Program-made: the position numbers and the translations under genes | The notes under the pieces: generated by a model | The model's database searches: none | Seen by the model: the letters and a program-made list of their open reading frames with translations, nothing else | What the model was told of the DNA's origin: nothing | Part shown: piece after piece, positions 1-64,000 of the stretch | Numbering within the stretch: the first letter of the stretch is position 1 | Layout of the letters: each line of letters opens with the position of its first letter | Assembly (NCBI GenBank): GCA_037176725.1 | Contig: JAZBRS010000020.1 | Coordinates: forward strand, 100,892,501-100,956,500 | Origin: Posidonia oceanica | Lineage: Eukaryota > Streptophyta > Magnoliopsida > Alismatales > Posidoniaceae | Reading direction: 5' to 3' | Length of the DNA stretch: 64,000 bases

Positions 1-640
1 TGTTAATTTCAAAATTGTATGCCAACTTACCATATGAGTTCAAAACTTGTCTTGATGCATGGCTATCTTTAAAAATTGCATTTTGAACCCTGCATTTTGT
101 AAAATTGCATTCAGGCCCTCCATTTCTCAAAAACTTCGCATAAAAGCCTCTAGCTTTTCAAAATCCTTGCATTCTGACCCCCATCTTTTCAAAATTGCAT
201 GTAAGTCCCCAATTTTCTGAAAAATCATCCCTAAGTCTTTTATTGCATTCTGCATGTATTGCATTCATGCATTCTTGCATCTGGCATCCCTTGCACACAC
301 TTAAGCATACTTAGCTCCCATTTACATGGGAGGACCCGTTTTGCACACCCTTAGGCCCCCTTTTACACTTTGATCCTATCTTCTCCCCTGTTCTGACCTT
401 CCGCCTTGAAGTCTGAATATCTTTTGATCGGACCGTCGGATCTTCGCAACCAAGATGCCTGAAAAACCCTGGTGGAGCGCACTTCAATACAGACCAAGTA
501 TTTCTCAGATCAGACTTCAGATCTTCGAGGTAAGTCCTCTTGAACTTCTGTAGAATCTTTTGCATATCATTCGCATTGCATGACTTTTAGAGGCTCTATT
601 TCGTCAACTTCTTGCACCGTTTTGCGTGCCGACTTTGTTT
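1..640 (+). mobile_element. Truncated Ogre/Tat-type LTR piece
   Basis: About 240 bases of loosely periodic text built on ttgcat and 'gaccc/ggccc' words are followed by 300-560, which is the inverted relative of 10,620-10,900. Both contain a 'gggaggaccc...ttgcacaccc' block, 'cttctcccctgttctg', and a closing GGTAAGTCC/GGTATGTCC word. This is therefore the 3' part of the long LTR that begins at 40,734 in the other repeat unit. It stops abruptly near 640, after a cgttttgcgtgcc word, where segment S begins; no LTR terminus is present there. The minus-strand ORF at 311-565 looks incidental. Confidence 0.7.
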
Positions 641-1995
641 CTTGTGACAGATTGTTATAACAACTCACAGAGCTCCTTTTCAAAAGAAAACTCCTCACAA
701 GCTACGACTTTTTCCTATATATATTTGGACCTTCAAAATGAGCAATATCAGATGGTGCCATGTGATCTTGGACTGCCAGTGTTGAAAAAGTAAAAATGCT
801 CCAAATATATGCATCGCCAATTAAGTGATGGCACGGCTGTTCACTTCCAATTCACTTCTTTCGAAAATGTTTCACCAAAGTGGTGTCAGGAACTGCATAT
901 ATCTGCAAATGTACTTCTTCAACCTGTAAGGTAAAGGGAAGATACTCTTATTTGTTGAAATAAGGTGTTCATTTATTCTTTTAGAATAAGAGGGTGTGAA
1001 ATCTACTTTCCTTAATAAACTTAAGTTGTTTAAATTGGTTGGAAAGATGTTGTTATTGAAATACGATAGCATTGGTCGCCATCAAACTTCTTTGTTATTT
1101 TTCAAATGTTTTCTTTTTTTTTTAAACGGTAATAGCATTAATATTAAAATCTTAACTATGAAACCACCACCATGTCAAAAAACAAACATAATGTATCATA
1201 CCCGGAAGGTATTAGAATGATACAGTAAATTGTAGATACTAATTTATCTTCAAAAAACAGAAAGTACTTAGAGTACTAAAATTAGGAAAATAAAGATTTC
1301 CTAAGATAAGAAGCAATACAGCACATTAGACTACGCTATCCTCTCATCTACTCCATTCGGCATTTGGATCAATAGGTAAGCCTTGATCTGAGATGGGAGT
1401 CAGAATCAAGTCAACAATAGTTTGACCCAATAAGCTATTATGAATGTCCTAGTTGACATTATTTTTCAAATGTTTTCTGCTAGATACAATTTGATAAGGG
1501 AGGAAAGTGAAGATCAATCTTTACTTGCATTAGAAATTATCAAAATATCTTACGTGCATTACTGTTTATAACCAATACGAGCACAAGTGGATCATATATG
1601 TACGTACATAGGTGTTCCATATCTATATATATTTTTGAAATAAGGATACAGAACTCATACGAATATAAAGAATACAATGTATGGATATTTAAAAGATGGA
1701 TATGTATAAAGAAAAATATATTTGTATAATGATAACGAATGATACCTTATCAACAAAGGATGATCATATATGTATAATATCATGAAAAAATGAAAAATAA
1801 TATCGATCATATCTGTATTTATATCTGCTTAAAACAATATAAATAATCCATTCCTTTTGAAAATTGTTATGAACAAAGATATGGAATTGTTATCTTGTAT
1901 CCGTTTACACTCCCAATGAAAAATCATGAGCCGTTTTAAGCGTAAAGAAATTACAATCTGGAACTGGAACCAAAAAAAAGGTCAACAGGGAATCT
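641..1995. repeat. Segment S, copy 1 (three copies in window)
   Basis: AT-rich non-coding sequence of about 1.35 kb, present also at 30,140-31,496 and 45,108-46,463. It starts at 'cttgtgacagatt' and ends at 'cagggaatcta'. No terminal inverted repeats, LTR ends or target duplications are visible at either edge. The short ORFs in it are not supported. Copies 1 and 2 differ at about three positions, while the 30-kb copy differs at about twenty-two. Its flanks here (LTR on the left, gag-like frame on the right) are both cut inside other elements, which points to a rearrangement rather than a clean insertion. Confidence 0.85.
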
Positions 1996-2525
1996 AGAAT
2001 CTTTCTCATTTCATCCAAATTGGTTATCCCGGCTGATGGGGTCGGGATGTGTGAATTGAATGATTGGTGGTTGGGCTTCTGATGAGGATAGCTGTTGCAG
2101 AAATACTGAGGTGCGACCGGCTCGTGTCGCGGAGGAGATGCTTGGTGGGGGTGGTAATTCGGCAGAGGCTGGTTGCCAGCTGTCGATGCTTGGAGAAGTG
2201 GTTCTTGGTGCCCGTAGGGCAAACCTACTCCTTCTCTATACTCGCCATGTGGCATTTGGTGTTGTTCTTGGATCAAGGGGTTTGCCCTTGATTTATAAGC
2301 TCCGTTGAGCACTGTGCCTTGCCCTTAGTGGTTCGTGTCCGGCGGTGGGTTGCCATACTGTTCCTGGTATAGTTCGTCAAGTGTGTGGTCCGCAACTGGC
2401 CTTCGTTGTCTTTCACTAAGGGAGGGTGGTTGCTGGAGGTTGTTCTGATACGGCCCCGTGGGGGCTGGTGCCTCTTCGTTCAAGAACTGATACATGGCTT
2501 TGTACTGGATTGAGTCTGGATCCAA
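1996..2525 (-). pseudogene. Gypsy-type gag-like 5' reading frame, truncated
   Basis: Reading on the minus strand from an ATG at 2,525, a frame of about 175 codons is interrupted by one in-frame TAA at 2,325-2,327. It then continues to 1,996, where it is cut by segment S. The product is rich in Pro, Gln, His and Asn and has no recognisable catalytic motif. Its position after a long leader with a minus-strand TATA box, and its composition, suit the amino-terminal part of a plant gypsy gag. No protease, reverse transcriptase or integrase follows. The same stop is present in copy 2, so the lesion predates the duplication. Assignment to gag is inference. Confidence 0.5.
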
Positions 2526-5190
2526 GGCTTCTCCAATGGTCGGATGGTAGATGTGACTGTAGGCTCTTCTCCTGATACACTTGTTGAGTCTAACCTCTCT
2601 CTTTCTGAATGTTCAGCTTCAAAAGTTTGGTTCAGCATCATAGCAGCTTTATGAATGAAATGATATTCGATTCAGGGTGTAAGACACCTCGAAATGCAGC
2701 GTTTAACGTTGGATGCGAGTAGTTCAGGTGTTCAACACCCTCAGCAGTATTCCTCTTTTTTTTCTGTCTTTCCTTTTCCTCACTATTTTTTTCCCCTCTC
2801 TCTTTTTTTTCTGTTTTCTTTTTTCTTTTCTTTTTTTTTCTCTTTTTCTTTGGTTTTCTTTTTTTTTCTTGTTATATAAAGGAAGGATTACAAGTAATTA
2901 TTAGAGAAAAGAAATTATAGAAGCTTTGCGATTTAGTACAGGTTCCTAAAAAGTAAAAACTGAATAAAAAACTGTAACCGTCCTGTTTATAGTTTTTCAA
3001 TGTTCTACCCTGCAATCAATCTACACAGAGAAGCTAAAAATAAACAGCCAATTAGAGAATGTGTTAGACGCGGTATCTCCTACGTCTAACGTTAAATGCA
3101 GCGATTTCGGCGTCTAACACCTTATTTCAGAGAATTACACAGAAACACTTTCAGACAGTGATTAAAGCTTTGATTTATGTTTTCGCTTTGTTATTAGTGT
3201 TTTAAACCTGCGTAGCTCTCAAGGTACCTTAAGGCTTGGGTATGGCTTTTTTTTCCAGGGATTTCTATGGATCCTCACAAAATGGGTAAAATTTTTCTTT
3301 TTTTTTCTTTGGTACTATCTCCTATCTCAACTCCTGAGGATGTTAGAAAAAGCCCGAATACACTTAGGTCCCTACCCCGTATAGGGTAGAGCCTAGCGTA
3401 CTCAGGATTGATCAGGTCCCTCGCGTATCAATCACAACAAACATAAACAAACCACCGAAGGGGGAGGAAGAATGCAAATCTAGACTTGGGGTTCTAACTT
3501 ACTTTCACATGGAGCAAGGGTAAGAAGAGTGCCCCTTGTGGAAGCAAGTGACAACACAAACACCTTCTTAAGTCCTTTGCAACAGGGGTGCTCAGGATTT
3601 AAGTGGTTATTTTGTGTAATCCAAGACAAGACTCAATCAAATTAGTTCCCTAAATAGGGCCATGCAAGTCATACAGAAAAATTCGATTTTTTTAATTTGA
3701 TTTTTTTTTTGCAAAGCACCCAAAAGGAAATGAGGTTCTTGTCCCTACGGCAAAGTCGATCACCTCACACCTCAACCTTTGGGCTAGTTATGAAAAGAAA
3801 ACAAAGAAAAATGTTAAAACAGCAAGGCTCCTGTTCAGTGGTCGTTAGACGCTGCTACTGGAGCGTCTAATGTTAAACGCTCCAGATCACATGTATAACG
3901 TACTGACAGAGTTTTTTACAGAAAATCAGTGGCTTTTATGAACCACCTCCACTCCCGAGAATCACAGAGAAAAAGGGAGGTGGTTTTAGTTATTTGGATG
4001 TGAAAAAAAACGAGAAGGGTCACGGTGCCTCAAGACACTACGAGGAATTTCATCGCTACCTTAAAACTTATGAAAGAAAACTAAAAACTAGAAATGAAGA
4101 TAACAAGGGAGAAGAAGAAGAAGAAATTACTCACCTTGCATGGGGGCACTTCTAGCTGTCCCACCATGATCGCCAATCTGTGGATACGGGGGTTTTGTTC
4201 GAGGAGAAGATGGGTTTGCTCTTCATTGGCCTTCTCGGAGTCCCCTTTTGCTTGTATCCGATTTCGACACTCCATGTGTATCGAAACCAGTGTGATCGCC
4301 ATTCTCGATTTACTTGCGCTGGCCCTCGAGACGCCTTGGGAGATGTGATGTGTGTTGCGGGTTCAACTACCTTGGGACAACGCCAGCGTTGCCCAAGGGT
4401 GCCCGTGCTTGGTGAGTCACTTCTTCTTCTTCTTTTCCTTGCAAAACAGATTTAGAGATGTGGATTAAATATAGTGTAGTAAGTGATCAAAGTTAAACAG
4501 AAAATGATATAAAAATAAACAAAGAAAAATACCTACTTGAGTGGTTTTATCTCCTGGTTGCAACTATGTATGAATGCCTAGCTACAACAATATATGAAAT
4601 GAAATGCGATTTGCAAAAATAAAAAGAAAATCCCTTTTGTTTATTTAAGAAATGCAATATGCCGTTGGCGTGGTTGGAGATGGAAGAAGACTCAAGCTCT
4701 CTCAAAACACTTTCTCAACATAATTTTTCTTAAGATTCTGGCTCAAAACTCTTTCAATTTTCTCTCAAAAATTCCTCTAAAATTTCCTCCTCCACTTAAA
4801 TTCGTTTCTTTTCTGGTCCCCTTGGCTGTGGGGGTACCCCTACTTTTATAGACGTAGGGGAGGAACAGATATAGATTAAATGGCCAAACCAGCAAACTTT
4901 CCAATTCAGAGGTGTTATAAGCTAGAATCCCAATGTATAACGTTATAAGCTGGAATCCCAGCGTATAACGTTATAAGTTGGAATTCCAGCGTACAACTGC
5001 CAGGATAAAGGAATATTCCCCTAATAAAGATTGATTAAGAGTCATTAAACCAGTTTTAATTGCCTTGACTGGTCAACAGACTCTAAAGAAGGTAAAAATA
5101 CGGATTTCGTATTTGGCCAAATAAGGAAAGTTTGTGTCTGACACAGGGCTTCAACGTTCGACGCTGGAAATCCAGTGTCTTATCCTATAG
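2526..5190 (-). mobile_element. Leader/LTR region of minus-strand gypsy-like element
   Basis: A non-coding stretch upstream (minus sense) of the gag-like frame. It holds a long pyrimidine tract (2,745-2,875) and a minus-strand TATA-like box in 'ctacttttatagacgtag' near 4,850. Short inverted or repeated words occur at 3,061-3,121 and 3,845-3,893 (gttagacgc with gcgtctaac), at 4,914-4,996 (three gttataag..gg units) and near 5,150. LTR ends and a primer-binding site were not pinned down. Several short ORFs here are not supported. The right edge abuts a copia fragment near 5,190. Confidence 0.45.
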
Positions 5191-7232
5191 AGTTACTCGA
5201 GATTTTTAGGGTGAAGCTGTTCACACAGCTGTTTATCTCATTAATCACATCTCCTTCTCTGTCATCTCTGGTATGTTACCATATGAGCGCTTGTTTTCTT
5301 ATGTCCCTAATTATAATGAATTACGCATCTTTGGTTTTACTTGTTTTGTTCTTCTTCCTAAAAGAAAACGTGACAAACTTGGGAAACACACGGCTCTTTG
5401 TGTTTTTCTAGGCTATGGTACCAAACGAAAGGGATATCGGTGCTTTGATCTAGAAACAAATCAACTTCATATCTCTCATCATGTCACCTTTTGGGAACAT
5501 ATTCGCTTTTCTTCTCTCTCTCAATCTCCACCTTTGATGCCTGTTCTTGATCCCTTTGATGAACCTAGTTGTGATACTCTAATGATAGAAATTCCTACAG
5601 CAACGTCGATCCCAGCTAGTTCAAAACACGACTGTGATCCTCCACCATGACGCAACCCGGAACGTACTCGCACTATTCCTTCCCGCTTTTAGGATTATTG
5701 CCTTCTTTCTAAACACTCATTTTAGGGACCCAGAACCTTTCGTGAGGCATCTTGTGACCCCTTGTGGCAACAGGCAATGCAAGAAGAATTACCAACTCTT
5801 CAAAGCACTCATACTTGGGACCTTGCAACACTTCCTCCTAACAAACCTCTTGTTGACTGCAAATGGATCTATAAAATCAATACCAAGGCTGATGGATCTA
5901 TTTAATGCTACAAGGCTCATCTTGTGGCTAAAGGCTTCACTCAGGAGTATGGCATTGACTACGACGAAACCTTTGCTTCTATTGTTCGTATGACTACTGT
6001 CCGCTCTCTCATTACTGTAGCTACTCTCAGACATTGTTCAGTACATTCAATGGATGTTAAGAATGCCATTTTAAATGGAGAATTACATGAGGAAGTTTAC
6101 ATGCAACCTCCCCCTGGACTTCCACATGAGCCTGGTCAGGTTTACCTTCTTTGAAAAGCTCTATATGGTCTTAAACAAGCTCCTCAATCTTGGTTTGAGA
6201 ATTTTTGTTCTATTATGATGGCCATTGGTTCTAGGCAAAGTCCATATGACTCTGCTCTGTTCATCCTCTCCTCACCGTGAGGTCTGGTTCTTCTTCTACT
6301 GTATGTTGATGATATGGTTATCACTGGCTCAGATATCGTCGGAATTAAGGAAACTCAACTTTGTCTACAGCGCAACTTCAAAATGAAGGACCTTGGACAC
6401 TTGCATTATTTGATTGGCAGTAAAATCCAATCTGATTCATCTGGCTATTCTCTCTCTCAAGCTACATATGCTTCAGACATAATCCATCGATCTGGTATTA
6501 GTGATGACATCATTGAGCTCACTCCTCTTCAACCCAACACCGATGTCTAACCTTTAGATGGTAGCCTCTTACCAAATCCCACTCTTTATAGAAAGCTAGT
6601 TGGTAGTTTGAATTACATCCCTATCACCCGCCCTGATATCAGTCACGCTGTGCATATTGTTAGCCAATTCAAGTCTGCTCTGTGAACAATCCACTTTGCC
6701 TCCATTCTTCACATTCTTCGATACCTGAAAGGCTCTATTAATCAAGGATTACACTTTTCCTCTACCTGTGATGTTGATTATGCGGGTGATAGTATTGATC
6801 GTTGTTCAACAATAGGTTGGGCTATTTTTCTTGGTGATTCTCTAATCTCTTGGAAAAGCAAAAAGCAAAAGGCTGTTTCACGCTCTTCAACTGAAGTTGA
6901 ATATCGTGCTTCAGCCCATACTATAGCTAAACTTATTTGGCTCTTGTCACTTCTTCAGGATATGGGGATTCATTACTATTACTGATAGTACTACACTCCT
7001 TTCTGATAGCAACAGCGCAATTCAGATAGCACACAATAATGTTTTTCACGAGCGGACAAAGTATAATGAGGTGGATTGTCTTGTTATTCGTGATCATGTG
7101 CAACGAAAGACAACCACCTTTAAGCATCTATCTTCCAAAGATCAAGTAGCCGATTTCTTCGCCAAGTTTCATCATTTGCCTCATTTCAAAATTCGCAAAT
7201 CCAAACTTCATATGCTTCCTGAAGCCTCTTGA
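5191..7232 (+). pseudogene. Copia A: decayed Ty1/copia pol (integrase end, RT, RNase H)
   Basis: Starting inside the integrase C-terminal region near 5,191, the frame carries the copia 'CVFLGY..KRKGYRCFD' block. It is followed by the reverse transcriptase (KWIYKI near 5,865; LVAKGFTQEYGIDYDETF; SMDVKNAILNGELHEEVYMQ; ALYGLKQAP; LLYVDDM near 6,300) and RNase H (SWKSKKQKAVSRSSTEVEYRA near 6,850) to a final stop at 7,230-7,232. In-frame stops and frame changes interrupt it at several places, for example after 'DGSI' near 5,905, after 'VYLL' near 6,154 and near 6,279. It is an inactive polyprotein remnant lacking gag, protease and the integrase core. The twin copy shares these breaks. Confidence 0.93.
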
Positions 7233-8098
7233 GTTTGAGGGTTGTGGGGGGACGGGGGGGTGGTTAAATTACTACCTGTCACCCTTAATAGGTACGATTA
7301 TGCTGTCATTAGCTTGCATCTATAATAGGAATCACTAGGCTGTATGATTTCATTCATTGTATATACTTTTCTATTATGTATGTATAGGGGTGAATCTCCC
7401 TTGTAATGAACACATAAAAGTATTACCTGCTTGTCCAAGAAAATCATGTAGATAGAAATAAGCAATCTAGAAAGCATAGAGGATTGGGTCCTCAAGCCCT
7501 TTTTTTTTTTTTTGAAATGGATTGGGACTTCTTGCTTGGATGCATGCATGTGTGTACGATAGTATGAGGCAGAATGCAGCATCATCAAATGGGAGACCTT
7601 TGACTGCCACATGGGAAAAGCAAAAGAAAAAAAGGTAGAAAGAAAGGAAGAGTGATGGTCAGAAACGATTGGTTCAGCCAAACAGCAAACGACCAATCTC
7701 ACGTAAGACTATTCCTTCATGAATGACGTAGCTACATTGACGTCATTGCCTCCCATAACCCTAACGTCAGCGAATTCCTTTTGGTCCATGCATGCTAGCT
7801 GTATTTTGTCAATGTTTCTCGCAGTGCCATTACAATACGTGGTACTGTTTGTTCCTTTTATTTAGAAAAGTCTGATGCTGCTGCTAAACCTACGTAGAAG
7901 ATAAGGGACATGAATGATTTTTATAAGAGCAGCCGCACATGTCAGTGAGTAATGTCCGATTACCACGACATGAAATGGGATCAAAGCCTAACCGAGCGAA
8001 GACCAACCCTTCACCGTAAATATATGGTTTTTATTTAAATATATGGTTGTGTGTATGAATTAATTTCAAAAATAACGGTATAACGTTGATAAATTCTA
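7233..8098 (+). mobile_element. Copia A polypurine tract and probable 3' LTR, then unassigned sequence
   Basis: Directly after the pol stop comes a G-rich purine run (7,236-7,260) and then tggttaaattactacc at 7,261, the expected place for a 3' LTR start. The right LTR end is not identified and no matching 5' LTR exists upstream, because the element is truncated at 5,191. From about 7,450 to 8,098 the sequence (a T run near 7,500, AT-rich text) shows no gene or repeat that I recognise. The minus ORF at 7,298-7,702 overlaps the LTR region and has no family features. Confidence 0.5.
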
Positions 8099-8431
8099 AT
8101 GCACTCCAGGTCAGACTTTGTTTGGAACTTGGTAAAGATATCTGATGATTTACTTCACAAATATGGTCTCTGGTTCAACTCCAGCCAAGGATTAAATGAG
8201 TGCAAGGCAACTGGATTTTGGCTTGCAGAGCCGACCTGGGAGGTGGAATATCTGGGTCATGTCATCTTACAAGAGGGAGTCTCAGTTAATCCAAGGAAGA
8301 TTTTGTGTGCTATGGAGTGGCCGAGGCCAACTACACCCAAGGCATTGAGGGGATTTCTAGGGTTAACTGGTTATCTGACAAGTACAATCAAACTCCAACA
8401 TAGGTCAATTAAACTCCGAAGGTGTGTTTAG
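8099..8431 (+). pseudogene. Gypsy reverse transcriptase fragment
   Basis: An open frame of 110 codons ends in the classic gypsy motif after the RT palm: YLGHV, then SVNPRKI, WPRP, and TPKALRGFLGLTGY. Only this C-terminal RT piece is recognisable; residues before 'EYLGHV' do not align convincingly. There is no RNase H after 'GLTGY', where the text changes. It is an isolated fragment between copia A and the long LTR. Copy 2 has an additional nonsense change (ggа to tga in the ACTGGATTT context), so only copy 1 stays open. Confidence 0.85.
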
Positions 8432-9364
8432 ACTCCTAAAACGTCAAGTTAAACACTAACGATGCCAGATCAAACCCTAGCAATGCTTGATCGAGGTTTA
8501 ACGGGGCTTGTTCGCACTCTGACTATTCGACAACATCCATCCAAAATTAAGCAACAACCTGTTCTAATAGACACACTACTGCTTCTACTGTTCTCAAAAC
8601 CTTTTAGATGTGCGGTCTATCCTCTTCTTCATCCCTATACAAAACTTTGTTTTACATCTCCTCGATGTGTCTTTCTGAATTTGTACCTTTACTCATATGG
8701 GATGCCATTGCTATCCTATTGCCTCTAAAGCATCATTTACTACCATGCCCAGGTACTTCTTCTGATATCATAACGGGCCTTGACATTCCCAGCCCATCTT
8801 CTTCAGAGCCCGACCCCTTAAACCCATCCGGAAATTCCCAATTCCCTGGTCGTCCAATTTCCCCACGCAATGAATTTATTGCCGTCGACCAAACACGTTC
8901 TATTAATTGAGATCAATACGAATGATCTGAAGTGCTTCGACACTACATTAAGCGTTTTACAGCCTATTAGATCTTCCCTAAAATGTTAAGGTCCGCTATC
9001 TATTTGGTTTTTCTTTGTTAAACAGAAAGAGAGAGAGAGAAAGGAGAGGTCTAATGTTAACTAATAGGATAAATCCCATTTAGTCACTTGTGATTTGATT
9101 ATGGTGTTTCAAGACTCGTTAGAGAGCCGACTTTATTATCTACTATTTTTGCATTCAATATTTTTGTTAGATACGTGCTGATTTTATTGTCTAATTCTTC
9201 CATAAGTCAATATTACCGTATAGTTGTTAAGTGCATTGCATGTTTATATTTATTGTCAGTAGCTAAACGAATCTGTACCTTGCTTTAGTTGTTGTCTTTA
9301 GAGAAGAGTTTGATGAACTGAATATTCATTGAATTAGTATGTGTAGTAATCCCAATCGGAATCA
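8432..9364 (+). other. Unassigned, possible copia-like remnant
   Basis: Frame-shifted words near 8,650-8,760 (CVFL, YSYG, then a Ser/Pro-rich stretch with PSSSEPDPLNPS) recall the end of a copia integrase and the linker before the RT. No frame holds for long and no catalytic motif survives. The 100-codon frame at 8,608-8,910 may be part of it. A short purine run at 9,027-9,050 and AT-rich text follow. Nothing else is supported. Confidence 0.3.
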
Positions 9365-10021
9365 GGCTTACTATTAGCGGCGATTTGATCCGAGGAAGAG
9401 GCTCAACTCGAAAACACTTAAAATCGAGGAGAAAAGAGGAAGATAAGACAAATCAGAGTCGCCACCAAGTCTATTAATGGAAGACGAGGAAAATCGGGGG
9501 AAATGCGTGGATTAACACGCAAAACCAAGCAAGAAATGCAAAACAAAGCAATGCAAAGGAAAACAAGTGCAAATGAATGCAAATGAGATGACTCATGCCT
9601 AGGATAAGGGCGATATGGTCATTGCGGGCCAAGAGAGGGCAAGGACTCCTGTTACGCGCAGGGAAGGTGTTAGGCACCCCCGACACGTCCGAGAATCGGT
9701 CTTTCTAGGCTTACGCTCGCATACACAGGAAAATGCAGATTTGAATGCCTATGTGCCTATGAATGCCTAAATGAATGCTCAAGGTGTGCTCTAAGTGGAA
9801 GGATGCAAAGCAAGGAAGTAAACGTGCTCTCTAAGTGCTCAGCTACGCTGTCTGTGTTCCGAACCAGGCGGAACCCAGCTCGTGAGAACTCCAGGCAGTA
9901 AGCATCACAGCCCTATATGCAAATGCAAGCGAAAAAGCAAAACAACGGTAAAACCATGCAATGCGATCGACATGCAAGGGAAAACGGCGTAAAACGCACA
10001 AAACAAGGCAAGAAGCAAGAA

Positions 10022-10190
10022 CGGCACGCAAAAACGGGCGAAAAGCAAGACGGCACGCAAAACGGTGCAAAAGAAAGAGAGCGGCATGCAAAACGATGCA
10101 AAAGAAGAGGCGAGCACGCAAAACGGCGCAAAAGCAAAGCAGGCACGCAAAACGGTGCCAAAACAAAGCAGGCACGTAAAACGGTGCCAA
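10022..10190. repeat. About 30-bp minisatellite inside the long LTR
   Basis: Six degenerate tandem units begin near 10,022, 10,050, 10,081, 10,112, 10,141 and 10,171. Each is built on ggcacgcaaaacggtgc followed by an aaaagcaaagca-like spacer. The array produces overlapping open frames on both strands (Lys/Arg-rich on plus, Cys/Phe-rich on minus), which explains several long but meaningless ORFs here. Confidence 0.85.
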
Positions 10191-10929
10191 AAGCGGCGAG
10201 ATAAAACTTCGGGAAAGCCATGCGAATGCAAATGCAAGAAGAAAGATTAGAAGGAGCAAAAGGAGGGGTAAAACGGCACGTGTGTGAGAACAGGCACCGT
10301 TCGGGGCCACACAGAGTAGGTGTGAAGACCTACCAGAGGGGAGAGTGAGCAAACGGAGGGATTACCACTTCTTTGTGACCGTTTCCCACTAAACCGCTCC
10401 ACGATCTATCTCGCATGCTGCCCAAAGCTCGCGATGCGATCGGATCGTGGAAAAGGGGGAAGGAAGTCGCATTAAGTAGTGAATCCAGGGAAAACACAAC
10501 ACAAAACACCCAAGAGTACGTGAAACGGGGATCTGAGTTGATAGACAGGAAGGAGAGGTCCTATTCTACATGCTCAAAGAGACGGAAAGCGAAAACAAAG
10601 CAAATTAAGCAAATGATATGCAAATGAATGCAATGCAGGGGTTCAGGAGGACATACCTGGAAATCTTGGAGCCTGATCTGAAATCCACTTGGTCCATGCT
10701 GAAGAACGCTTCGCCGCGGTCGTCTGGGTAGCTTGTTTGAGAAGATCCAACGGTCGGATTGGAAGATATCGCAACTTCAAGGCAGAGGGCCAGAACAGGG
10801 GAGAAGAACAGATCTAAGTGTTCAGGAGGTCCTAGGGGTGTGCAAAAGGGTCCTCCCAGGTGAAAGGGAGCTAAGGGGGCTTTAGTGTGTGCAAAAGATG
10901 CTAAATGCAAGACTATATGAATGTAAATG

Positions 10930-11900
10930 CATGCAGGGAGCAAAAAAAGACAAGAAGGGAGATTTTTAGAAAAACTGGGATTCAAATGCTATTTTTTTAA
11001 AAAGGTGGGGGTTTTAATGCAAAAGTCTAAAAAAACATGGGGCTTTCAGGCAGGTTTTGAAAACAGGAGGAGGCAGAGGGCAATTTTGCAAAAGATAGGG
11101 CTTTTAGAATGCAACTTTGAAAGAGGGTATGCATCAGGGGAGTTTTGAAAGCAATGGCAAATTAGAGTGCAATTTTGGAAACATCAAGGGCTAAAATGCA
11201 ATTTTTCCAGAAAACAGGGTTCTGGGGAGTCCGGGAATGCAAGTGGAGGGCCTACATGCAATTTTTGCAATCTTGGGAGCTAAAATGCAAATTTGAGGGC
11301 AAAATAGGCATTTTACATGATTTTAAAGGGATGCAAAGGACCTATGTGTCATTTTGAAATCATGCAGGGTCAAAAATGCAATTTAATAAGCAAAATATGC
11401 ACTGAAAACACTGACTGGACTGACAGGCAATTTTCACAAAATGTAGGTTTGAAAATGCAATGCAATAAGCTAAATATGCATGCAGAAGACTACTGTGCAT
11501 TTAAAAAGGACCTATATGCAAAAATCAGAAAACAGAGGGAAGAAAATGCAATGCAACAAGCAAAAATGGAAAATAAAACCTAAGTTCTACAGTGCAGAGG
11601 ACTAGAATGCAAAAATGAGAAAAAACAGGAACACAGAATGCAATATTATAAGGCAAAATTAATACATTAAAATTAAATAAACTACTGTAGGACTCAGATG
11701 CAAAAATGAAAAACAGAAGGGCTAAACTTAAACTTTTTATAACTAGAAAGCACAATAAATGGACTAAACTGCAAATACTAAAAACCATAAACAGATCATG
11801 CAATTTAATATGATTTCCATTCAAAATAACAGCAGATTAAATGAAATAAGGACTGGAATGTAAAATGACAGAAACTAAGACCAGATATGCAATATTTACC
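10930..11900. repeat. ATTGCAT/ATGCAAT-rich degenerate periodic block of the LTR
   Basis: The words atgcaa and aatgcaattt recur every 30-60 bases, with 'aggg' and 'gggct' words between. The complementary form (ttgcattttagaccctgcat) fills 44,200-44,600 and 1-240 in the plus-oriented relative. It behaves as a decayed tandem array internal to this LTR family. Confidence 0.65.
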
Positions 11901-14900
11901 ATAAAACTAAGCTAATGCAAAAATAAATGCACAGTAGACGGCCGACGGCCGTGGGCACTGTAGCAGCAAGCTGCCAGCGCCCGCGACCGCCGGCACAGGG
12001 ATGCTGGAGGCGTGCAGACCGGCGGGAGAGCTGCTCCTGCTCCGGGCGGAGGTCGGGCGACGATCGGCGGAGGTCGACGCGGCCTGGAACGGACTAGAGC
12101 GATCGCCGGAGTTCCACAGAGTTTCAGAAGGTTCGTCCGGTCGATCGACGCAGCAACGCTGCGTTCTGAGGGCCGGAGAACACTCCTGAGGTTCGTGCAG
12201 ACCTGAGGGGATTGCTGGAGGCGCGTTCCGCTAGCCGAAGCGACGTGAAGACCGGGAGAGCTCGCCGAAGAAGACGATCTGACCGGAGCTGGTAATCGGA
12301 GCAGGAGGGCCGGAATCCTATTTCTAAGGGGCGGAGAAGCAGCACGGGAAGAAAAGAAGACTAAGGGAGTAAAGAATCACCTGAGCCCGCGTCTGAGTCG
12401 TCCTCCCGACGTCGATGGCTTCAACAGTCGTCGGCGGAGGTCATCCGGTCGCTGCGGGCGTCGTCAACCGCTCGCGAAGGCTGGAGCTGCTTCAGAACTT
12501 TCCTCCGGTGCTTCCCAGACGATCGGATGGAAGCTTCAGAGCTCAAGCGGCGATTCGGCACTTTGTGGGTTCAGACAGATGGCCGGAGATCGGAGGGGTT
12601 GTTCGCTGCACGTCGGACTGGATGGGACCCTCCGGGAGGTTGCTGGAGGTCCGGTGAGTGGTTCTGGATGATTGGATTATGGTTCTGGAGAGTGTAGAGG
12701 GAGATTGAAGGCTGGTCTGATTTCCGGTCCGAAGGAGGGGTAAGTGTTTGTGGTGAAGATTTCGGTCTGTGATGGAGGAGAAGGCTGAAGGCTAGGTGTT
12801 TCGGGAAGGTGGAGTTCAGGCGAATATCTGGGGAAGGTTTGGGAAGATGCGGTGGACTGTGGTGAAGGTAATTTCAGGAGGGATTGGAGTTGGCTTGCAG
12901 TTAGCTTCAGGTGGTGTTCAGAGGATGTTTCAGTGGTTTCGTGTGGTGGAAAGGCAGGGAAATGGTGAGGGAAGAATGCAGGGTTGCTGGGTGAGTTTGG
13001 GGGATCAATTGGGAGAGGGATGAAGGCTGGGAAAGGGTTTGTTTTACTGGAAAATGAAGAAGGTGGTTTGCTGTGGATTTCAGGGGGAAAAGGAGAAGAA
13101 CTTGGGTGGAGGATGCTGGGGAATTGGAGGGCTCTCTCCGGGATGCCAAGAACTCCCTCAGACACTCTCTTCTTGCTCTCTCTTCTCTGGAATTGGATGG
13201 TGAAGAGGAAGAAGGACGAATGGTCTCTCAGGTGGAGGAAGTTGGATTCTGGAATTGGTCTCTGGTTCACTCTCTCAGGTCTGCTCTCTCTGGGTTTGGC
13301 TGCTGGTGATCTGCTGGTTGCTAACCGATGGGAATTGAAGGATGAACGGGAGGTTTTTATCTGGAGGAGGCTGGCTGCTGGCGCGCTGGAAGTTTTTGAA
13401 TTCAACCGACGACACTGCAGCAGACGCGAGACGGCGAGGCGACTGGCATTCAATGCCTCTCGGAAAAGGTGCTGAGATAGAGGAGAGGCGGCGAGCTGCT
13501 GTAGGTTGATAAGATAGAGGCTTGAATTTCAAACGATGGAGGGAGCACTGCAGCTGGCCGCCCGCGGGAGAAAACGGTGGAAAGCGCAGAAGGCTGAAGG
13601 AAGAAGAAGGAGGAGAAGGCCAGGCTGCGGGCCGAAAAAAGAAAATGGAAATAGAGAAGAAAGGGCGAGACGGGCCGATGGGCCCAGTAAGGAAGAAAAA
13701 AGAAAGAAAATGAGGAAGGAAGAAAGAAAGAAAGAGAGGAAAAAGAAAGCAAATAAAATTAGGAAAAAATAAATTAAAAATAAGTAAAAATATTAGGGTG
13801 TTGTGTTGTGAGTTAGGATTTTAATTAGATTTTTTAACGACTGTTTTGGGTTAATTAGTGTGTTTTGGGCTTGATTAGGGTTTTAGGGTTTTGTTTTGTT
13901 CTTAATTTGTTTTCCATTTGATTAAGTGTTTGTTAAATCTTTTAAATTGTTTTGTTAATTGTGTTTTTCTTGTTAAGTATTTTAGGATGTTAATTAGGAT
14001 TTTTAGGATTTATTTTTAGGTTAATTAGGATGTGTTTTGGGCTTTCAGTTTTAGTCTTTTAGGTTTTTTTTTTCCTTAAGTCTTTTGAATTAGGTTTTTG
14101 ATTTTTATTTGTTGATTTTTCTTGATGTTTTTTGATTGGATTTCTCTGGTTTGATGGAGTGTTTTTAAGTCTTTTTAATGTGTTTTTTATTTTCTTTTCA
14201 AATAAGTTCTTAGGTTGTTTTTTCTTAGGTTTGCTAAGTTAGGCTTTTTTCTTTCATTAATTACTTATCTTAGTGTTTTAATTGTTTTACTTCTTTTTAG
14301 GGTTTGTTTTTTAATTCTTTTGATAGGGTTTTCACTTTTGGTGGGTTTTGATTTTATTTTAGTTTTTTCCTTGATTTTTCAGTATTTTCTTTTAGTTTGT
14401 TTTGCATTTTTTATTTGCATGCTTGATTTCCTTTTTAGCTTGATTTAGTTAGGTCCAAGTTTTTTAATTGTTTGTTTAACGTTTTTTAATTATTTTTCTT
14501 AGAGTTTTGATTTGTTTCTCTTATGTTTTAGAGTTTTACAGATTTTTAGGGGTTTTTATGGTTTTAGCAAAAGAAAGAAAAGGAAAAGAGAAGGAGGAAG
14601 GAAATGGAAAAAGGGGGAAATAAAAGGGAAAGAGATGAGTTGGAAGGAAATGATTTTTTTAAAATTCAGGGAAAATGTTAAAAATAAAGTAAAAATAGGA
14701 ATAAGATAGAGAAGGGATAGAGGCACAAAGAGGGCCCATAGCCAAGAAAGAAAAGGAGCAAGAGGGTGATGAAAAGAGAGATGATAATCAAGAGAGAGAG
14801 AGGAGAGAGAAAATGATAATCCCAGAGAGAGAAAAGGATAATTAGGGCAAATGGAAGGCTTAGAGGTCTTGGAATGGGATGAAACTTGGGGAGTGGGTAG

Positions 14901-15257
14901 TCTAGGGTTTGAAGAGCTGCGTTTGAAGTTTTGGTTTGGTTTCAAGAAGGTTTTGGAGGGGTTTTAAGGTGTAGAAAAAGGGTAGTTTTACCTAGGCTTC
15001 TCTAGGATTTTTGGGAATGGTTTAGGTTTGAAAGTTTCTAAGTTCTTGGGTAGGTTTGATAAGTGGGTGTTGGTGGGTTTTCCTATGGATTTTGGTCAGA
15101 TTTTGAGCTTGGGAAGAGGGGTAAAGGCTTAGGTCAAGTTGGGCTTGTTTTGAAGGGTAAATAAGAGGGTTAGGGTTTGGTTTTAGGTTAGGGTTTGAGT
15201 CCAGCAATCACTAGGAGGACCCCAATCGATCCAGCCTGTCAAAATGGGGTGTCAACA

Positions 15258-15759
15258 GTTTGTTTACATCTAGAGTATCTTTTGGATTGGCATAGAGAAA
15301 TATTGGATCAAAGTTGTATAAGAATCCTCTAAGCATATGTAATAATTTGATAGTGATATTGGTGAGATTTCTAAGAGTTAAGGAAGTTGTGTGTGCAAAT
15401 GGAATTTAAATTAAAAAGAAAATATGGTATTTTACAGTTAGCCTTTTGTGAGGTTAATAATTTTAGAGGAAAACCTAAAATGTTGAGGATGGTATTCTAC
15501 AAGAACTTCAAATATAATAACCATTATATAATAATAAACCACTATAGACACCTAGATGTTCATCTATTTTAGCTTGCAAATTGTTTTGGAATTGTATGAT
15601 TAAGATGTTCTTATTTCTTGTACGATTGTAAATGTGATATTGAATATTGAAATATAAGAGAAGCATTTGATATTCTCTTGTGGGAATGCTTTTTTTTATG
15701 TTATATTGTGTATGTATAAGAAATAGACACATGTATTAATTGATGTGTACACGAGCTAT
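15258..15759. other. Unassigned AT-rich sequence
   Basis: Between the LTR start at 15,257 and the CACTA-like end there is AT-rich sequence with short ORFs on both strands (15,387-15,572; 15,508-15,732). None shows family features. It may be the interior of the CACTA-like element whose terminus lies at 16,044. Confidence 0.3.
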
Positions 15760-16044
15760 GTTAAAGATGAACAAATAATTGAAAATAGTATTGCAACAGA
15801 TGAATTTGCCACTATAGCATAGAACAGCATATATAACAACAAATATATTTGCCGCTATAGCGGCATATATAGCAGCAAATACATATGTCAGCAGTGTTAA
15901 ACTTATACCGACAAATAGAAAATTTGCCGGTGTAACCTTTAGCAATACCATGATAGACTACAAATAGTTTTTACCGCTAATATGTTACTATAGATCTTTA
16001 GTGGCAAATTTGAAATGTCATTAATTGCATATTTTGTTGTTGTG
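15760..16044. mobile_element. Probable CACTA-like element terminus with subterminal repeats
   Basis: Words of the form gccactatag, gccgctatag, accgctaat and tagtggcaaat recur, including a perfect 16-bp palindrome tgccgctatagcggca at 15,850-15,865. On the minus strand the end reads CACAACAACAAAATATGC starting at 16,044, close to plant CACTA terminal repeats (CACTACAA...). No second terminus is visible. This family differs in motif from the GCGAGGA-type element at 20,530. In copy 2 the same array has one more repeat unit. Confidence 0.5.
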
Positions 16045-17399
16045 ATTCCTATAAGAAATCCAACAACCAGTATTGATCCAAGCACCTATCTGTGGATGTG
16101 GATTTGAAGGTGTTTATGAAGATGACAACGCTTCCACAACGTTATCAACTTTGTTTGTGATCGCCACATATCAATGGGCGGACAAGGCACTTAGGGAAAT
16201 GATGTTGATGTTGATGTGGATACTCGACTCACTGGATCGACGGCAGGATGTCGTCCAGTGGCTTCTTCATGTTACGTGAGCGTTTTCCTTTTCCTTCAAA
16301 ACAAATAAAAATAAAAGATCTACATAAGTTTGTGTGTACTAAATGATAATAAGAAAAGACAGAGAATAATATGAACAAATGAATCTAATACTAACCGGAG
16401 GTTGTTCCCCACATACATATGTTATGGGTCATATGTTAAGGAATGCAATAATGAAATGAAAAAGATTGGAAGAAGATACTCCCTTCACCCTCGTGCTGTA
16501 TGCGGTGGAGTGAGGAAGTGGAGGCACGGTTGGAGCTCCGGCTAGGCTCGAGATCTCTGGGATCTAGGGTTTCTCTAGATTGAAGGTGGAGGCTAGGGTT
16601 TCTCTCTCTCTCTAAAGGTGGCCTCCTTAAACCCTAAAATTGGCTCCTCCCGTGCACTGACTCACGGGACCTATTTATAGGTTCATAGGACACAGGTGGC
16701 TCAACCCTAGGAAGTTTCTAGAAGTTTCTAGAAGAAAACTAATTTTTAGGGTTAGTCGCCGCATAGGGGGGCGACTGGGACATATATATCTCGAAAAGAT
16801 AGAGAAAATCCGGAAGACCAGGTCAATCAGAGTCCACGTCAGCTAGTCGCCGCATATAGTGGCGCCTAGCTGCTGCATTATTCTAGGCAACTAAAATATT
16901 TGTTTCCAATTTTTAGGAGATTCTAAGGGATTGGCTTCTGATTTTTAGGAATTAGATTAGCACATTAAAACGTGTTAAAAATCAAGATATTTATTGTGAA
17001 GCCACCTAGGATTTTCTAGATTGTTCTTTGATTGTTTTATTTATGATATATGTGTTATACCATATATTAATTGCTAGAAAATCACATAAATATCAATAAT
17101 TTATGGAAAAATGTTATAATAGCTTATAAAATTTCCGTATATTATATTAATGCCCAGGATATTGATATTAAGCTGGAGAGAGAGAAATGGTGCTAGTCGC
17201 CTCTCACACAGGCGCCTACACAGTCCAATCGCCCCTCTGAAAGGCGTCTGGCTGTGTCGCCACTCTGGGAGGCAACTAGCTAAGTCTTTTGCATTTTTAA
17301 CCCTGTCTTTTAAGTTTGATCCAAAAAACTCGATAAAAGCCCAGAAAACTTCAGAGATCTCATGAAATCATAAAAACATCTTCTTTAACTCAAATCTGC
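16045..17399 (-). mobile_element. Gypsy-like LTR/leader remnant, minus orientation
   Basis: The organisation parallels the leader at 2.5-5.2 kb and the LTRs at 21.8 and 27.3 kb. There is a minus-strand TATA-like box ('ctatttatag' near 16,670). Downstream are CT-rich repeats ('tctctctctctc' near 16,600). Upstream are paired GC-rich words (gtcgcc with ggcgac at 16,754-16,779, near 16,845-16,872, and at 17,194-17,280). No paired LTR or coding domain is present, so it is a fragment. The ORFs at 16,073-16,279 and 17,150-17,365 are not supported. Confidence 0.45.
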
Positions 17400-18010
17400 C
17401 ATGGATTTGAGTGGGATAAAGTGTGCTCAAGGTACTCGGACTTGCCACGAGTCTGAGTGCATTAGCTATGCCACAGCTAACAACCTTAAGTCAAGTAAAA
17501 TCAAGTCTTGTTTTTAAGCAAAACATGAAAACTCTTGAAAATATGTTATTAAGCCTTAGTTATGTGATCTGGATGCCTCAGAAGTTCCTGTCCTCTATGA
17601 ACTCTGGGAAATGCCAAAATGGAATATCTACACTATCAAGCAATCAAAGTTAGAAATGAGCAATACAATGGTCAAATCCTAGGTTTGCAAACATTCTAAA
17701 GATGATCAGCGAGTCAATTCATTGAAATTAGACACCAAATGGACTGAAATTATAGACCAGCATGGTTCTTCGTTGAAGATTGATATTATAGTGTGTTTGA
17801 TCCAAATTTGAGCAATTGAAAACAAAATGAAGATATCTAACAATAGTTTTCAAATTTTGAAGATGTTCAGGTCAAGGCAACATGACGATGCATCAACTTA
17901 GGTGGAGTTGAGGTGGAGGACTTTTTAGTGGATTCATGAAGATGCTGGTCCCATAACATGATTTGTTTCGTATCTCTGTAATAGACAATGAAATAAATAA
18001 TGCAAATAGC
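17400..18010 (+). other. Upstream part of copia B, degraded
   Basis: This lies immediately before the recognisable pre-integrase motif and is probably the eroded gag/protease part of copia B. No gag zinc knuckle or protease DSG motif could be read in any frame. No 5' LTR matching the 3' LTR at 32,741 was found here. Confidence 0.3.
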
Positions 18011-18686
18011 ATTTCTGATTATTCTTTGTACTTATTGTCTGATTGTGATTTATGGCATGCTAGATTAGTTCATCTTAGAAAATAAAAAATGGAACAAATG
18101 GTAAAATTGGACCTTCTCCAAAATATTCATAAGATGGAATTAACCCCATGTCAACATTGCTTAGTTGGAAAAATGACTAAGAAACCATTTGGTGTTGGAC
18201 ATATGGAAAATGAATTATTAGCCTTGATACATTCAGATGTATGTGGTCTACTTAGTGTGAAAACTTATAATAATAAGGAATATTTTGTAACATTCATAGA
18301 TGATTATTTTAGATATGCATATGTTTATTTAATCTCACGTAAAACAGAAGTGTTAAGTTGCTTTAGGAAATATAAAGCAGAAGTGGAAAAGTAACTTGGA
18401 AGAAGCATTAAGGTATTAAGATCTAATAGAGGTGGGGAATACAATTCAAAGAAATTTGAATCATATTGTCAATAGTATGGAATAAAGAAGCATATTACTA
18501 TGCCATATACGCCACAACAAAATGGTGTGGCAGAACGGAAAAACAGAACTCTAATGAATTCTGTTAGATGCATGCTATCACATTCATGCCTCCCAAAGGA
18601 ATTTTGGAGAGAGGCATTACTCACAGCAAATTACACTTTGAATAGAATACCTACCAAATCTGTCACAGGAATCCCTTATGAGTTGT

Positions 18687-18803
18687 CTACAATCACTTGA
18701 TCCAGTAGTGAAGCCTCTTTGTGGTTGTACAAGAGATTGGGATTTCGAATCCCACAGACATCAAATAAAAGAAAAAACAAAAAAAGTTGCTTAAAAAAAA
18801 CCA
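18687..18803 (+). mobile_element. SINE-like insertion in copia B
   Basis: This 117-bp insert is flanked by the 12-bp direct repeat cttatgagttgt (18,675-18,686 and 18,804-18,815). Removing the insert and one repeat restores the copia frame exactly, so the boundaries are secure. Inside, atttcgaatccc resembles a pol III B box (GGTTCGANTCC) and agtagtgaagcc lies where an A box would be expected. The 3' end is A-rich, closing with ttaaaaaaaa. Size, target duplication and A-rich tail fit a short plant SINE or a 5'-truncated one. No coding potential. Confidence 0.8.
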
Positions 18804-20526
18804 CTTATGAGTTGTGGAATGGAAGAAAACCTAATATCAATCATCTAAGGAAATGTGATTCAATAGCTCATGTACTCATTCCAAGTCAACTCAGGGACAA
18901 ATTAGATTTTAGAACATTAAAGTGCAGATTTATAGGATATTGTGATAAATTATCAGGATATAGATTTTTCCATAAGGAAAAAGGAATTATTGAGTATAGA
19001 GATGTTACATTTCTAGAAAATCTAAAGGAAGAAGAGCAAACTCAAGATAAAGATGAACCATTATCAATAATTGGAGTTGATTACTTTAACGTTGTTCAAG
19101 GAAATGATCTAGAAAATGAGGATCAACCAAACATAGAAATACAAATGAACCCATGGAAATAGTGGGGAATAGCCAAAATAACCAGTATGATCAATCAAAT
19201 ATGGAAAATATTGATGAGCTCGTAAATGACCCACCTGATGCTCCTAGAAATAAAAGATTAAGAACTCAACCCTCATGGATGAATGATTACCATTTGTATT
19301 CCTGTGAGACATCATGTTTCTTGACAGATATAAATCAGGAAAATCACATGGAACCCATGACATATAATGATGTGATTAAATCACATGAAAAAGATTTGTG
19401 GCTTGAAGCCATGAATGATGAAATTGATTCCATGAAAAGGAATATTGTTTGGAAATTGTGTGATTTACATAAGGAAAGAAAGGCTATAGGATGCAAATGG
19501 GTATTCAAGAAGAAGCTGAGAGTAGATGAGTCAATAGACAAGTTCAAGGCTCGATTGGTAGCTAAAGGTTATACACAAAAGGAAGGAATTGACTTCAGGA
19601 AACATATTCTCCAGTAGCAAAGTTTACATCAATTAGAATTATACTATCAATTGTAGCACACTTAAATTTAGAATTACATCAAATAGATGTTAAAACTACA
19701 TTTCTTAATGGAGAATTGCAGGAACACATATACATGTGCCAGCCTGAGGGATTTCAGGTGGAAGGACATAAAGAAAAAGTGTACAAATTGAACAAATCTG
19801 TATATAGATTAAAGCAATTTCTAGACAATGGTATCTCAAATTTCATATTGTGATTGTCCAAATGGGATTTATCTCAAATAGATTGGATAATTGTGTATAT
19901 GTCATAAAAAGTGAGAGTAGTTTTATAATATTGTATTTATATGTAGATGATATTTTGCTTGCCACAAATGACATGGAATTGTTGAAAAGAGTGAAAAGTG
20001 AACTTAGTGAGAAATTTGAGATTTGAGATGAAGGACATGGGAGAAGCATCTTATGTCCTTGGAATACAGATCTTTAGAGATCGAAAGTCTAGAATGCTGA
20101 GTATAAATCAGGAAAAGAATTTACACTCAGTACTTAAAAGGTTTGGCATGCAAAATTGTGCCCCTGCACCTACACCATATGTGTATAGAAAAAGAATGAA
20201 TAAAAATCAATGTCCTGGAAAAGGATAGAAACCTCTGAAAATACCATATGCACAAGCGGTTGGAAGTTTAATGTATGCTATGTTGTGTACTAGACTGGAT
20301 ATGGCATATTCGGTGAGTTTGGTTAGCAAATATCAAAGTAATCCTAGACCAACACATTGGGAAGCTGTTAAGAGGATTATGAAGTATATCAAGGACACGT
20401 TGCAACACAAACTAGTATATGAAGCGGAAATGCTGGAAGTAGTAGGTTATTCAGATGTAGACTTTGAAGTGATAAAGATGATAGAAAGTCCACATTCGGA
20501 CACTTGTTCATCTTTGGTGGTGATGT

Positions 20527-20529
20527 TGT
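20527..20529. repeat. Target-site duplication TGT, left flank of CACTA element
   Basis: TGT precedes the left CACTA terminus and is repeated at 32,231-32,233 after the right terminus. Three-base duplications are the rule for CACTA elements. The interrupted copia frame continues without shift across the pair. Confidence 0.9.
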
Positions 20530-20547
20530 CACTACTAGAAAAACAGG

Positions 20548-21040
20548 AAATCGCGAGGACAAATGTCCTCGCTAAATCCTCGCGAAGTCCTTGCAATCTC
20601 CTCGCTAATGGCTTTAGCGAGGACTTTGCGAGGATATCAAGTCCTCGCATAATGCTACGTCGTTAAAAGCCATTTGCGAAGATATTTCCTAGCAAATCCT
20701 CGCTAAATCATTGCGAGGACTTCGCGAGGAAATAAAGTCCTTGCAATATCTTTGTTATTACTTGCTATCTCCTCGCAAAGTCGACCTTATATCCTCGCAA
20801 AAATATTAAAAAAAATAAAATAAATAAATCTTGTGAGGACATAGCGAGGATAATTTCTCGTAATTTACTCGTTATATATTAGCGAGGATATTGCATGGAA
20901 TATGTTCCTCGTAATATCCTCGCAAAGACCTCATTATTACCTCGCTATGTGCTCGCTATTCCTGTACATACCACAGTTTTAGCGAGGACTTAGCGAGGAA
21001 ATATCCTCGCTAAGTCCTCGCTAATTCTAGGCAGTGGGAA
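20548..21040. repeat. CACTA left subterminal repeat array
   Basis: More than twenty copies of GCGAGGA, GCGAGGAC or their complements TCCTCGC/TCCTCGCTA occur in both orientations. They are typically 10-25 bases apart, in an otherwise unremarkable 0.5 kb. In En/Spm-type elements such subterminal motifs bind the element's own DNA-binding protein; that role here is inference. The array ends near 'ctaattctaggcagtggg'. Confidence 0.88.
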
Positions 21041-21766
21041 AAAAAATAAAATGATTACATCCACATCTACAAAAAATAAGATTAATATACCTGTTAAAAT
21101 GACATTCATATGCATTCACAAAAATAAAATTACACATCCACCAATTTTAAAAAAAAAATATCAATTGATATTACGACATAATTAAGATTTTACATATCTA
21201 TTTGTTCACAACATTCATGATATTACAACACTGAAATGATATAATACAAGTCACTCATCCCCATACAAGTCAAAACGACATAATACAGATCATTTTCTTC
21301 TTCTACCGACTTGCTTTCCTTTACCTTTTGAGGAAGATACATGAATAGAACGACGATCTCGTCTGTACTTCTCGTAATCCTCTTTGTCGTCATTCGACAA
21401 ATCAACTTCCTGCTCGTCCGAGTATCTTCTGATTATAAAAAACAAACTTACAAATATGTTATGATGGATAATGATTATATTATAATGTTAAATTCAATAT
21501 AACAATTAATGCATATCAAAAAATTTATAACTGCATAAAACTTTACCTTATAAGTCGGTCCTCCAAAGCATGTATTTCATCTGTTATTTTTGTGGTTATT
21601 TTGGTACTTAAACTCTCCTCCAATGTAGTCGTCATATGTGACAACTGGGAACTGAAAAAATTTGGATCAATTGAAGCAAAGGGCTGAGTTGAAAATGGAT
21701 ACTGCGCCGTAGAACCCGTAGAAGAACCAATAATAAACTCTTCTGAGTAGTATGGATCACGATCAC

Positions 21767-23040
21767 TGATGTAAATTTTAATTAACCGCAAGTGCACGAT
21801 GTACTATGTAGTACGTATGCAAAATACAGGTCGATCCCACAGAGAATAATGTTTGAAAACAAAAACTTATTATCAACTATTGAAAGGATGGTTGAGAGAG
21901 ATGATGATTAAGAACTACAAATAGAAAATGTAAATCAAACTAATTAAAACAAACCTAGGGCTTTGAATCCATTTATGTAAAATCCAATATGCATGATTAA
22001 ATCCACACTTGTCTCTCTTCATGATCTAAATAGTTTACTCAATGGTTCTTATCCTAACAAGCATAACCTATATGCAAAGCACCATAGATTATCAAGTCCT
22101 AAAATAAAATCACACAAAATAAACTAAATCAAATGATATACGATAGATCTGCGATTATATACACAACCCTCAAGTATTCTTCCCCAAGTATAGACTAAAA
22201 AGATATTATCAATATTAATCTATCAAGGTTTATCGAATAATGAATGATCCATGTCATATACATTCAGTCTACATAATCATAGCATTTAAGCATGAGAAGA
22301 CAAAGAGAAACTTAATCACAACACATGAACATACATGAACTTCATCTAAACCCTAGATCTAAGAACTTAGCCACGCATGATAATGGAAAACATAAAACTA
22401 AAAGAAAGGGAAAGAGAAGAACAAGACATAATTAATAGAAAGAAAATGAACTTCTATTGATAAAAATACATTGATTACAGAAACTAAGCTTCAAGAACTC
22501 TAAACAATGGAGGAAGAAAGCTTAAGCCTAATGTGGTAGATTAAGGATCCCCTAGGGTTTACACAATGGGTCCCTTTTATAGGTTTACAAGGCTTGACCG
22601 TCACATAAACAAATCCAGATACAAATGAGGAAATTGAATTTCAATTACAAGATATTTCCAAGATATTTCTGTGATTTCCAAAGACGAAGTCAAACATATC
22701 TTCTCTGGGCGCCTAGGAGGCGCCAGATGTGCTTTTGGGCGCCTGGGGGGTGCCACCTGTTCCTGAATTTTCTCCAACTTTGTTGCTTCTGTTATCTTAT
22801 CTTACTCCTCGTGTTCACACACGTAGAAAAGATATATTTGATATCTTACACGAATTTCCATTTCTTTTATCCTTGGATTTGCATTTTTTTTGTCTTTTAT
22901 CATTTTTCCTCCTTCTTTTCCTCTTTTCTCTTCAGGTCCAAAGTTCCTGTACAAATTGCACAAAATACGTCGAGTAATATTATTTATGAATAAAAGAGAT
23001 AAATATGGGCATAAAATATGTAAGAATAATGTGCTAATAA
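21767..23040 (-). repeat. 3' LTR of the pol-less element
   Basis: 1,274 bp, aligned along its length with 27,300-28,560. On the minus strand it ends ...CATCA at 21,767, and its start has lost the canonical TG (ttattag instead of tgattag). It includes the GC-rich couplet gggcgcctaggaggcgcc near 22,708 and a minus-strand TATA-like box in 'cccttttataggttt' near 22,575. Compared with the other LTR it carries a duplicated 'aagatatttc' stretch near 22,650. Confidence 0.93.
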
Positions 23041-24108
23041 AATACTCCCATACCTATCTTTTGCTAGTCCTCGAGCAAAACTGACTCAAAAGAAAGAACA
23101 AATAAAGAAAGAAAATCCTAACTCACTTTCGCAGGAATCGCGATTGCACTTAGCACGTGCAACAAGCCTTTAAATCCCTACGTTGCCCTAAGGGACGAGT
23201 AGTGTCTCATGAGGGTTTGCAGCGGATCTACTCACAAAATCCCAGAAGAAAAGGAAAATAAAGAAAGATAAAAAAAAAGTTATTTACACTATCACTATCC
23301 ACAATATTTTAACAGGTTAGGAGGCTTCTAAACTACCTTGAGTTTTTATTCTCCAGCTCTACCTCAAGTCAAGATCTCTCTCTCCTCCTCATGTTATGGA
23401 GACTCTTTCTTATCTTTCACATCATCCTTCTTAAAATTTGACTCATATGCACTTTCTGTTTGTGAAAATAATCCTTAACAATGATTTTTCAAGTCCAACC
23501 TGAGCACCTTTTCATCTTTTTTGAATAATTTAGGGAACTTTATTCTTGCTTTCTTAGACTTTTTCTTGGCTACCTATTTACCGAGCTTTAGTTCGGTGAT
23601 TCCCAAACCAGATGGCTTTAGGACACCAGGTGTTGAGACACCTCTAAGGACTTAATTACTCAAGTAACCAAGGCCACAAAGACAAGATTTTTCTTTTTCA
23701 TGCTTTTGCCCTCCAAACACCTTTTTACGTGAATATCCAATGCTTCCTGAGGCACGGTTACCCAGTTACTCAGTGATTGTTAGACCTTCAGCACTCTTTT
23801 TTTTCTTCTCTTTTTCTCTTTTGATGCTCTGGTGTTTCAGGTCTTCCTTTATTCTCCATAGTCAAGGACTAAAGTGTAAGTGCAAGATAAGGTACACATG
23901 TACTTAAGGATAATCCTGATGATGCTATTTTTTAGATTTTGTCTCCACTCTAGGGTTTGAGAGATTCCATCCTATCAGTTTTACCTTTGAACTCCAACTC
24001 GAAGTTACTTATCCACCCCTAGCTAGCTAAATTATTATGGATAATTCCTAATTTGTTTTTGTTTTTATTTTTATAAATATATTTTTTTAAAATTTTTGGA
24101 GAAAAGAT
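23041..24108 (-). other. Polypurine end and 3' internal region of the pol-less element
   Basis: No credible ORF. The sequence nearest the LTR contains the polypurine tract (minus). The rest is pyrimidine-rich or AT-rich, with no recognised domain in any frame. Confidence 0.6.
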
Positions 24109-24400
24109 ACACAAAAGATTCTAACTAAAGAAAATAAAAAGAAAACTTTTGTACATACAACTCTAACTCTAAGAAAACTTTATTTATTTTTATTTATTTA
24201 TATATATATATATATTTTTTATTTTTTTAAATGAAATGTCACACAAAAAACTCTAACTAAAGAAAATGAAAGAAAACTTTTGTACATACAACTCTAACTT
24301 TAAGAAAACTTATTATTATTTTTATTTTTTTTGTTTTATTTTTGTTTTTTAATTTTTTTTTTGAAATGTCACACAAAAAACTCTAACTAAAGAAAATGAA
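24109..24400. repeat. Tandem triplication, about 130-bp period
   Basis: Three copies of an 'acacaaaa..ctctaactaaagaaaat' block start near 24,109, 24,241 and 24,371, separated by A/T-rich low-complexity spacers. It lies in the non-coding interior of the pol-less element. The third copy is partial. Confidence 0.82.
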
Positions 24401-24623
24401 AAAGACGCAAAGAAGACTCCCCCCATACCTAAACCATGCATTGTCCTCAATGTATGCAACAATTGATATGATCAATGAAAAACAATTAAAATTAGAACAA
24501 TGATACCTAATTTGGGATGGAGTGCTTCTACTGCAAAGAAAAGAAAAGTTATGTACATTTTATACATATTCACAATTAAGGTGCATGAAAATCCAAGACC
24601 TCATCAATCTCTAGGGCATAATC

Positions 24624-25559
24624 TCAATCTGGCCAAAGAGGCGGTCGGACTTTTGCAATTTCTTTTTCGACCTGTTCAAGCCACCATTGGACTTTTCTCA
24701 ATCGGGCTTCATGGATTTCCCACAGTGCTAAAATTAGATCGGATAAGCCCATGTAATTTAATTGAATATGGAATGAGGGCTTGAATTCATAATCGACTAG
24801 AGCTGAATGATATGGCTTGACACAAAGCTCTAATGTGCCTATAGTAGATGGTAATGATGAGGGCTCAGGCATGATAGGCTCTAGAGGAGGATTATACCAC
24901 TTGTTAGACTTATGAGTCCTACATTGGGTTAACTCATTGGCTTCTTCAACAAACAATAATTCATCTTTGAAAATCTCCTCAACACTTTTGTCAAAGTAGC
25001 CTAGATCAAATTCAATTTCCTCCTCTATTAGGTCTTCTTTTTCTGAGAAATCTTCAATCATGTTAACCTTGAATGTCTCATCTGGTTGAGGTTTTTTCAC
25101 AATAGAATCACTTGAAAGGGAAACCTCTGCAATGAATTGGTCTACCTGGCCAACTGGTTCTTTAGTGGGCTCATCTACTTGGGCTTGGGTTTTTACTTCA
25201 GGCATTATTTGGACAATACAAGGTTGATCAAGGGAGTTCCTATGTTGAGCAAGAAAGTTCCATTCCTCTCTCTCCATTATATCATTGACTAGCTCACCTA
25301 ACTGTAGATCTATACGATCTAGGGCACGAGTGTTGGCAATAGAGGTATGTATATTTGCTTCCACTAGCTCTTCTATCATCTTTTCTACACTTGTTGCATG
25401 AGTGTTGGTAGTAGAGGTCTGTCTATTTGCTTCCACTAGCTCTTCTATGCTCTTTTCTAGACTTGTTAACCTAATTTCATCTTTTTGTTGCCAATCTAGA
25501 GGAGGAAAGGTTGAGTAGTATTGCGGATCTGAATATGAATAAGGTTCAAAGCAATTAGA
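24624..25559 (-). CDS. Gag-position ORF of the pol-less LTR element
   Basis: The frame is open on the minus strand from just after a TAA at 25,560-25,562 to the stop at 24,624 (about 311 codons). No clear ATG lies at its 5' edge; an upstream frame with Asn/Tyr/Trp-rich text lies beyond the stop. It is acidic and Glu-rich. Near the N-terminus it has a duplicated module of about 25 residues (EELVEAN.., twice), suggesting coiled-coil character, and it ends in a Trp-rich basic segment (VQWWLEQVEKEIAKVRPP). No zinc knuckle or enzyme motif is seen. Similar anonymous proteins are common in plant gypsy elements between gag and the 3' LTR, but I cannot name the function. Maintenance of the frame suggests fairly recent activity. 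Confidence 0.6.
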   Translation of the reverse strand, partial: SNCFEPYSYSDPQYYSTFPPLDWQQKDEIRLTSLEKSIEELVEANRQTSTTNTHATSVEKMIEELVEANIHTSIANTRALDRIDLQLGELVNDIMEREEWNFLAQHRNSLDQPCIVQIMPEVKTQAQVDEPTKEPVGQVDQFIAEVSLSSDSIVKKPQPDETFKVNMIEDFSEKEDLIEEEIEFDLGYFDKSVEEIFKDELLFVEEANELTQCRTHKSNKWYNPPLEPIMPEPSSLPSTIGTLELCVKPYHSALVDYEFKPSFHIQLNYMGLSDLILALWEIHEARLRKVQWWLEQVEKEIAKVRPPLWPD

Positions 25560-26510
25560 TTAGACTTCATTGAAGCTAGACCCTCCATCATATGATCTTT
25601 GGTCCCATAGGAAATCAGGTTGATCCCAATTTCAATTGTAATTTGAGGCATAAGGGTCACTTGATTCATTCCAAGGTCTTTGGGCCACATAATTGAATTG
25701 TTCAAATCCATAACCAACTTGATTCATTGAATATCCTCCAACAAATGAATATCTACTTCTTAGGGTTTAAGATGAGTATTTTAATTCTTCTGTCATTTTT
25801 AAATTGTTGGGTTTGAATTTGAAAGTGAAATTTCTAACCCAAACTAGTGTAACCGACTGACACAGACTAGAGATGACGAAACCCTAAAGAAGATGAGAAG
25901 ATTCTAGGAGTTGAGTAGTGAAATCCTGATTCTATAGATAGGAGAGATGAAGTAACCTAGTCTAGCACACAATTCAAAGAAGCCCTAGAAATAAGGTTGA
26001 CCTAAAAACAACTAGACAGCTCATAACTTCCAAATTAACCTTCGAGATTCTCAAATCAAAATTCTCTAACCCAATTGGCCAGATCAGTGGAGGAAAGTGG
26101 GAGGCTCCCCGTGCTTGAGCAACTGACCTAATTAAATAACCACTTGCTTTTTAAGGTGTAACCTTGTGAACCACTTTTCTAGACACTAAGTAGGAAAAGA
26201 ATTTTAAATTTGATTCACCCTTAAGCTCCTTTGTCCTATTGAGCTCGAATCCTAGGGGCTAATGTCTACTTGATTTTAATTTAGGCTTGGGTCAATGCTT
26301 TATGCTTGATATTGTTGTTTTTGGGCTAAGGAAGGGTGATGAAATCCCCACCTTATATTATGCTATGGGTTATGCTCTTAAGTACTTTGATATATGATAT
26401 ACAATCAATAATGCACAAACAAGTTGTTCTCTCCTACAAACTACGTGCTTTAATATACAAGAAATTAAAATAAAAGCATGTACCTTTCCTCTAGCAATCT
26501 CCAACAATAA

Positions 26511-26975
26511 AATTTAAATTTCAAAAATAAAAAATCTATATCTAGATGCACAAGATATTATGCATGTCCTAGAAAGTAGGTTTCTATCTTATCATAAATT
26601 TTTGAATTTAAGTTCAACTTTAAATATCTCTTTTGAGATCAAGAAAATTCCAACAAGATATGATGAAATTTAAATTTCAAAAATAGAAAGTCTATATCTA
26701 GATACACAAGATATGATGCATGTCCTAGAAAGTAGGTTTCTATCTTATCATGAAATTTTGAATTTAAGTTCAACTGTAAATATCTCTTTTAAGAAAAATC
26801 CAACAAGATATGATGAAATTTAAATTTCAAAAATAGAAAGTCTATATCTAGATGCACAAGATATGATGCATGTCCTAGAAAGTAGGTTTCTATCTTATCA
26901 TGAATTTTTGAATTTAAGTTCAACTTTAAACATCTCTTCTTCTTTTTACTTTTGAGATCAAGAAAAATCCAACAA
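26511..26975. repeat. Tandem triplication, about 150-bp period
   Basis: Three units start at 26,511, 26,667 and 26,817. Each contains aatttaaatttcaaaaat, a 'ctatatctagat.cacaagatat' block and 'gtcctagaaagtaggtttc', with only a few differences. It is located in the 5' internal (leader) part of the pol-less element. Confidence 0.93.
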
Positions 26976-27299
26976 AATATATGACTCAGATAATAATTGA
27001 GATAATCTTGAAAAATTTAGGAAAAATTATCAAAAATTTTGAGAAATAAAGAACTTACTTGGACTTCTTCTTTTTTCACTCCTCCAATTCCTGTTTTATA
27101 TACTTCAACCTCAAATCAAAAAGTATCTTTTTTTTCAATTTTTTTTAGATAAAAACGAAAAGAATGATTAAAATAACGAAATTTTTTTATTATTATTAAT
27201 TTAAATAAAAACGGGAAAAAAAAGAAAAAGAAAAGAAGAAATAACCGACAATAAATCAATGTTATGAAACACTATTCCCCGGCAACGGCGCTAAAAACT

Positions 27300-28560
27300 T
27301 GATGTTAATTTTAATTAACCGCAAGTGCACGGTGTACTATGTAGTACGTATGCAAAATACAGGTCGATCCCATAGAGAATAATGTTTGAAAACAAAGACT
27401 TATTATCAACTATTGAAAGGATAGTTGAGAGAGACGATGATTAAGAACTACAAATAGAAGATGTAAATCAAACTAATTAAAACAAACCTAGGACTTTGAA
27501 TCCATTTATGTAAAATCCAATATGCATGATTAAATCCACTCTTGTCTCTCTTCATGATCTAAATAGTTTACTCAATGGTTCTTATCCTAACAAGCATAAC
27601 CTATATGCAAAGCACCATAGATTATCAAGTCCTAAGATAAAATCAAACAAAATAAACTAAATCAAATGATATACGATAGATCTACAATTATATACACAAC
27701 CCCCAAGTATTCTTCTCCAAGCATAGACTTAAAAGATATTATCAATATTAATCTATCAAGGTTTATCGAATAATGAATGATCCATGTCATATACATCCAG
27801 TCTACATAATCATAGCATTTAAGCACGAGAAGACAAAGAGAAACTTAATCACAACACATGAACATACATAAACTTCATCTAAACCCTAGATCTAATAACT
27901 TAGCCACACATGATAATGGAAAACATAAAACTAAAAGAAAAGGAAAGAGAAGAACAAGACATAATTAATAGAAAGAAAATGAACTTCTATTGATAAAAAT
28001 ACATTGATTACAGAAACTAAGCTTCAAGAACTCTAAACAATGGAGGAAGAAAGCTTAAGCCTAATGTGGAATATTAAGGATCCCCTAGGATTTATACAAT
28101 GGGTCCCTTTTATAGGTTTACAAGGCTTGGCCGTCACATAAACAAATCCGGATACAAATGAGGAAATTGAATTTCAATTACAAGATATTTCTGTGATTTC
28201 CAAAGACGGAGTCAAACATATCTTCTCTGGGCGCCTAGGAGGCGCTAGATGTGCTTTTGGGCGCCTGAGGGGCGCCACCTGTTCCTGAATTTTCTCCAAC
28301 TTTGTTGCTTCTGTTATCTTATCTTACTCCTTGTGTTCACACACGTGGCAAAGATATATTTGATATATTGCACGAATTTCCATTTCTTTTATCCTTGGAT
28401 TTGCATTTCTTTTTGTCTTTTATCATTTTTCCTCCTTTTCCTCTTTTCTCTTTAGGTCCAAAGTTCCTACACAAATTGCACAAAATACCTCGAGTAATAT
28501 TATTTATGAACAAAAAAGATAAATATAGACATAAAATATGTAAGAATAATGTACTAATCA
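27300..28560 (-). repeat. 5' LTR of the pol-less element
   Basis: 1,261 bp, minus sense TGATTAGTAC...ATTAACATCA, with intact TG/CA ends. It is adjacent to the primer-site-like word at 27,277-27,297. It carries the GC-rich couplet near 28,228 and a TATA-like box near 28,105. By eye it differs from the 3' LTR by a few percent, so the insertion is not brand new. Confidence 0.93.
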
Positions 28561-28896
28561 ACCTAAGCCTTGCTTTCTTGATGAACAACCCACATTCCTT
28601 TCCATCGAAACTTGTTTCCAAAGTTTCTTGTCAAAGGCTGGTTGTTCAGCGACATCAGTGTCTCTATATTTTTCTTGGAACAAGAAGATGTACCTATCCT
28701 GTAAAAATAAACACAAGAAGTTAGTTAGAGATGTTATAAGATTGAAGTGTATATTATTAAAATAACTTTAATTCTAACCATGATTACTTACAAGTACATC
28801 CTTTGCAAATGGGGTTGACCAATTCTGTTCCGACACACTAGTATGGGATGTAGTCCACCACTTTACTACTGTAGGTTCTCTACATAATTTAGCGGG

Positions 28897-30139
28897 CTGT
28901 AGCAATTGAAATGTACTTTATTAATTTAATATCGAGACCTTGTGGGTCTAGCCTACACGGAAGAGGAGACAAAAGCTATGGCTGCTGAGATTGAAGTTGT
29001 TGATGGTCCAAATGAGGGCCCATTTGGATGCCCTTATAAACTATGTTATTAAACCGTTACAATTGTGTAAAAAATTGTATTTTGTAATACTAATTTAAAG
29101 TGTTTGGATGATCAAAAGAAACTATGTTTTATTCCAAAGTTTATGTATAGAATGTGGTTTCTAAGAAAGAAGTCATACTTCTTTTTTTCTTAAAATTTTA
29201 TTTTTAGAGTGTTTCTCTCACATTGTGTACATTCACAGTTGGAAAGAACTCTAGATTAAATTTTTGATTAAAAAAGAAATAAACAACAAGACTACTGTCA
29301 TAGAGTTACAAATGAAGACATGAGGTTGCATGGAGTAGATTTTAACATAATCCAAAGTGAATGAGATTTTTTGGATTATTTGAAAGCATACCTACTGAGA
29401 TTATTTGTCAAACATGTCCATAGTTTCATTGTGCTGTTTCCATCTCACAACTACTAGATCAAGATTTATAAGTACTTGCTAACACTAACACCATTCTGAA
29501 CTTTCTAACCATAACGACGTTTCTAAATTGAACTGGTCGCATATGGGTTGCTTCATCATATCCCATGATGGCATTACTGGTCACTTTCAAAGTTTCTTTA
29601 TTGAAAAAAAAATGATGATCATTTCACGTCTGTCAAGAAAATACGAATAAAAAATAGATGGAACGAAGGATGATCTTGTGGTCTACCCATCTTCCTTCAA
29701 AATTAAATTCATCAATTTGTGGATGTAAATATAATTGATGCACGGAGTGGAATTTGAAATTGTAAGGAAGGTTTACAGATTTAGCTCCTTGCAAATGATT
29801 GATTTTTCTAACCTTATTTATTTATTATTTGCAGAGATTATTTCTTGTTTGATTTTGTTTGACATTGGATCTTGGGTTTACTGTCTACTGCTTGTATTTG
29901 TTTTAGACTTCTATTGCATATACGGTTATTATTTCCAACAACATTACTCCAAATTCTTCATGATCACGAACAGACTCTTTAAATTTTCTAATAGCAAATT
30001 CTTTAGAATCTGTAGTTTTTCGTAATAACCTGGGCTAGAAACTTTCTTGGCATGCATGATCACGAACAGACTCTTCTCACCACTTTACGGTGCTAGTAGT
30101 CCAATCAACTTTCCCCTAATTTATCATGTTCATTTATTC
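28897..30139. other. CACTA interior, unassigned
   Basis: AT-rich sequence without a convincing gene. A 21-bp direct repeat catgatcacgaacagactctt occurs at about 29,959 and 30,056. The 96-codon plus-strand frame at 29,735-30,025 has no family features. Upstream exons of the CACTA protein were expected here but not recognised. Confidence 0.4.
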
Positions 30140-31496
30140 CTTGTGACAGATTGATATAACAACTCACAGAGCTCCTTTTCAAAAGAAAACTCCTCACAAG
30201 CTACGACTTTTTCCTATATATATTTAGACCTTCAAAATGAGCAATATCAGATGGTGCCATGTGATCTTGGACTGCCAGTGTTGAAAAAGTAAAAATGCTC
30301 CAAATATATGCATCGCCAGTTAAGTGATGGTAGGGCTGTTCACTTCCAATTCACTTCTTCCGAAAATGTTTCACCAAAGTGGTGTCAGGAACTACATATA
30401 TCTGCAAATGTACTTCTTCAACCTTTAAGGTAAAGGGAAGATGCTCTTATTTGTTGAAATAAGGTGTTTATTTATTCTTTTAGAATAAGAGGGTGTGAAA
30501 TCTACTTTCCTTAATAAACTTAAGTTGTTTAAATTGGTTGGAAAGATGTTGTTATTGAAATACGATAGCATTGGTCGCCATCAAACTTCTTTGTTATTTT
30601 TCAAATGTTTTCTTTTTTTTTTAAACGGTAATAGCATTAATATTAAAATCTTAACTACGAAACCACCACCATGTCAAAAAACAAACATAACGTATCATAC
30701 CCGGAAGGAATTAGAATGATACAGGAAATTGTAGATACTAATTTATCTTCAAAAAACAGAAAGTACTTAGAGTACTAAAATTAGGAAAATAAAGATTTCC
30801 TAAGATAAGAAGCAATACAGCACATTAGACTACGCTATCCTCTCATCTACTCCATTCGGCATTTGGATCAATAGGTAAGCCTTGATCTGTGATGGGAGTC
30901 AGAATCAAGTCAACAATAGTTTGACCCAATAAGCTATTATGAATGTCCTAGTTGACATTATTTTTCAAATGTTTTCTACTAGATACAATTTGATAAGGGA
31001 GGAAAGTGAAGATCAATCTTTACTTGCATTAGAAATTATCAAAATATCTTACGTGCATTACTGTTTATAACCAATACGAGCACAAGTGGATCATATATGT
31101 ACGTACATAAGTGTTCCATATCTATATATATTTTTGAAATAAGGATATAGAACTCATACGAATATAAAGAATACAATGTATGGATATTTAAAAGATGGAT
31201 ATGTATAAAGAAAAATATATTTGTATAATGATAACAATGATACCTTATCAACAAAGGATGATCATATATGTATAATATCATGAAAAAATGAAAAACAATA
31301 TCGATCATATCTGTATTTATATCTGCTTAAAACAATATAAATAATCCATTCCTATTGAAAATTGTTATGAACAAAGATATGGAATTGTTATCTTGTATCC
31401 GTTTACACTCCCAATGAAAAATCATGAGCCGTTTTAAGCGTAAAGAAATTACAATCTGGAACTGGAACAAAAAAAAAAGGTCCACAGGGAATCTAT
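30140..31496. repeat. Segment S, copy inside the CACTA element
   Basis: Collinear with 641-1,995 throughout. Left edge 'ccttgtgacagatt', right edge 'cacagggaatcta'. About twenty-two differences from copy 1 over 1.35 kb. No target duplications or inverted termini at the edges. It could be native CACTA sequence copied outward, or genomic DNA captured by the CACTA element. Confidence 0.88.
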
Positions 31497-31700
31497 TTTG
31501 ACTGCGGTCTGGTCGTAATGAACCAGGCAGTTGCAACAGAAGTAAAAAAAAATAGAAAATAGAAAAGCAAAATGGCAAAAAAACGACTGTAGCTGTGAGT
31601 GCACCATAACAATGTGACGTTCATGGTCCTACCACAGTAGAAAACTCCCCATATTAATAACTACATTTGTAGTTGAGAAACGTTCATGGGCATACACAGT

Positions 31701-31746
<46 letters not shown>

Positions 31747-31989
31747 TAACCAACCTTGAAGAAACGTTGAAGGATGAGGAGGAGGTTCTGTCGGCGAAGT
31801 TATGACCGAGGATGAGGAGGAGCCGGCTGTGCTCGAATGGACAATGAGGAGGAGGAAGCAACCCGGCTGTCGGAGGAGGACGTAGTGAGAGGGAGAGACA
31901 AGGAGGCGACCGTCGAAGGAGGACGCAGCGAGAGGGAGAGACGAGAGGGAGAGACGAAAGGGAGAGACAAAAGGGTGAAGTCGTCCGCA
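31497..31989. other. CACTA 5' region with GA microsatellite
   Basis: Contains a (GA)n run at about 31,701-31,743 and a GAGGAG-rich stretch (31,765-31,975) that opens a frame on plus (31,837-32,058) but reads as low complexity. In minus sense this is the upstream end of the CACTA element, where a promoter or 5' untranslated exon would lie; 'ttcaaggttggt' at about 31,755 (minus) could be a splice donor, unproven. Confidence 0.4.
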
Positions 31990-32218
31990 GGCCGATATTT
32001 TAGGACAGATTTAGCGATGACAGATAATGAGGATATGTCCTCGCTATCTCCTCGCTAAATAAAAAGCAAGGACATAGCGAGGCTATTTCCTCATTAAATC
32101 CTCGTAATATTATTGCAAGGAAGTATCCTCGCTATGTCCATGCTATTTAGCCTCGTTAAACTATTGCGAGGACAAGTCCTCGCCATGTCCTCGCGACTTG
32201 TCCTCGCAAAATCATGAA
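31990..32218. repeat. CACTA right subterminal repeat array
   Basis: Repeated TCCTCGC, GCGAGGA and diverged forms (tcctcgtaat, gcaaggac), the same words as in the left array. It lies directly inside the right terminus. Confidence 0.87.
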
Positions 32219-32230
32219 TTTCTAGTAGTG

Positions 32231-32648
32231 TGTCTCATGGGGAAGTAAGGAGCAAGGCTGTGTTGCTAAATATACATAGGAAGCGGAATACATTGCATGT
32301 AGTACAACCACCACACATGTTGTTTGGATTAAAAGATTTTTGAACGACTTGGATCTTAATCTGATAGATGGACCAGTCGGAATATATTGTGATAATCAAG
32401 CAGCAATTAGTCTCGTAAATAGTGGTGCAAATAGTTCAAGAGGAAAGCACATTGAGATACATTGTCACTACATCCGTGATATTATACAGAAAGAAGAAAT
32501 AGAGGTGAGTTATATTCCTACTTCGGACATGATTGCTGATCCAATGATAAAATGGATTCCAGCAAAAAAATTTGTCAAGCATGTAAGCATGATGAGATTA
32601 ATGAATATTTCCATGGATAATGGAAATGGAACACATTCTCACGAATAG
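32231..32648 (+). pseudogene. Copia B pol, 3' part (RNase H end)
   Basis: Coding sense resumes immediately after the right CACTA end in the frame interrupted at 20,529. It includes EAEYIA near 32,280 (preceded by a TAG), then an open frame with GIYCDNQAAISLVNSG, HIEIHCHYIRD and VSYIPTSDMIADPMIK, the RNase H C-terminal signatures of copia, to a stop at 32,646-32,648. Confidence 0.93.
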
Positions 32649-32960
32649 TGGGAGTGGAAATTGAGAAGAAACTCATACATTCCATGAATAATGAGAGTAT
32701 GTAGGAATTTACTGTTTCGTCTTCATGATCAAGTGGGAGATGTTAGAAAGTGGTCAATGAAGACCACATACATTACAGGGTGGTCAATGAAGACCACGAA
32801 CGTTACAGGAAAGGGAGAAAATTTCCCCCTTAAATCACGGAGGCAGTTATGGGCGGAGTTGATACGAGAAGATCATTGCTTCTTCTATATAAGAAGTACA
32901 TTGGTATGATTTCTATAAGAAAAAAGAAAATTTTTGGAAAATCTCGTAATGCTGGAGTCC
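32649..32960 (+). mobile_element. Copia B polypurine tract and 3' LTR start
   Basis: The polypurine tract aagtgggaga (32,731-32,740) is followed by TGTTAGAAAGTGGTC at 32,741, a standard copia LTR start. Within it the 17-base word gtggtcaatgaagacca is duplicated (about 32,750 and 32,781), and cttctatataagaag at about 32,881 is a TATA box. The LTR's right end was not located, nor was a 5' LTR near 17 kb. Confidence 0.8.
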
Positions 32961-33469
32961 TAAATTACCTTACAATCGCGATCATGCCATCAATAGTTAC
33001 ATCTTAAATTCAAACTTCGACTATTTTCAAACAACCATGGGTATGTTCATTTAAGTTTCCAAATAACTTTTTTCAAACTTATATTGAACGAACTCGAACT
33101 AGTTTGATTCATTTAACGATCCTAGTTTTGAGTGACGGACCTCCATTTTGGTGTTTTTGTTTTAGTCGTTTGGAAGTACAATTTATGAAAAAATTAATAG
33201 AATTATATGTGACAAACATGAGTACTATTTCTGGAAAATTTTATACAACTTTATGTGATGAATATATTTATTATCAAGTGCGATTGACCGTACCATGCGA
33301 TTCTACACTCGATCCCAACCACATCCCCCCCCTCTCTGTGTGGGACCGCATGGTGTGGTTGACAGCACTAGAACAACTCCCATGTATTATATTGCTCAAA
33401 CCAGTTGGACTTGTGTGGACTTGTGCATGCAAATTATAGAACTAGAACTCAACATAGACTTGGAATTTA
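32961..33469. other. Unassigned AT-rich sequence
   Basis: No gene or repeat recognised. The plus-strand frame at 33,104-33,439 has no family features. A C run (ccccccc) occurs near 33,330. Confidence 0.4.
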
Positions 33470-33904
33470 GGATTGGACAATCAACGGCTCGTTGACCCAA
33501 TCCAAAAAAGAAAATCGAGCCGATCCAGTCCAAAATAGTACCCAGAACGACTAGGCTTGAACTCGGAAAGGCAAAGGGCTGATCTTGGGTTGGGATTTTT
33601 CTCCCACAGCTCGTGGCTTGACATGACTTGCTTAAGGCTTGAATACGGCCTAGGCCCTAGCCTTAATCCGGCATGAACATGGCCTGACCCAAGCCTATTT
33701 TTATGGCTCGACTTAGGTTCAACCTGGTTTAGGCCCAAAATAGGTCATAAATAAAATTAAATAATTTTAAATATAAATATTAATTTTTAAGTTATAATAA
33801 TTATTTTATAATGTATTATATATATATAAACATATGATAGTTAAAAAATAGATACCCATATTAAAGAAAGACCACAAGTGTATAGACCTCAAAATCGATC
33901 TTGC

Positions 33905-34000
33905 ATCAATGACACTACAATGACACCAATGATCTTGATGGTGTCATTGGTGTCATTGTGGTGTCATTGTGATGTCATTGTAGTATCATTGATGTGGGGG
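33905..34000. repeat. Short tandem repeat, gtgtcattg family
   Basis: About eight copies of a 10-12-base word gtgtcattg(tg)/caatgacac, in both orientations at the left side and direct at the right. This potentially forms a hairpin (caatgacaccaatgatc followed by gatggtgtcattggtgtc). Confidence 0.8.
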
Positions 34001-34059
34001 CGATTTGGAGTATGTATATCTTTTTTCTTAAAGAAACAATTTTCCACTTTTATAGTGCA

Positions 34060-34275
34060 CATTGTCTAAAAACGGACATACACTTTGTAAAAGTTGAAGT
34101 TTATTTTTTGGACAATGTATTTTGTCTTGAAAAAAATGGACATCTACTCTACAAAAGTAGATGTTCGTTTTTGTAGTTAGTGCTTTCTGTAAAAAAAAAT
34201 GAACATTTGCTTCCAAAAAGTTGATGTTCATTTTTGTTAGTAGACATCCATTTCTGTTACTTATTGGATGTCTAC
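34060..34275. repeat. Degenerate 'gacatctactttt' inverted-word cluster
   Basis: Units such as ggacatctactctacaaaag / agtagatgttcgttttt and gaacatttgcttcc / gttgatgttcattttt recur at about 60-70-base spacing, each a small hairpin. Similar hairpin-rich text marks subterminal regions of some plant DNA transposons; no termini were found here. Confidence 0.55.
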
Positions 34276-34520
34276 TTTTAGTTTTTTATAATTTTTTAAA
34301 AAATTAATAAATTAATTAAGATTGGTCCAAAATTAGACTTGGTTTCAACTTGGTCCAAAATAAATAGTTGTAGACCGTGTTAAGGCCGAGAGATTTCTAC
34401 TTCTGACCTGGTTCGACACGGCCCAAAATGATTTAAGATCGGACTAGTTTGGCCCAGAATAGTATTGGGCCTACATAATTTTGGGCCGGGCCGGGTGAGC
34501 CTGATTTCCTGGTCTAACTC

Positions 34521-34881
34521 AATATGATGCGGGAGACGCATTCCAAAAAATAATGTGACATGCACGTTTCGAGAGCCAACTTTGTATTGTGCCTTTTTCT
34601 TTCGTAAAGATTGTATTGCCCTTCTTAAGTTGTAAGCGACACGGTTTCAGTAATAGAAGAATCTTTCCAGAATAAGTCGTACTATATATCTCATATTCTT
34701 CGTACATTTGATGATAAGTCGTGGGTAGGCTCCTCCTTTCTCCTTAATTTGCGTTACTAGTCGTACTTCATATTTGATTTCCAATAGAAATAAGGGCATC
34801 ATCTACAGAGCTTATTAATTAGGACAATGACAAGGAAGCACCAAACCCAAATATTTCGAAATAAATAAAATCAGTATCACT
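34521..34881. other. 3' flank of the transporter gene
   Basis: Sequence between the GGCC-rich repeat and the transporter stop codon. It would include the transporter's 3' untranslated region on the minus strand. No canonical poly(A) signal stands out close to the stop. Confidence 0.4.
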
Positions 34882-37482
34882 CTATACGTATATCTTCCTG
34901 GCCTTGAAGAAGTGCAAATTGAGACCTGTAGCCAGCAAATTCCGCAATGCTGCAGCAGTGAGCACAATGCTGAGCCCCATGCCAATGGACCCAAGGCCCC
35001 AAGTGATGCACCACATGTTGCTCCCTTTCTCAGGCTTCTTGATCAACGCCCACATGATGCAAGGATAGGCCAGTGTCACCGGAAGTGCCACCCCGCCTAG
35101 GAGGCCGGCGAGGTCCGGAAGGAACGGGAATGCCACGGATATCAAGAAGGTGAGCCCTCCGAAGAAGACCCGGATGCCAGATCTCACACGTCTCGGGCAA
35201 GGGCGGTTGTGCTTGCTCGTGTAGCACGACTCTAGAACGTCGAAGACCGGCATTGCATAGATCTGAAAAGAGCTTAGGCAGCTAACCACCACGAGTAAGG
35301 TCGTCAGGCCCAACGCCGCCCTCGGGATAGCTCGGCCGTGGAACTTTCGAAGAGTAGCTAGGATTCCATCTTCTAGTATCTGCATGTCATCATGTCATGC
35401 ATCCAACTTTAATTAATTAGTTAATATATAGATTGAAAATAGTAATCAGAGTCCCATGCAAATCACATGGATTAACTAATCACGTGCTCACCATGTCTCC
35501 GTAAGACCAATAGCCTCCAATCGCAATGGGATAGAAGCAAAGTGCAATAAGAGCATATGCGATCTTAACCCCTCTCCACATGGGAACATAAGAAGGATTC
35601 ATTTGGGTTGATGGCATGGTTGCCTGCAATATATATATAAAAGAATCTTTAAAAGCAGAAAACTTCTGTATGAGAAATAACAAGAAACAAAAAAAATATA
35701 TATATATATATATCTTCGAGAAAGATTAATACTATATATATTCACCTGAATCTCCAGCGTAAGGTTGTGACCTCTGAAGGCAAAAGCCAGGATTCCCAGC
35801 CCATTGAGGACTCCAAGGATCCGCCCCACCTCAGCCTTCCCCGTCCCCGGATCATAAGAGACTCCGGCCGGCCTCCCCAGGGCGACGGACAAGACCCACG
35901 TGATGGTGCAGTAGCCGACAGCCGTGACTGCCCCGACGAGTGAGACTCCGGCGATGGAGTTGAGGTTGGGGAGCTGCGATATGACGGTGGCAAGGCAAAC
36001 GAAGACTAGGTACCATTCGATGCCGGTTAGAGGCTTCGACGTGCATGTCGGCCCGCATACGATCTCATAGAAGAGTTTCAAGCTGCCGCCACCTATGATG
36101 ATGAGGGTGGTGCAGGTGCCGCCGGAGAGGTACATTACAGGGAACTTGCCTAGGCATTTCCCAAGTTTGTCACCTGTCACAGTCACACAGATCGATGGTA
36201 AATATATATGATTAAGAAGAATAAACGTTTAATTATGAAATGAAAGAATCCGGGCATTGATTGGACGCTTATGTTTTTTATATAGTAATTCACATGATAT
36301 ATGATATATAACTAACTAAAATAGCACAAGTCACCTTCCAAAAAACTAAAATAGCACAAGTGATCAGGAATTGGAGGATTCTACCTTCCTGTCGACTTCA
36401 ACCGATAGAGATAAAATAATATGCTAAAAAAAAACTAGAACAGGTAAGTAAACCCATGAAAGAACTCTAATATGAGATATGCAGAAACGAGTTCCACAAG
36501 TTTGAATAACTACAACTCTAATAATTTCCATGTAACACAATATCCAAAACAACCTTTCCGGATTGTGGGGGGTGTTTAGGAAGTGCAGACACATGAAGTT
36601 GATCAAAATTTGGTGAAAAAGAGTGGTGACACCTCCCCCCTCGGGAGTTGAAAAACTACTCTCTCACGCGTGTAAATACGAGATATGCAGATGCAGCAAC
36701 ACTGTTAGCTACTATTTTGTGTGTTTAAGAACGCATGCAGTTACTAAACATATATGCCCTGTACATATGTTCATTTAGACTTCACTTGACGATAATTTGT
36801 TCTTGGTATTTTGTTTTTTTTGGAACCTATGTTGATTAATATGTAGATAGAATGCTTTCGTACGTATGTACCCAGGTGCCCTTAATGTATTGCAAGGACT
36901 AGGACGAGTGCCAGCTGCTCTAATAGATTAAATTTACCAAAAGCAATGATGCAGAGATGGAGATATCTGCTGCAACGAATTCCGTTTGGCAATTCATGGA
37001 GTCTAGTGAGAATCCAAAGAGTATGCAGCTGCCAGACGAACAGGGAGCCCGAGGGAAGCGAAGGCAACAGGGAGTCGGATCGATATTCAAATTCTACAAA
37101 ATTTACGCGTGAATTTAGAAATAACATTGAAATCTCACAGCCCGAGGGAAGCGAAGGCAACAGGGAGTAGGAGGGCTTGGAACCCTATCCCGGAGCATAA
37201 CGTGTGGAACGCCGAGTAAACGGCGTTTCCCTTCCTCGACTCGGTGATCGGAAGCCATTCGTCCACGGGATCGAGCCCCGCAAGTTGGCCGACGTCCTCG
37301 AGATAATCTGGCATGGTCACGACAACCTTCAACACCGGCCGACTCGCCACCGGGGAGCGTGATGGCGTCTCCGGAGTCGTAGGAGATGCTTTGCATGGTG
37401 GTGGTGTGGTGATTGGTGAATGCTTCTGTGGAGTCGGCGGAGCCGAGCTGATCTCCTTCGTCTCGACCACCACAGCCGTCAT
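34882..37482 (-). CDS. Lysine/histidine transporter-like amino-acid permease (LHT8/AATL1 type), possibly broken
   Basis: Predicted integral plasma-membrane, proton-coupled amino-acid permease of the AAAP family. Exons (minus): 1, ATG at 37,482 to about 37,139; 2, about 37,040-36,938; 3, 36,173-35,746; 4, 35,623-35,492; 5, 35,379-34,882 with TAG. Introns 2-4 have GT/AG sites and consistent phases. Landmarks: a Pro/Ser/Thr-rich N-terminus; DEWLPITESRKGNAVYSAFH; GIGFQALLLPVAFASLG (TM1); WQLHTLWIL..RLHE (TM2); SQLPNLNSIAGVSLVGAVTA; FAFRGHNLTLEIQ; TMPSTQMNPSYVPMWRG; SCLSSFQIYAMPVFD; LGGVALPVTLAYPCIMW. The start was chosen because it gives the family-like N-terminus and has a TATA box about 65 bases upstream. 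Total is about 500 residues, near the family's usual 510-520. The exon 1/2 junction lacks the dozen or so residues expected before WQLH and does not close in frame (see the 30-bp duplication), so this may be a pseudogene or contain an assembly error. Family assignment is firm; function is inferred. Confidence 0.88.
36174..36937 (-). other. Intron 2 of the transporter gene
   Basis: 764 bp between GTAAAT (36,937 downward) and the acceptor ...TGACAG at 36,174. It joins exon 2 (phase 1, ending AFG) to exon 3 (GDKLGKCLGK). AT-rich; the ORFs in it are incidental. The other two introns are only 122 and 112 bp. Confidence 0.88.
37046..37168. repeat. 30-bp direct duplication at the exon 1/2 junction
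   Basis: The same 30 bases (beginning agcccgagggaagcgaaggc, plus strand) occur at 37,046-37,075 and 37,139-37,168, with 63 bases between. The right copy encodes the end of TM1 (PVAFASLG) in frame. The left copy abuts the TM2 codons in a different frame. The spacer opens (minus) with GTGAGA, which could serve as a splice donor, but none of the acceptors seen restores the frame. Confidence 0.92.
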
Positions 37483-37545
37483 CCTTAATTCTCTCCCTAA
37501 TTGGTTTGGTTTGTGTTGCGTGAAGTGTGGCTTCAGGAGAATTTT

Positions 37546-37554
37546 CTTATATAG
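37546..37554 (-). promoter_or_regulatory. TATA box of the transporter gene
   Basis: ctatataag on the minus strand, 64-72 bases upstream of the ATG at 37,482. It implies a 5' untranslated leader of roughly 30-45 bases containing a run of 'cacttcacgcaacacaaacc'. The placement is right for a core promoter; use is inferred. Confidence 0.6.
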
Positions 37555-37559
37555 AAATA

Positions 37560-37737
37560 GATAGGATGCCGATGTTCTCCGACTGTGGCAAAATTGACTT
37601 TTTAAACTCCTGTGAGCCATGATCTTAGTGGACTTGCTTTTGTGTAGGCTTTGAAGCAAGCGGGTTCGACGAAGGTAGGTCTGAAAGCTACACGTGCAAA
37701 GTGAAGGAAAGGAAAGAGGAGAGGTAACAGGCAGTGC
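37560..37737. other. Remaining proximal upstream sequence of the transporter
   Basis: About 180 bp of non-repeat sequence between the TATA box and the copia LTR end. No identified element beyond purine-rich text. Confidence 0.4.
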
Positions 37738-38638
37738 TCAATGTAAGCGAGTGCTGAATATTGTATTGCTTTATATAGAAATATACAAAAGATATTACAG
37801 TAAGAACAACAACTAATCGAGAGAATTATGGAATACATCAGAATATTCAGGTGATTCCTATACTCTCCATTAAATTGAGTGGAATTTATTGTAGGAAAAG
37901 CTTAGAGCAAAGCTTTTCCTTTTGATGATCACTTTGAGTATATGTCTGCAACCTAGTGTTCAGATGAGGTGGTAATCTATTTCAATGTGTCAAGTGTGGC
38001 CATGGAATATTGGATTGTGAACTATGTGAAGAGCTGAGATGTTATCACACAGCAACAATGGTAGAGCTGAAACCGTTACTCCTAACTCTCGGAGTAAATA
38101 GTAAAACTAACGGAGATCGGTTAGAGTGGTTGCATGAGCACAGTATTCTGATTCCACGCTAGATCGTGCAATCGTAGACTGCTTTTTGGCCATTCAGGAG
38201 ATGAGATTGGGACCAAGACAGAGACAGCCACTGGAGACCGATCGTCTATCAGATGCATCACCAACCCATTCATTCGGCATCCGAGTAAGCAAGTAATGGA
38301 AGAGTGGAGGCACATGGTCGGAAGATTATGCCATGTTGAAGAGTGCTCTTGATGTAGCAGAAGATTCTTTTTACTACCTGAAGATGAGAGGTGCAAGGTT
38401 GTTGTAGGTATTGAGAGACATAATTAACAGCAAAGGCAATGTCCGGTCCAGATAAAGTGAGATATTGTAAACTACCAACCATACTTCTTTAGATTATTGG
38501 ATCAGGCAAGAGATCCCCATTGGTGGAATTCAGATGAGACCCATTTTGTAGTGGTGTGGAACATGGAGAACAATTTTCCACATTGTGTTTTTTGAGAAGA
38601 TCAATGGCATATTGAGTTTGGGAGAGACACAGCGAGTC
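37738..38638 (-). pseudogene. Copia C: 3' remnant (RT end, RNase H, LTR)
   Basis: Minus-strand reading from 38,638: YAIDLLKKHN, MVGSLQYLTLSGPDIAFAVNYVSQY (in two pieces here: MVGSLQYLTL and PDIAFAVNYVSQY), IKSTLQHG, LAYSDAEW, DRRSTSGFC, KKQSTIARSSVESEY, then CDN..ALHIVHNPIFHGHTQHIEIDYHLI in broken frame to about 37,890. The LTR piece follows (about 37,870-37,738) with a minus TATA box (tctatataaag near 37,775) and an end like TTACATTGAGCA. In-frame stops and shifts are present. The 5' part is cut off at 38,639 by the next LTR. Its end lies about 250 bp upstream of the transporter ATG, in the same orientation as the gene. Confidence 0.88.
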
Positions 38639-40733
38639 TGTAACGACCCAGATTTGGAGCACAGTGCAAGTGGGGGTTCAAAGTTGCTTCTCCCCTCCTT
38701 TTCCCACTTCTCATTATTATTATTATTCTTCTTCTTTCTTCTCCTCTTTTCTTTATAACAAGAGAGAGAGAGAGAGGAACGGAGACAGAGAATGAGGGAG
38801 GAAGAGGGGAGGTCATGGTTGCCGTCGCCGCTGTGCCACCGTCGAGGAGGAGGAGATCCAAAGCTGCAGTGGAGGAGAGGTGGCGGAGGTCGTTGCTCGC
38901 CGCCATTGCGCCGTCGTCGCATCGCCGGTGCAAGGTACACACCCGTAGATCCTCTCTTTGATTTCATGAATGGATGATAGGGATCATGATAGTGTGATCT
39001 TGGTTGTGATTGCTCTGGTTGTGCTCGGAGGATTTATTGAGCATTTATGGGAGATTTTAAGAGTATTTATTGTTTTTATTAATGCCAGATGGGTTTCTTA
39101 GATGAATAGTGCCATGCTTGTTGTGTTTGGTGATTTCTTGGATCACATGCAATGGACTTGGACGATTCTTGTCCCAAATAGATCATCTCTAGATCTTCAT
39201 TTTGGTATAATATTGCATGTGATTTTTGGTAGATTGTGTGGTGTTTTGGCTTATTTTTCCACTCGTGGGTTCACTATGCTTGTGCACAATACCCATGAGC
39301 TTTGATTGGCTTTTTCTTATGATCCGCTCAACGGATCTTTGTGATTCTCATCCTAAATCGTAGATCGTCTCGAGATCTTCTTTTGGGTATGTGGTTTGGT
39401 TGGCTGTGCAGAGACCAGTCGCCATTCCCATTTTGGGCGATTTTTGGGTCTAAGCCCTCAGGTTCTCTTTATTGGCAGGTTTGGTATATCGATTTATTTC
39501 GGTATGCCGATTTGGCTTCTGAGTCCTCCCCTGAATCCAGTTATCGGTATGCCAAAATGTTCTGGTATGCCAAAGGTGTTCTCGGATGTGAGCTCAGGGC
39601 ACTGGTTCGGTCGACCGACCCATTTCAATGTGCCGGACCAAGGCCCAGGTTCGATCGACCGAACCCAGTTCGGTATGCCGAATCAGACCCTGGACATGAG
39701 TTCAGGTTACTAGTCTAATCGACCAATTTAGATTAGTCTGCCGAACCAGGCTTTGTCTCTATTCCTTGGGTGTTTTAGGTTTGGTTTTGGGTAAATTAGG
39801 ATTTGTTAATTAGTGTTTTGGCCATGTAGGTAATTATGGCATAATAATGGTTAGGATAATCATTAGAATGATTTAGGGAATGCATAAAATAAATTAGTAA
39901 GCTTCCCTAGGTACTGTGGTTAGAATAAAAGACTATAGAACTTAGAAATACTAAGTTCTCCCTTAAATGGTTTAGATGGACATTAAGGATCATGATTTAT
40001 CCCAGGATTAGATGTTGGGTTGGTGTTTGGTGCGGTGCACTAAATGAGATATTCAGTGGTACTGTTTGGGTATTCGACACTATGCTGGCTGTGTCTTATG
40101 TAAGACACAGACCTGTTGGCGTCATACACTTTGGCCTCAGGACTTAGAGTTCTGGGTGTAGTTTGTGTTGGTGTCCGGTCTTGTAAGTTAAATGGAACTT
40201 CGAGACCGTTGCTTTGGCTTTGGTATGGTTTCCTGGGTCAAACAGAGGAGCTGTCTTGGCTATGTCTTGTGATGTGATTTAAAAGGATTTTGAAATAGTT
40301 TTCTAAAGAGTTTTAAAACGGAAAGATAGATATGGTTTTGAAATGATTTTGCATTGGTTTTGGTTGTAGGGCAAGACACTTGGGGGTTGTATTGTCAGGA
40401 CCCAGGAATGTGACTACATTCCTAGTATGTCGAACACATCACCTAGGTTGAGGTCTATGGACCAAGATACTTGGGGTTGTGTTGTCAGGACCTGGGAATA
40501 TGACTACGTTCCTGGTGTGTCGGACATGTCACCTAGGTTGAGGTCTGTAGGTCGAGGTACCGTCCGTACCTAGTGGTATCGTGACAGCGGACATAGGAGG
40601 TATGATACTCCTACGTAGCTGGACGTGATATCCTTGTTGTTACGGGTACCGAGACTTGTGGGTGTTGATAGAGCCTAGGAGGAGGTGCCTTTGTAGGTTC
40701 AAGCACTGAGCTAGGACGTCGATAGAGCGTACC
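38639..40733 (+). mobile_element. Gypsy-type LTR (TGTAACGACCC start), truncated
   Basis: Begins TGTAACGACCCAG at 38,639, a start word common in plant chromovirus LTRs. It contains a short AG run (38,759-38,775), GC-rich text around 38,820-38,930, the repeated words ggtatgcc and gttcggtcgaccgacc (39,480-39,690), and a 91-bp tandem duplication. It is cut at 40,734 by the start of the Ogre/Tat-type LTR. No pol sequence is attached. The ORFs inside overlap on both strands and are not supported. Confidence 0.6.
40372..40553. repeat. Two tandem 91-bp units
   Basis: Units start at 40,372 and 40,463 (caaga.acttgggg..tg..ttgtcaggacc, then 'tgactac.ttcct' and 'cacctaggttgaggtct'). A few differences separate them. 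Internal to the gypsy-type LTR. Confidence 0.9.
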
Positions 40734-43700
40734 TGTTGACACTTCATTTTGATAGGTTGAATCGGTTGGAGTTCTCTGGTGGCTTCTGAACCCAAACCTA
40801 GGTCCAAACCCACACCTTTCTCTTCCTCTTTCCCCTCAAAATAAGCCCAAACTCAACCTAGGATCACACCCATTACCCGAACCCAAACACTATCCAAAAA
40901 CCATAGGAAAACTCACCCTTCCTAACTTAGCAAATCCACCAAAAAGTCCTTAAAATTTCAAACCAAAACCACTCCCAAAAACCCTAGAAAACCTAAGTAA
41001 AACTACCCTTTTCCACACCTCAAAACCCCTCCAAAAACCTTCCAAAATCTGAATCCAAACCCTTTGTCCAACACAAGAGACCATAGGCCACACACCCACT
41101 AAATTTCACCTCTTTCCTAAATCTCTAACTCCTTCATTTACCCAAATTATCCTTTTCTCTCTCTTGGATTATTCTTTTCTCTCTCCTCTCTCTCTCTCCA
41201 GATTATCCTCCCTCTTTTCACCCCCTTCTCTCCCTTCTTCCTGCCTGGCAGTGGGCCCACCTTGTGCATCTCCCTCTTTTGTACTTTATTTGCATTTTTA
41301 TTCCATTTTTAGCTTATTCCTTGATTTTCTAATATTTATTTTCCTTCCACTCCTCTCTTTCTCCTTTCCTCCACCATTTCCTCCTCTTCTTTTTCCTTTT
41401 TCCTTTCTTTTCCTTTCTTCCACTAAATCATCAAAAAACTTATAAAAACCTTTAAAACTCTAAAACAAAAGAAAAACAAATCAAAATCCTAAAAAGAAGT
41501 AATTAAAAACTTAAACAAACAATTAAAAACAAAAACCTAATTGAATCCAACTAAAAAAGGAAATTAAGAATGCAATCTAAAAAATACAAAACAAAAAAAA
41601 GAAAATGCTATAAAATCAAGTAAAAAACCAAAATATAATCAAAACAAAACAAAAGTAAAAACCTCATTAAAAATAATCAAAAACGAATCCTAAAAAAAGA
41701 AGAAAACAATTAAAAACATTAACACAAGTAATTAATTAAAAAACACTTAACCAATCTAAAAGAAACAATCAAAAAATTTGAAACAATTTAAAAACACTTA
41801 ATTAAAAACTCAATAAGAAAACTTAACTAAAAAATATTAAAAGAATTTAGCAAACAAAATCAAAAAACAATTTAAAGAAGAATTAAGAAAAACTAAAATC
41901 AAAAAAACCTAAAACTCCTCCTAAACATTAAAAAGCAACCCATTAAAAAGGCCTAATAAAAAATCCCAACTTAACAAGAAAAACTCAACTAACATTTAAA
42001 CAAAATAAAAAATATATATATATATATATAAAATAATTTAAAGAAAACTTAAATCCTAAAAACTTAAATCAAAATTAAAACTCTTTCTAACCCTCATTAA
42101 TTTAAAAACAATCTTTAAAAAACCTAATTAAAAACCCTAACTTAAAAACAACTATCTTAAAAAACATTTTCAAATCCTTTTCTATTTTATTTTTATTTTT
42201 ATTTTTTTCTTTCATCTTCTTCCTTTCTTTTTCTTCCTTTCCTCCTCCTCCCATTTTATTTCTTTCTCCCCATTTGGTCTGACCCACCTAACCTCTCTCC
42301 TCCTTCTTTCTTTCTTTTTTTTTCTTCTTTCTTTTTTCGCGTAGGCCCGGCCCACGGCCGACTTCTCCTCCTCTTCCCTTCTTCTTCCTCTCCCACTTCT
42401 TCTCTGGTTTCTCTTCCTTTTTCTCTGCAACCAGCTTTCTGCAGTCGACAGCACCGTCCTCTCACCTGACCGTCCTTACGCGTCGCACGCCTTCTGCCCA
42501 GGTCGGACCAGCACGCAGCGCTTGCCTCAGCCGTGCGTCTGCCACCACCACTTCCGGCAATTAATTGCCGCCGAACCTGTAGACTAAAGACCAGTAGGAG
42601 CCAGTAGCTCAAGGCACTAGAAACATCACCTTCTCTACCTAGAAAGCCGCACGCTCTTCCTTGTGCAATCCCCAGCCGGAGAGAACCCAGAAATCCACCC
42701 TCTTCCAGTACCAAAAACGAGCATCTTCCTCCTCTTCCATTCCATCTAATCCAGAGCCTCCAACACCCAGCAAATCCCTCAGAATTCCTCCCCCAAATCC
42801 ACCCAAACTTCCAGCATCCAGCTCCTTCACTCCACAGCCAAATCCATCCCAGAATCACCCCGCAACTCTTCCATTTTCCCCACAGAACCCAACTCCCACT
42901 TCCTCTGAAATTCCCAACACCACAGGCCTCCATTTCGTCCCAAATTGCAGCACCCAATTCTCTGAAACACCAGCTTTCTAACACACCTAAGCTTCACCTT
43001 CAACCCTCATCAAAGATCAAACCAACCATTACAAACACCTGCCACACTTTCTGATCCAAAAATCCACCATCCGCAAACTCCCTCTCCAGCAATCCACGAC
43101 CCAACCTAAACCCTTCCACACACTCACTGAGGTTCCAGAAGTCCACCGGCAACCTCCACTTGAACCAGAGAGCAGCAGACATCCGCCCCCACCTCCGGTT
43201 GTCAGCAGTACACCCAAATTTGCCGCTTCTGCCTCCAGCCATCAAAGCTTTGCTCCAACCAATCAGGAAGCACCGAAGGACCACGCGGAGTAATTCCAGA
43301 CGATCGCGAGCTGCGGACGACGCTTCCATCAGCCGGACGAACCTCGCCGGCATCTGCAGAACCCACCCACGTCGGGGGGGACGCTTTGGACGCCAAACCA
43401 GGTATTTTTCTTCACCGTTAATCTCATTCTCTCTTCCTTCTGCTTCTCCGCCCCTTAGAATGGGGTTTCCCTTCTCCTCGCGCTGGGTCAGCACCGCCGT
43501 TGACCCGTCTTCTCCGGCGAGCTCCAAGCTCGCCTCGTCGCTCCGGCCTGCAGAATGCCCCTCCGTTGATCACCCGAGCTCCGCGCAGCCTCCAGGAGCA
43601 CAGACCTGCCCTCAGAATCTTACGATGTCACACCGATCGTCCGGACTGCTTCAAAATGTCCTGCAGATCTCTGTCGTCTTCTCCGGCCAGCTTTGGGCCA

Positions 43701-45107
43701 CGTCACTGCCCGCCGACGTTGCTCCAGCCTCCGTGCAGCTCCGGAGCCACCCGCCGCCGCATCTGTGCCTCTCCAGCACCCCGCATTCCTCTTCTCCGGC
43801 CACTGGTAGCGCTCTGCTACAGTGGCTCCTTTTCTTCATTTCACTGTAGCGTTATTTTTCGTTACCATGCTATTTTGCCAGTAAATTGTATATCTACCTT
43901 ACTCTCGCTTTATTGCTTTCCAGTCCTGCCTCTGTTTATCATTCATTTAATTTCGTATGTAAATCTTATGAAATTGCATGAAAAATCACAGTGTTCTCTT
44001 TAAGTTCCAGTCCTCTAGCTTTATATTATTGCATGATAGTCCTCCTGATATTAATCTGATTTAATGCTCATATTTTACCTTGATGTATTGCATTTCTAGT
44101 CCCTGTTAATTTTCTTATTTGCACTTTAGTCCTCTGTTCTGTTAACTTAGGTATTTATTTTTCAATTTTCTTTACTGCATTGCATCATTTCCCCCATATA
44201 ATCTGATTTTTGCATATAGGTCCTTCATCATGCACAGCATACATTTAAATGCATATTTTGCTTATAAAATTGCATTTTAGACCCTGCATGTTTTGAAAAT
44301 TGCACATAGGTCCTCTGCATGCTTATAAAAATCATTTAAATGTATATTTTGCTTATAAAATTGCATTTTAGACCCTGCATATTTGAAAAATTGCATATAA
44401 GTCCCCTATTTGCATTCCCAGACCATTAAGACCCCTGTTTTGCTAGAAAAATTGCATTTTGGACCTTGTTAATTTCAAAATTGTATGCCAACTTACCATA
44501 TGAGTTCAAAACTTGTCTTGATGCATGGCTATCTTTAAAAATTGCATTTTGAACCCTGCATTTTGTAAAATTGCATTTAGGCCCTCCATTTCTCAAAAAC
44601 TTCGCATAAAAGCCTCTAGCTTTTCAAAATCCTTGCATTCAGACCCCCATCTTTTCAAAATTGCATGTAAGTCCCCAGTTTTCTGAAAAATCATCCCTAA
44701 GTCTTTTATTGCATTCTGCATGTATTGCATTCATGCATTCTTGCATCTGGCATCCCTTGCACACACTTAAGCATACTTAAGCTCCCATTTACATGGGAGG
44801 ACCCGTTTTGCACACCCTTAGGCCCCCTTTTACACTTTGATCCTATCTTCTCCCCTGTTCTGACCTTCCGCCTTGAAGTCTGAATATCTTTTGATCGGAC
44901 CGTCGGATCTTCGCAACCAAGATGCCTGAACGACCCTGGTGGAGCGCACTTCAATACAGACCAAGTATTTCTCAGATCAGACTTCAGATCTTCGAGGTAA
45001 GTCCTCTTGAACTTCTGTAGAATCTTTTGCATATCATTCGCAGTGCATGGCTTTTAGAGGCTCTATTTCGTCAACTTCTTGCACCGTTTTGCGTGCCGAC
45101 TTTGTTT
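40734..45107 (+). mobile_element. Ogre/Tat-type LTR, plus orientation, 3'-truncated
   Basis: Starts TGTTGACACTTCATTTTGAT at 40,734 and runs in the inverse sense of 15,257-9,365, with matching block order: 'aaaacccctccaaaaacctt' near 41,025, A-rich text 41,430-42,180, GC-rich 42,320-43,850, ttgcat-rich 43,980-44,750, and the gggaggaccc block near 44,800. The similarity to that LTR is clear but much lower than between the 44-kb copies. It stops near 45,107 where segment S begins, lacking the last part that the other LTR has. The boundary of the large repeat (44,467) falls inside it only because the window starts there. Confidence 0.72.
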
Positions 45108-46463
45108 CTTGTGACAGATTGTTATAACAACTCACAGAGCTCCTTTTCAAAAGAAAACTCCTCACAAGCTACGACTTTTTCCTATATATATTTGGACCTT
45201 CAAAATGAGCAATATCAGATGGTGCCATGTGATCTTGGACTGCCAGTGTTGAAAAAGTAAAAATGCTCCAAATATATGCATCGCCAATTAAGTGATGGCA
45301 TGGCTGTTCACTTCCAATTCACTTCTTTCGAAAATGTTTCACCAAAGTGGTGTCAGGAACTGCATATATCTGCAAATGTACTTCTTCAACCTGTAAGGTA
45401 AAGGGAAGATACTCTTATTTGTTGAAATAAGGTGTTCATTTATTCTTTTAGAATAAGAGGGTGTGAAATCTACTTTCCTTAATAAACTTAAGTTGTTTAA
45501 ATTGGTTGGAAAGATGTTGTTATTGAAATACGATAGCATTGGTCGCCATCAAACTTCTTTGTTATTTTTCAAATGTTTTCTTTTTTTTTTAAACGGTAAT
45601 AGCATTAATATTAAAATCTTAACTATGAAACCACCACCATGTCAAAAAACAAACATAATGTATCATACCCGGAAGGTATTAGAATGATACAGTAAATTGT
45701 AGATACTAATTTATCTTCAAAAAACAGAAAGTACTTAGAGTACTAAAATTAGGAAAATAAAGATTTCCTAAGATAAGAAGCAATACAGCACATTAGACTA
45801 CGCTATCCTCTCATCTACTCCATTCGGCATTTTGATCAATAGGTAAGCCTTGATCTGAGATGGGAGTCAGAATCAAGTCAACAATAGTTTGGCCCAATAA
45901 GCTATTATGAATGTCCTAGTTGACATTATTTTTCAAATGTTTTCTGCTAGATACAATTTGATAAGGGAGGAAAGTGAAGATCAATCTTTACTTGCATTAG
46001 AAATTATCAAAATATCTTACGTGCATTACTGTTTATAACCAATACGAGCACAAGTGGATCATATATGTACGTACATAGGTGTTCCATATCTATATATATT
46101 TTTGAAATAAGGATACAGAACTCATACGAATATAAAGAATACAATGTATGGATATTTAAAAGATGGATATGTATAAAGAAAAATATATTTGTATAATGAT
46201 AACGAATGATACCTTATCAACAAAGGATGATCATATATGTATAATATCATGAAAAAATGAAAAATAATATCGATCATATCTGTATTTATATCTGCTTAAA
46301 ACAATATAAATAATCCATTCCTTTTGAAAATTGTTATGAACAAAGATATGGAATTGTTATCTTGTATCCGTTTACACTCCCAATGAAAAATCATGAGCCG
46401 TTTTAAGCGTAAAGAAATTACAATCTGGAACTGGAACCAAAAAAAAAGGTCAACAGGGAATCT
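45108..46463. repeat. Segment S, copy 2
   Basis: Twin of 641-1,995 with about three substitutions and a longer A run near its right end. Confidence 0.9.
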
Positions 46464-46993
46464 AGAATCTTTCTCATTTCATCCAAATTGGTTATCCCGG
46501 CTGATGGGGTCGGGATGTGTGAATTGAATGATTGGTGGTTGGGCTTCTGATGAGGATAGCTGTTGCAGAAATACTGAGGTGCGACCGGCTCGTGTCGCGG
46601 AGGAGATGCTTGGTGGGGGTGGTAATTCGGCAGAGGCTGGTTGCCAGCTGTCGATGCTTGGAGAAGTGGTTCTTGGTGCCCGTAGGGCAAACCTACTCCT
46701 TCTCTATACTCGCCATGTGGCATTTGGTGTTGTTCTTGGATCAAGGGGTTTGCCCTTGATTTATAAGCTCCGTTGAGCACTGTGCCTTGCCCTTAGTGGT
46801 TCGTGTCCGGCGGTGGGTTGCCATACTGTTCCTGGTATAGTTCGTCAAGTGTGTGGTCCGCAACTGGCCTTCGTTGTCTTTCACTAAGGGAGGGTGGTTG
46901 CTGGAGGTTGTTCTGATACGGCCCCGTGGGGGCTGGTGCCTCTTCGTTCAAGAACTGATACATGGCTTTGTACTGGATTGAGTCTGGATCCAA
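46464..46993 (-). pseudogene. Gypsy-type gag-like frame, copy 2
   Basis: Same frame as 1,996-2,525, with the identical in-frame stop at 46,793 and the same truncation by segment S. Confidence 0.5.
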
Positions 46994-49661
46994 GGCTTCT
47001 CCAATGGTCGGATGGTAGATGTGACTGTAGGCTCTTCTCCTGATACACTTGTTGAGTCTAACCTCTCTCTTTCTGAATGTTCAGCTTCAAAAGTTTGGTT
47101 CAGCATCATAGCAGCTTTATGAATGAAATGATATTCGATTCAGGGTGTAAGACACCTCGAAATGCAGTGTTTAACGTTGGATGCGAGTAGTTCAGGTGTT
47201 CAACACCCTCAGCAGTATTCCTCTTTTTTTTCTGTCTTTCCTTTTCCTCACTATTTTTTTCCCCTCTCTCTTTTTTTTCTGTTTTCTTTTTTCTTTTCTT
47301 TTTTTTCTCTTTTTCTTTGGTTTTCTTTTTTTTTCTTGTTATATAAAGGAAGGATTACAAGTAATTATTAGAGAAAAGAAATTATAGAAGCTTTGCGATT
47401 TAGTACAAATTCCTAAAAAGTAAAAACTGAATAAAAAACTGTAACCATCCTGTTTATAGTTTTTCAATGTTCTACCCTGCAATCAATCTACACAGAGAAG
47501 CTAAAAATAAACAGCCAATTAGAGAATGTGTTAGACGTGGTATCTCCTACGTCTAACGTTAAATGCAGCGATTTCGGCGTCTAACACCTTATTTCAGAGA
47601 ATTACACAGAAACACTTTCAGACAGTGATTAAAGCTTTGATTTATGTTTTCGCTTTGTTATTAGTGTTTTAAACCTGCGTAGCTCTCAAGGTACCTTAAG
47701 GCTTGGGTATGGCTTTTTTTTCCAGGGATTTCTATGGATCCTCACAAAATGGGTAAAATTTTTCTTTTTTTTTCTTTGGTACTATCTCCTATCTCAACTC
47801 CTGAGGATGTTAGAAAAAGCCCGAATACACTTAGGTCCCTACCCCGTAGAGGTAGAGCCTAGCGTACTCAGGATTGATCAGGTCCCTCGCGTATCAATCA
47901 CAACAAACATAAACAAACCACCGAAGGGGGGAGGAAGAATGCAAATCTAGACTTGGGGTTCTAACTTACTTTCACATGGAGCAAGGGTAAGAAGAGTGCC
48001 CCTTGTGGAAGCAAGTGACAACACAAACACCTTTCTTAAGTCCTTTGCAACAGGGGTGCTCAGGATTTAAGTGGTTATTTTGTGTAATCCAAGACAAGAC
48101 TCAATCAAATTAGTTCCCTAAATAGGGCCATGCAAGTCATACAGAAAAATTCGATTTTTTTAATTTGGTTTTTTTTTGCAAAGCACCCAAAAGGAAATGA
48201 GGTTCTTGTCCCTACGGCAAAGTCGATCACCTCACACCTCAACCTTTGGGCTAGTTATGAAAAGAAAACAAAGAAAAATGTTAAAACAGCAAGGCTCCTA
48301 TTCAGTGGTCGTTAGACGCTGCTACTGGAGCGTCTAATGTTAAACGCTCCAGATTACATGTATAACGTACTGACAGAGTTTTTTACAGAAAATCAGTGGC
48401 TTTTATGAACCACCTCCACTCCCGAGAATCACAGAGAAAAAGGGAGGTGGTTTTAGTTATTTGGATGTGAAAAAAAAACGAGAAGGGTCACGGTGCCTCA
48501 AGACACTACGAGGAATTTCATCGCTACCTTAAAACTTATGAAAGAAAATTAAAAACTAGAAATGAAGATAACAAGGGAGAAGAAGAAGAAGAAGAAATTA
48601 CTCACCTTGCACGGGGGCACTTCTAGCTGTCCCACCATGATCGCCAATCTGTGGATACGGGGTTTTGTTAGAGGAGAAGATGGGTTTGCTCTTCATTGGC
48701 CTTCTCGGAGTCCCCTTTTGCTTGTATCCGATTTCGACACTTCACGTGTATCGAAACTAGTGTGATCGCCATTCTCGATTTACTTGCGCTGGCCCTCGAG
48801 ACGCCTTGGGAGATGTGATGTGTGTTGCGGGTTCAACTACCTTGGGACAACGCCAGCGTTGCCCAAGGGTGCCCGTGCTTGGTGAGTCACTTCTTCTTCT
48901 TCTTTTCCTTGCAAAACAGATTTAGAGATGTGGATTAAATATAGTGTAGTAAGTGATCAAAGTTAAACAGAAAATGATATAAAAATAAACAAAGAAAAAT
49001 ACCTACTTGAGTGGTTTTATCTCCCCGGTTGCAACTATGTATGAATGCCTAGCTACAACAATATATGAAATGAAATGCGATTTGCAAAAATAAAAAGAAA
49101 ATCCCTTTTGTTTATTTAAGAAATGCAATATGCCGTTGGCGTGGTTGGAGATGGAAGAAGACTCAAGCTCTCTCAAAACACTTTCTCAACATAATTTTTC
49201 TTAAGATTCTGGCTCAAAACTCTTTCAATTTTCTCTCAAAAATTCCTCTAAAATTTCCTCCTCCACTTAAATTCGTTTCTTTTCTGGTCCCCTTAGCTGT
49301 GGGGGTACCCCTACTTTTATAGACGTAGGGGAGGAACAGATATAGATTAAATGGCCAAACCAGCAAACTTTCCAATTCAGAGGTGTTATAAGCTAGAATC
49401 CCAACGTATAACGTTATAAGCTGGAATCCCAGCGTATAACGTTATAAGTTGGAATTCCAGCGTACAACTGCTAGGATAAAGGAATATTCCCCTAATAAAG
49501 ATTGATTAAGAGTCATTAAACCAGTTTTAATTGCCTTGACTGGTCAACAGACTCTAAAGAAGGTAAAAATACGGATTTCGTATTTGGCCAAATAAGGAAA
49601 GTTTGTGTCTGACACAGGGCTTCAACGTTTGACGCTGGAAATCCAGTGTCTTATCCTATAG
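46994..49661 (-). mobile_element. Gypsy-like leader/LTR region, copy 2
   Basis: Twin of 2,526-5,190. Differences include a missing G and c-to-a changes near 48,660, a lost 4-base piece near 47,850, and homopolymer length changes. Confidence 0.45.
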
Positions 49662-51703
49662 AGTTACTCGAGATTTTTAGGGTGAAGCTGTTCACACAGC
49701 TGTTTATCTCATTAATCACATCTCCTTCTCTGTCATCTCTGGTATGTTACCATATGAGCGCTTGTTTTCTTATGTCCCTAATTATAATGAATTACGCATC
49801 TTTGGTTTTACTTGTTTTGTTCTTCTTCCTAAAAGAAAACGTGACAAACTTGGGAAACACACGGCTCTTTGTGTTTTTCTAGGCTATGGTACCAAACGAA
49901 AGGGTTATCGGTGCTTTGATCTAGAAACAAATCAACTTCATATCTCTCATCATGTCACCTTTTGGGAACATATTCGCTTTTCTTCTCTCTCTCAATCTCC
50001 ACCTTTGATGCCTGTTCTTGATCTCTTTGATGAACCTAGTTGTGATACTTTAATGATAGAAATTCCTACAGCAACGTCGGTCCCAGCTAGTTCAAAACAC
50101 GACTGTGATCCTCCACCATGACGCAACCCGGAACGTACTCGCACTATTCCTTCCCGCTTTTAGGATTATTGCCTTCTTTCTAAACACTCATTTTAGGGAT
50201 CCAGAACCTTTCGTGAGGCATCTTGTGACCCCTTGTGGCAACAGGCAATGCAAGAAGAATTACCAACTCTTCAAAGCACTCATACTTGGGACCTTGCAAC
50301 ACTTCCTCCTAACAAACCTCTTGTTGACTGCAAATGGATCTATAAAATCAATACCAAGGCTGATGGATCTATTTAATGCTACAAGGCTCATCTTGTGGCT
50401 AAAGGCTTCACTCAGGAGTATGGCATTGACTACGACGAAACCTTTGCTTCTATTGTTCGTATGACTACTGTCCGCTCTCTCATTACTGTAGCTACTCTCA
50501 GACATTGTTCAGTACATTCAATGGATGTTAAGAATGCCATTTTAAATGGAGAATTACATGAGGAAGTTTACATGCAACCTCCCCCTGGACTTCCACATGA
50601 GCCTGGTCAGGTTTACCTTCTTTGAAAAGCTCTATATGGTCTTAAACAAGCTCCTCAATCTTGGTTTGAGAATTTTTGTTCTATTATGATGGCCATTGGT
50701 TCTAGGCAAAGTCCATATGACTCTGCTCTGTTCATCCTCTCCTCACCGTGAGGTCTGGTTCTTCTTCTACTGTATGTTGATGATATGGTTATCACTGGCT
50801 CAGATATCGTCGGAATTAAGGAAACTCAACTTTGTCTACAGCGCAACTTCAAAATGAAGGACCTTGGACACTTGCATTATTTGATTGGCAGTAAAATCCA
50901 ATCTGATTCATCTGGCTATTCTCTCTCTCAAGCTACATATGCTTCAGACATCATCCATCGATCTGGTATTAGTGATGACATCATTGAGCTCACTCCTCTT
51001 CAACCCAACACCGATGTCTAACCTTTAGATGGTAGCCTCTTACCAAATCCCACTCTTTATAGAAAGCTAGTTGGTAGTTTGAATTACATCACTATCACCC
51101 GCCCTGATATCAGTCACGCTGTGCATATTGTTAGCCAATTCAAGTCTGCTCTGTGAACAATCCACTTTGCCTCCATTCTTCACATTCTTCGATACCTGAA
51201 AGGCTCTATTAATCAAGGATTACACTTTTCCTCTACCTGTGATGTTGATTATGCGGGTGATAGTATTGATCGTTGTTCAACAATAGGTTGGGCTATTTTT
51301 CTTGGTGATTCTCTAATCTCTTGGAAAAGCAAAAAGCAAAAGGCTGTTTCACGCTCTTCAACTGAAGTTGAATATCGTGCTTCAGCCCATACTATAGCTA
51401 AACTTATTTGGCTCTTGTCACTTCTTCAGGATATGGGGATTCATTACTATTACTGATAGTACTACACTCCTTTCTGATAGCAACAGCGCAATTCAGATAG
51501 CACACAATAATGTTTTTCACGAGCGGACAAAGTATAATGAGGTGGATTGTCTTGTTATTCGTGATCATGTGCAACGAAAGACAACCACCTTTAAGCATCT
51601 ATCTTCCAAAGATCAAGTAGCCGATTTCTTCGCCAAGTTTCATCATCTGCCTCATTTCAAAATTCGCAAATCCAAACTTCATATGCTTCCTAAAGCCTCT
51701 TGA
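49662..51703 (+). pseudogene. Copia A pol remnant, copy 2
   Basis: Twin of 5,191-7,232 with the same truncation at the integrase C-terminus and the same stops. It retains the RT word LLYVDDM near 50,771 and RNase H. Confidence 0.93.
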
Positions 51704-52569
51704 GTTTGAGGGTTGTGGGGGGACGGGGGGGTGGTTAAATTACTACCTGTCACCCTTAATAGGTACGATTATGCTGTCATTAGCTTGCATCTATAATAGG
51801 AATCACTAGGCTGTATGATTTCATTCATTGTATATACTTTTCTATTATGTATGTATAGGGGTGAATCTCCCTTGTAATGAACACATAAAAGTATTACCTG
51901 CTTGTCCAAGAAAATCATGTAGATAGAAATAAGCAATCTAGAAAGCATAGAGGATTGGGTCCTCAAGCCCTTTTTTTTTTTTTTGAAATGGATTGGGACT
52001 TCTTGCTTGGATGCATGCATGTGTGTACGATAGTATGAGGCAGAATGCAGCATCATCAAATGGGAGACCTTTGACTGCCACATGGGAAAAGCAAAAGAAA
52101 AAAAGGTAGAAAGAAAGGAAGAGTGATGGTCAGAAACGATTGGTTCAGCCAAACAGCAAACGACCAATCTCACGTAAGACTATTCCTTCATGAATGACGT
52201 AGCTACATTGACGTCATTGCCTCCCATAACCCTAACGTCAGCGAATTCCTTTTGGTCCATGCATGCTAGCTGTATTTTGTCAATGTTTCTCGCAGTGCCA
52301 TTACAATACGTGGTACTGTTTGTTCCTTTTATTTAGAAAAGTCTGATGCTGCTGCTAAACCTACGTAGAAGATAAGGGACATGAATGATTTTTATAAGAG
52401 CAGCCGCACATGTCAGTGAGTAATGTCCGATTACCACGACATGAAATGGGATCAAAGCCTAACCGAGCGAAGACCAACCCTTCACCGTAAATATATGGTT
52501 TTTATTTAAATATATGGTTGTGTGTATGAATTAATTTCAAAAATAACGGTATAACGTTGATAAATTCTA
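51704..52569 (+). mobile_element. Copia A polypurine tract/3' LTR region, copy 2
   Basis: Twin of 7,233-8,098; G-rich tract then tggttaaattac at 51,732. Confidence 0.5.
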
Positions 52570-52902
52570 ATGCACTCCAGGTCAGACTTTGTTTGGAACT
52601 TGGTAAAGATATCTGATGATTTACTTCACAAATATGGTCTCTGGTTCAACTCCAGCCAAGGATTAAATGAGTGCAAGGCAACTTGATTTTGGCTTGCAGA
52701 GCCGACCTGGGAGGTGGAATATCTGGGTCATGTCACCTTACAAGAGGGAGTCTCAGTTAATCCAAGGAAGATTTTGTGTGCTATGGAGTGGCCGAGGCCA
52801 ACTACACCCAAGGCATTGAGGGGATTTCTAGGGTTAACTGGTTATCTGACAAGTACAATCAAACTCCAACATAGGTCAATTAAACTCCGAAGGTGTGTTT
52901 AG
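52570..52902 (+). pseudogene. Gypsy RT fragment, copy 2, with extra stop
   Basis: Twin of 8,099-8,431. A G-to-T change gives TGA near 52,685 ('caacttgattttgg'), so only the last 62 codons (YLGHV...GFLGLTGY) remain open. Confidence 0.85.
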
Positions 52903-53835
52903 ACTCCTAAAACGTCAAGTTAAACACTAACGATGCCAGATCAAACCCTAGCAATGCTTGATCGAGGTTTAACGGGGCTAGTTCGCACTCTGACTATTCG
53001 ACAACATCCATCCAAAATTAAGCAACAACCTGTTCTAATAGACACACTACTGCTTCTACTGTTCTCAAAACCTTTTAGATGTGCGGTCTATCCTCTTCTT
53101 CATCCCTATACAAAACTTTGTTTTACATCTCCTCGATGTGTCTTTCTGAATTTGTACCTTTACTCATATGGGATGCCATTGCCATCCTATTGCCTCTAAA
53201 GCATCATTTACTACCATGCCCAGGTACTTCTTCTGATATCATAACGGGCCTTGACATTCCCAGCCCATCTTCTTCAGAGCCCGACCCCTTAAACCCATCC
53301 GGAAATTCCCAATTCCCTGGTCGTCCAATTTCCCCACGCAATGAATTTATTGCCGTCGACCAAACACGTTCTATTAATTGAGATCAATACGAATGATCTG
53401 AAGTGCTTCGACACTACATTAAGCGTTTTACAGCCTATTAGATCTTCCCTAAAATGTTAAGGTCCGCTATCTATTTGGTTTTTCTTTGTTAAACAGAAAG
53501 AGAGAGAGAGAAAGGAGAGGTCTAATGTTAACTAATAGGATAAATCCCATTTAGTCACTTGTGATTTGATTATGGTGTTTCAAGACTCGTTAGAGAGCCG
53601 ACTTTATTATCTACTATTTTTGCATTCAATATTTTTGTTAGATATGTGCTGATTTTATTGTCTAATTCTTCCATAAGTCAATATTACCGTATAGTTGTTA
53701 AGTGCATTGCATGTTTATATTTATTGTCAGTAGCTAAACGAATCTGTACCTTGCTTTAGTTGTTGTCTTTAGAGAAGAGTTTGATGAACTGAATATTCAT
53801 TGAATTAGTATGTGTAGTAATCCCAATCGGAATCA
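52903..53835. other. Unassigned, possible copia-like remnant, copy 2
   Basis: Twin of 8,432-9,364; nothing further recognised. Confidence 0.3.
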
Positions 53836-56800
53836 GGCTTACTATTAGCGGCGATTTGATCCGAGGAAGAGGCTCAACTCGAAAACACTTAAAATCGAGG
53901 AGAAAAGAGGAAGATAAGACAAATCAGAGTCGCCACCAAGTCTATTAACGGAAGACGAGGAAAACCGGGGGAAATGCGTGGATTAACACGCAAAACCAAG
54001 CAAGAAATGCAAAACAAAGCAATGCAAAGGAAAACAAGTGCAAATGAATGCAAATGAGATGACTCATGCCTAGGATAAGGGCGATATGGTCATTGCGGGC
54101 CAAGAGAGGGCAAGGACTCCTGTTACGTGCGGGGAAGGTGTTAGGCACCCCCGACACGTCCGAGAATCGGTCTTTCTAGGCTTACGCTCGCATACACAGG
54201 AAAATGCAGATTTGAATGCCTATGTGCCTATGAATGCCTAAATGAATGCTCAAGGTGTGCTCTAAGTGGAAGGATGCAAAGCAAGGAAGTAAACGTGCTC
54301 TCTAAGTGCTCAGCTACGCTGTCTGTGTTCCGAACCAGGCGGAACCCAGCTCGTGAGAACTCCAGGCAGTAAGCATCACAACCCTATATGCAAATGCAAG
54401 CGAAAAAGCAAAACAACGGCAAAACCATGCAATGCGATCGACATGCAAGGGAAAACGGCGTAAAACGCACAAAACAAGGCAAGAAGCAAGAACGGCACGC
54501 AAAAACGGGCGAAAAGCAAGACGGCACGCAAAACGGTGCAAAAGAAGGAGAGCGGCATGCAAAACGATGCAAAAGAAGAGGCGAGCATGCAAAACGGCGC
54601 AAAAGCAAAGCAGGCACGCAAAACGGTGCCAAAACAAAGCAGGCACGCAAAACGGTGCCAAAAGCGGCGAGATAAAACTTCGGGAAAGCCATGCGAATGC
54701 AAATGCAAGAAGAAAGATTAGAAGGAGCAAAAGGAGGGGTAAAACGGCACGTGTGTGAGAACAGGCACCGTTCGGGGCCACACAGAGTAGGTGTGAAGAC
54801 CTACCAGAGGGGAGAGTGAGCAAACGGAGGGATTACCACTTCTTTGTGACCGTTTCCCACTAAACTGCTCCACGATCTATCTCGCATGCTGCCCAAAGCT
54901 CGCGATGCGATCGGATCGTGGAAAAGGGGGAAGGAAGTCGCATTAAGTAGTGAATCCAGGGAAAACACAACACAAAACACCCAAGAGTACGTGAAACGGG
55001 GATCTGAGTTGATAGACAGGAAGGGGAGGTCCTATTCTACATGCTCAAAGAGACGGAAAGCGAAAACAAAGCAAATTATGCAAATGATATGCAAATGAAT
55101 GCAATGCAGGGGTTCAGGAGGACATACCTGGAAATCCTGGAGCCTGATCTGAAATCCACTTGGTCCATGCTGAAGAACGCTTCGCCGCGGTCGTCTGGGT
55201 AGCTTGTTTGAGAAGATCCAACGGCCGGATTGGAAGATATCGCAACTTCAAGGCAGAGGACCAGAACAGGGGAGAAGAACAGATCTAAGTGTTCAGGAGG
55301 TCCTAGGGGTGTGCAAAAGGGTCCTCCCAGGTGAAAGGGAGCTAAGGGGGCTTTAGTGTGTGCAAAAGATGCTAAATGCAAGACTATATGAATGCAAATG
55401 CATGCAGGGAGCAAAAAAAGACAAGAAGGGAGATTTTTAGAAAAACTGGGATTCAAATGCTATTTTTTTAAAAAGGTGGGGGTTTTAATGCAAAAGTCTA
55501 AAAAAACATGGGGCTTTCAGGCAGGTTTTGAAAACAGGAGGAGGCAGAGGGCAATTTTGCAAAAGATAGGGCTTTTAGAATGCAACTTTGAAAGAGGGTA
55601 TGCATCAGGGGAGTTTTGAAAGCAATGGCAAATCAGAGTGCAATTTTGGAAACATCAAGGGCTAAAATGCAATTTTTCCAGAAAACAGGGTTCTGGGGAG
55701 TCCGGGAATGCAAGTGGAGGGTCTACATGCAATTTTTGCAATCTTGGGAGCTAAAATGCAAATTTGAGGGCAAAATAGGCATTTTACATGATTTTAAAGG
55801 GATGCAAAGGACCTATGTGTCATTTTGAAATCATGCAGGGTCAAAAATGCAATTTAATAAGCAAAATATGCACTGAAAACACTGACTGGACTGACAGGCA
55901 ATTTTCACAAAATGTAGGGTTGAAATGCATTGCAATAAGCTAAATATGCATGCAGAAGACTACTGTGCATTTAAAAAGAACCTATATGCAAAAATCAGAA
56001 AACAGAGGGAAGAAAATGCAATGCAACAAGCAAAAATGGAAAATAAAACCTAAGTTCTACAGTGCAGAGGACTAGAATGCAAAAAATGAGAAAAAACAGG
56101 AACACAGAATGCAATATTATAAGGCAAAATTAACACATTAAAATTAAATACACTACTGCAGGACTCAGATGCAAAAATGAAAAACAGAAGGGCTAAACTT
56201 AAACTTTTTATAACTAGAAAGCACAATAAATGGACTAAACTGCAAATACTAAAAACCATAAACAGATCATGCAATTTAATATGATTTCCATTCAAAATAA
56301 CAGCAGATTAAATGAAATAAGGACTGGAATGTAAAATGACAGAAACTAAGACCAGATATGCAATATTTACCATAAAACTAAGCTAATGCAAAAATAAATG
56401 CACAGTAGACGGCCGACGGCCGTGGGCACTGTAGCAGCAAGCTGCCAGCGCCCGCGACCGCCGGCACAGGGATGCTGGAGGCGTGCAGACCGGCGGGAGA
56501 GCTGCTCCTGCTCCGGGCGGAGGTCGGGCGACGATCGGCGGAGGTCGACGCGTCCTGGAACGGACTAGAGCGGTCGCCGGAGTTCCACAGAGTTTCAGAA
56601 GGTTCGTCCGGTCGATCGACGCAGCGACGCTGCGTTCTGAGGGCCGGAGAACACTCCTGAGGTTCGTGCAGACCTGAGGGGATTGCTGGAGGCGCGTTCC
56701 GCTAGCCGGAGCGACGTGAAGACCGGGAGAGCTCGCCGAAGAAGACGATCTGACCGGAGCTGGTAATCGGAGCAGGAGGGCCGGAATCCTATTTCTAAGG

Positions 56801-59730
56801 GGCGGACAAGCAGCACGGGAAGAAAAGAAGACTAAGGGAGTAAAGAATCACCTGAGCCCGCGTCTGAGTCGTCCTCCCGACGTCGATGGCTTCAACAGTC
56901 GTCGGCGGAGGTCGTCCGGTCGCTGCGGGCGTCGTCAGCCGCTCGCGAAGGCTGGAGCTGCTTCAGAACGTTCCTCCGGTGCTTCCCAGACGATCGGATG
57001 GAAGCTTCAGAGCTCAAGCGGCGATTCGGCACTTTGTGGGTTCAGACAGATGGCCGGAGGTCGGAGGGGTTGTTCGCTGCACGTCGGACTGGATGGGACC
57101 CTCCGGGAGGTTGCTGGAGGTCCGGTGAGTGGTTCTGGATGATTGGATTATGGTTCTGGAGAGTGTAGAGGGAGATTGAAGGCTGGTCTGATTTCTGGTC
57201 CGAAGGAGGGGTAAGTATTTGTGGTGAAGATTTCGGTCTGTGATGGAGGAGAAGGCTGAAGGCTAGGTGTTTCGGGAAGGTGGAGTTCAGGCGAATATTT
57301 GGGGAAGGTTTGGGAAGATGCGGTGGACTGTGGTGAAGGTAATTTCAGGAGGGATTGGAGTTGGCTTGCAGTTAGCTTCAGGTGGTGTTCAGAGGATGTT
57401 TCAGTGGTTTCGTGTGGTGGAAAGGCAGGGAAATGGTGAGGGAAGAATGCAGGGTTGCTGGGTGAGTTTGGGGGATCAATTGGAGAGGGATGAAGGCTGG
57501 GAAAGGGTTTGTTTTACTGGAAAATGAAGAAGGTGGTTTGCTGTGGATTTCAGGGGGAAAAGGAGAAGAACTTGGGTGGAGGATGCTGGGGAATTGGAGG
57601 GCTCTCTCTGGGATGCCAAGAACTCCCTCAGACACTCTCTTCTTGCTCTCTCTTCTCTGGAATTGGATGGTGAAGAGGAAGAAGGACGAATGGTCTCTCA
57701 GGTGGAGGAAGTTGGATTCTGGAATTGGTCTCTGGTTCGCTCTCTCAGGTCTGCTCTCTCTAGGTTTGGCTGCTGGTGATCTGCTGGTTGCTAACCGATG
57801 GGAATTGAAGGATGAACGGGAGGTTTTTATCTGGAGGAGGCTGGCTGCTGGCGCGCTGGAAGTTTTTGAATTCAACCGACGACACTGCAGCAGACGCGAG
57901 ACGGCGAGGCGACCGGCATTCAATGCCTCTCGGAAAAGGTGCTGAGATAGAGGAGAGGCGGCGAGCTGCTGTAGGTTGATAAGATAGAGGCTTGAATTTC
58001 AAACGATGGAGGGAGCACTGCAGCTGGCCGCCCGCGGGAGAAAACGGTGGAAAGCGCAGAAGGCTGAAGGAAGAAGAAGGAGGAGAAGGCCAGGCTACGG
58101 GCCGAAAAAAGAAAAAGGAAATAGAGAAGAAAGGGCGAGACGGGCCGATGGGCCCAGTAAGGAAGAAAAAAGAAAGAAAATGAGGAAGGAAGAAAGAAAG
58201 AAAGAGAGGAAAAAGAAAGCAAATAAAATTAGGAAAAAATAAATTAAAAATAAGTAAAAATATTAGGGTGTTGTGTTGTGAGTTAGGATTTTAATTAGAT
58301 TTTTTAACGACTGTTTTGGGTTAATTAGTGTGTTTTGGGCTTGATTAGGGTTTTAGGGTTTTGTTTTGTTCTTAATTTGTTTTCCATTTGATTAAGTGTT
58401 TGTTAAATCTTTTAAATTGTTTTGTTAATTGTGTTTTTCTTGTTAAGTATTTTAGGATGTTAATTAGGATTTTTAGGATTTATTTTTAGGTTAATTAGGA
58501 TGTGTTTTGGGCTTTCAGTTTTAGTCTTTTAGGTTTTTTTTTTTCCTTAAGTCTTTTGAATTAGGTTTTTGATTTTTATTTGTTGATTTTTCTTGATGTT
58601 TTTTGATTGGGTTTCTCTGGTTTGATGGAGTGTTTTTTAAGTCTTTTTAATGTGTTTTTTATTTTCTTTTCAAATAAGTTCTTAGGTTGTTTTTTCTTAG
58701 GTTTGCTAAGTTAGGCTTTTTTCTTTCATTAATTACTTATCTTAGTGTTTTAATTGTTTTACTTCTTTTTAGGGTTTGTTTTTTAATTCTTTTGATAGGG
58801 TTTTCACTTTTGGTGGGTTTTGATTTTATTTTAGTTTTTTCCTTGATTTTTCAGTATTTTCTTTTAGTTTGTTTTGCATTTTTTATTTGCATGCTTGATT
58901 TCCTTTTTAGCTTGATTTAGTTAGGTCCAAGTTTTTTAATTGTTTGTTTAACGTTTTTTAATTATTTTTCTTAGAGTTCTGATTTGTTTCTCTTATGTTT
59001 TAGAGTTTTACAGATTTTTAGGGGTTTTTATGGATTTTAGCAAAAGAAAGAAAAGGAAAAGAGAAGGAGGAAGGAAATGGGAAAAGGGGGAAATAAAAGG
59101 GAAAGAGATGAGTTGGAAGGAAATGATTTTTTTAAAATTCAGGGAAAATGTTAAAAATAAAGTAAAAATAGGAATAAGATAGAGAAGGGATAGAGGCACA
59201 AAGAGGGCCCATAGCCAAGCAAGAAAAGGAGCAAGAGGGTGATGAAATGAGAGATGATAATTAGGAGAGAGAGAGGAGAGAGAAAATGATAATCCCAGAT
59301 AGAGAAAAGGATAATTAGGGCAAATGGAAGGCTTAGAGGTCTTGGAATGGGATGAAACTTGGGGAGTGGGTAGTCTAGGGTTTGAAGAGCTGGGTTTGAA
59401 GTTTTGGTTTGGTTTCAAGAAGGTTTTGGAGGGGTTTTAAGGTGTAGAAAAAGGGTAGTTTTACCTAGGCTTCTCTAGGGTTTTTGGGAATGGTTTAGGT
59501 TTGAAAGTTTCTAAGTTCTTGGGTAGGTTTGATAAGTGGGTGTTGGTGGGTTTTCCTATGGATTTTGGTCAGGTTTTGAGCTTGGGAAGAGGGGTAAAGG
59601 CTTAGGTCAAGTTGGGCTTGTTTTGAAGGGTAAAGAAGAGGGTTAGGGTTTGGTTTTAGGTTAGGGTTTGAGTCTAGCAATCACTAGGAGGGCCCCAATC
59701 GATCCAGCCTGTCAAAATGGGGTGTCAACA
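53836..59730 (-). mobile_element. Long Ogre/Tat-type LTR, copy 2
   Basis: Twin of 9,365-15,257; the minus-strand TGTTGACACC start is at 59,730. The 30-bp minisatellite is at about 54,493-54,661 with the same number of units. Together with 40,734-45,107 it forms a large divergent inverted pair across the copy boundary. Confidence 0.72.
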
Positions 59731-60231
59731 GTATGTTTACATCTAGAGTATCTTTTGGATTGGCATAGAGAAATATTGGATCAAAGTTGTATAAGAATCC
59801 TCTAAGCATATGTAATAATTTGATAGTGATATTGGTGAGATTTCTAAGAGTTAAGGAAGTTGTGTGTGCAAATGGAATTTAAATTAAAAATAAAATATGG
59901 TATTTTACAGTTAGCCTTATGTGAGGTTAATAATTTTAGAGGAAAACCTAAAATGTTGAGGATGGTATTCTACAAGAACTTCAAATATAATAACCATTAT
60001 ATAATAATAAACCACTATAGACACCTAGATGTTCATCTATTTTAGCTTGCAAATTGTTTTGGAATTGTATGATTAAGATGTTCTTATTTCTTGTACGATT
60101 GTAAATGTGATATTGAATATTGAAATATAAGAGAAGCATTTGATATTCTCTTGTGGGAATGCTTTTTTTTATGTTATATTGTGTATGTATAAGAAATAGA
60201 CACATGTATTAATTGATGTGTACACGAGCTA

Positions 60232-60538
60232 TGTTAAAGATGAACAAATAATTGAAAATAGTATTGCAACAGATGAATTTGCCACTATAGCATAGAACAG
60301 CATATATAACAACAAATATATTTGCCGCTATAGCGGCATATATAGCAGCAAATACATATGTCAGCAGTGTTAAACTTATACCGACAAATAGAAAATTTGC
60401 CGGTGTAACCTTTAGCAATACCATGATAGACTACAAATAGTTTTTACCGCTAATATGTTACTATAGATCTTTAGTGGCAAATCTAACACCTATAGTGGCA
60501 AATTTGAAATGTCATTAATTGCATATTTTGTTGTTGTG
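60232..60538. mobile_element. CACTA-like terminus, copy 2
   Basis: Twin of 15,760-16,044 with one extra subterminal unit (60,481-60,501). The minus-strand end CACAACAACAAAA is at 60,538. Confidence 0.5.
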
Positions 60539-61877
60539 ATTCCTATAAGAAATCCAACAACCAGTATTGATCCAAGCACCTATCTGTGGATGTGGATTTG
60601 AAGGTGTTTATGAAGATGACAATGCTTCCACAACGTTATCAACTTTGTTTGTGATCGCCACATATCAATGGGCGGACAAGGCACTTAGGGAAATGATGTT
60701 GATGTGGATACTCGACTCACTGGATCGACGGCAGGATGTCGTCCAGTGGCTTCTTCGTGTTACGTGAGCGTTTTCCTTTTCCTTCAAAACAAATAAAAAT
60801 AAAAGATCTACATAAGTTTGTGTGTACTAAATGATAATAAGAAAAGACAGAGAATAATATGAACAAATGAATCTAATACTAACCGGAGGTTGTTCCCCAC
60901 ATACATATGTTATGGGTCATATGTTAAGGAATGCAATAATGAAATGAAAAAGATTAGAAGAAGATACTCCCTTCACCCTCGTGCTGTATGCGGTGGAGTG
61001 AGGAAGTGGAGGCACGGTTGGAGCTCCGGCTAGGCTCGAGATCTCTGGGATCTAGGGTTTCTCTAGATTGAAGGTGGAGGCTAGGGTTTCTCTCTCTCTC
61101 TAAAGGTGGCCTCCTTAAACCCTAAAATTGGCTCCTCCCGTGCACTGACTCACGGGACCTATTTATAGGTTCATAGGACACAGGTGGCTCAACCCTAGGA
61201 AGTTTCTAGAAGAAAACTAATTTTTAGGGTTAGTCGCCGCATAGGGGGGCGATTGGGACATATATATCTCGAAAAGATAGAGAAAATCCGGAAGACCAGG
61301 TCAATCAGAGTCCACGTCAGCTAGTCGCCGCATATAGTGGCACCTAGCTGCTGCATTATTCTAGGCAACTAAAATATTTGTTTCCAATTTTTAGGAGATT
61401 CTAAGGGATTGGCTTCTGATTTTTAGGGATTAGATTAGCACATTAAAACGTGTTAAAAATCAAGATATTTATTGTGAAGCCACCTAGGATTTTCTAGATT
61501 GTTCTTTGATTGTTTTATTTATGATATATGTGTTATACCATATATTAATTGCTAGAAAATCACATAAATATCAATAATTTATGGAAAAATGTTATAATAG
61601 CTTATAAAATTTCCGTATATTATATTAATGCCCAGGATATTGATATTAAGCTGGAGAGAGAGAAATGGTGCTAGTCGCCTCTCACACAGGCGCCTACACA
61701 GTCCAATCGCCCCTCTGAAAGGCGTCTGGCTGTGTCGCTACTCTGGGAGGCAACTAGCTAAGTCTTTTGCATTTTTAACCCTGTCTTTTAAGTTTGATCC
61801 AAAAAACTCGATAAAAGCCCAGAAAACTTCAGAGATCTCATGAAATCATAAAAACATCTTCTTTAACTCAAATCTGC
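60539..61877 (-). mobile_element. Gypsy-like LTR/leader remnant, copy 2
   Basis: Twin of 16,045-17,399, with one rather than two copies of the 10-base gaagtttcta unit. Confidence 0.45.
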
Positions 61878-64000
61878 CATGGATTTGAGTGGGATAAAGT
61901 GTGCTCAAGGTACTCGGACTTGCCACGAGTCTGAGTGCATTAGCTATGCCACAGCTAACAACCTTAAGTCAAGTAAAATCAAGTCTTGTTTTTAAGCAAA
62001 ACATGAAAACTCTTGAAAATATGTTATTAAGCCTTAGTTATGTGATCTGGATGCCTCAGAAGTTCCTGTCCTCTATGAACTCTGGGAAATGCCAAAATGG
62101 AATATCTACACTATCAAGCAATCAAAGTTAGAAATGAGCAATACAATGGTCAAATCCTAGGTTTGCAAACATTCTAAAGATGATCAGCGAGTCAATTCAT
62201 TGAAATTAGACACCAAATGGACTGAAATTATAGACCAGCATGGTTCTTCGTTGAAGATTGATATTATAGTGTGTTTGATCCAAATTTGAGCAATTGAAAA
62301 CAAAATGAAGATATCTAACAATAGTTTTCAAATTTTGAAGATGTTCAGGTCAAGGCAACATGACGATGCATCAACTTAGGTGGAGTTGAGGTGGAGGACT
62401 TTTTAGTGGATTCATGAAGATGCTGGTCCCATAACATGATTTGTTTCGTATCTCTGTAATAGACAATGAAATAAATAATGCAAATAGCATTTCTGATTAT
62501 TCTTTGTACTTATTGTCTGATTGTGATTTATGGCATGCTAGATTAGTTCATCTTAGAAAATAAAAAATGGAACAAATGGTAAAATTGGACCTTCTCCAAA
62601 ATATTCATAAGATGGAATTAACCCCATGTCAACATTGCTTAGTTGGAAAAATGACTAAGAAACCATTTGGTGTTGGACATATGGAAAATGAATTATTAGC
62701 CTTGATACATTCAGATGTATGTGGTCTACTTAGTGTGAAAACTTATAATAATAAGGAATATTTTGTAACATTCATAGATGATTATTTTAGATATGCATAT
62801 GTTTATTTAATCTCACGTAAAACAGAAGTGTTAAGTTGCTTTAGGAAATATAAAGCAGAAGTGGAAAAGTAACTTGGAAGAAGCATTAAAGTATTAAGAT
62901 CTAATAGAGGTGGGGAATACAATTCAAAGAAATTTGAATCATATTGTCAATAGTATGGAATAAAGAAGCATATTACTATGTCATATACGCCACAACAAAA
63001 TGGTGTGGCAGAACGGAAAAACAGAACTCTAATGAATTCTGTTAGATGCATGCTAGCACATTCATGCCTCCCAAAGGAATTTTGGGGAGAGGCATTACTC
63101 ACAGCAAATTACACTTTGAATAGAATACCTACCAAATTTGTCACAGGAATCCCTTATGAGTTGTCTACAATCACTTGATCCAGTAGTGAAGCCTCTTTGT
63201 GGTTGTACAAGAGATTGGGATTTCGAATTCCACAGACATCAAATAAAAGAAAAAACAAAAAAAATTGCTTAAAAAAACCACTTATGAGTTGTGGAATGGA
63301 AGAAAACCTAATATCAATCATCTAAGGAAATGTGATTCAATAGCTCATGTACTCATTCCAAGTCAACTCAGGGACAAATTAGATTTTAGAACATTAAAGT
63401 GCAGATTTATAGGATATTGTGATAAATTATCAGGATATAGATTTTTCCATAAGGAAAAAGGAATTATTGAGTATAGAGATGTTACATTTCTAGAAAATCT
63501 AAAGGAAGAAGAGCATACTCAAGATAAAGATGAACCATTATCAATAATTGGAGTTGATTACTTTAACGGTGTTCAAGGAAATGATTTAGAAAATGAGGAT
63601 CAACCAAACATAGAAATACAAATGAACCCATGGAAATAGTGGGGAATAGCCAAAATAACCAGTATGATCAATCAAATATGGAAAATATTGATGAGCTCGT
63701 AAATGACCCACCTGATGCTCCTAGAAATAAAAGAATAAGAACTCAACCCTCATGGATGAATGATTACCATTTGTATTCCTGTGAGACATCATGTTTCTTG
63801 ACAGATATAAATCAGGAAAATCACATGGAACCCATGACATATAATGATGTGATTAAATCACATGAAAAAGATTTGTGGCTTGAAGCCATGAATGATGAAA
63901 TTGATTCCATGAAAAGGAATATTGTTTGGAAATTGTGTGATTTACATAAGGAAAGAAAGGCTATAGGATGCAAATGGGTATTCAAGAAGAAGCTGAGAGT
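61878..64000 (+). pseudogene. Copia B pol, copy 2, cut by window end
   Basis: Twin of 17,400-19,523: the degraded upstream part, the integrase (with the same Asp-to-Asn change in LRSNRGGEY near 62,900) and the beginning of the RT (CKWVFKKKLRV at the window end). It carries the same stops and the SINE. Confidence 0.92.
63165..63280 (+). mobile_element. SINE-like insertion in copia B, copy 2
   Basis: 116 bp between cttatgagttgt at 63,153-63,164 and 63,281-63,292. Same B-box-like word (atttcgaattcc; one base differs from copy 1) and a shorter A tail. The insertion therefore predates the 44-kb duplication. Confidence 0.8.

What the first reader, a model, noticed from the sequence alone, without database searches (positions are those of the whole stretch)
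1..64000. A 19.5-kb+ near-identical direct repeat with a 44.47-kb period
The two blocks share every nested insertion, stop codon and junction, differing by scattered substitutions and slippage-type indels. A true tandem segmental duplication would carry a second transporter beyond the window. The alternative is two haplotypes of one locus laid end to end by the assembler, which allele-like divergence would also produce.
Basis: seen in the sequence. Interest (0 to 1): 0.75.

Follow-up and report, generated by a model that had tools for sequence, protein, structure and literature searches.

The report
Nine-unit tandem array with transporter gene
The repeat in this plant DNA window is real and is only a slice of a 373,000-base row of nine near-identical blocks of 39 to 44.5 kb, each carrying one amino-acid-transporter-like gene, so it is not two versions of one place glued together by mistake.

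Summary
In detail: window 1-19523 and 44467-64000 are 99.1% identical. The window is part of a head-to-tail array of nine units over C19:100849738-101222711 (373 kb). Left units (U0-U4) repeat at about 44.5 kb, right units (U5-U8, only sampled) at about 39.0 kb; a 5.9-kb element insertion accounts for the difference. A transporter (LHT-like) exon occurs once per unit, nine copies at 99.5-100%. The two-haplotype reading is refuted: nine copies, private differences in each of five units compared, mosaic units, no near-identical match elsewhere. Position 44467 is a window edge, not a junction. The real junction is a 5.7-kb linker (40734-46464) of a truncated retroelement and a CACTA fragment, found between units and absent at both outer edges. 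Eight gene copies share an exon-2 lesion; in the rightmost all five exon blocks are open. Best mechanism: one filler-bearing tandem duplication, then unequal crossing-over. Read depth is untested. New member of a known kind.

The parts
1..44466 (+). Unit U1 of the array (phase numbering of all units starts here)
   Evidence: U1-U2 alignment and array offsets
44467..64000 (+). Start of unit U2 (runs on to window coordinate 88938)
1997..40733 (.). Core segment C (38.7 kb) of U1. The left breakpoint lies inside a gag-like ORF that is uninterrupted at the left edge of the array; the right breakpoint is where U8 runs into the outer right flank
   Evidence: edges; ORF across the left edge (gag by eye)
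40734..46464 (.). Linker between the cores of U1 and U2: retroelement 5' fragment 40735 to about 45111 plus CACTA fragment 45101-46464. The right part of the preceding linker is window 1-1996
34882..37480 (-). LHT-like amino acid transporter gene. Exon blocks 37480-37141, about 37032-36937, 36172-35746, 35621-35492, 35379-34882. Exon-2 start and splice acceptor damaged in this copy
   Evidence: Pfam Aa_trans PF01490 in 2 of 3 ORFs tested; tblastn with palm LHT8-like P0004; homologues
9342..15257 (-). 5.9-kb TG...CA element with 5-bp target-site duplication GTATG/GTTTG; absent at the same site in U8; its absence from U5-U7 is inferred from unit length
   Evidence: empty site L050; unit spacing
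20530..32230 (+). 11.7-kb CACTA-type element (ends CACTACTAGAAA, 3-bp TSD TGT) nested in a Copia element; contains an LTR pair 21767-23041/27300-28561 and the stretch 30133-31495 that matches the linker fragment
   Evidence: dispersed copies
17420..32900 (+). Decayed Copia element split by the CACTA insertion (pol pieces 18.1-20.5 kb, RNase H end 32280-32645); outer limits approximate
   Evidence: RVT_2 in 19120-19614, SH3_retrovirus in 18701-19159; other pieces read by eye, no Pfam hit for 32280-32645

Best explanation
A genuine tandem segmental array in an unnamed flowering plant: C(LC)8, that is nine cores C of about 33-38.7 kb joined by eight linkers L of about 5.7 kb. Shown in the assembly: number, order, spacing, edges, linker make-up, shared and private variants, mosaic units. 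Inferred: (1) a 38.7-kb segment carrying one LHT gene was duplicated once, and the break was sealed with filler (5' 4.4 kb of a retroelement plus 1.36 kb of a CACTA element, the latter probably copied from the locus itself), as in microhomology or template-switch repair; (2) the long homologous units then misaligned and expanded by unequal crossing-over and conversion, which keeps U0-U4 within 0.3-1% while the outermost right end stays mostly 2-8% different; (3) a 5.9-kb element inserted in one unit and spread to the five left units; (4) an exon-2 lesion is carried by eight gene copies, while in the rightmost all exon blocks are open. No function of the extra copies is shown; most look like passengers.
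For: Flanks fetched contiguously (no N): -39307..111288 aligns with 5180..155791 at 99.40% over 150,716 columns, offset 44,487, and again at offsets 88,958, 133,429 and 177,943. Samples and the LHT exon search give nine evenly spaced copies. The 1.36-kb sequence occurs 9 times in cores and 8 times in linkers, strictly alternating. Private sites: U0 108, U1 67, U2 25, U3 40, U4 223. Mosaic: U2-U3 differ 0.07-0.37% per 3-kb bin over phase 3-30 kb but 1.3-1.6% over 39-44 kb, where U3-U4 fall to about 0.6%. U8 against U1: at most 1 difference per 250 bp over phase 34.75-36.75 kb, then mostly 2-8% to the array end. The outer left edge lies inside an unbroken ORF. U8 shows the empty insertion site. 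In 600 bp of the 1.36-kb sequence the U8 core differs from five linker copies by 2-5 sites and from six other cores by 7-8.
Against: No reads, so depth and spanning reads are untested; copy number in the assembly could be wrong. Only U0-U4 were read in full; U5-U8 rest on samples (L021-L023, L041-L045, L050-L054, L056-L058) and search hits. The filler step is inferred from junction make-up; junction microhomology is short or imperfect. The retroelement fragment begins exactly at an element end, which random filler would not require. A TE-driven origin is not excluded. The diverged end of U8 could come from a divergent haplotype rather than be the founder end.
Confidence: 0.88

Rival explanations
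1. Two haplotypes of one locus laid end to end by the assembler (false heterotype duplication).
For: Window divergence of 0.63% with transitions enriched at CG and CHG sites (25 CG, 25 CHG, 42 CHH of 92) is what alleles would show too. False duplications on one scaffold are documented (passages of PMC9516828).
Against: Nine units, not two; each of the five units compared has private sites; units are mosaics; no N in the 264 kb read contiguously; no near-identical exon match on other contigs among 17 matches.
Confidence: 0.02
2. A real but shorter array in the plant, inflated by assembly (some units are alleles or repeated graph paths).
For: Neighbouring units are 99.2-99.7% identical over U0-U4, and two unit lengths (44.5 against 39.0 kb) could partly reflect two haplotypes woven together; read depth untested.
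Against: Private sites in all five compared units and the regular alternation of 9 cores with 8 linkers.
Confidence: 0.08
3. Array founded by recombination between two copies of a flanking repeat, or by transposase acting on ends of different elements, instead of filler repair.
For: The linker begins exactly at the TG end of a retroelement. Kochia EPSPS arrays have a mobile element at each junction (PMC6808082, passages). Reversed-ends transposition makes tandem duplications in maize (PMC3744419, search listing and start of abstract only).
Against: No linker copy at either outer edge, unlike the flanking-repeat model. The CACTA fragment is internal: the 3 of 16 dispersed copies examined run past both its ends, so no CACTA end appears to have taken part.
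Confidence: 0.25

Closest known systems
Soybean Rhg1 (31-kb segment, up to 10 tandem copies, includes an amino acid transporter gene)
   Same: Tens-of-kb unit, about ten head-to-tail copies, an amino-acid-transporter gene in the unit (PMC4544587, passages)
   Different: Rhg1 units carry three genes with a resistance phenotype; here one LHT-type gene was found, damaged in eight of nine copies, with no known trait
Kochia EPSPS tandem array
   Same: Units of similar size at one locus, foreign DNA at each junction, several unit lengths, proposed growth by unequal crossing-over (PMC6808082, passages)
   Different: There the mobile element lies also at both outer borders; here the linker is only between units and is a patch of two truncated elements
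Macrosatellites such as human D4Z4
   Same: Large tandem repeat arrays (PMC3018141, search listing and start of abstract only; head-to-tail layout recalled)
   Different: Different host; here the unit is a TE-rich genic segment with few copies and clear original edges
LHT-type amino acid transporters (AAAP family, Pfam Aa_trans)
   Same: Aa_trans in two exon ORFs; many of the best homologues are named lysine histidine transporter-like 8; identity 49-63% in the 120 listed
   Different: Shared exon-2 lesion in U0-U7

Membership tests
Tandem segmental duplication array | More than one adjacent head-to-tail copy of a long segment in one chromosome | tested here: met
   Nine units, same orientation, 373 kb in the assembly; U5-U8 by samples and search hits
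Tandem segmental duplication array | A junction sequence absent from the single-copy edges | tested here: met
   Linker between units; both outer edges lack it
Tandem segmental duplication array | Concerted evolution or unequal exchange between units | tested here: met
   U3 and U8 mosaics
Tandem segmental duplication array | Read depth in proportion to copy number | not testable with these tools
   No reads available
False heterotype duplication | Two allelic copies, most often with a gap between them | tested here: not met
   Nine copies; no N in 264 kb
False heterotype duplication | Half read depth | not testable with these tools
   No reads available
CACTA transposon (20530-32230) | CACTA-type terminal inverted repeats and 3-bp target-site duplication | tested here: met
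   CACTACTAG at 20530, CTAGTAGTG ending at 32230, TGT on both sides; the class definition is recalled
CACTA transposon (20530-32230) | Transposase domain | not tested
   No transposase ORF was sought
LHT amino acid transporter | Aa_trans domain with full open frame | tested here: inconclusive
   Domain met. Frame broken at exon 2 in U0-U7; all five exon blocks open in U8 by tblastn; splice sites judged by eye, expression unknown

The most novel reading that the evidence does not exclude
The locus is a nested amplification hot spot for LHT-type transporters: beside the nine-unit array, six 75% relatives of the same exon with equal or nearly equal scores lie at 231-299 kb spacing just to its left (C19 99.34-100.71 Mb), so two arrays of very different period may be growing side by side over about 1.9 Mb, with conversion moving a damaged exon through the smaller one towards its last open copy.
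Probability: 0.3. Interest if true: 0.6.

Novelty: new member of a known kind. Interest (0 to 1): 0.45.

Why it matters
It shows that a 64-kb window can hide a 373-kb array and that allele-like divergence alone does not mean an assembly error. The array preserves unusually readable steps: original edges, a filler-type junction, an element insertion shared by five units, a sharp exchange point in the last unit, and a gene lesion in eight copies while one copy looks open. That makes the origin and homogenisation of large plant tandem arrays testable at one locus.

Tried and rejected
Rejected: two-haplotype reading. Rejected: 44467 as junction. Rejected: the 1.36-kb repeat as a transposable element of its own; the three dispersed copies examined (of 16) continue past both ends as in the core. 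Partly supported: that the linker copied it from the locus's own CACTA. Linker copies score 1547-1570 bits against the core query and dispersed copies at most 1541, and the U8 core is nearer to linkers (2-5 of 600) than to other cores (7-8 of 600); but the reverse search did not complete, and conversion could give the same picture. Not adopted: coding selection as reason for low exon variation (2 of 1491 exon columns variable against 627 of 40,571 elsewhere in U0-U4, Fisher p 8.5e-8), because genic DNA may simply mutate less and most copies look broken. Led nowhere: Rfam (0 hits); ARAGORN (0); host species (listed homologues at most 63% identical); Pfam on ten further ORFs (one SH3_retrovirus hit and one weak hit below cut-off); variation along U1/U2 (slight excess variance, simulated p 0.016, 0.10 and 0.022 by bin size); self-comparison of 23 sparse or flank loci for a second array (three pairs, no period seen); whole-unit MAFFT (timed out; replaced by anchored chunks); a protein search of the whole genome for more distant LHT copies (not completed). 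Paper searches (lysine histidine transporter with tandem arrays; macrosatellites in plants) showed no such locus among the 8 and 3 papers listed; this is no proof that none is in print.
Full report
What was claimed and what is there. The window holds a direct repeat, 1-19523 against 44467-64000, at 99.09% over 19,557 columns. A second alignment counts 122 substitutions, 92 of them transitions, and 21 indel events, the longest 21 bp. Transitions fall at 2.7% of CG, 2.2% of CHG and 0.7% of CHH sites, and the C or G is in copy 1 in 47 and in copy 2 in 45 of the 92, as expected of methylated plant DNA and not of sequencing error. The claim that every stop codon is shared is too strong: 69 of 101 ORFs of 60 aa or more keep both ends.

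The apparent junction is a window edge. A diverged, inverted relative of the element at 40733-45041 lies at 10609-15258; its alignment runs collinearly through 44467 (10609-11407 to 45041-44244; 67-82% identity in bins of up to 100 bp across the edge). So the copies extend beyond the window on both sides.

The genome settles the main question. The genome search answered: the window is C19:100892501-100956500 of an assembly with 2,962,952,704 bases in 80 contigs; C19 has 221,103,953 bases. I fetched 80 kb to the left and 120 kb to the right. The 264 kb contain no N, and -39307..111288 (window coordinates) aligns with 5180..155791 at 99.40% over 150,716 columns with offset 44,487; further alignments have offsets 88,958, 133,429 and 177,943. 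Sparse 4-kb samples showed unit sequence at 200, 250 and 300 kb; the ten samples from 350 kb to 2 Mb and the seven left samples showed none of the array, only element relatives at 500 kb (86%) and -147 kb (up to 97%). Samples of 0.6 kb placed the right edge at 330211, unit phase 40733. The left edge is at -42762, phase 1996.

Count of units. A 426-bp LHT exon has 17 matches in the genome: nine at 100% as printed (seven with the full score, two slightly lower) at C19 100883774 to 101217699, six of 75% further left on C19, one short one on C19 and one weak one on C29. The nine are spaced 44471, 44472, 44483, 44520, 39007, 38949, 39005 and 39018. The sequence of window 30400-31300 has 40 scored matches (of 95 candidates, so a lower bound): nine in cores and eight in linkers, strictly alternating, 16 full-length copies elsewhere at 97-98%, and seven partial ones. 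This is the pattern C(LC)8.

Units differ and exchange. In about 42 kb aligned for U0-U4, pairs differ by 0.33-0.99%; ungapped two-letter sites private to one unit number 108 (U0), 67 (U1), 25 (U2), 40 (U3) and 223 (U4). U2 and U3 are nearly the same in phase 3-30 kb (0.07-0.37% per 3-kb bin) yet differ 1.3-1.6% in 39-44 kb, where U3 instead resembles U4 (about 0.6%). This is the mark of crossing-over or conversion between units. U8 has at most 1 difference per 250 bp from U1 over phase 34.75-36.75 kb and then mostly 2-8% up to the array end, with two lower bins (0.4 and 1.2%) at exon 1 and just upstream; further left its samples are 98.7-99.5% identical to U1.

Junction anatomy. At the left edge the core starts inside a gag-like ORF (222 aa) that runs unbroken into the flank (recognised by eye, not scanned against Pfam). 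In the inner units that ORF is cut at phase 1996 and joined to the linker. At the right edge U8 runs on into other sequence without a linker. The linker consists of the first 4.4 kb of a retroelement whose longer relative, 81% identical, lies at C19:100742501 onward (L035 plus L049), then 1.36 kb that is an internal piece of a CACTA family: three dispersed copies examined continue past both its ends just as the core copy does. In 600 bp the U8 core is nearer to the five linker copies compared (2-5 differences) than to the six other cores compared (7-8), which fits a copy made from the locus itself. A patch of two truncated elements, found between the copies and not at the edges, is best read as filler laid down when the first duplication was sealed; that step is inference.

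Later history. U0-U4 carry a 5.9-kb TG...CA element at phase 9342-15257 with a target-site duplication GTATG/GTTTG (read in U1); U8 has the empty site, and U5-U7 are shorter by about the same amount. Length differences of 258, 98 and 64 bp also sort the units, though not into exactly the same groups (with samples): the 258 bp are in U0, U5 and U8, the other two in U4 and, where sampled, in U5 or U6.

The gene. Two of three exon ORFs tested give Aa_trans in Pfam, and many of the best homologues are lysine histidine transporter-like 8 proteins of flowering plants, at most 63% identical. In U0-U4 and U5-U7 the exon-2 start with its splice acceptor is replaced by a short copy of the exon-1 end, which breaks the frame. 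In U8 all five exon blocks are open. Exons vary little: 2 of 1491 columns in U0-U4 against 627 of 40,571 elsewhere; U8 and U1 differ at 4 of 1491. Whether any copy is expressed is unknown.

Other anatomy in the unit. A CACTA-type element (20530-32230, TSD TGT) sits in a Copia element and itself contains an LTR pair at 95%.

Comparison. False duplications are known to place alleles on one scaffold (PMC9516828, passages), but that model gives two copies. Large plant arrays are known: Rhg1 with up to 10 copies of a 31-kb segment that includes an amino acid transporter (PMC4544587, passages) and EPSPS in Kochia with a mobile element at each junction and at both borders (PMC6808082, passages). This locus belongs to that kind; the linker confined to the inside and the damaged exon in eight of nine copies set it apart.

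Limits.

Noticed in passing
G000:C19:99335364-100708017 (window coordinates about -1,557,000 to -184,000): Six relatives of the LHT exon, 75% identical to it and of equal or nearly equal score, spaced 231, 266, 299, 299 and 277 kb on the same strand. The copy at 100707594 (L055) has open exon blocks by tblastn. May be a second, longer-period amplification.
   Followed up: partly
L025 377-3999 and L026 377-4000 (C19 about 101.29 and 101.34 Mb): An inverted pair of at least 3.6 kb at 94.5% identity, about 50 kb apart, to the right of the array; cut by the sample ends.
   Followed up: no
window 12000-14000 and 42000-44000: GC-rich stretch (49-52%) with strong GC skew and long overlapping open frames; the one ORF tested (12680-13528) has no Pfam match. 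Part of the TG...CA element and its inverted relative.
   Followed up: no
window 24627-25559 (-): 311-aa open frame inside the nested LTR element, without a Pfam match.
   Followed up: no
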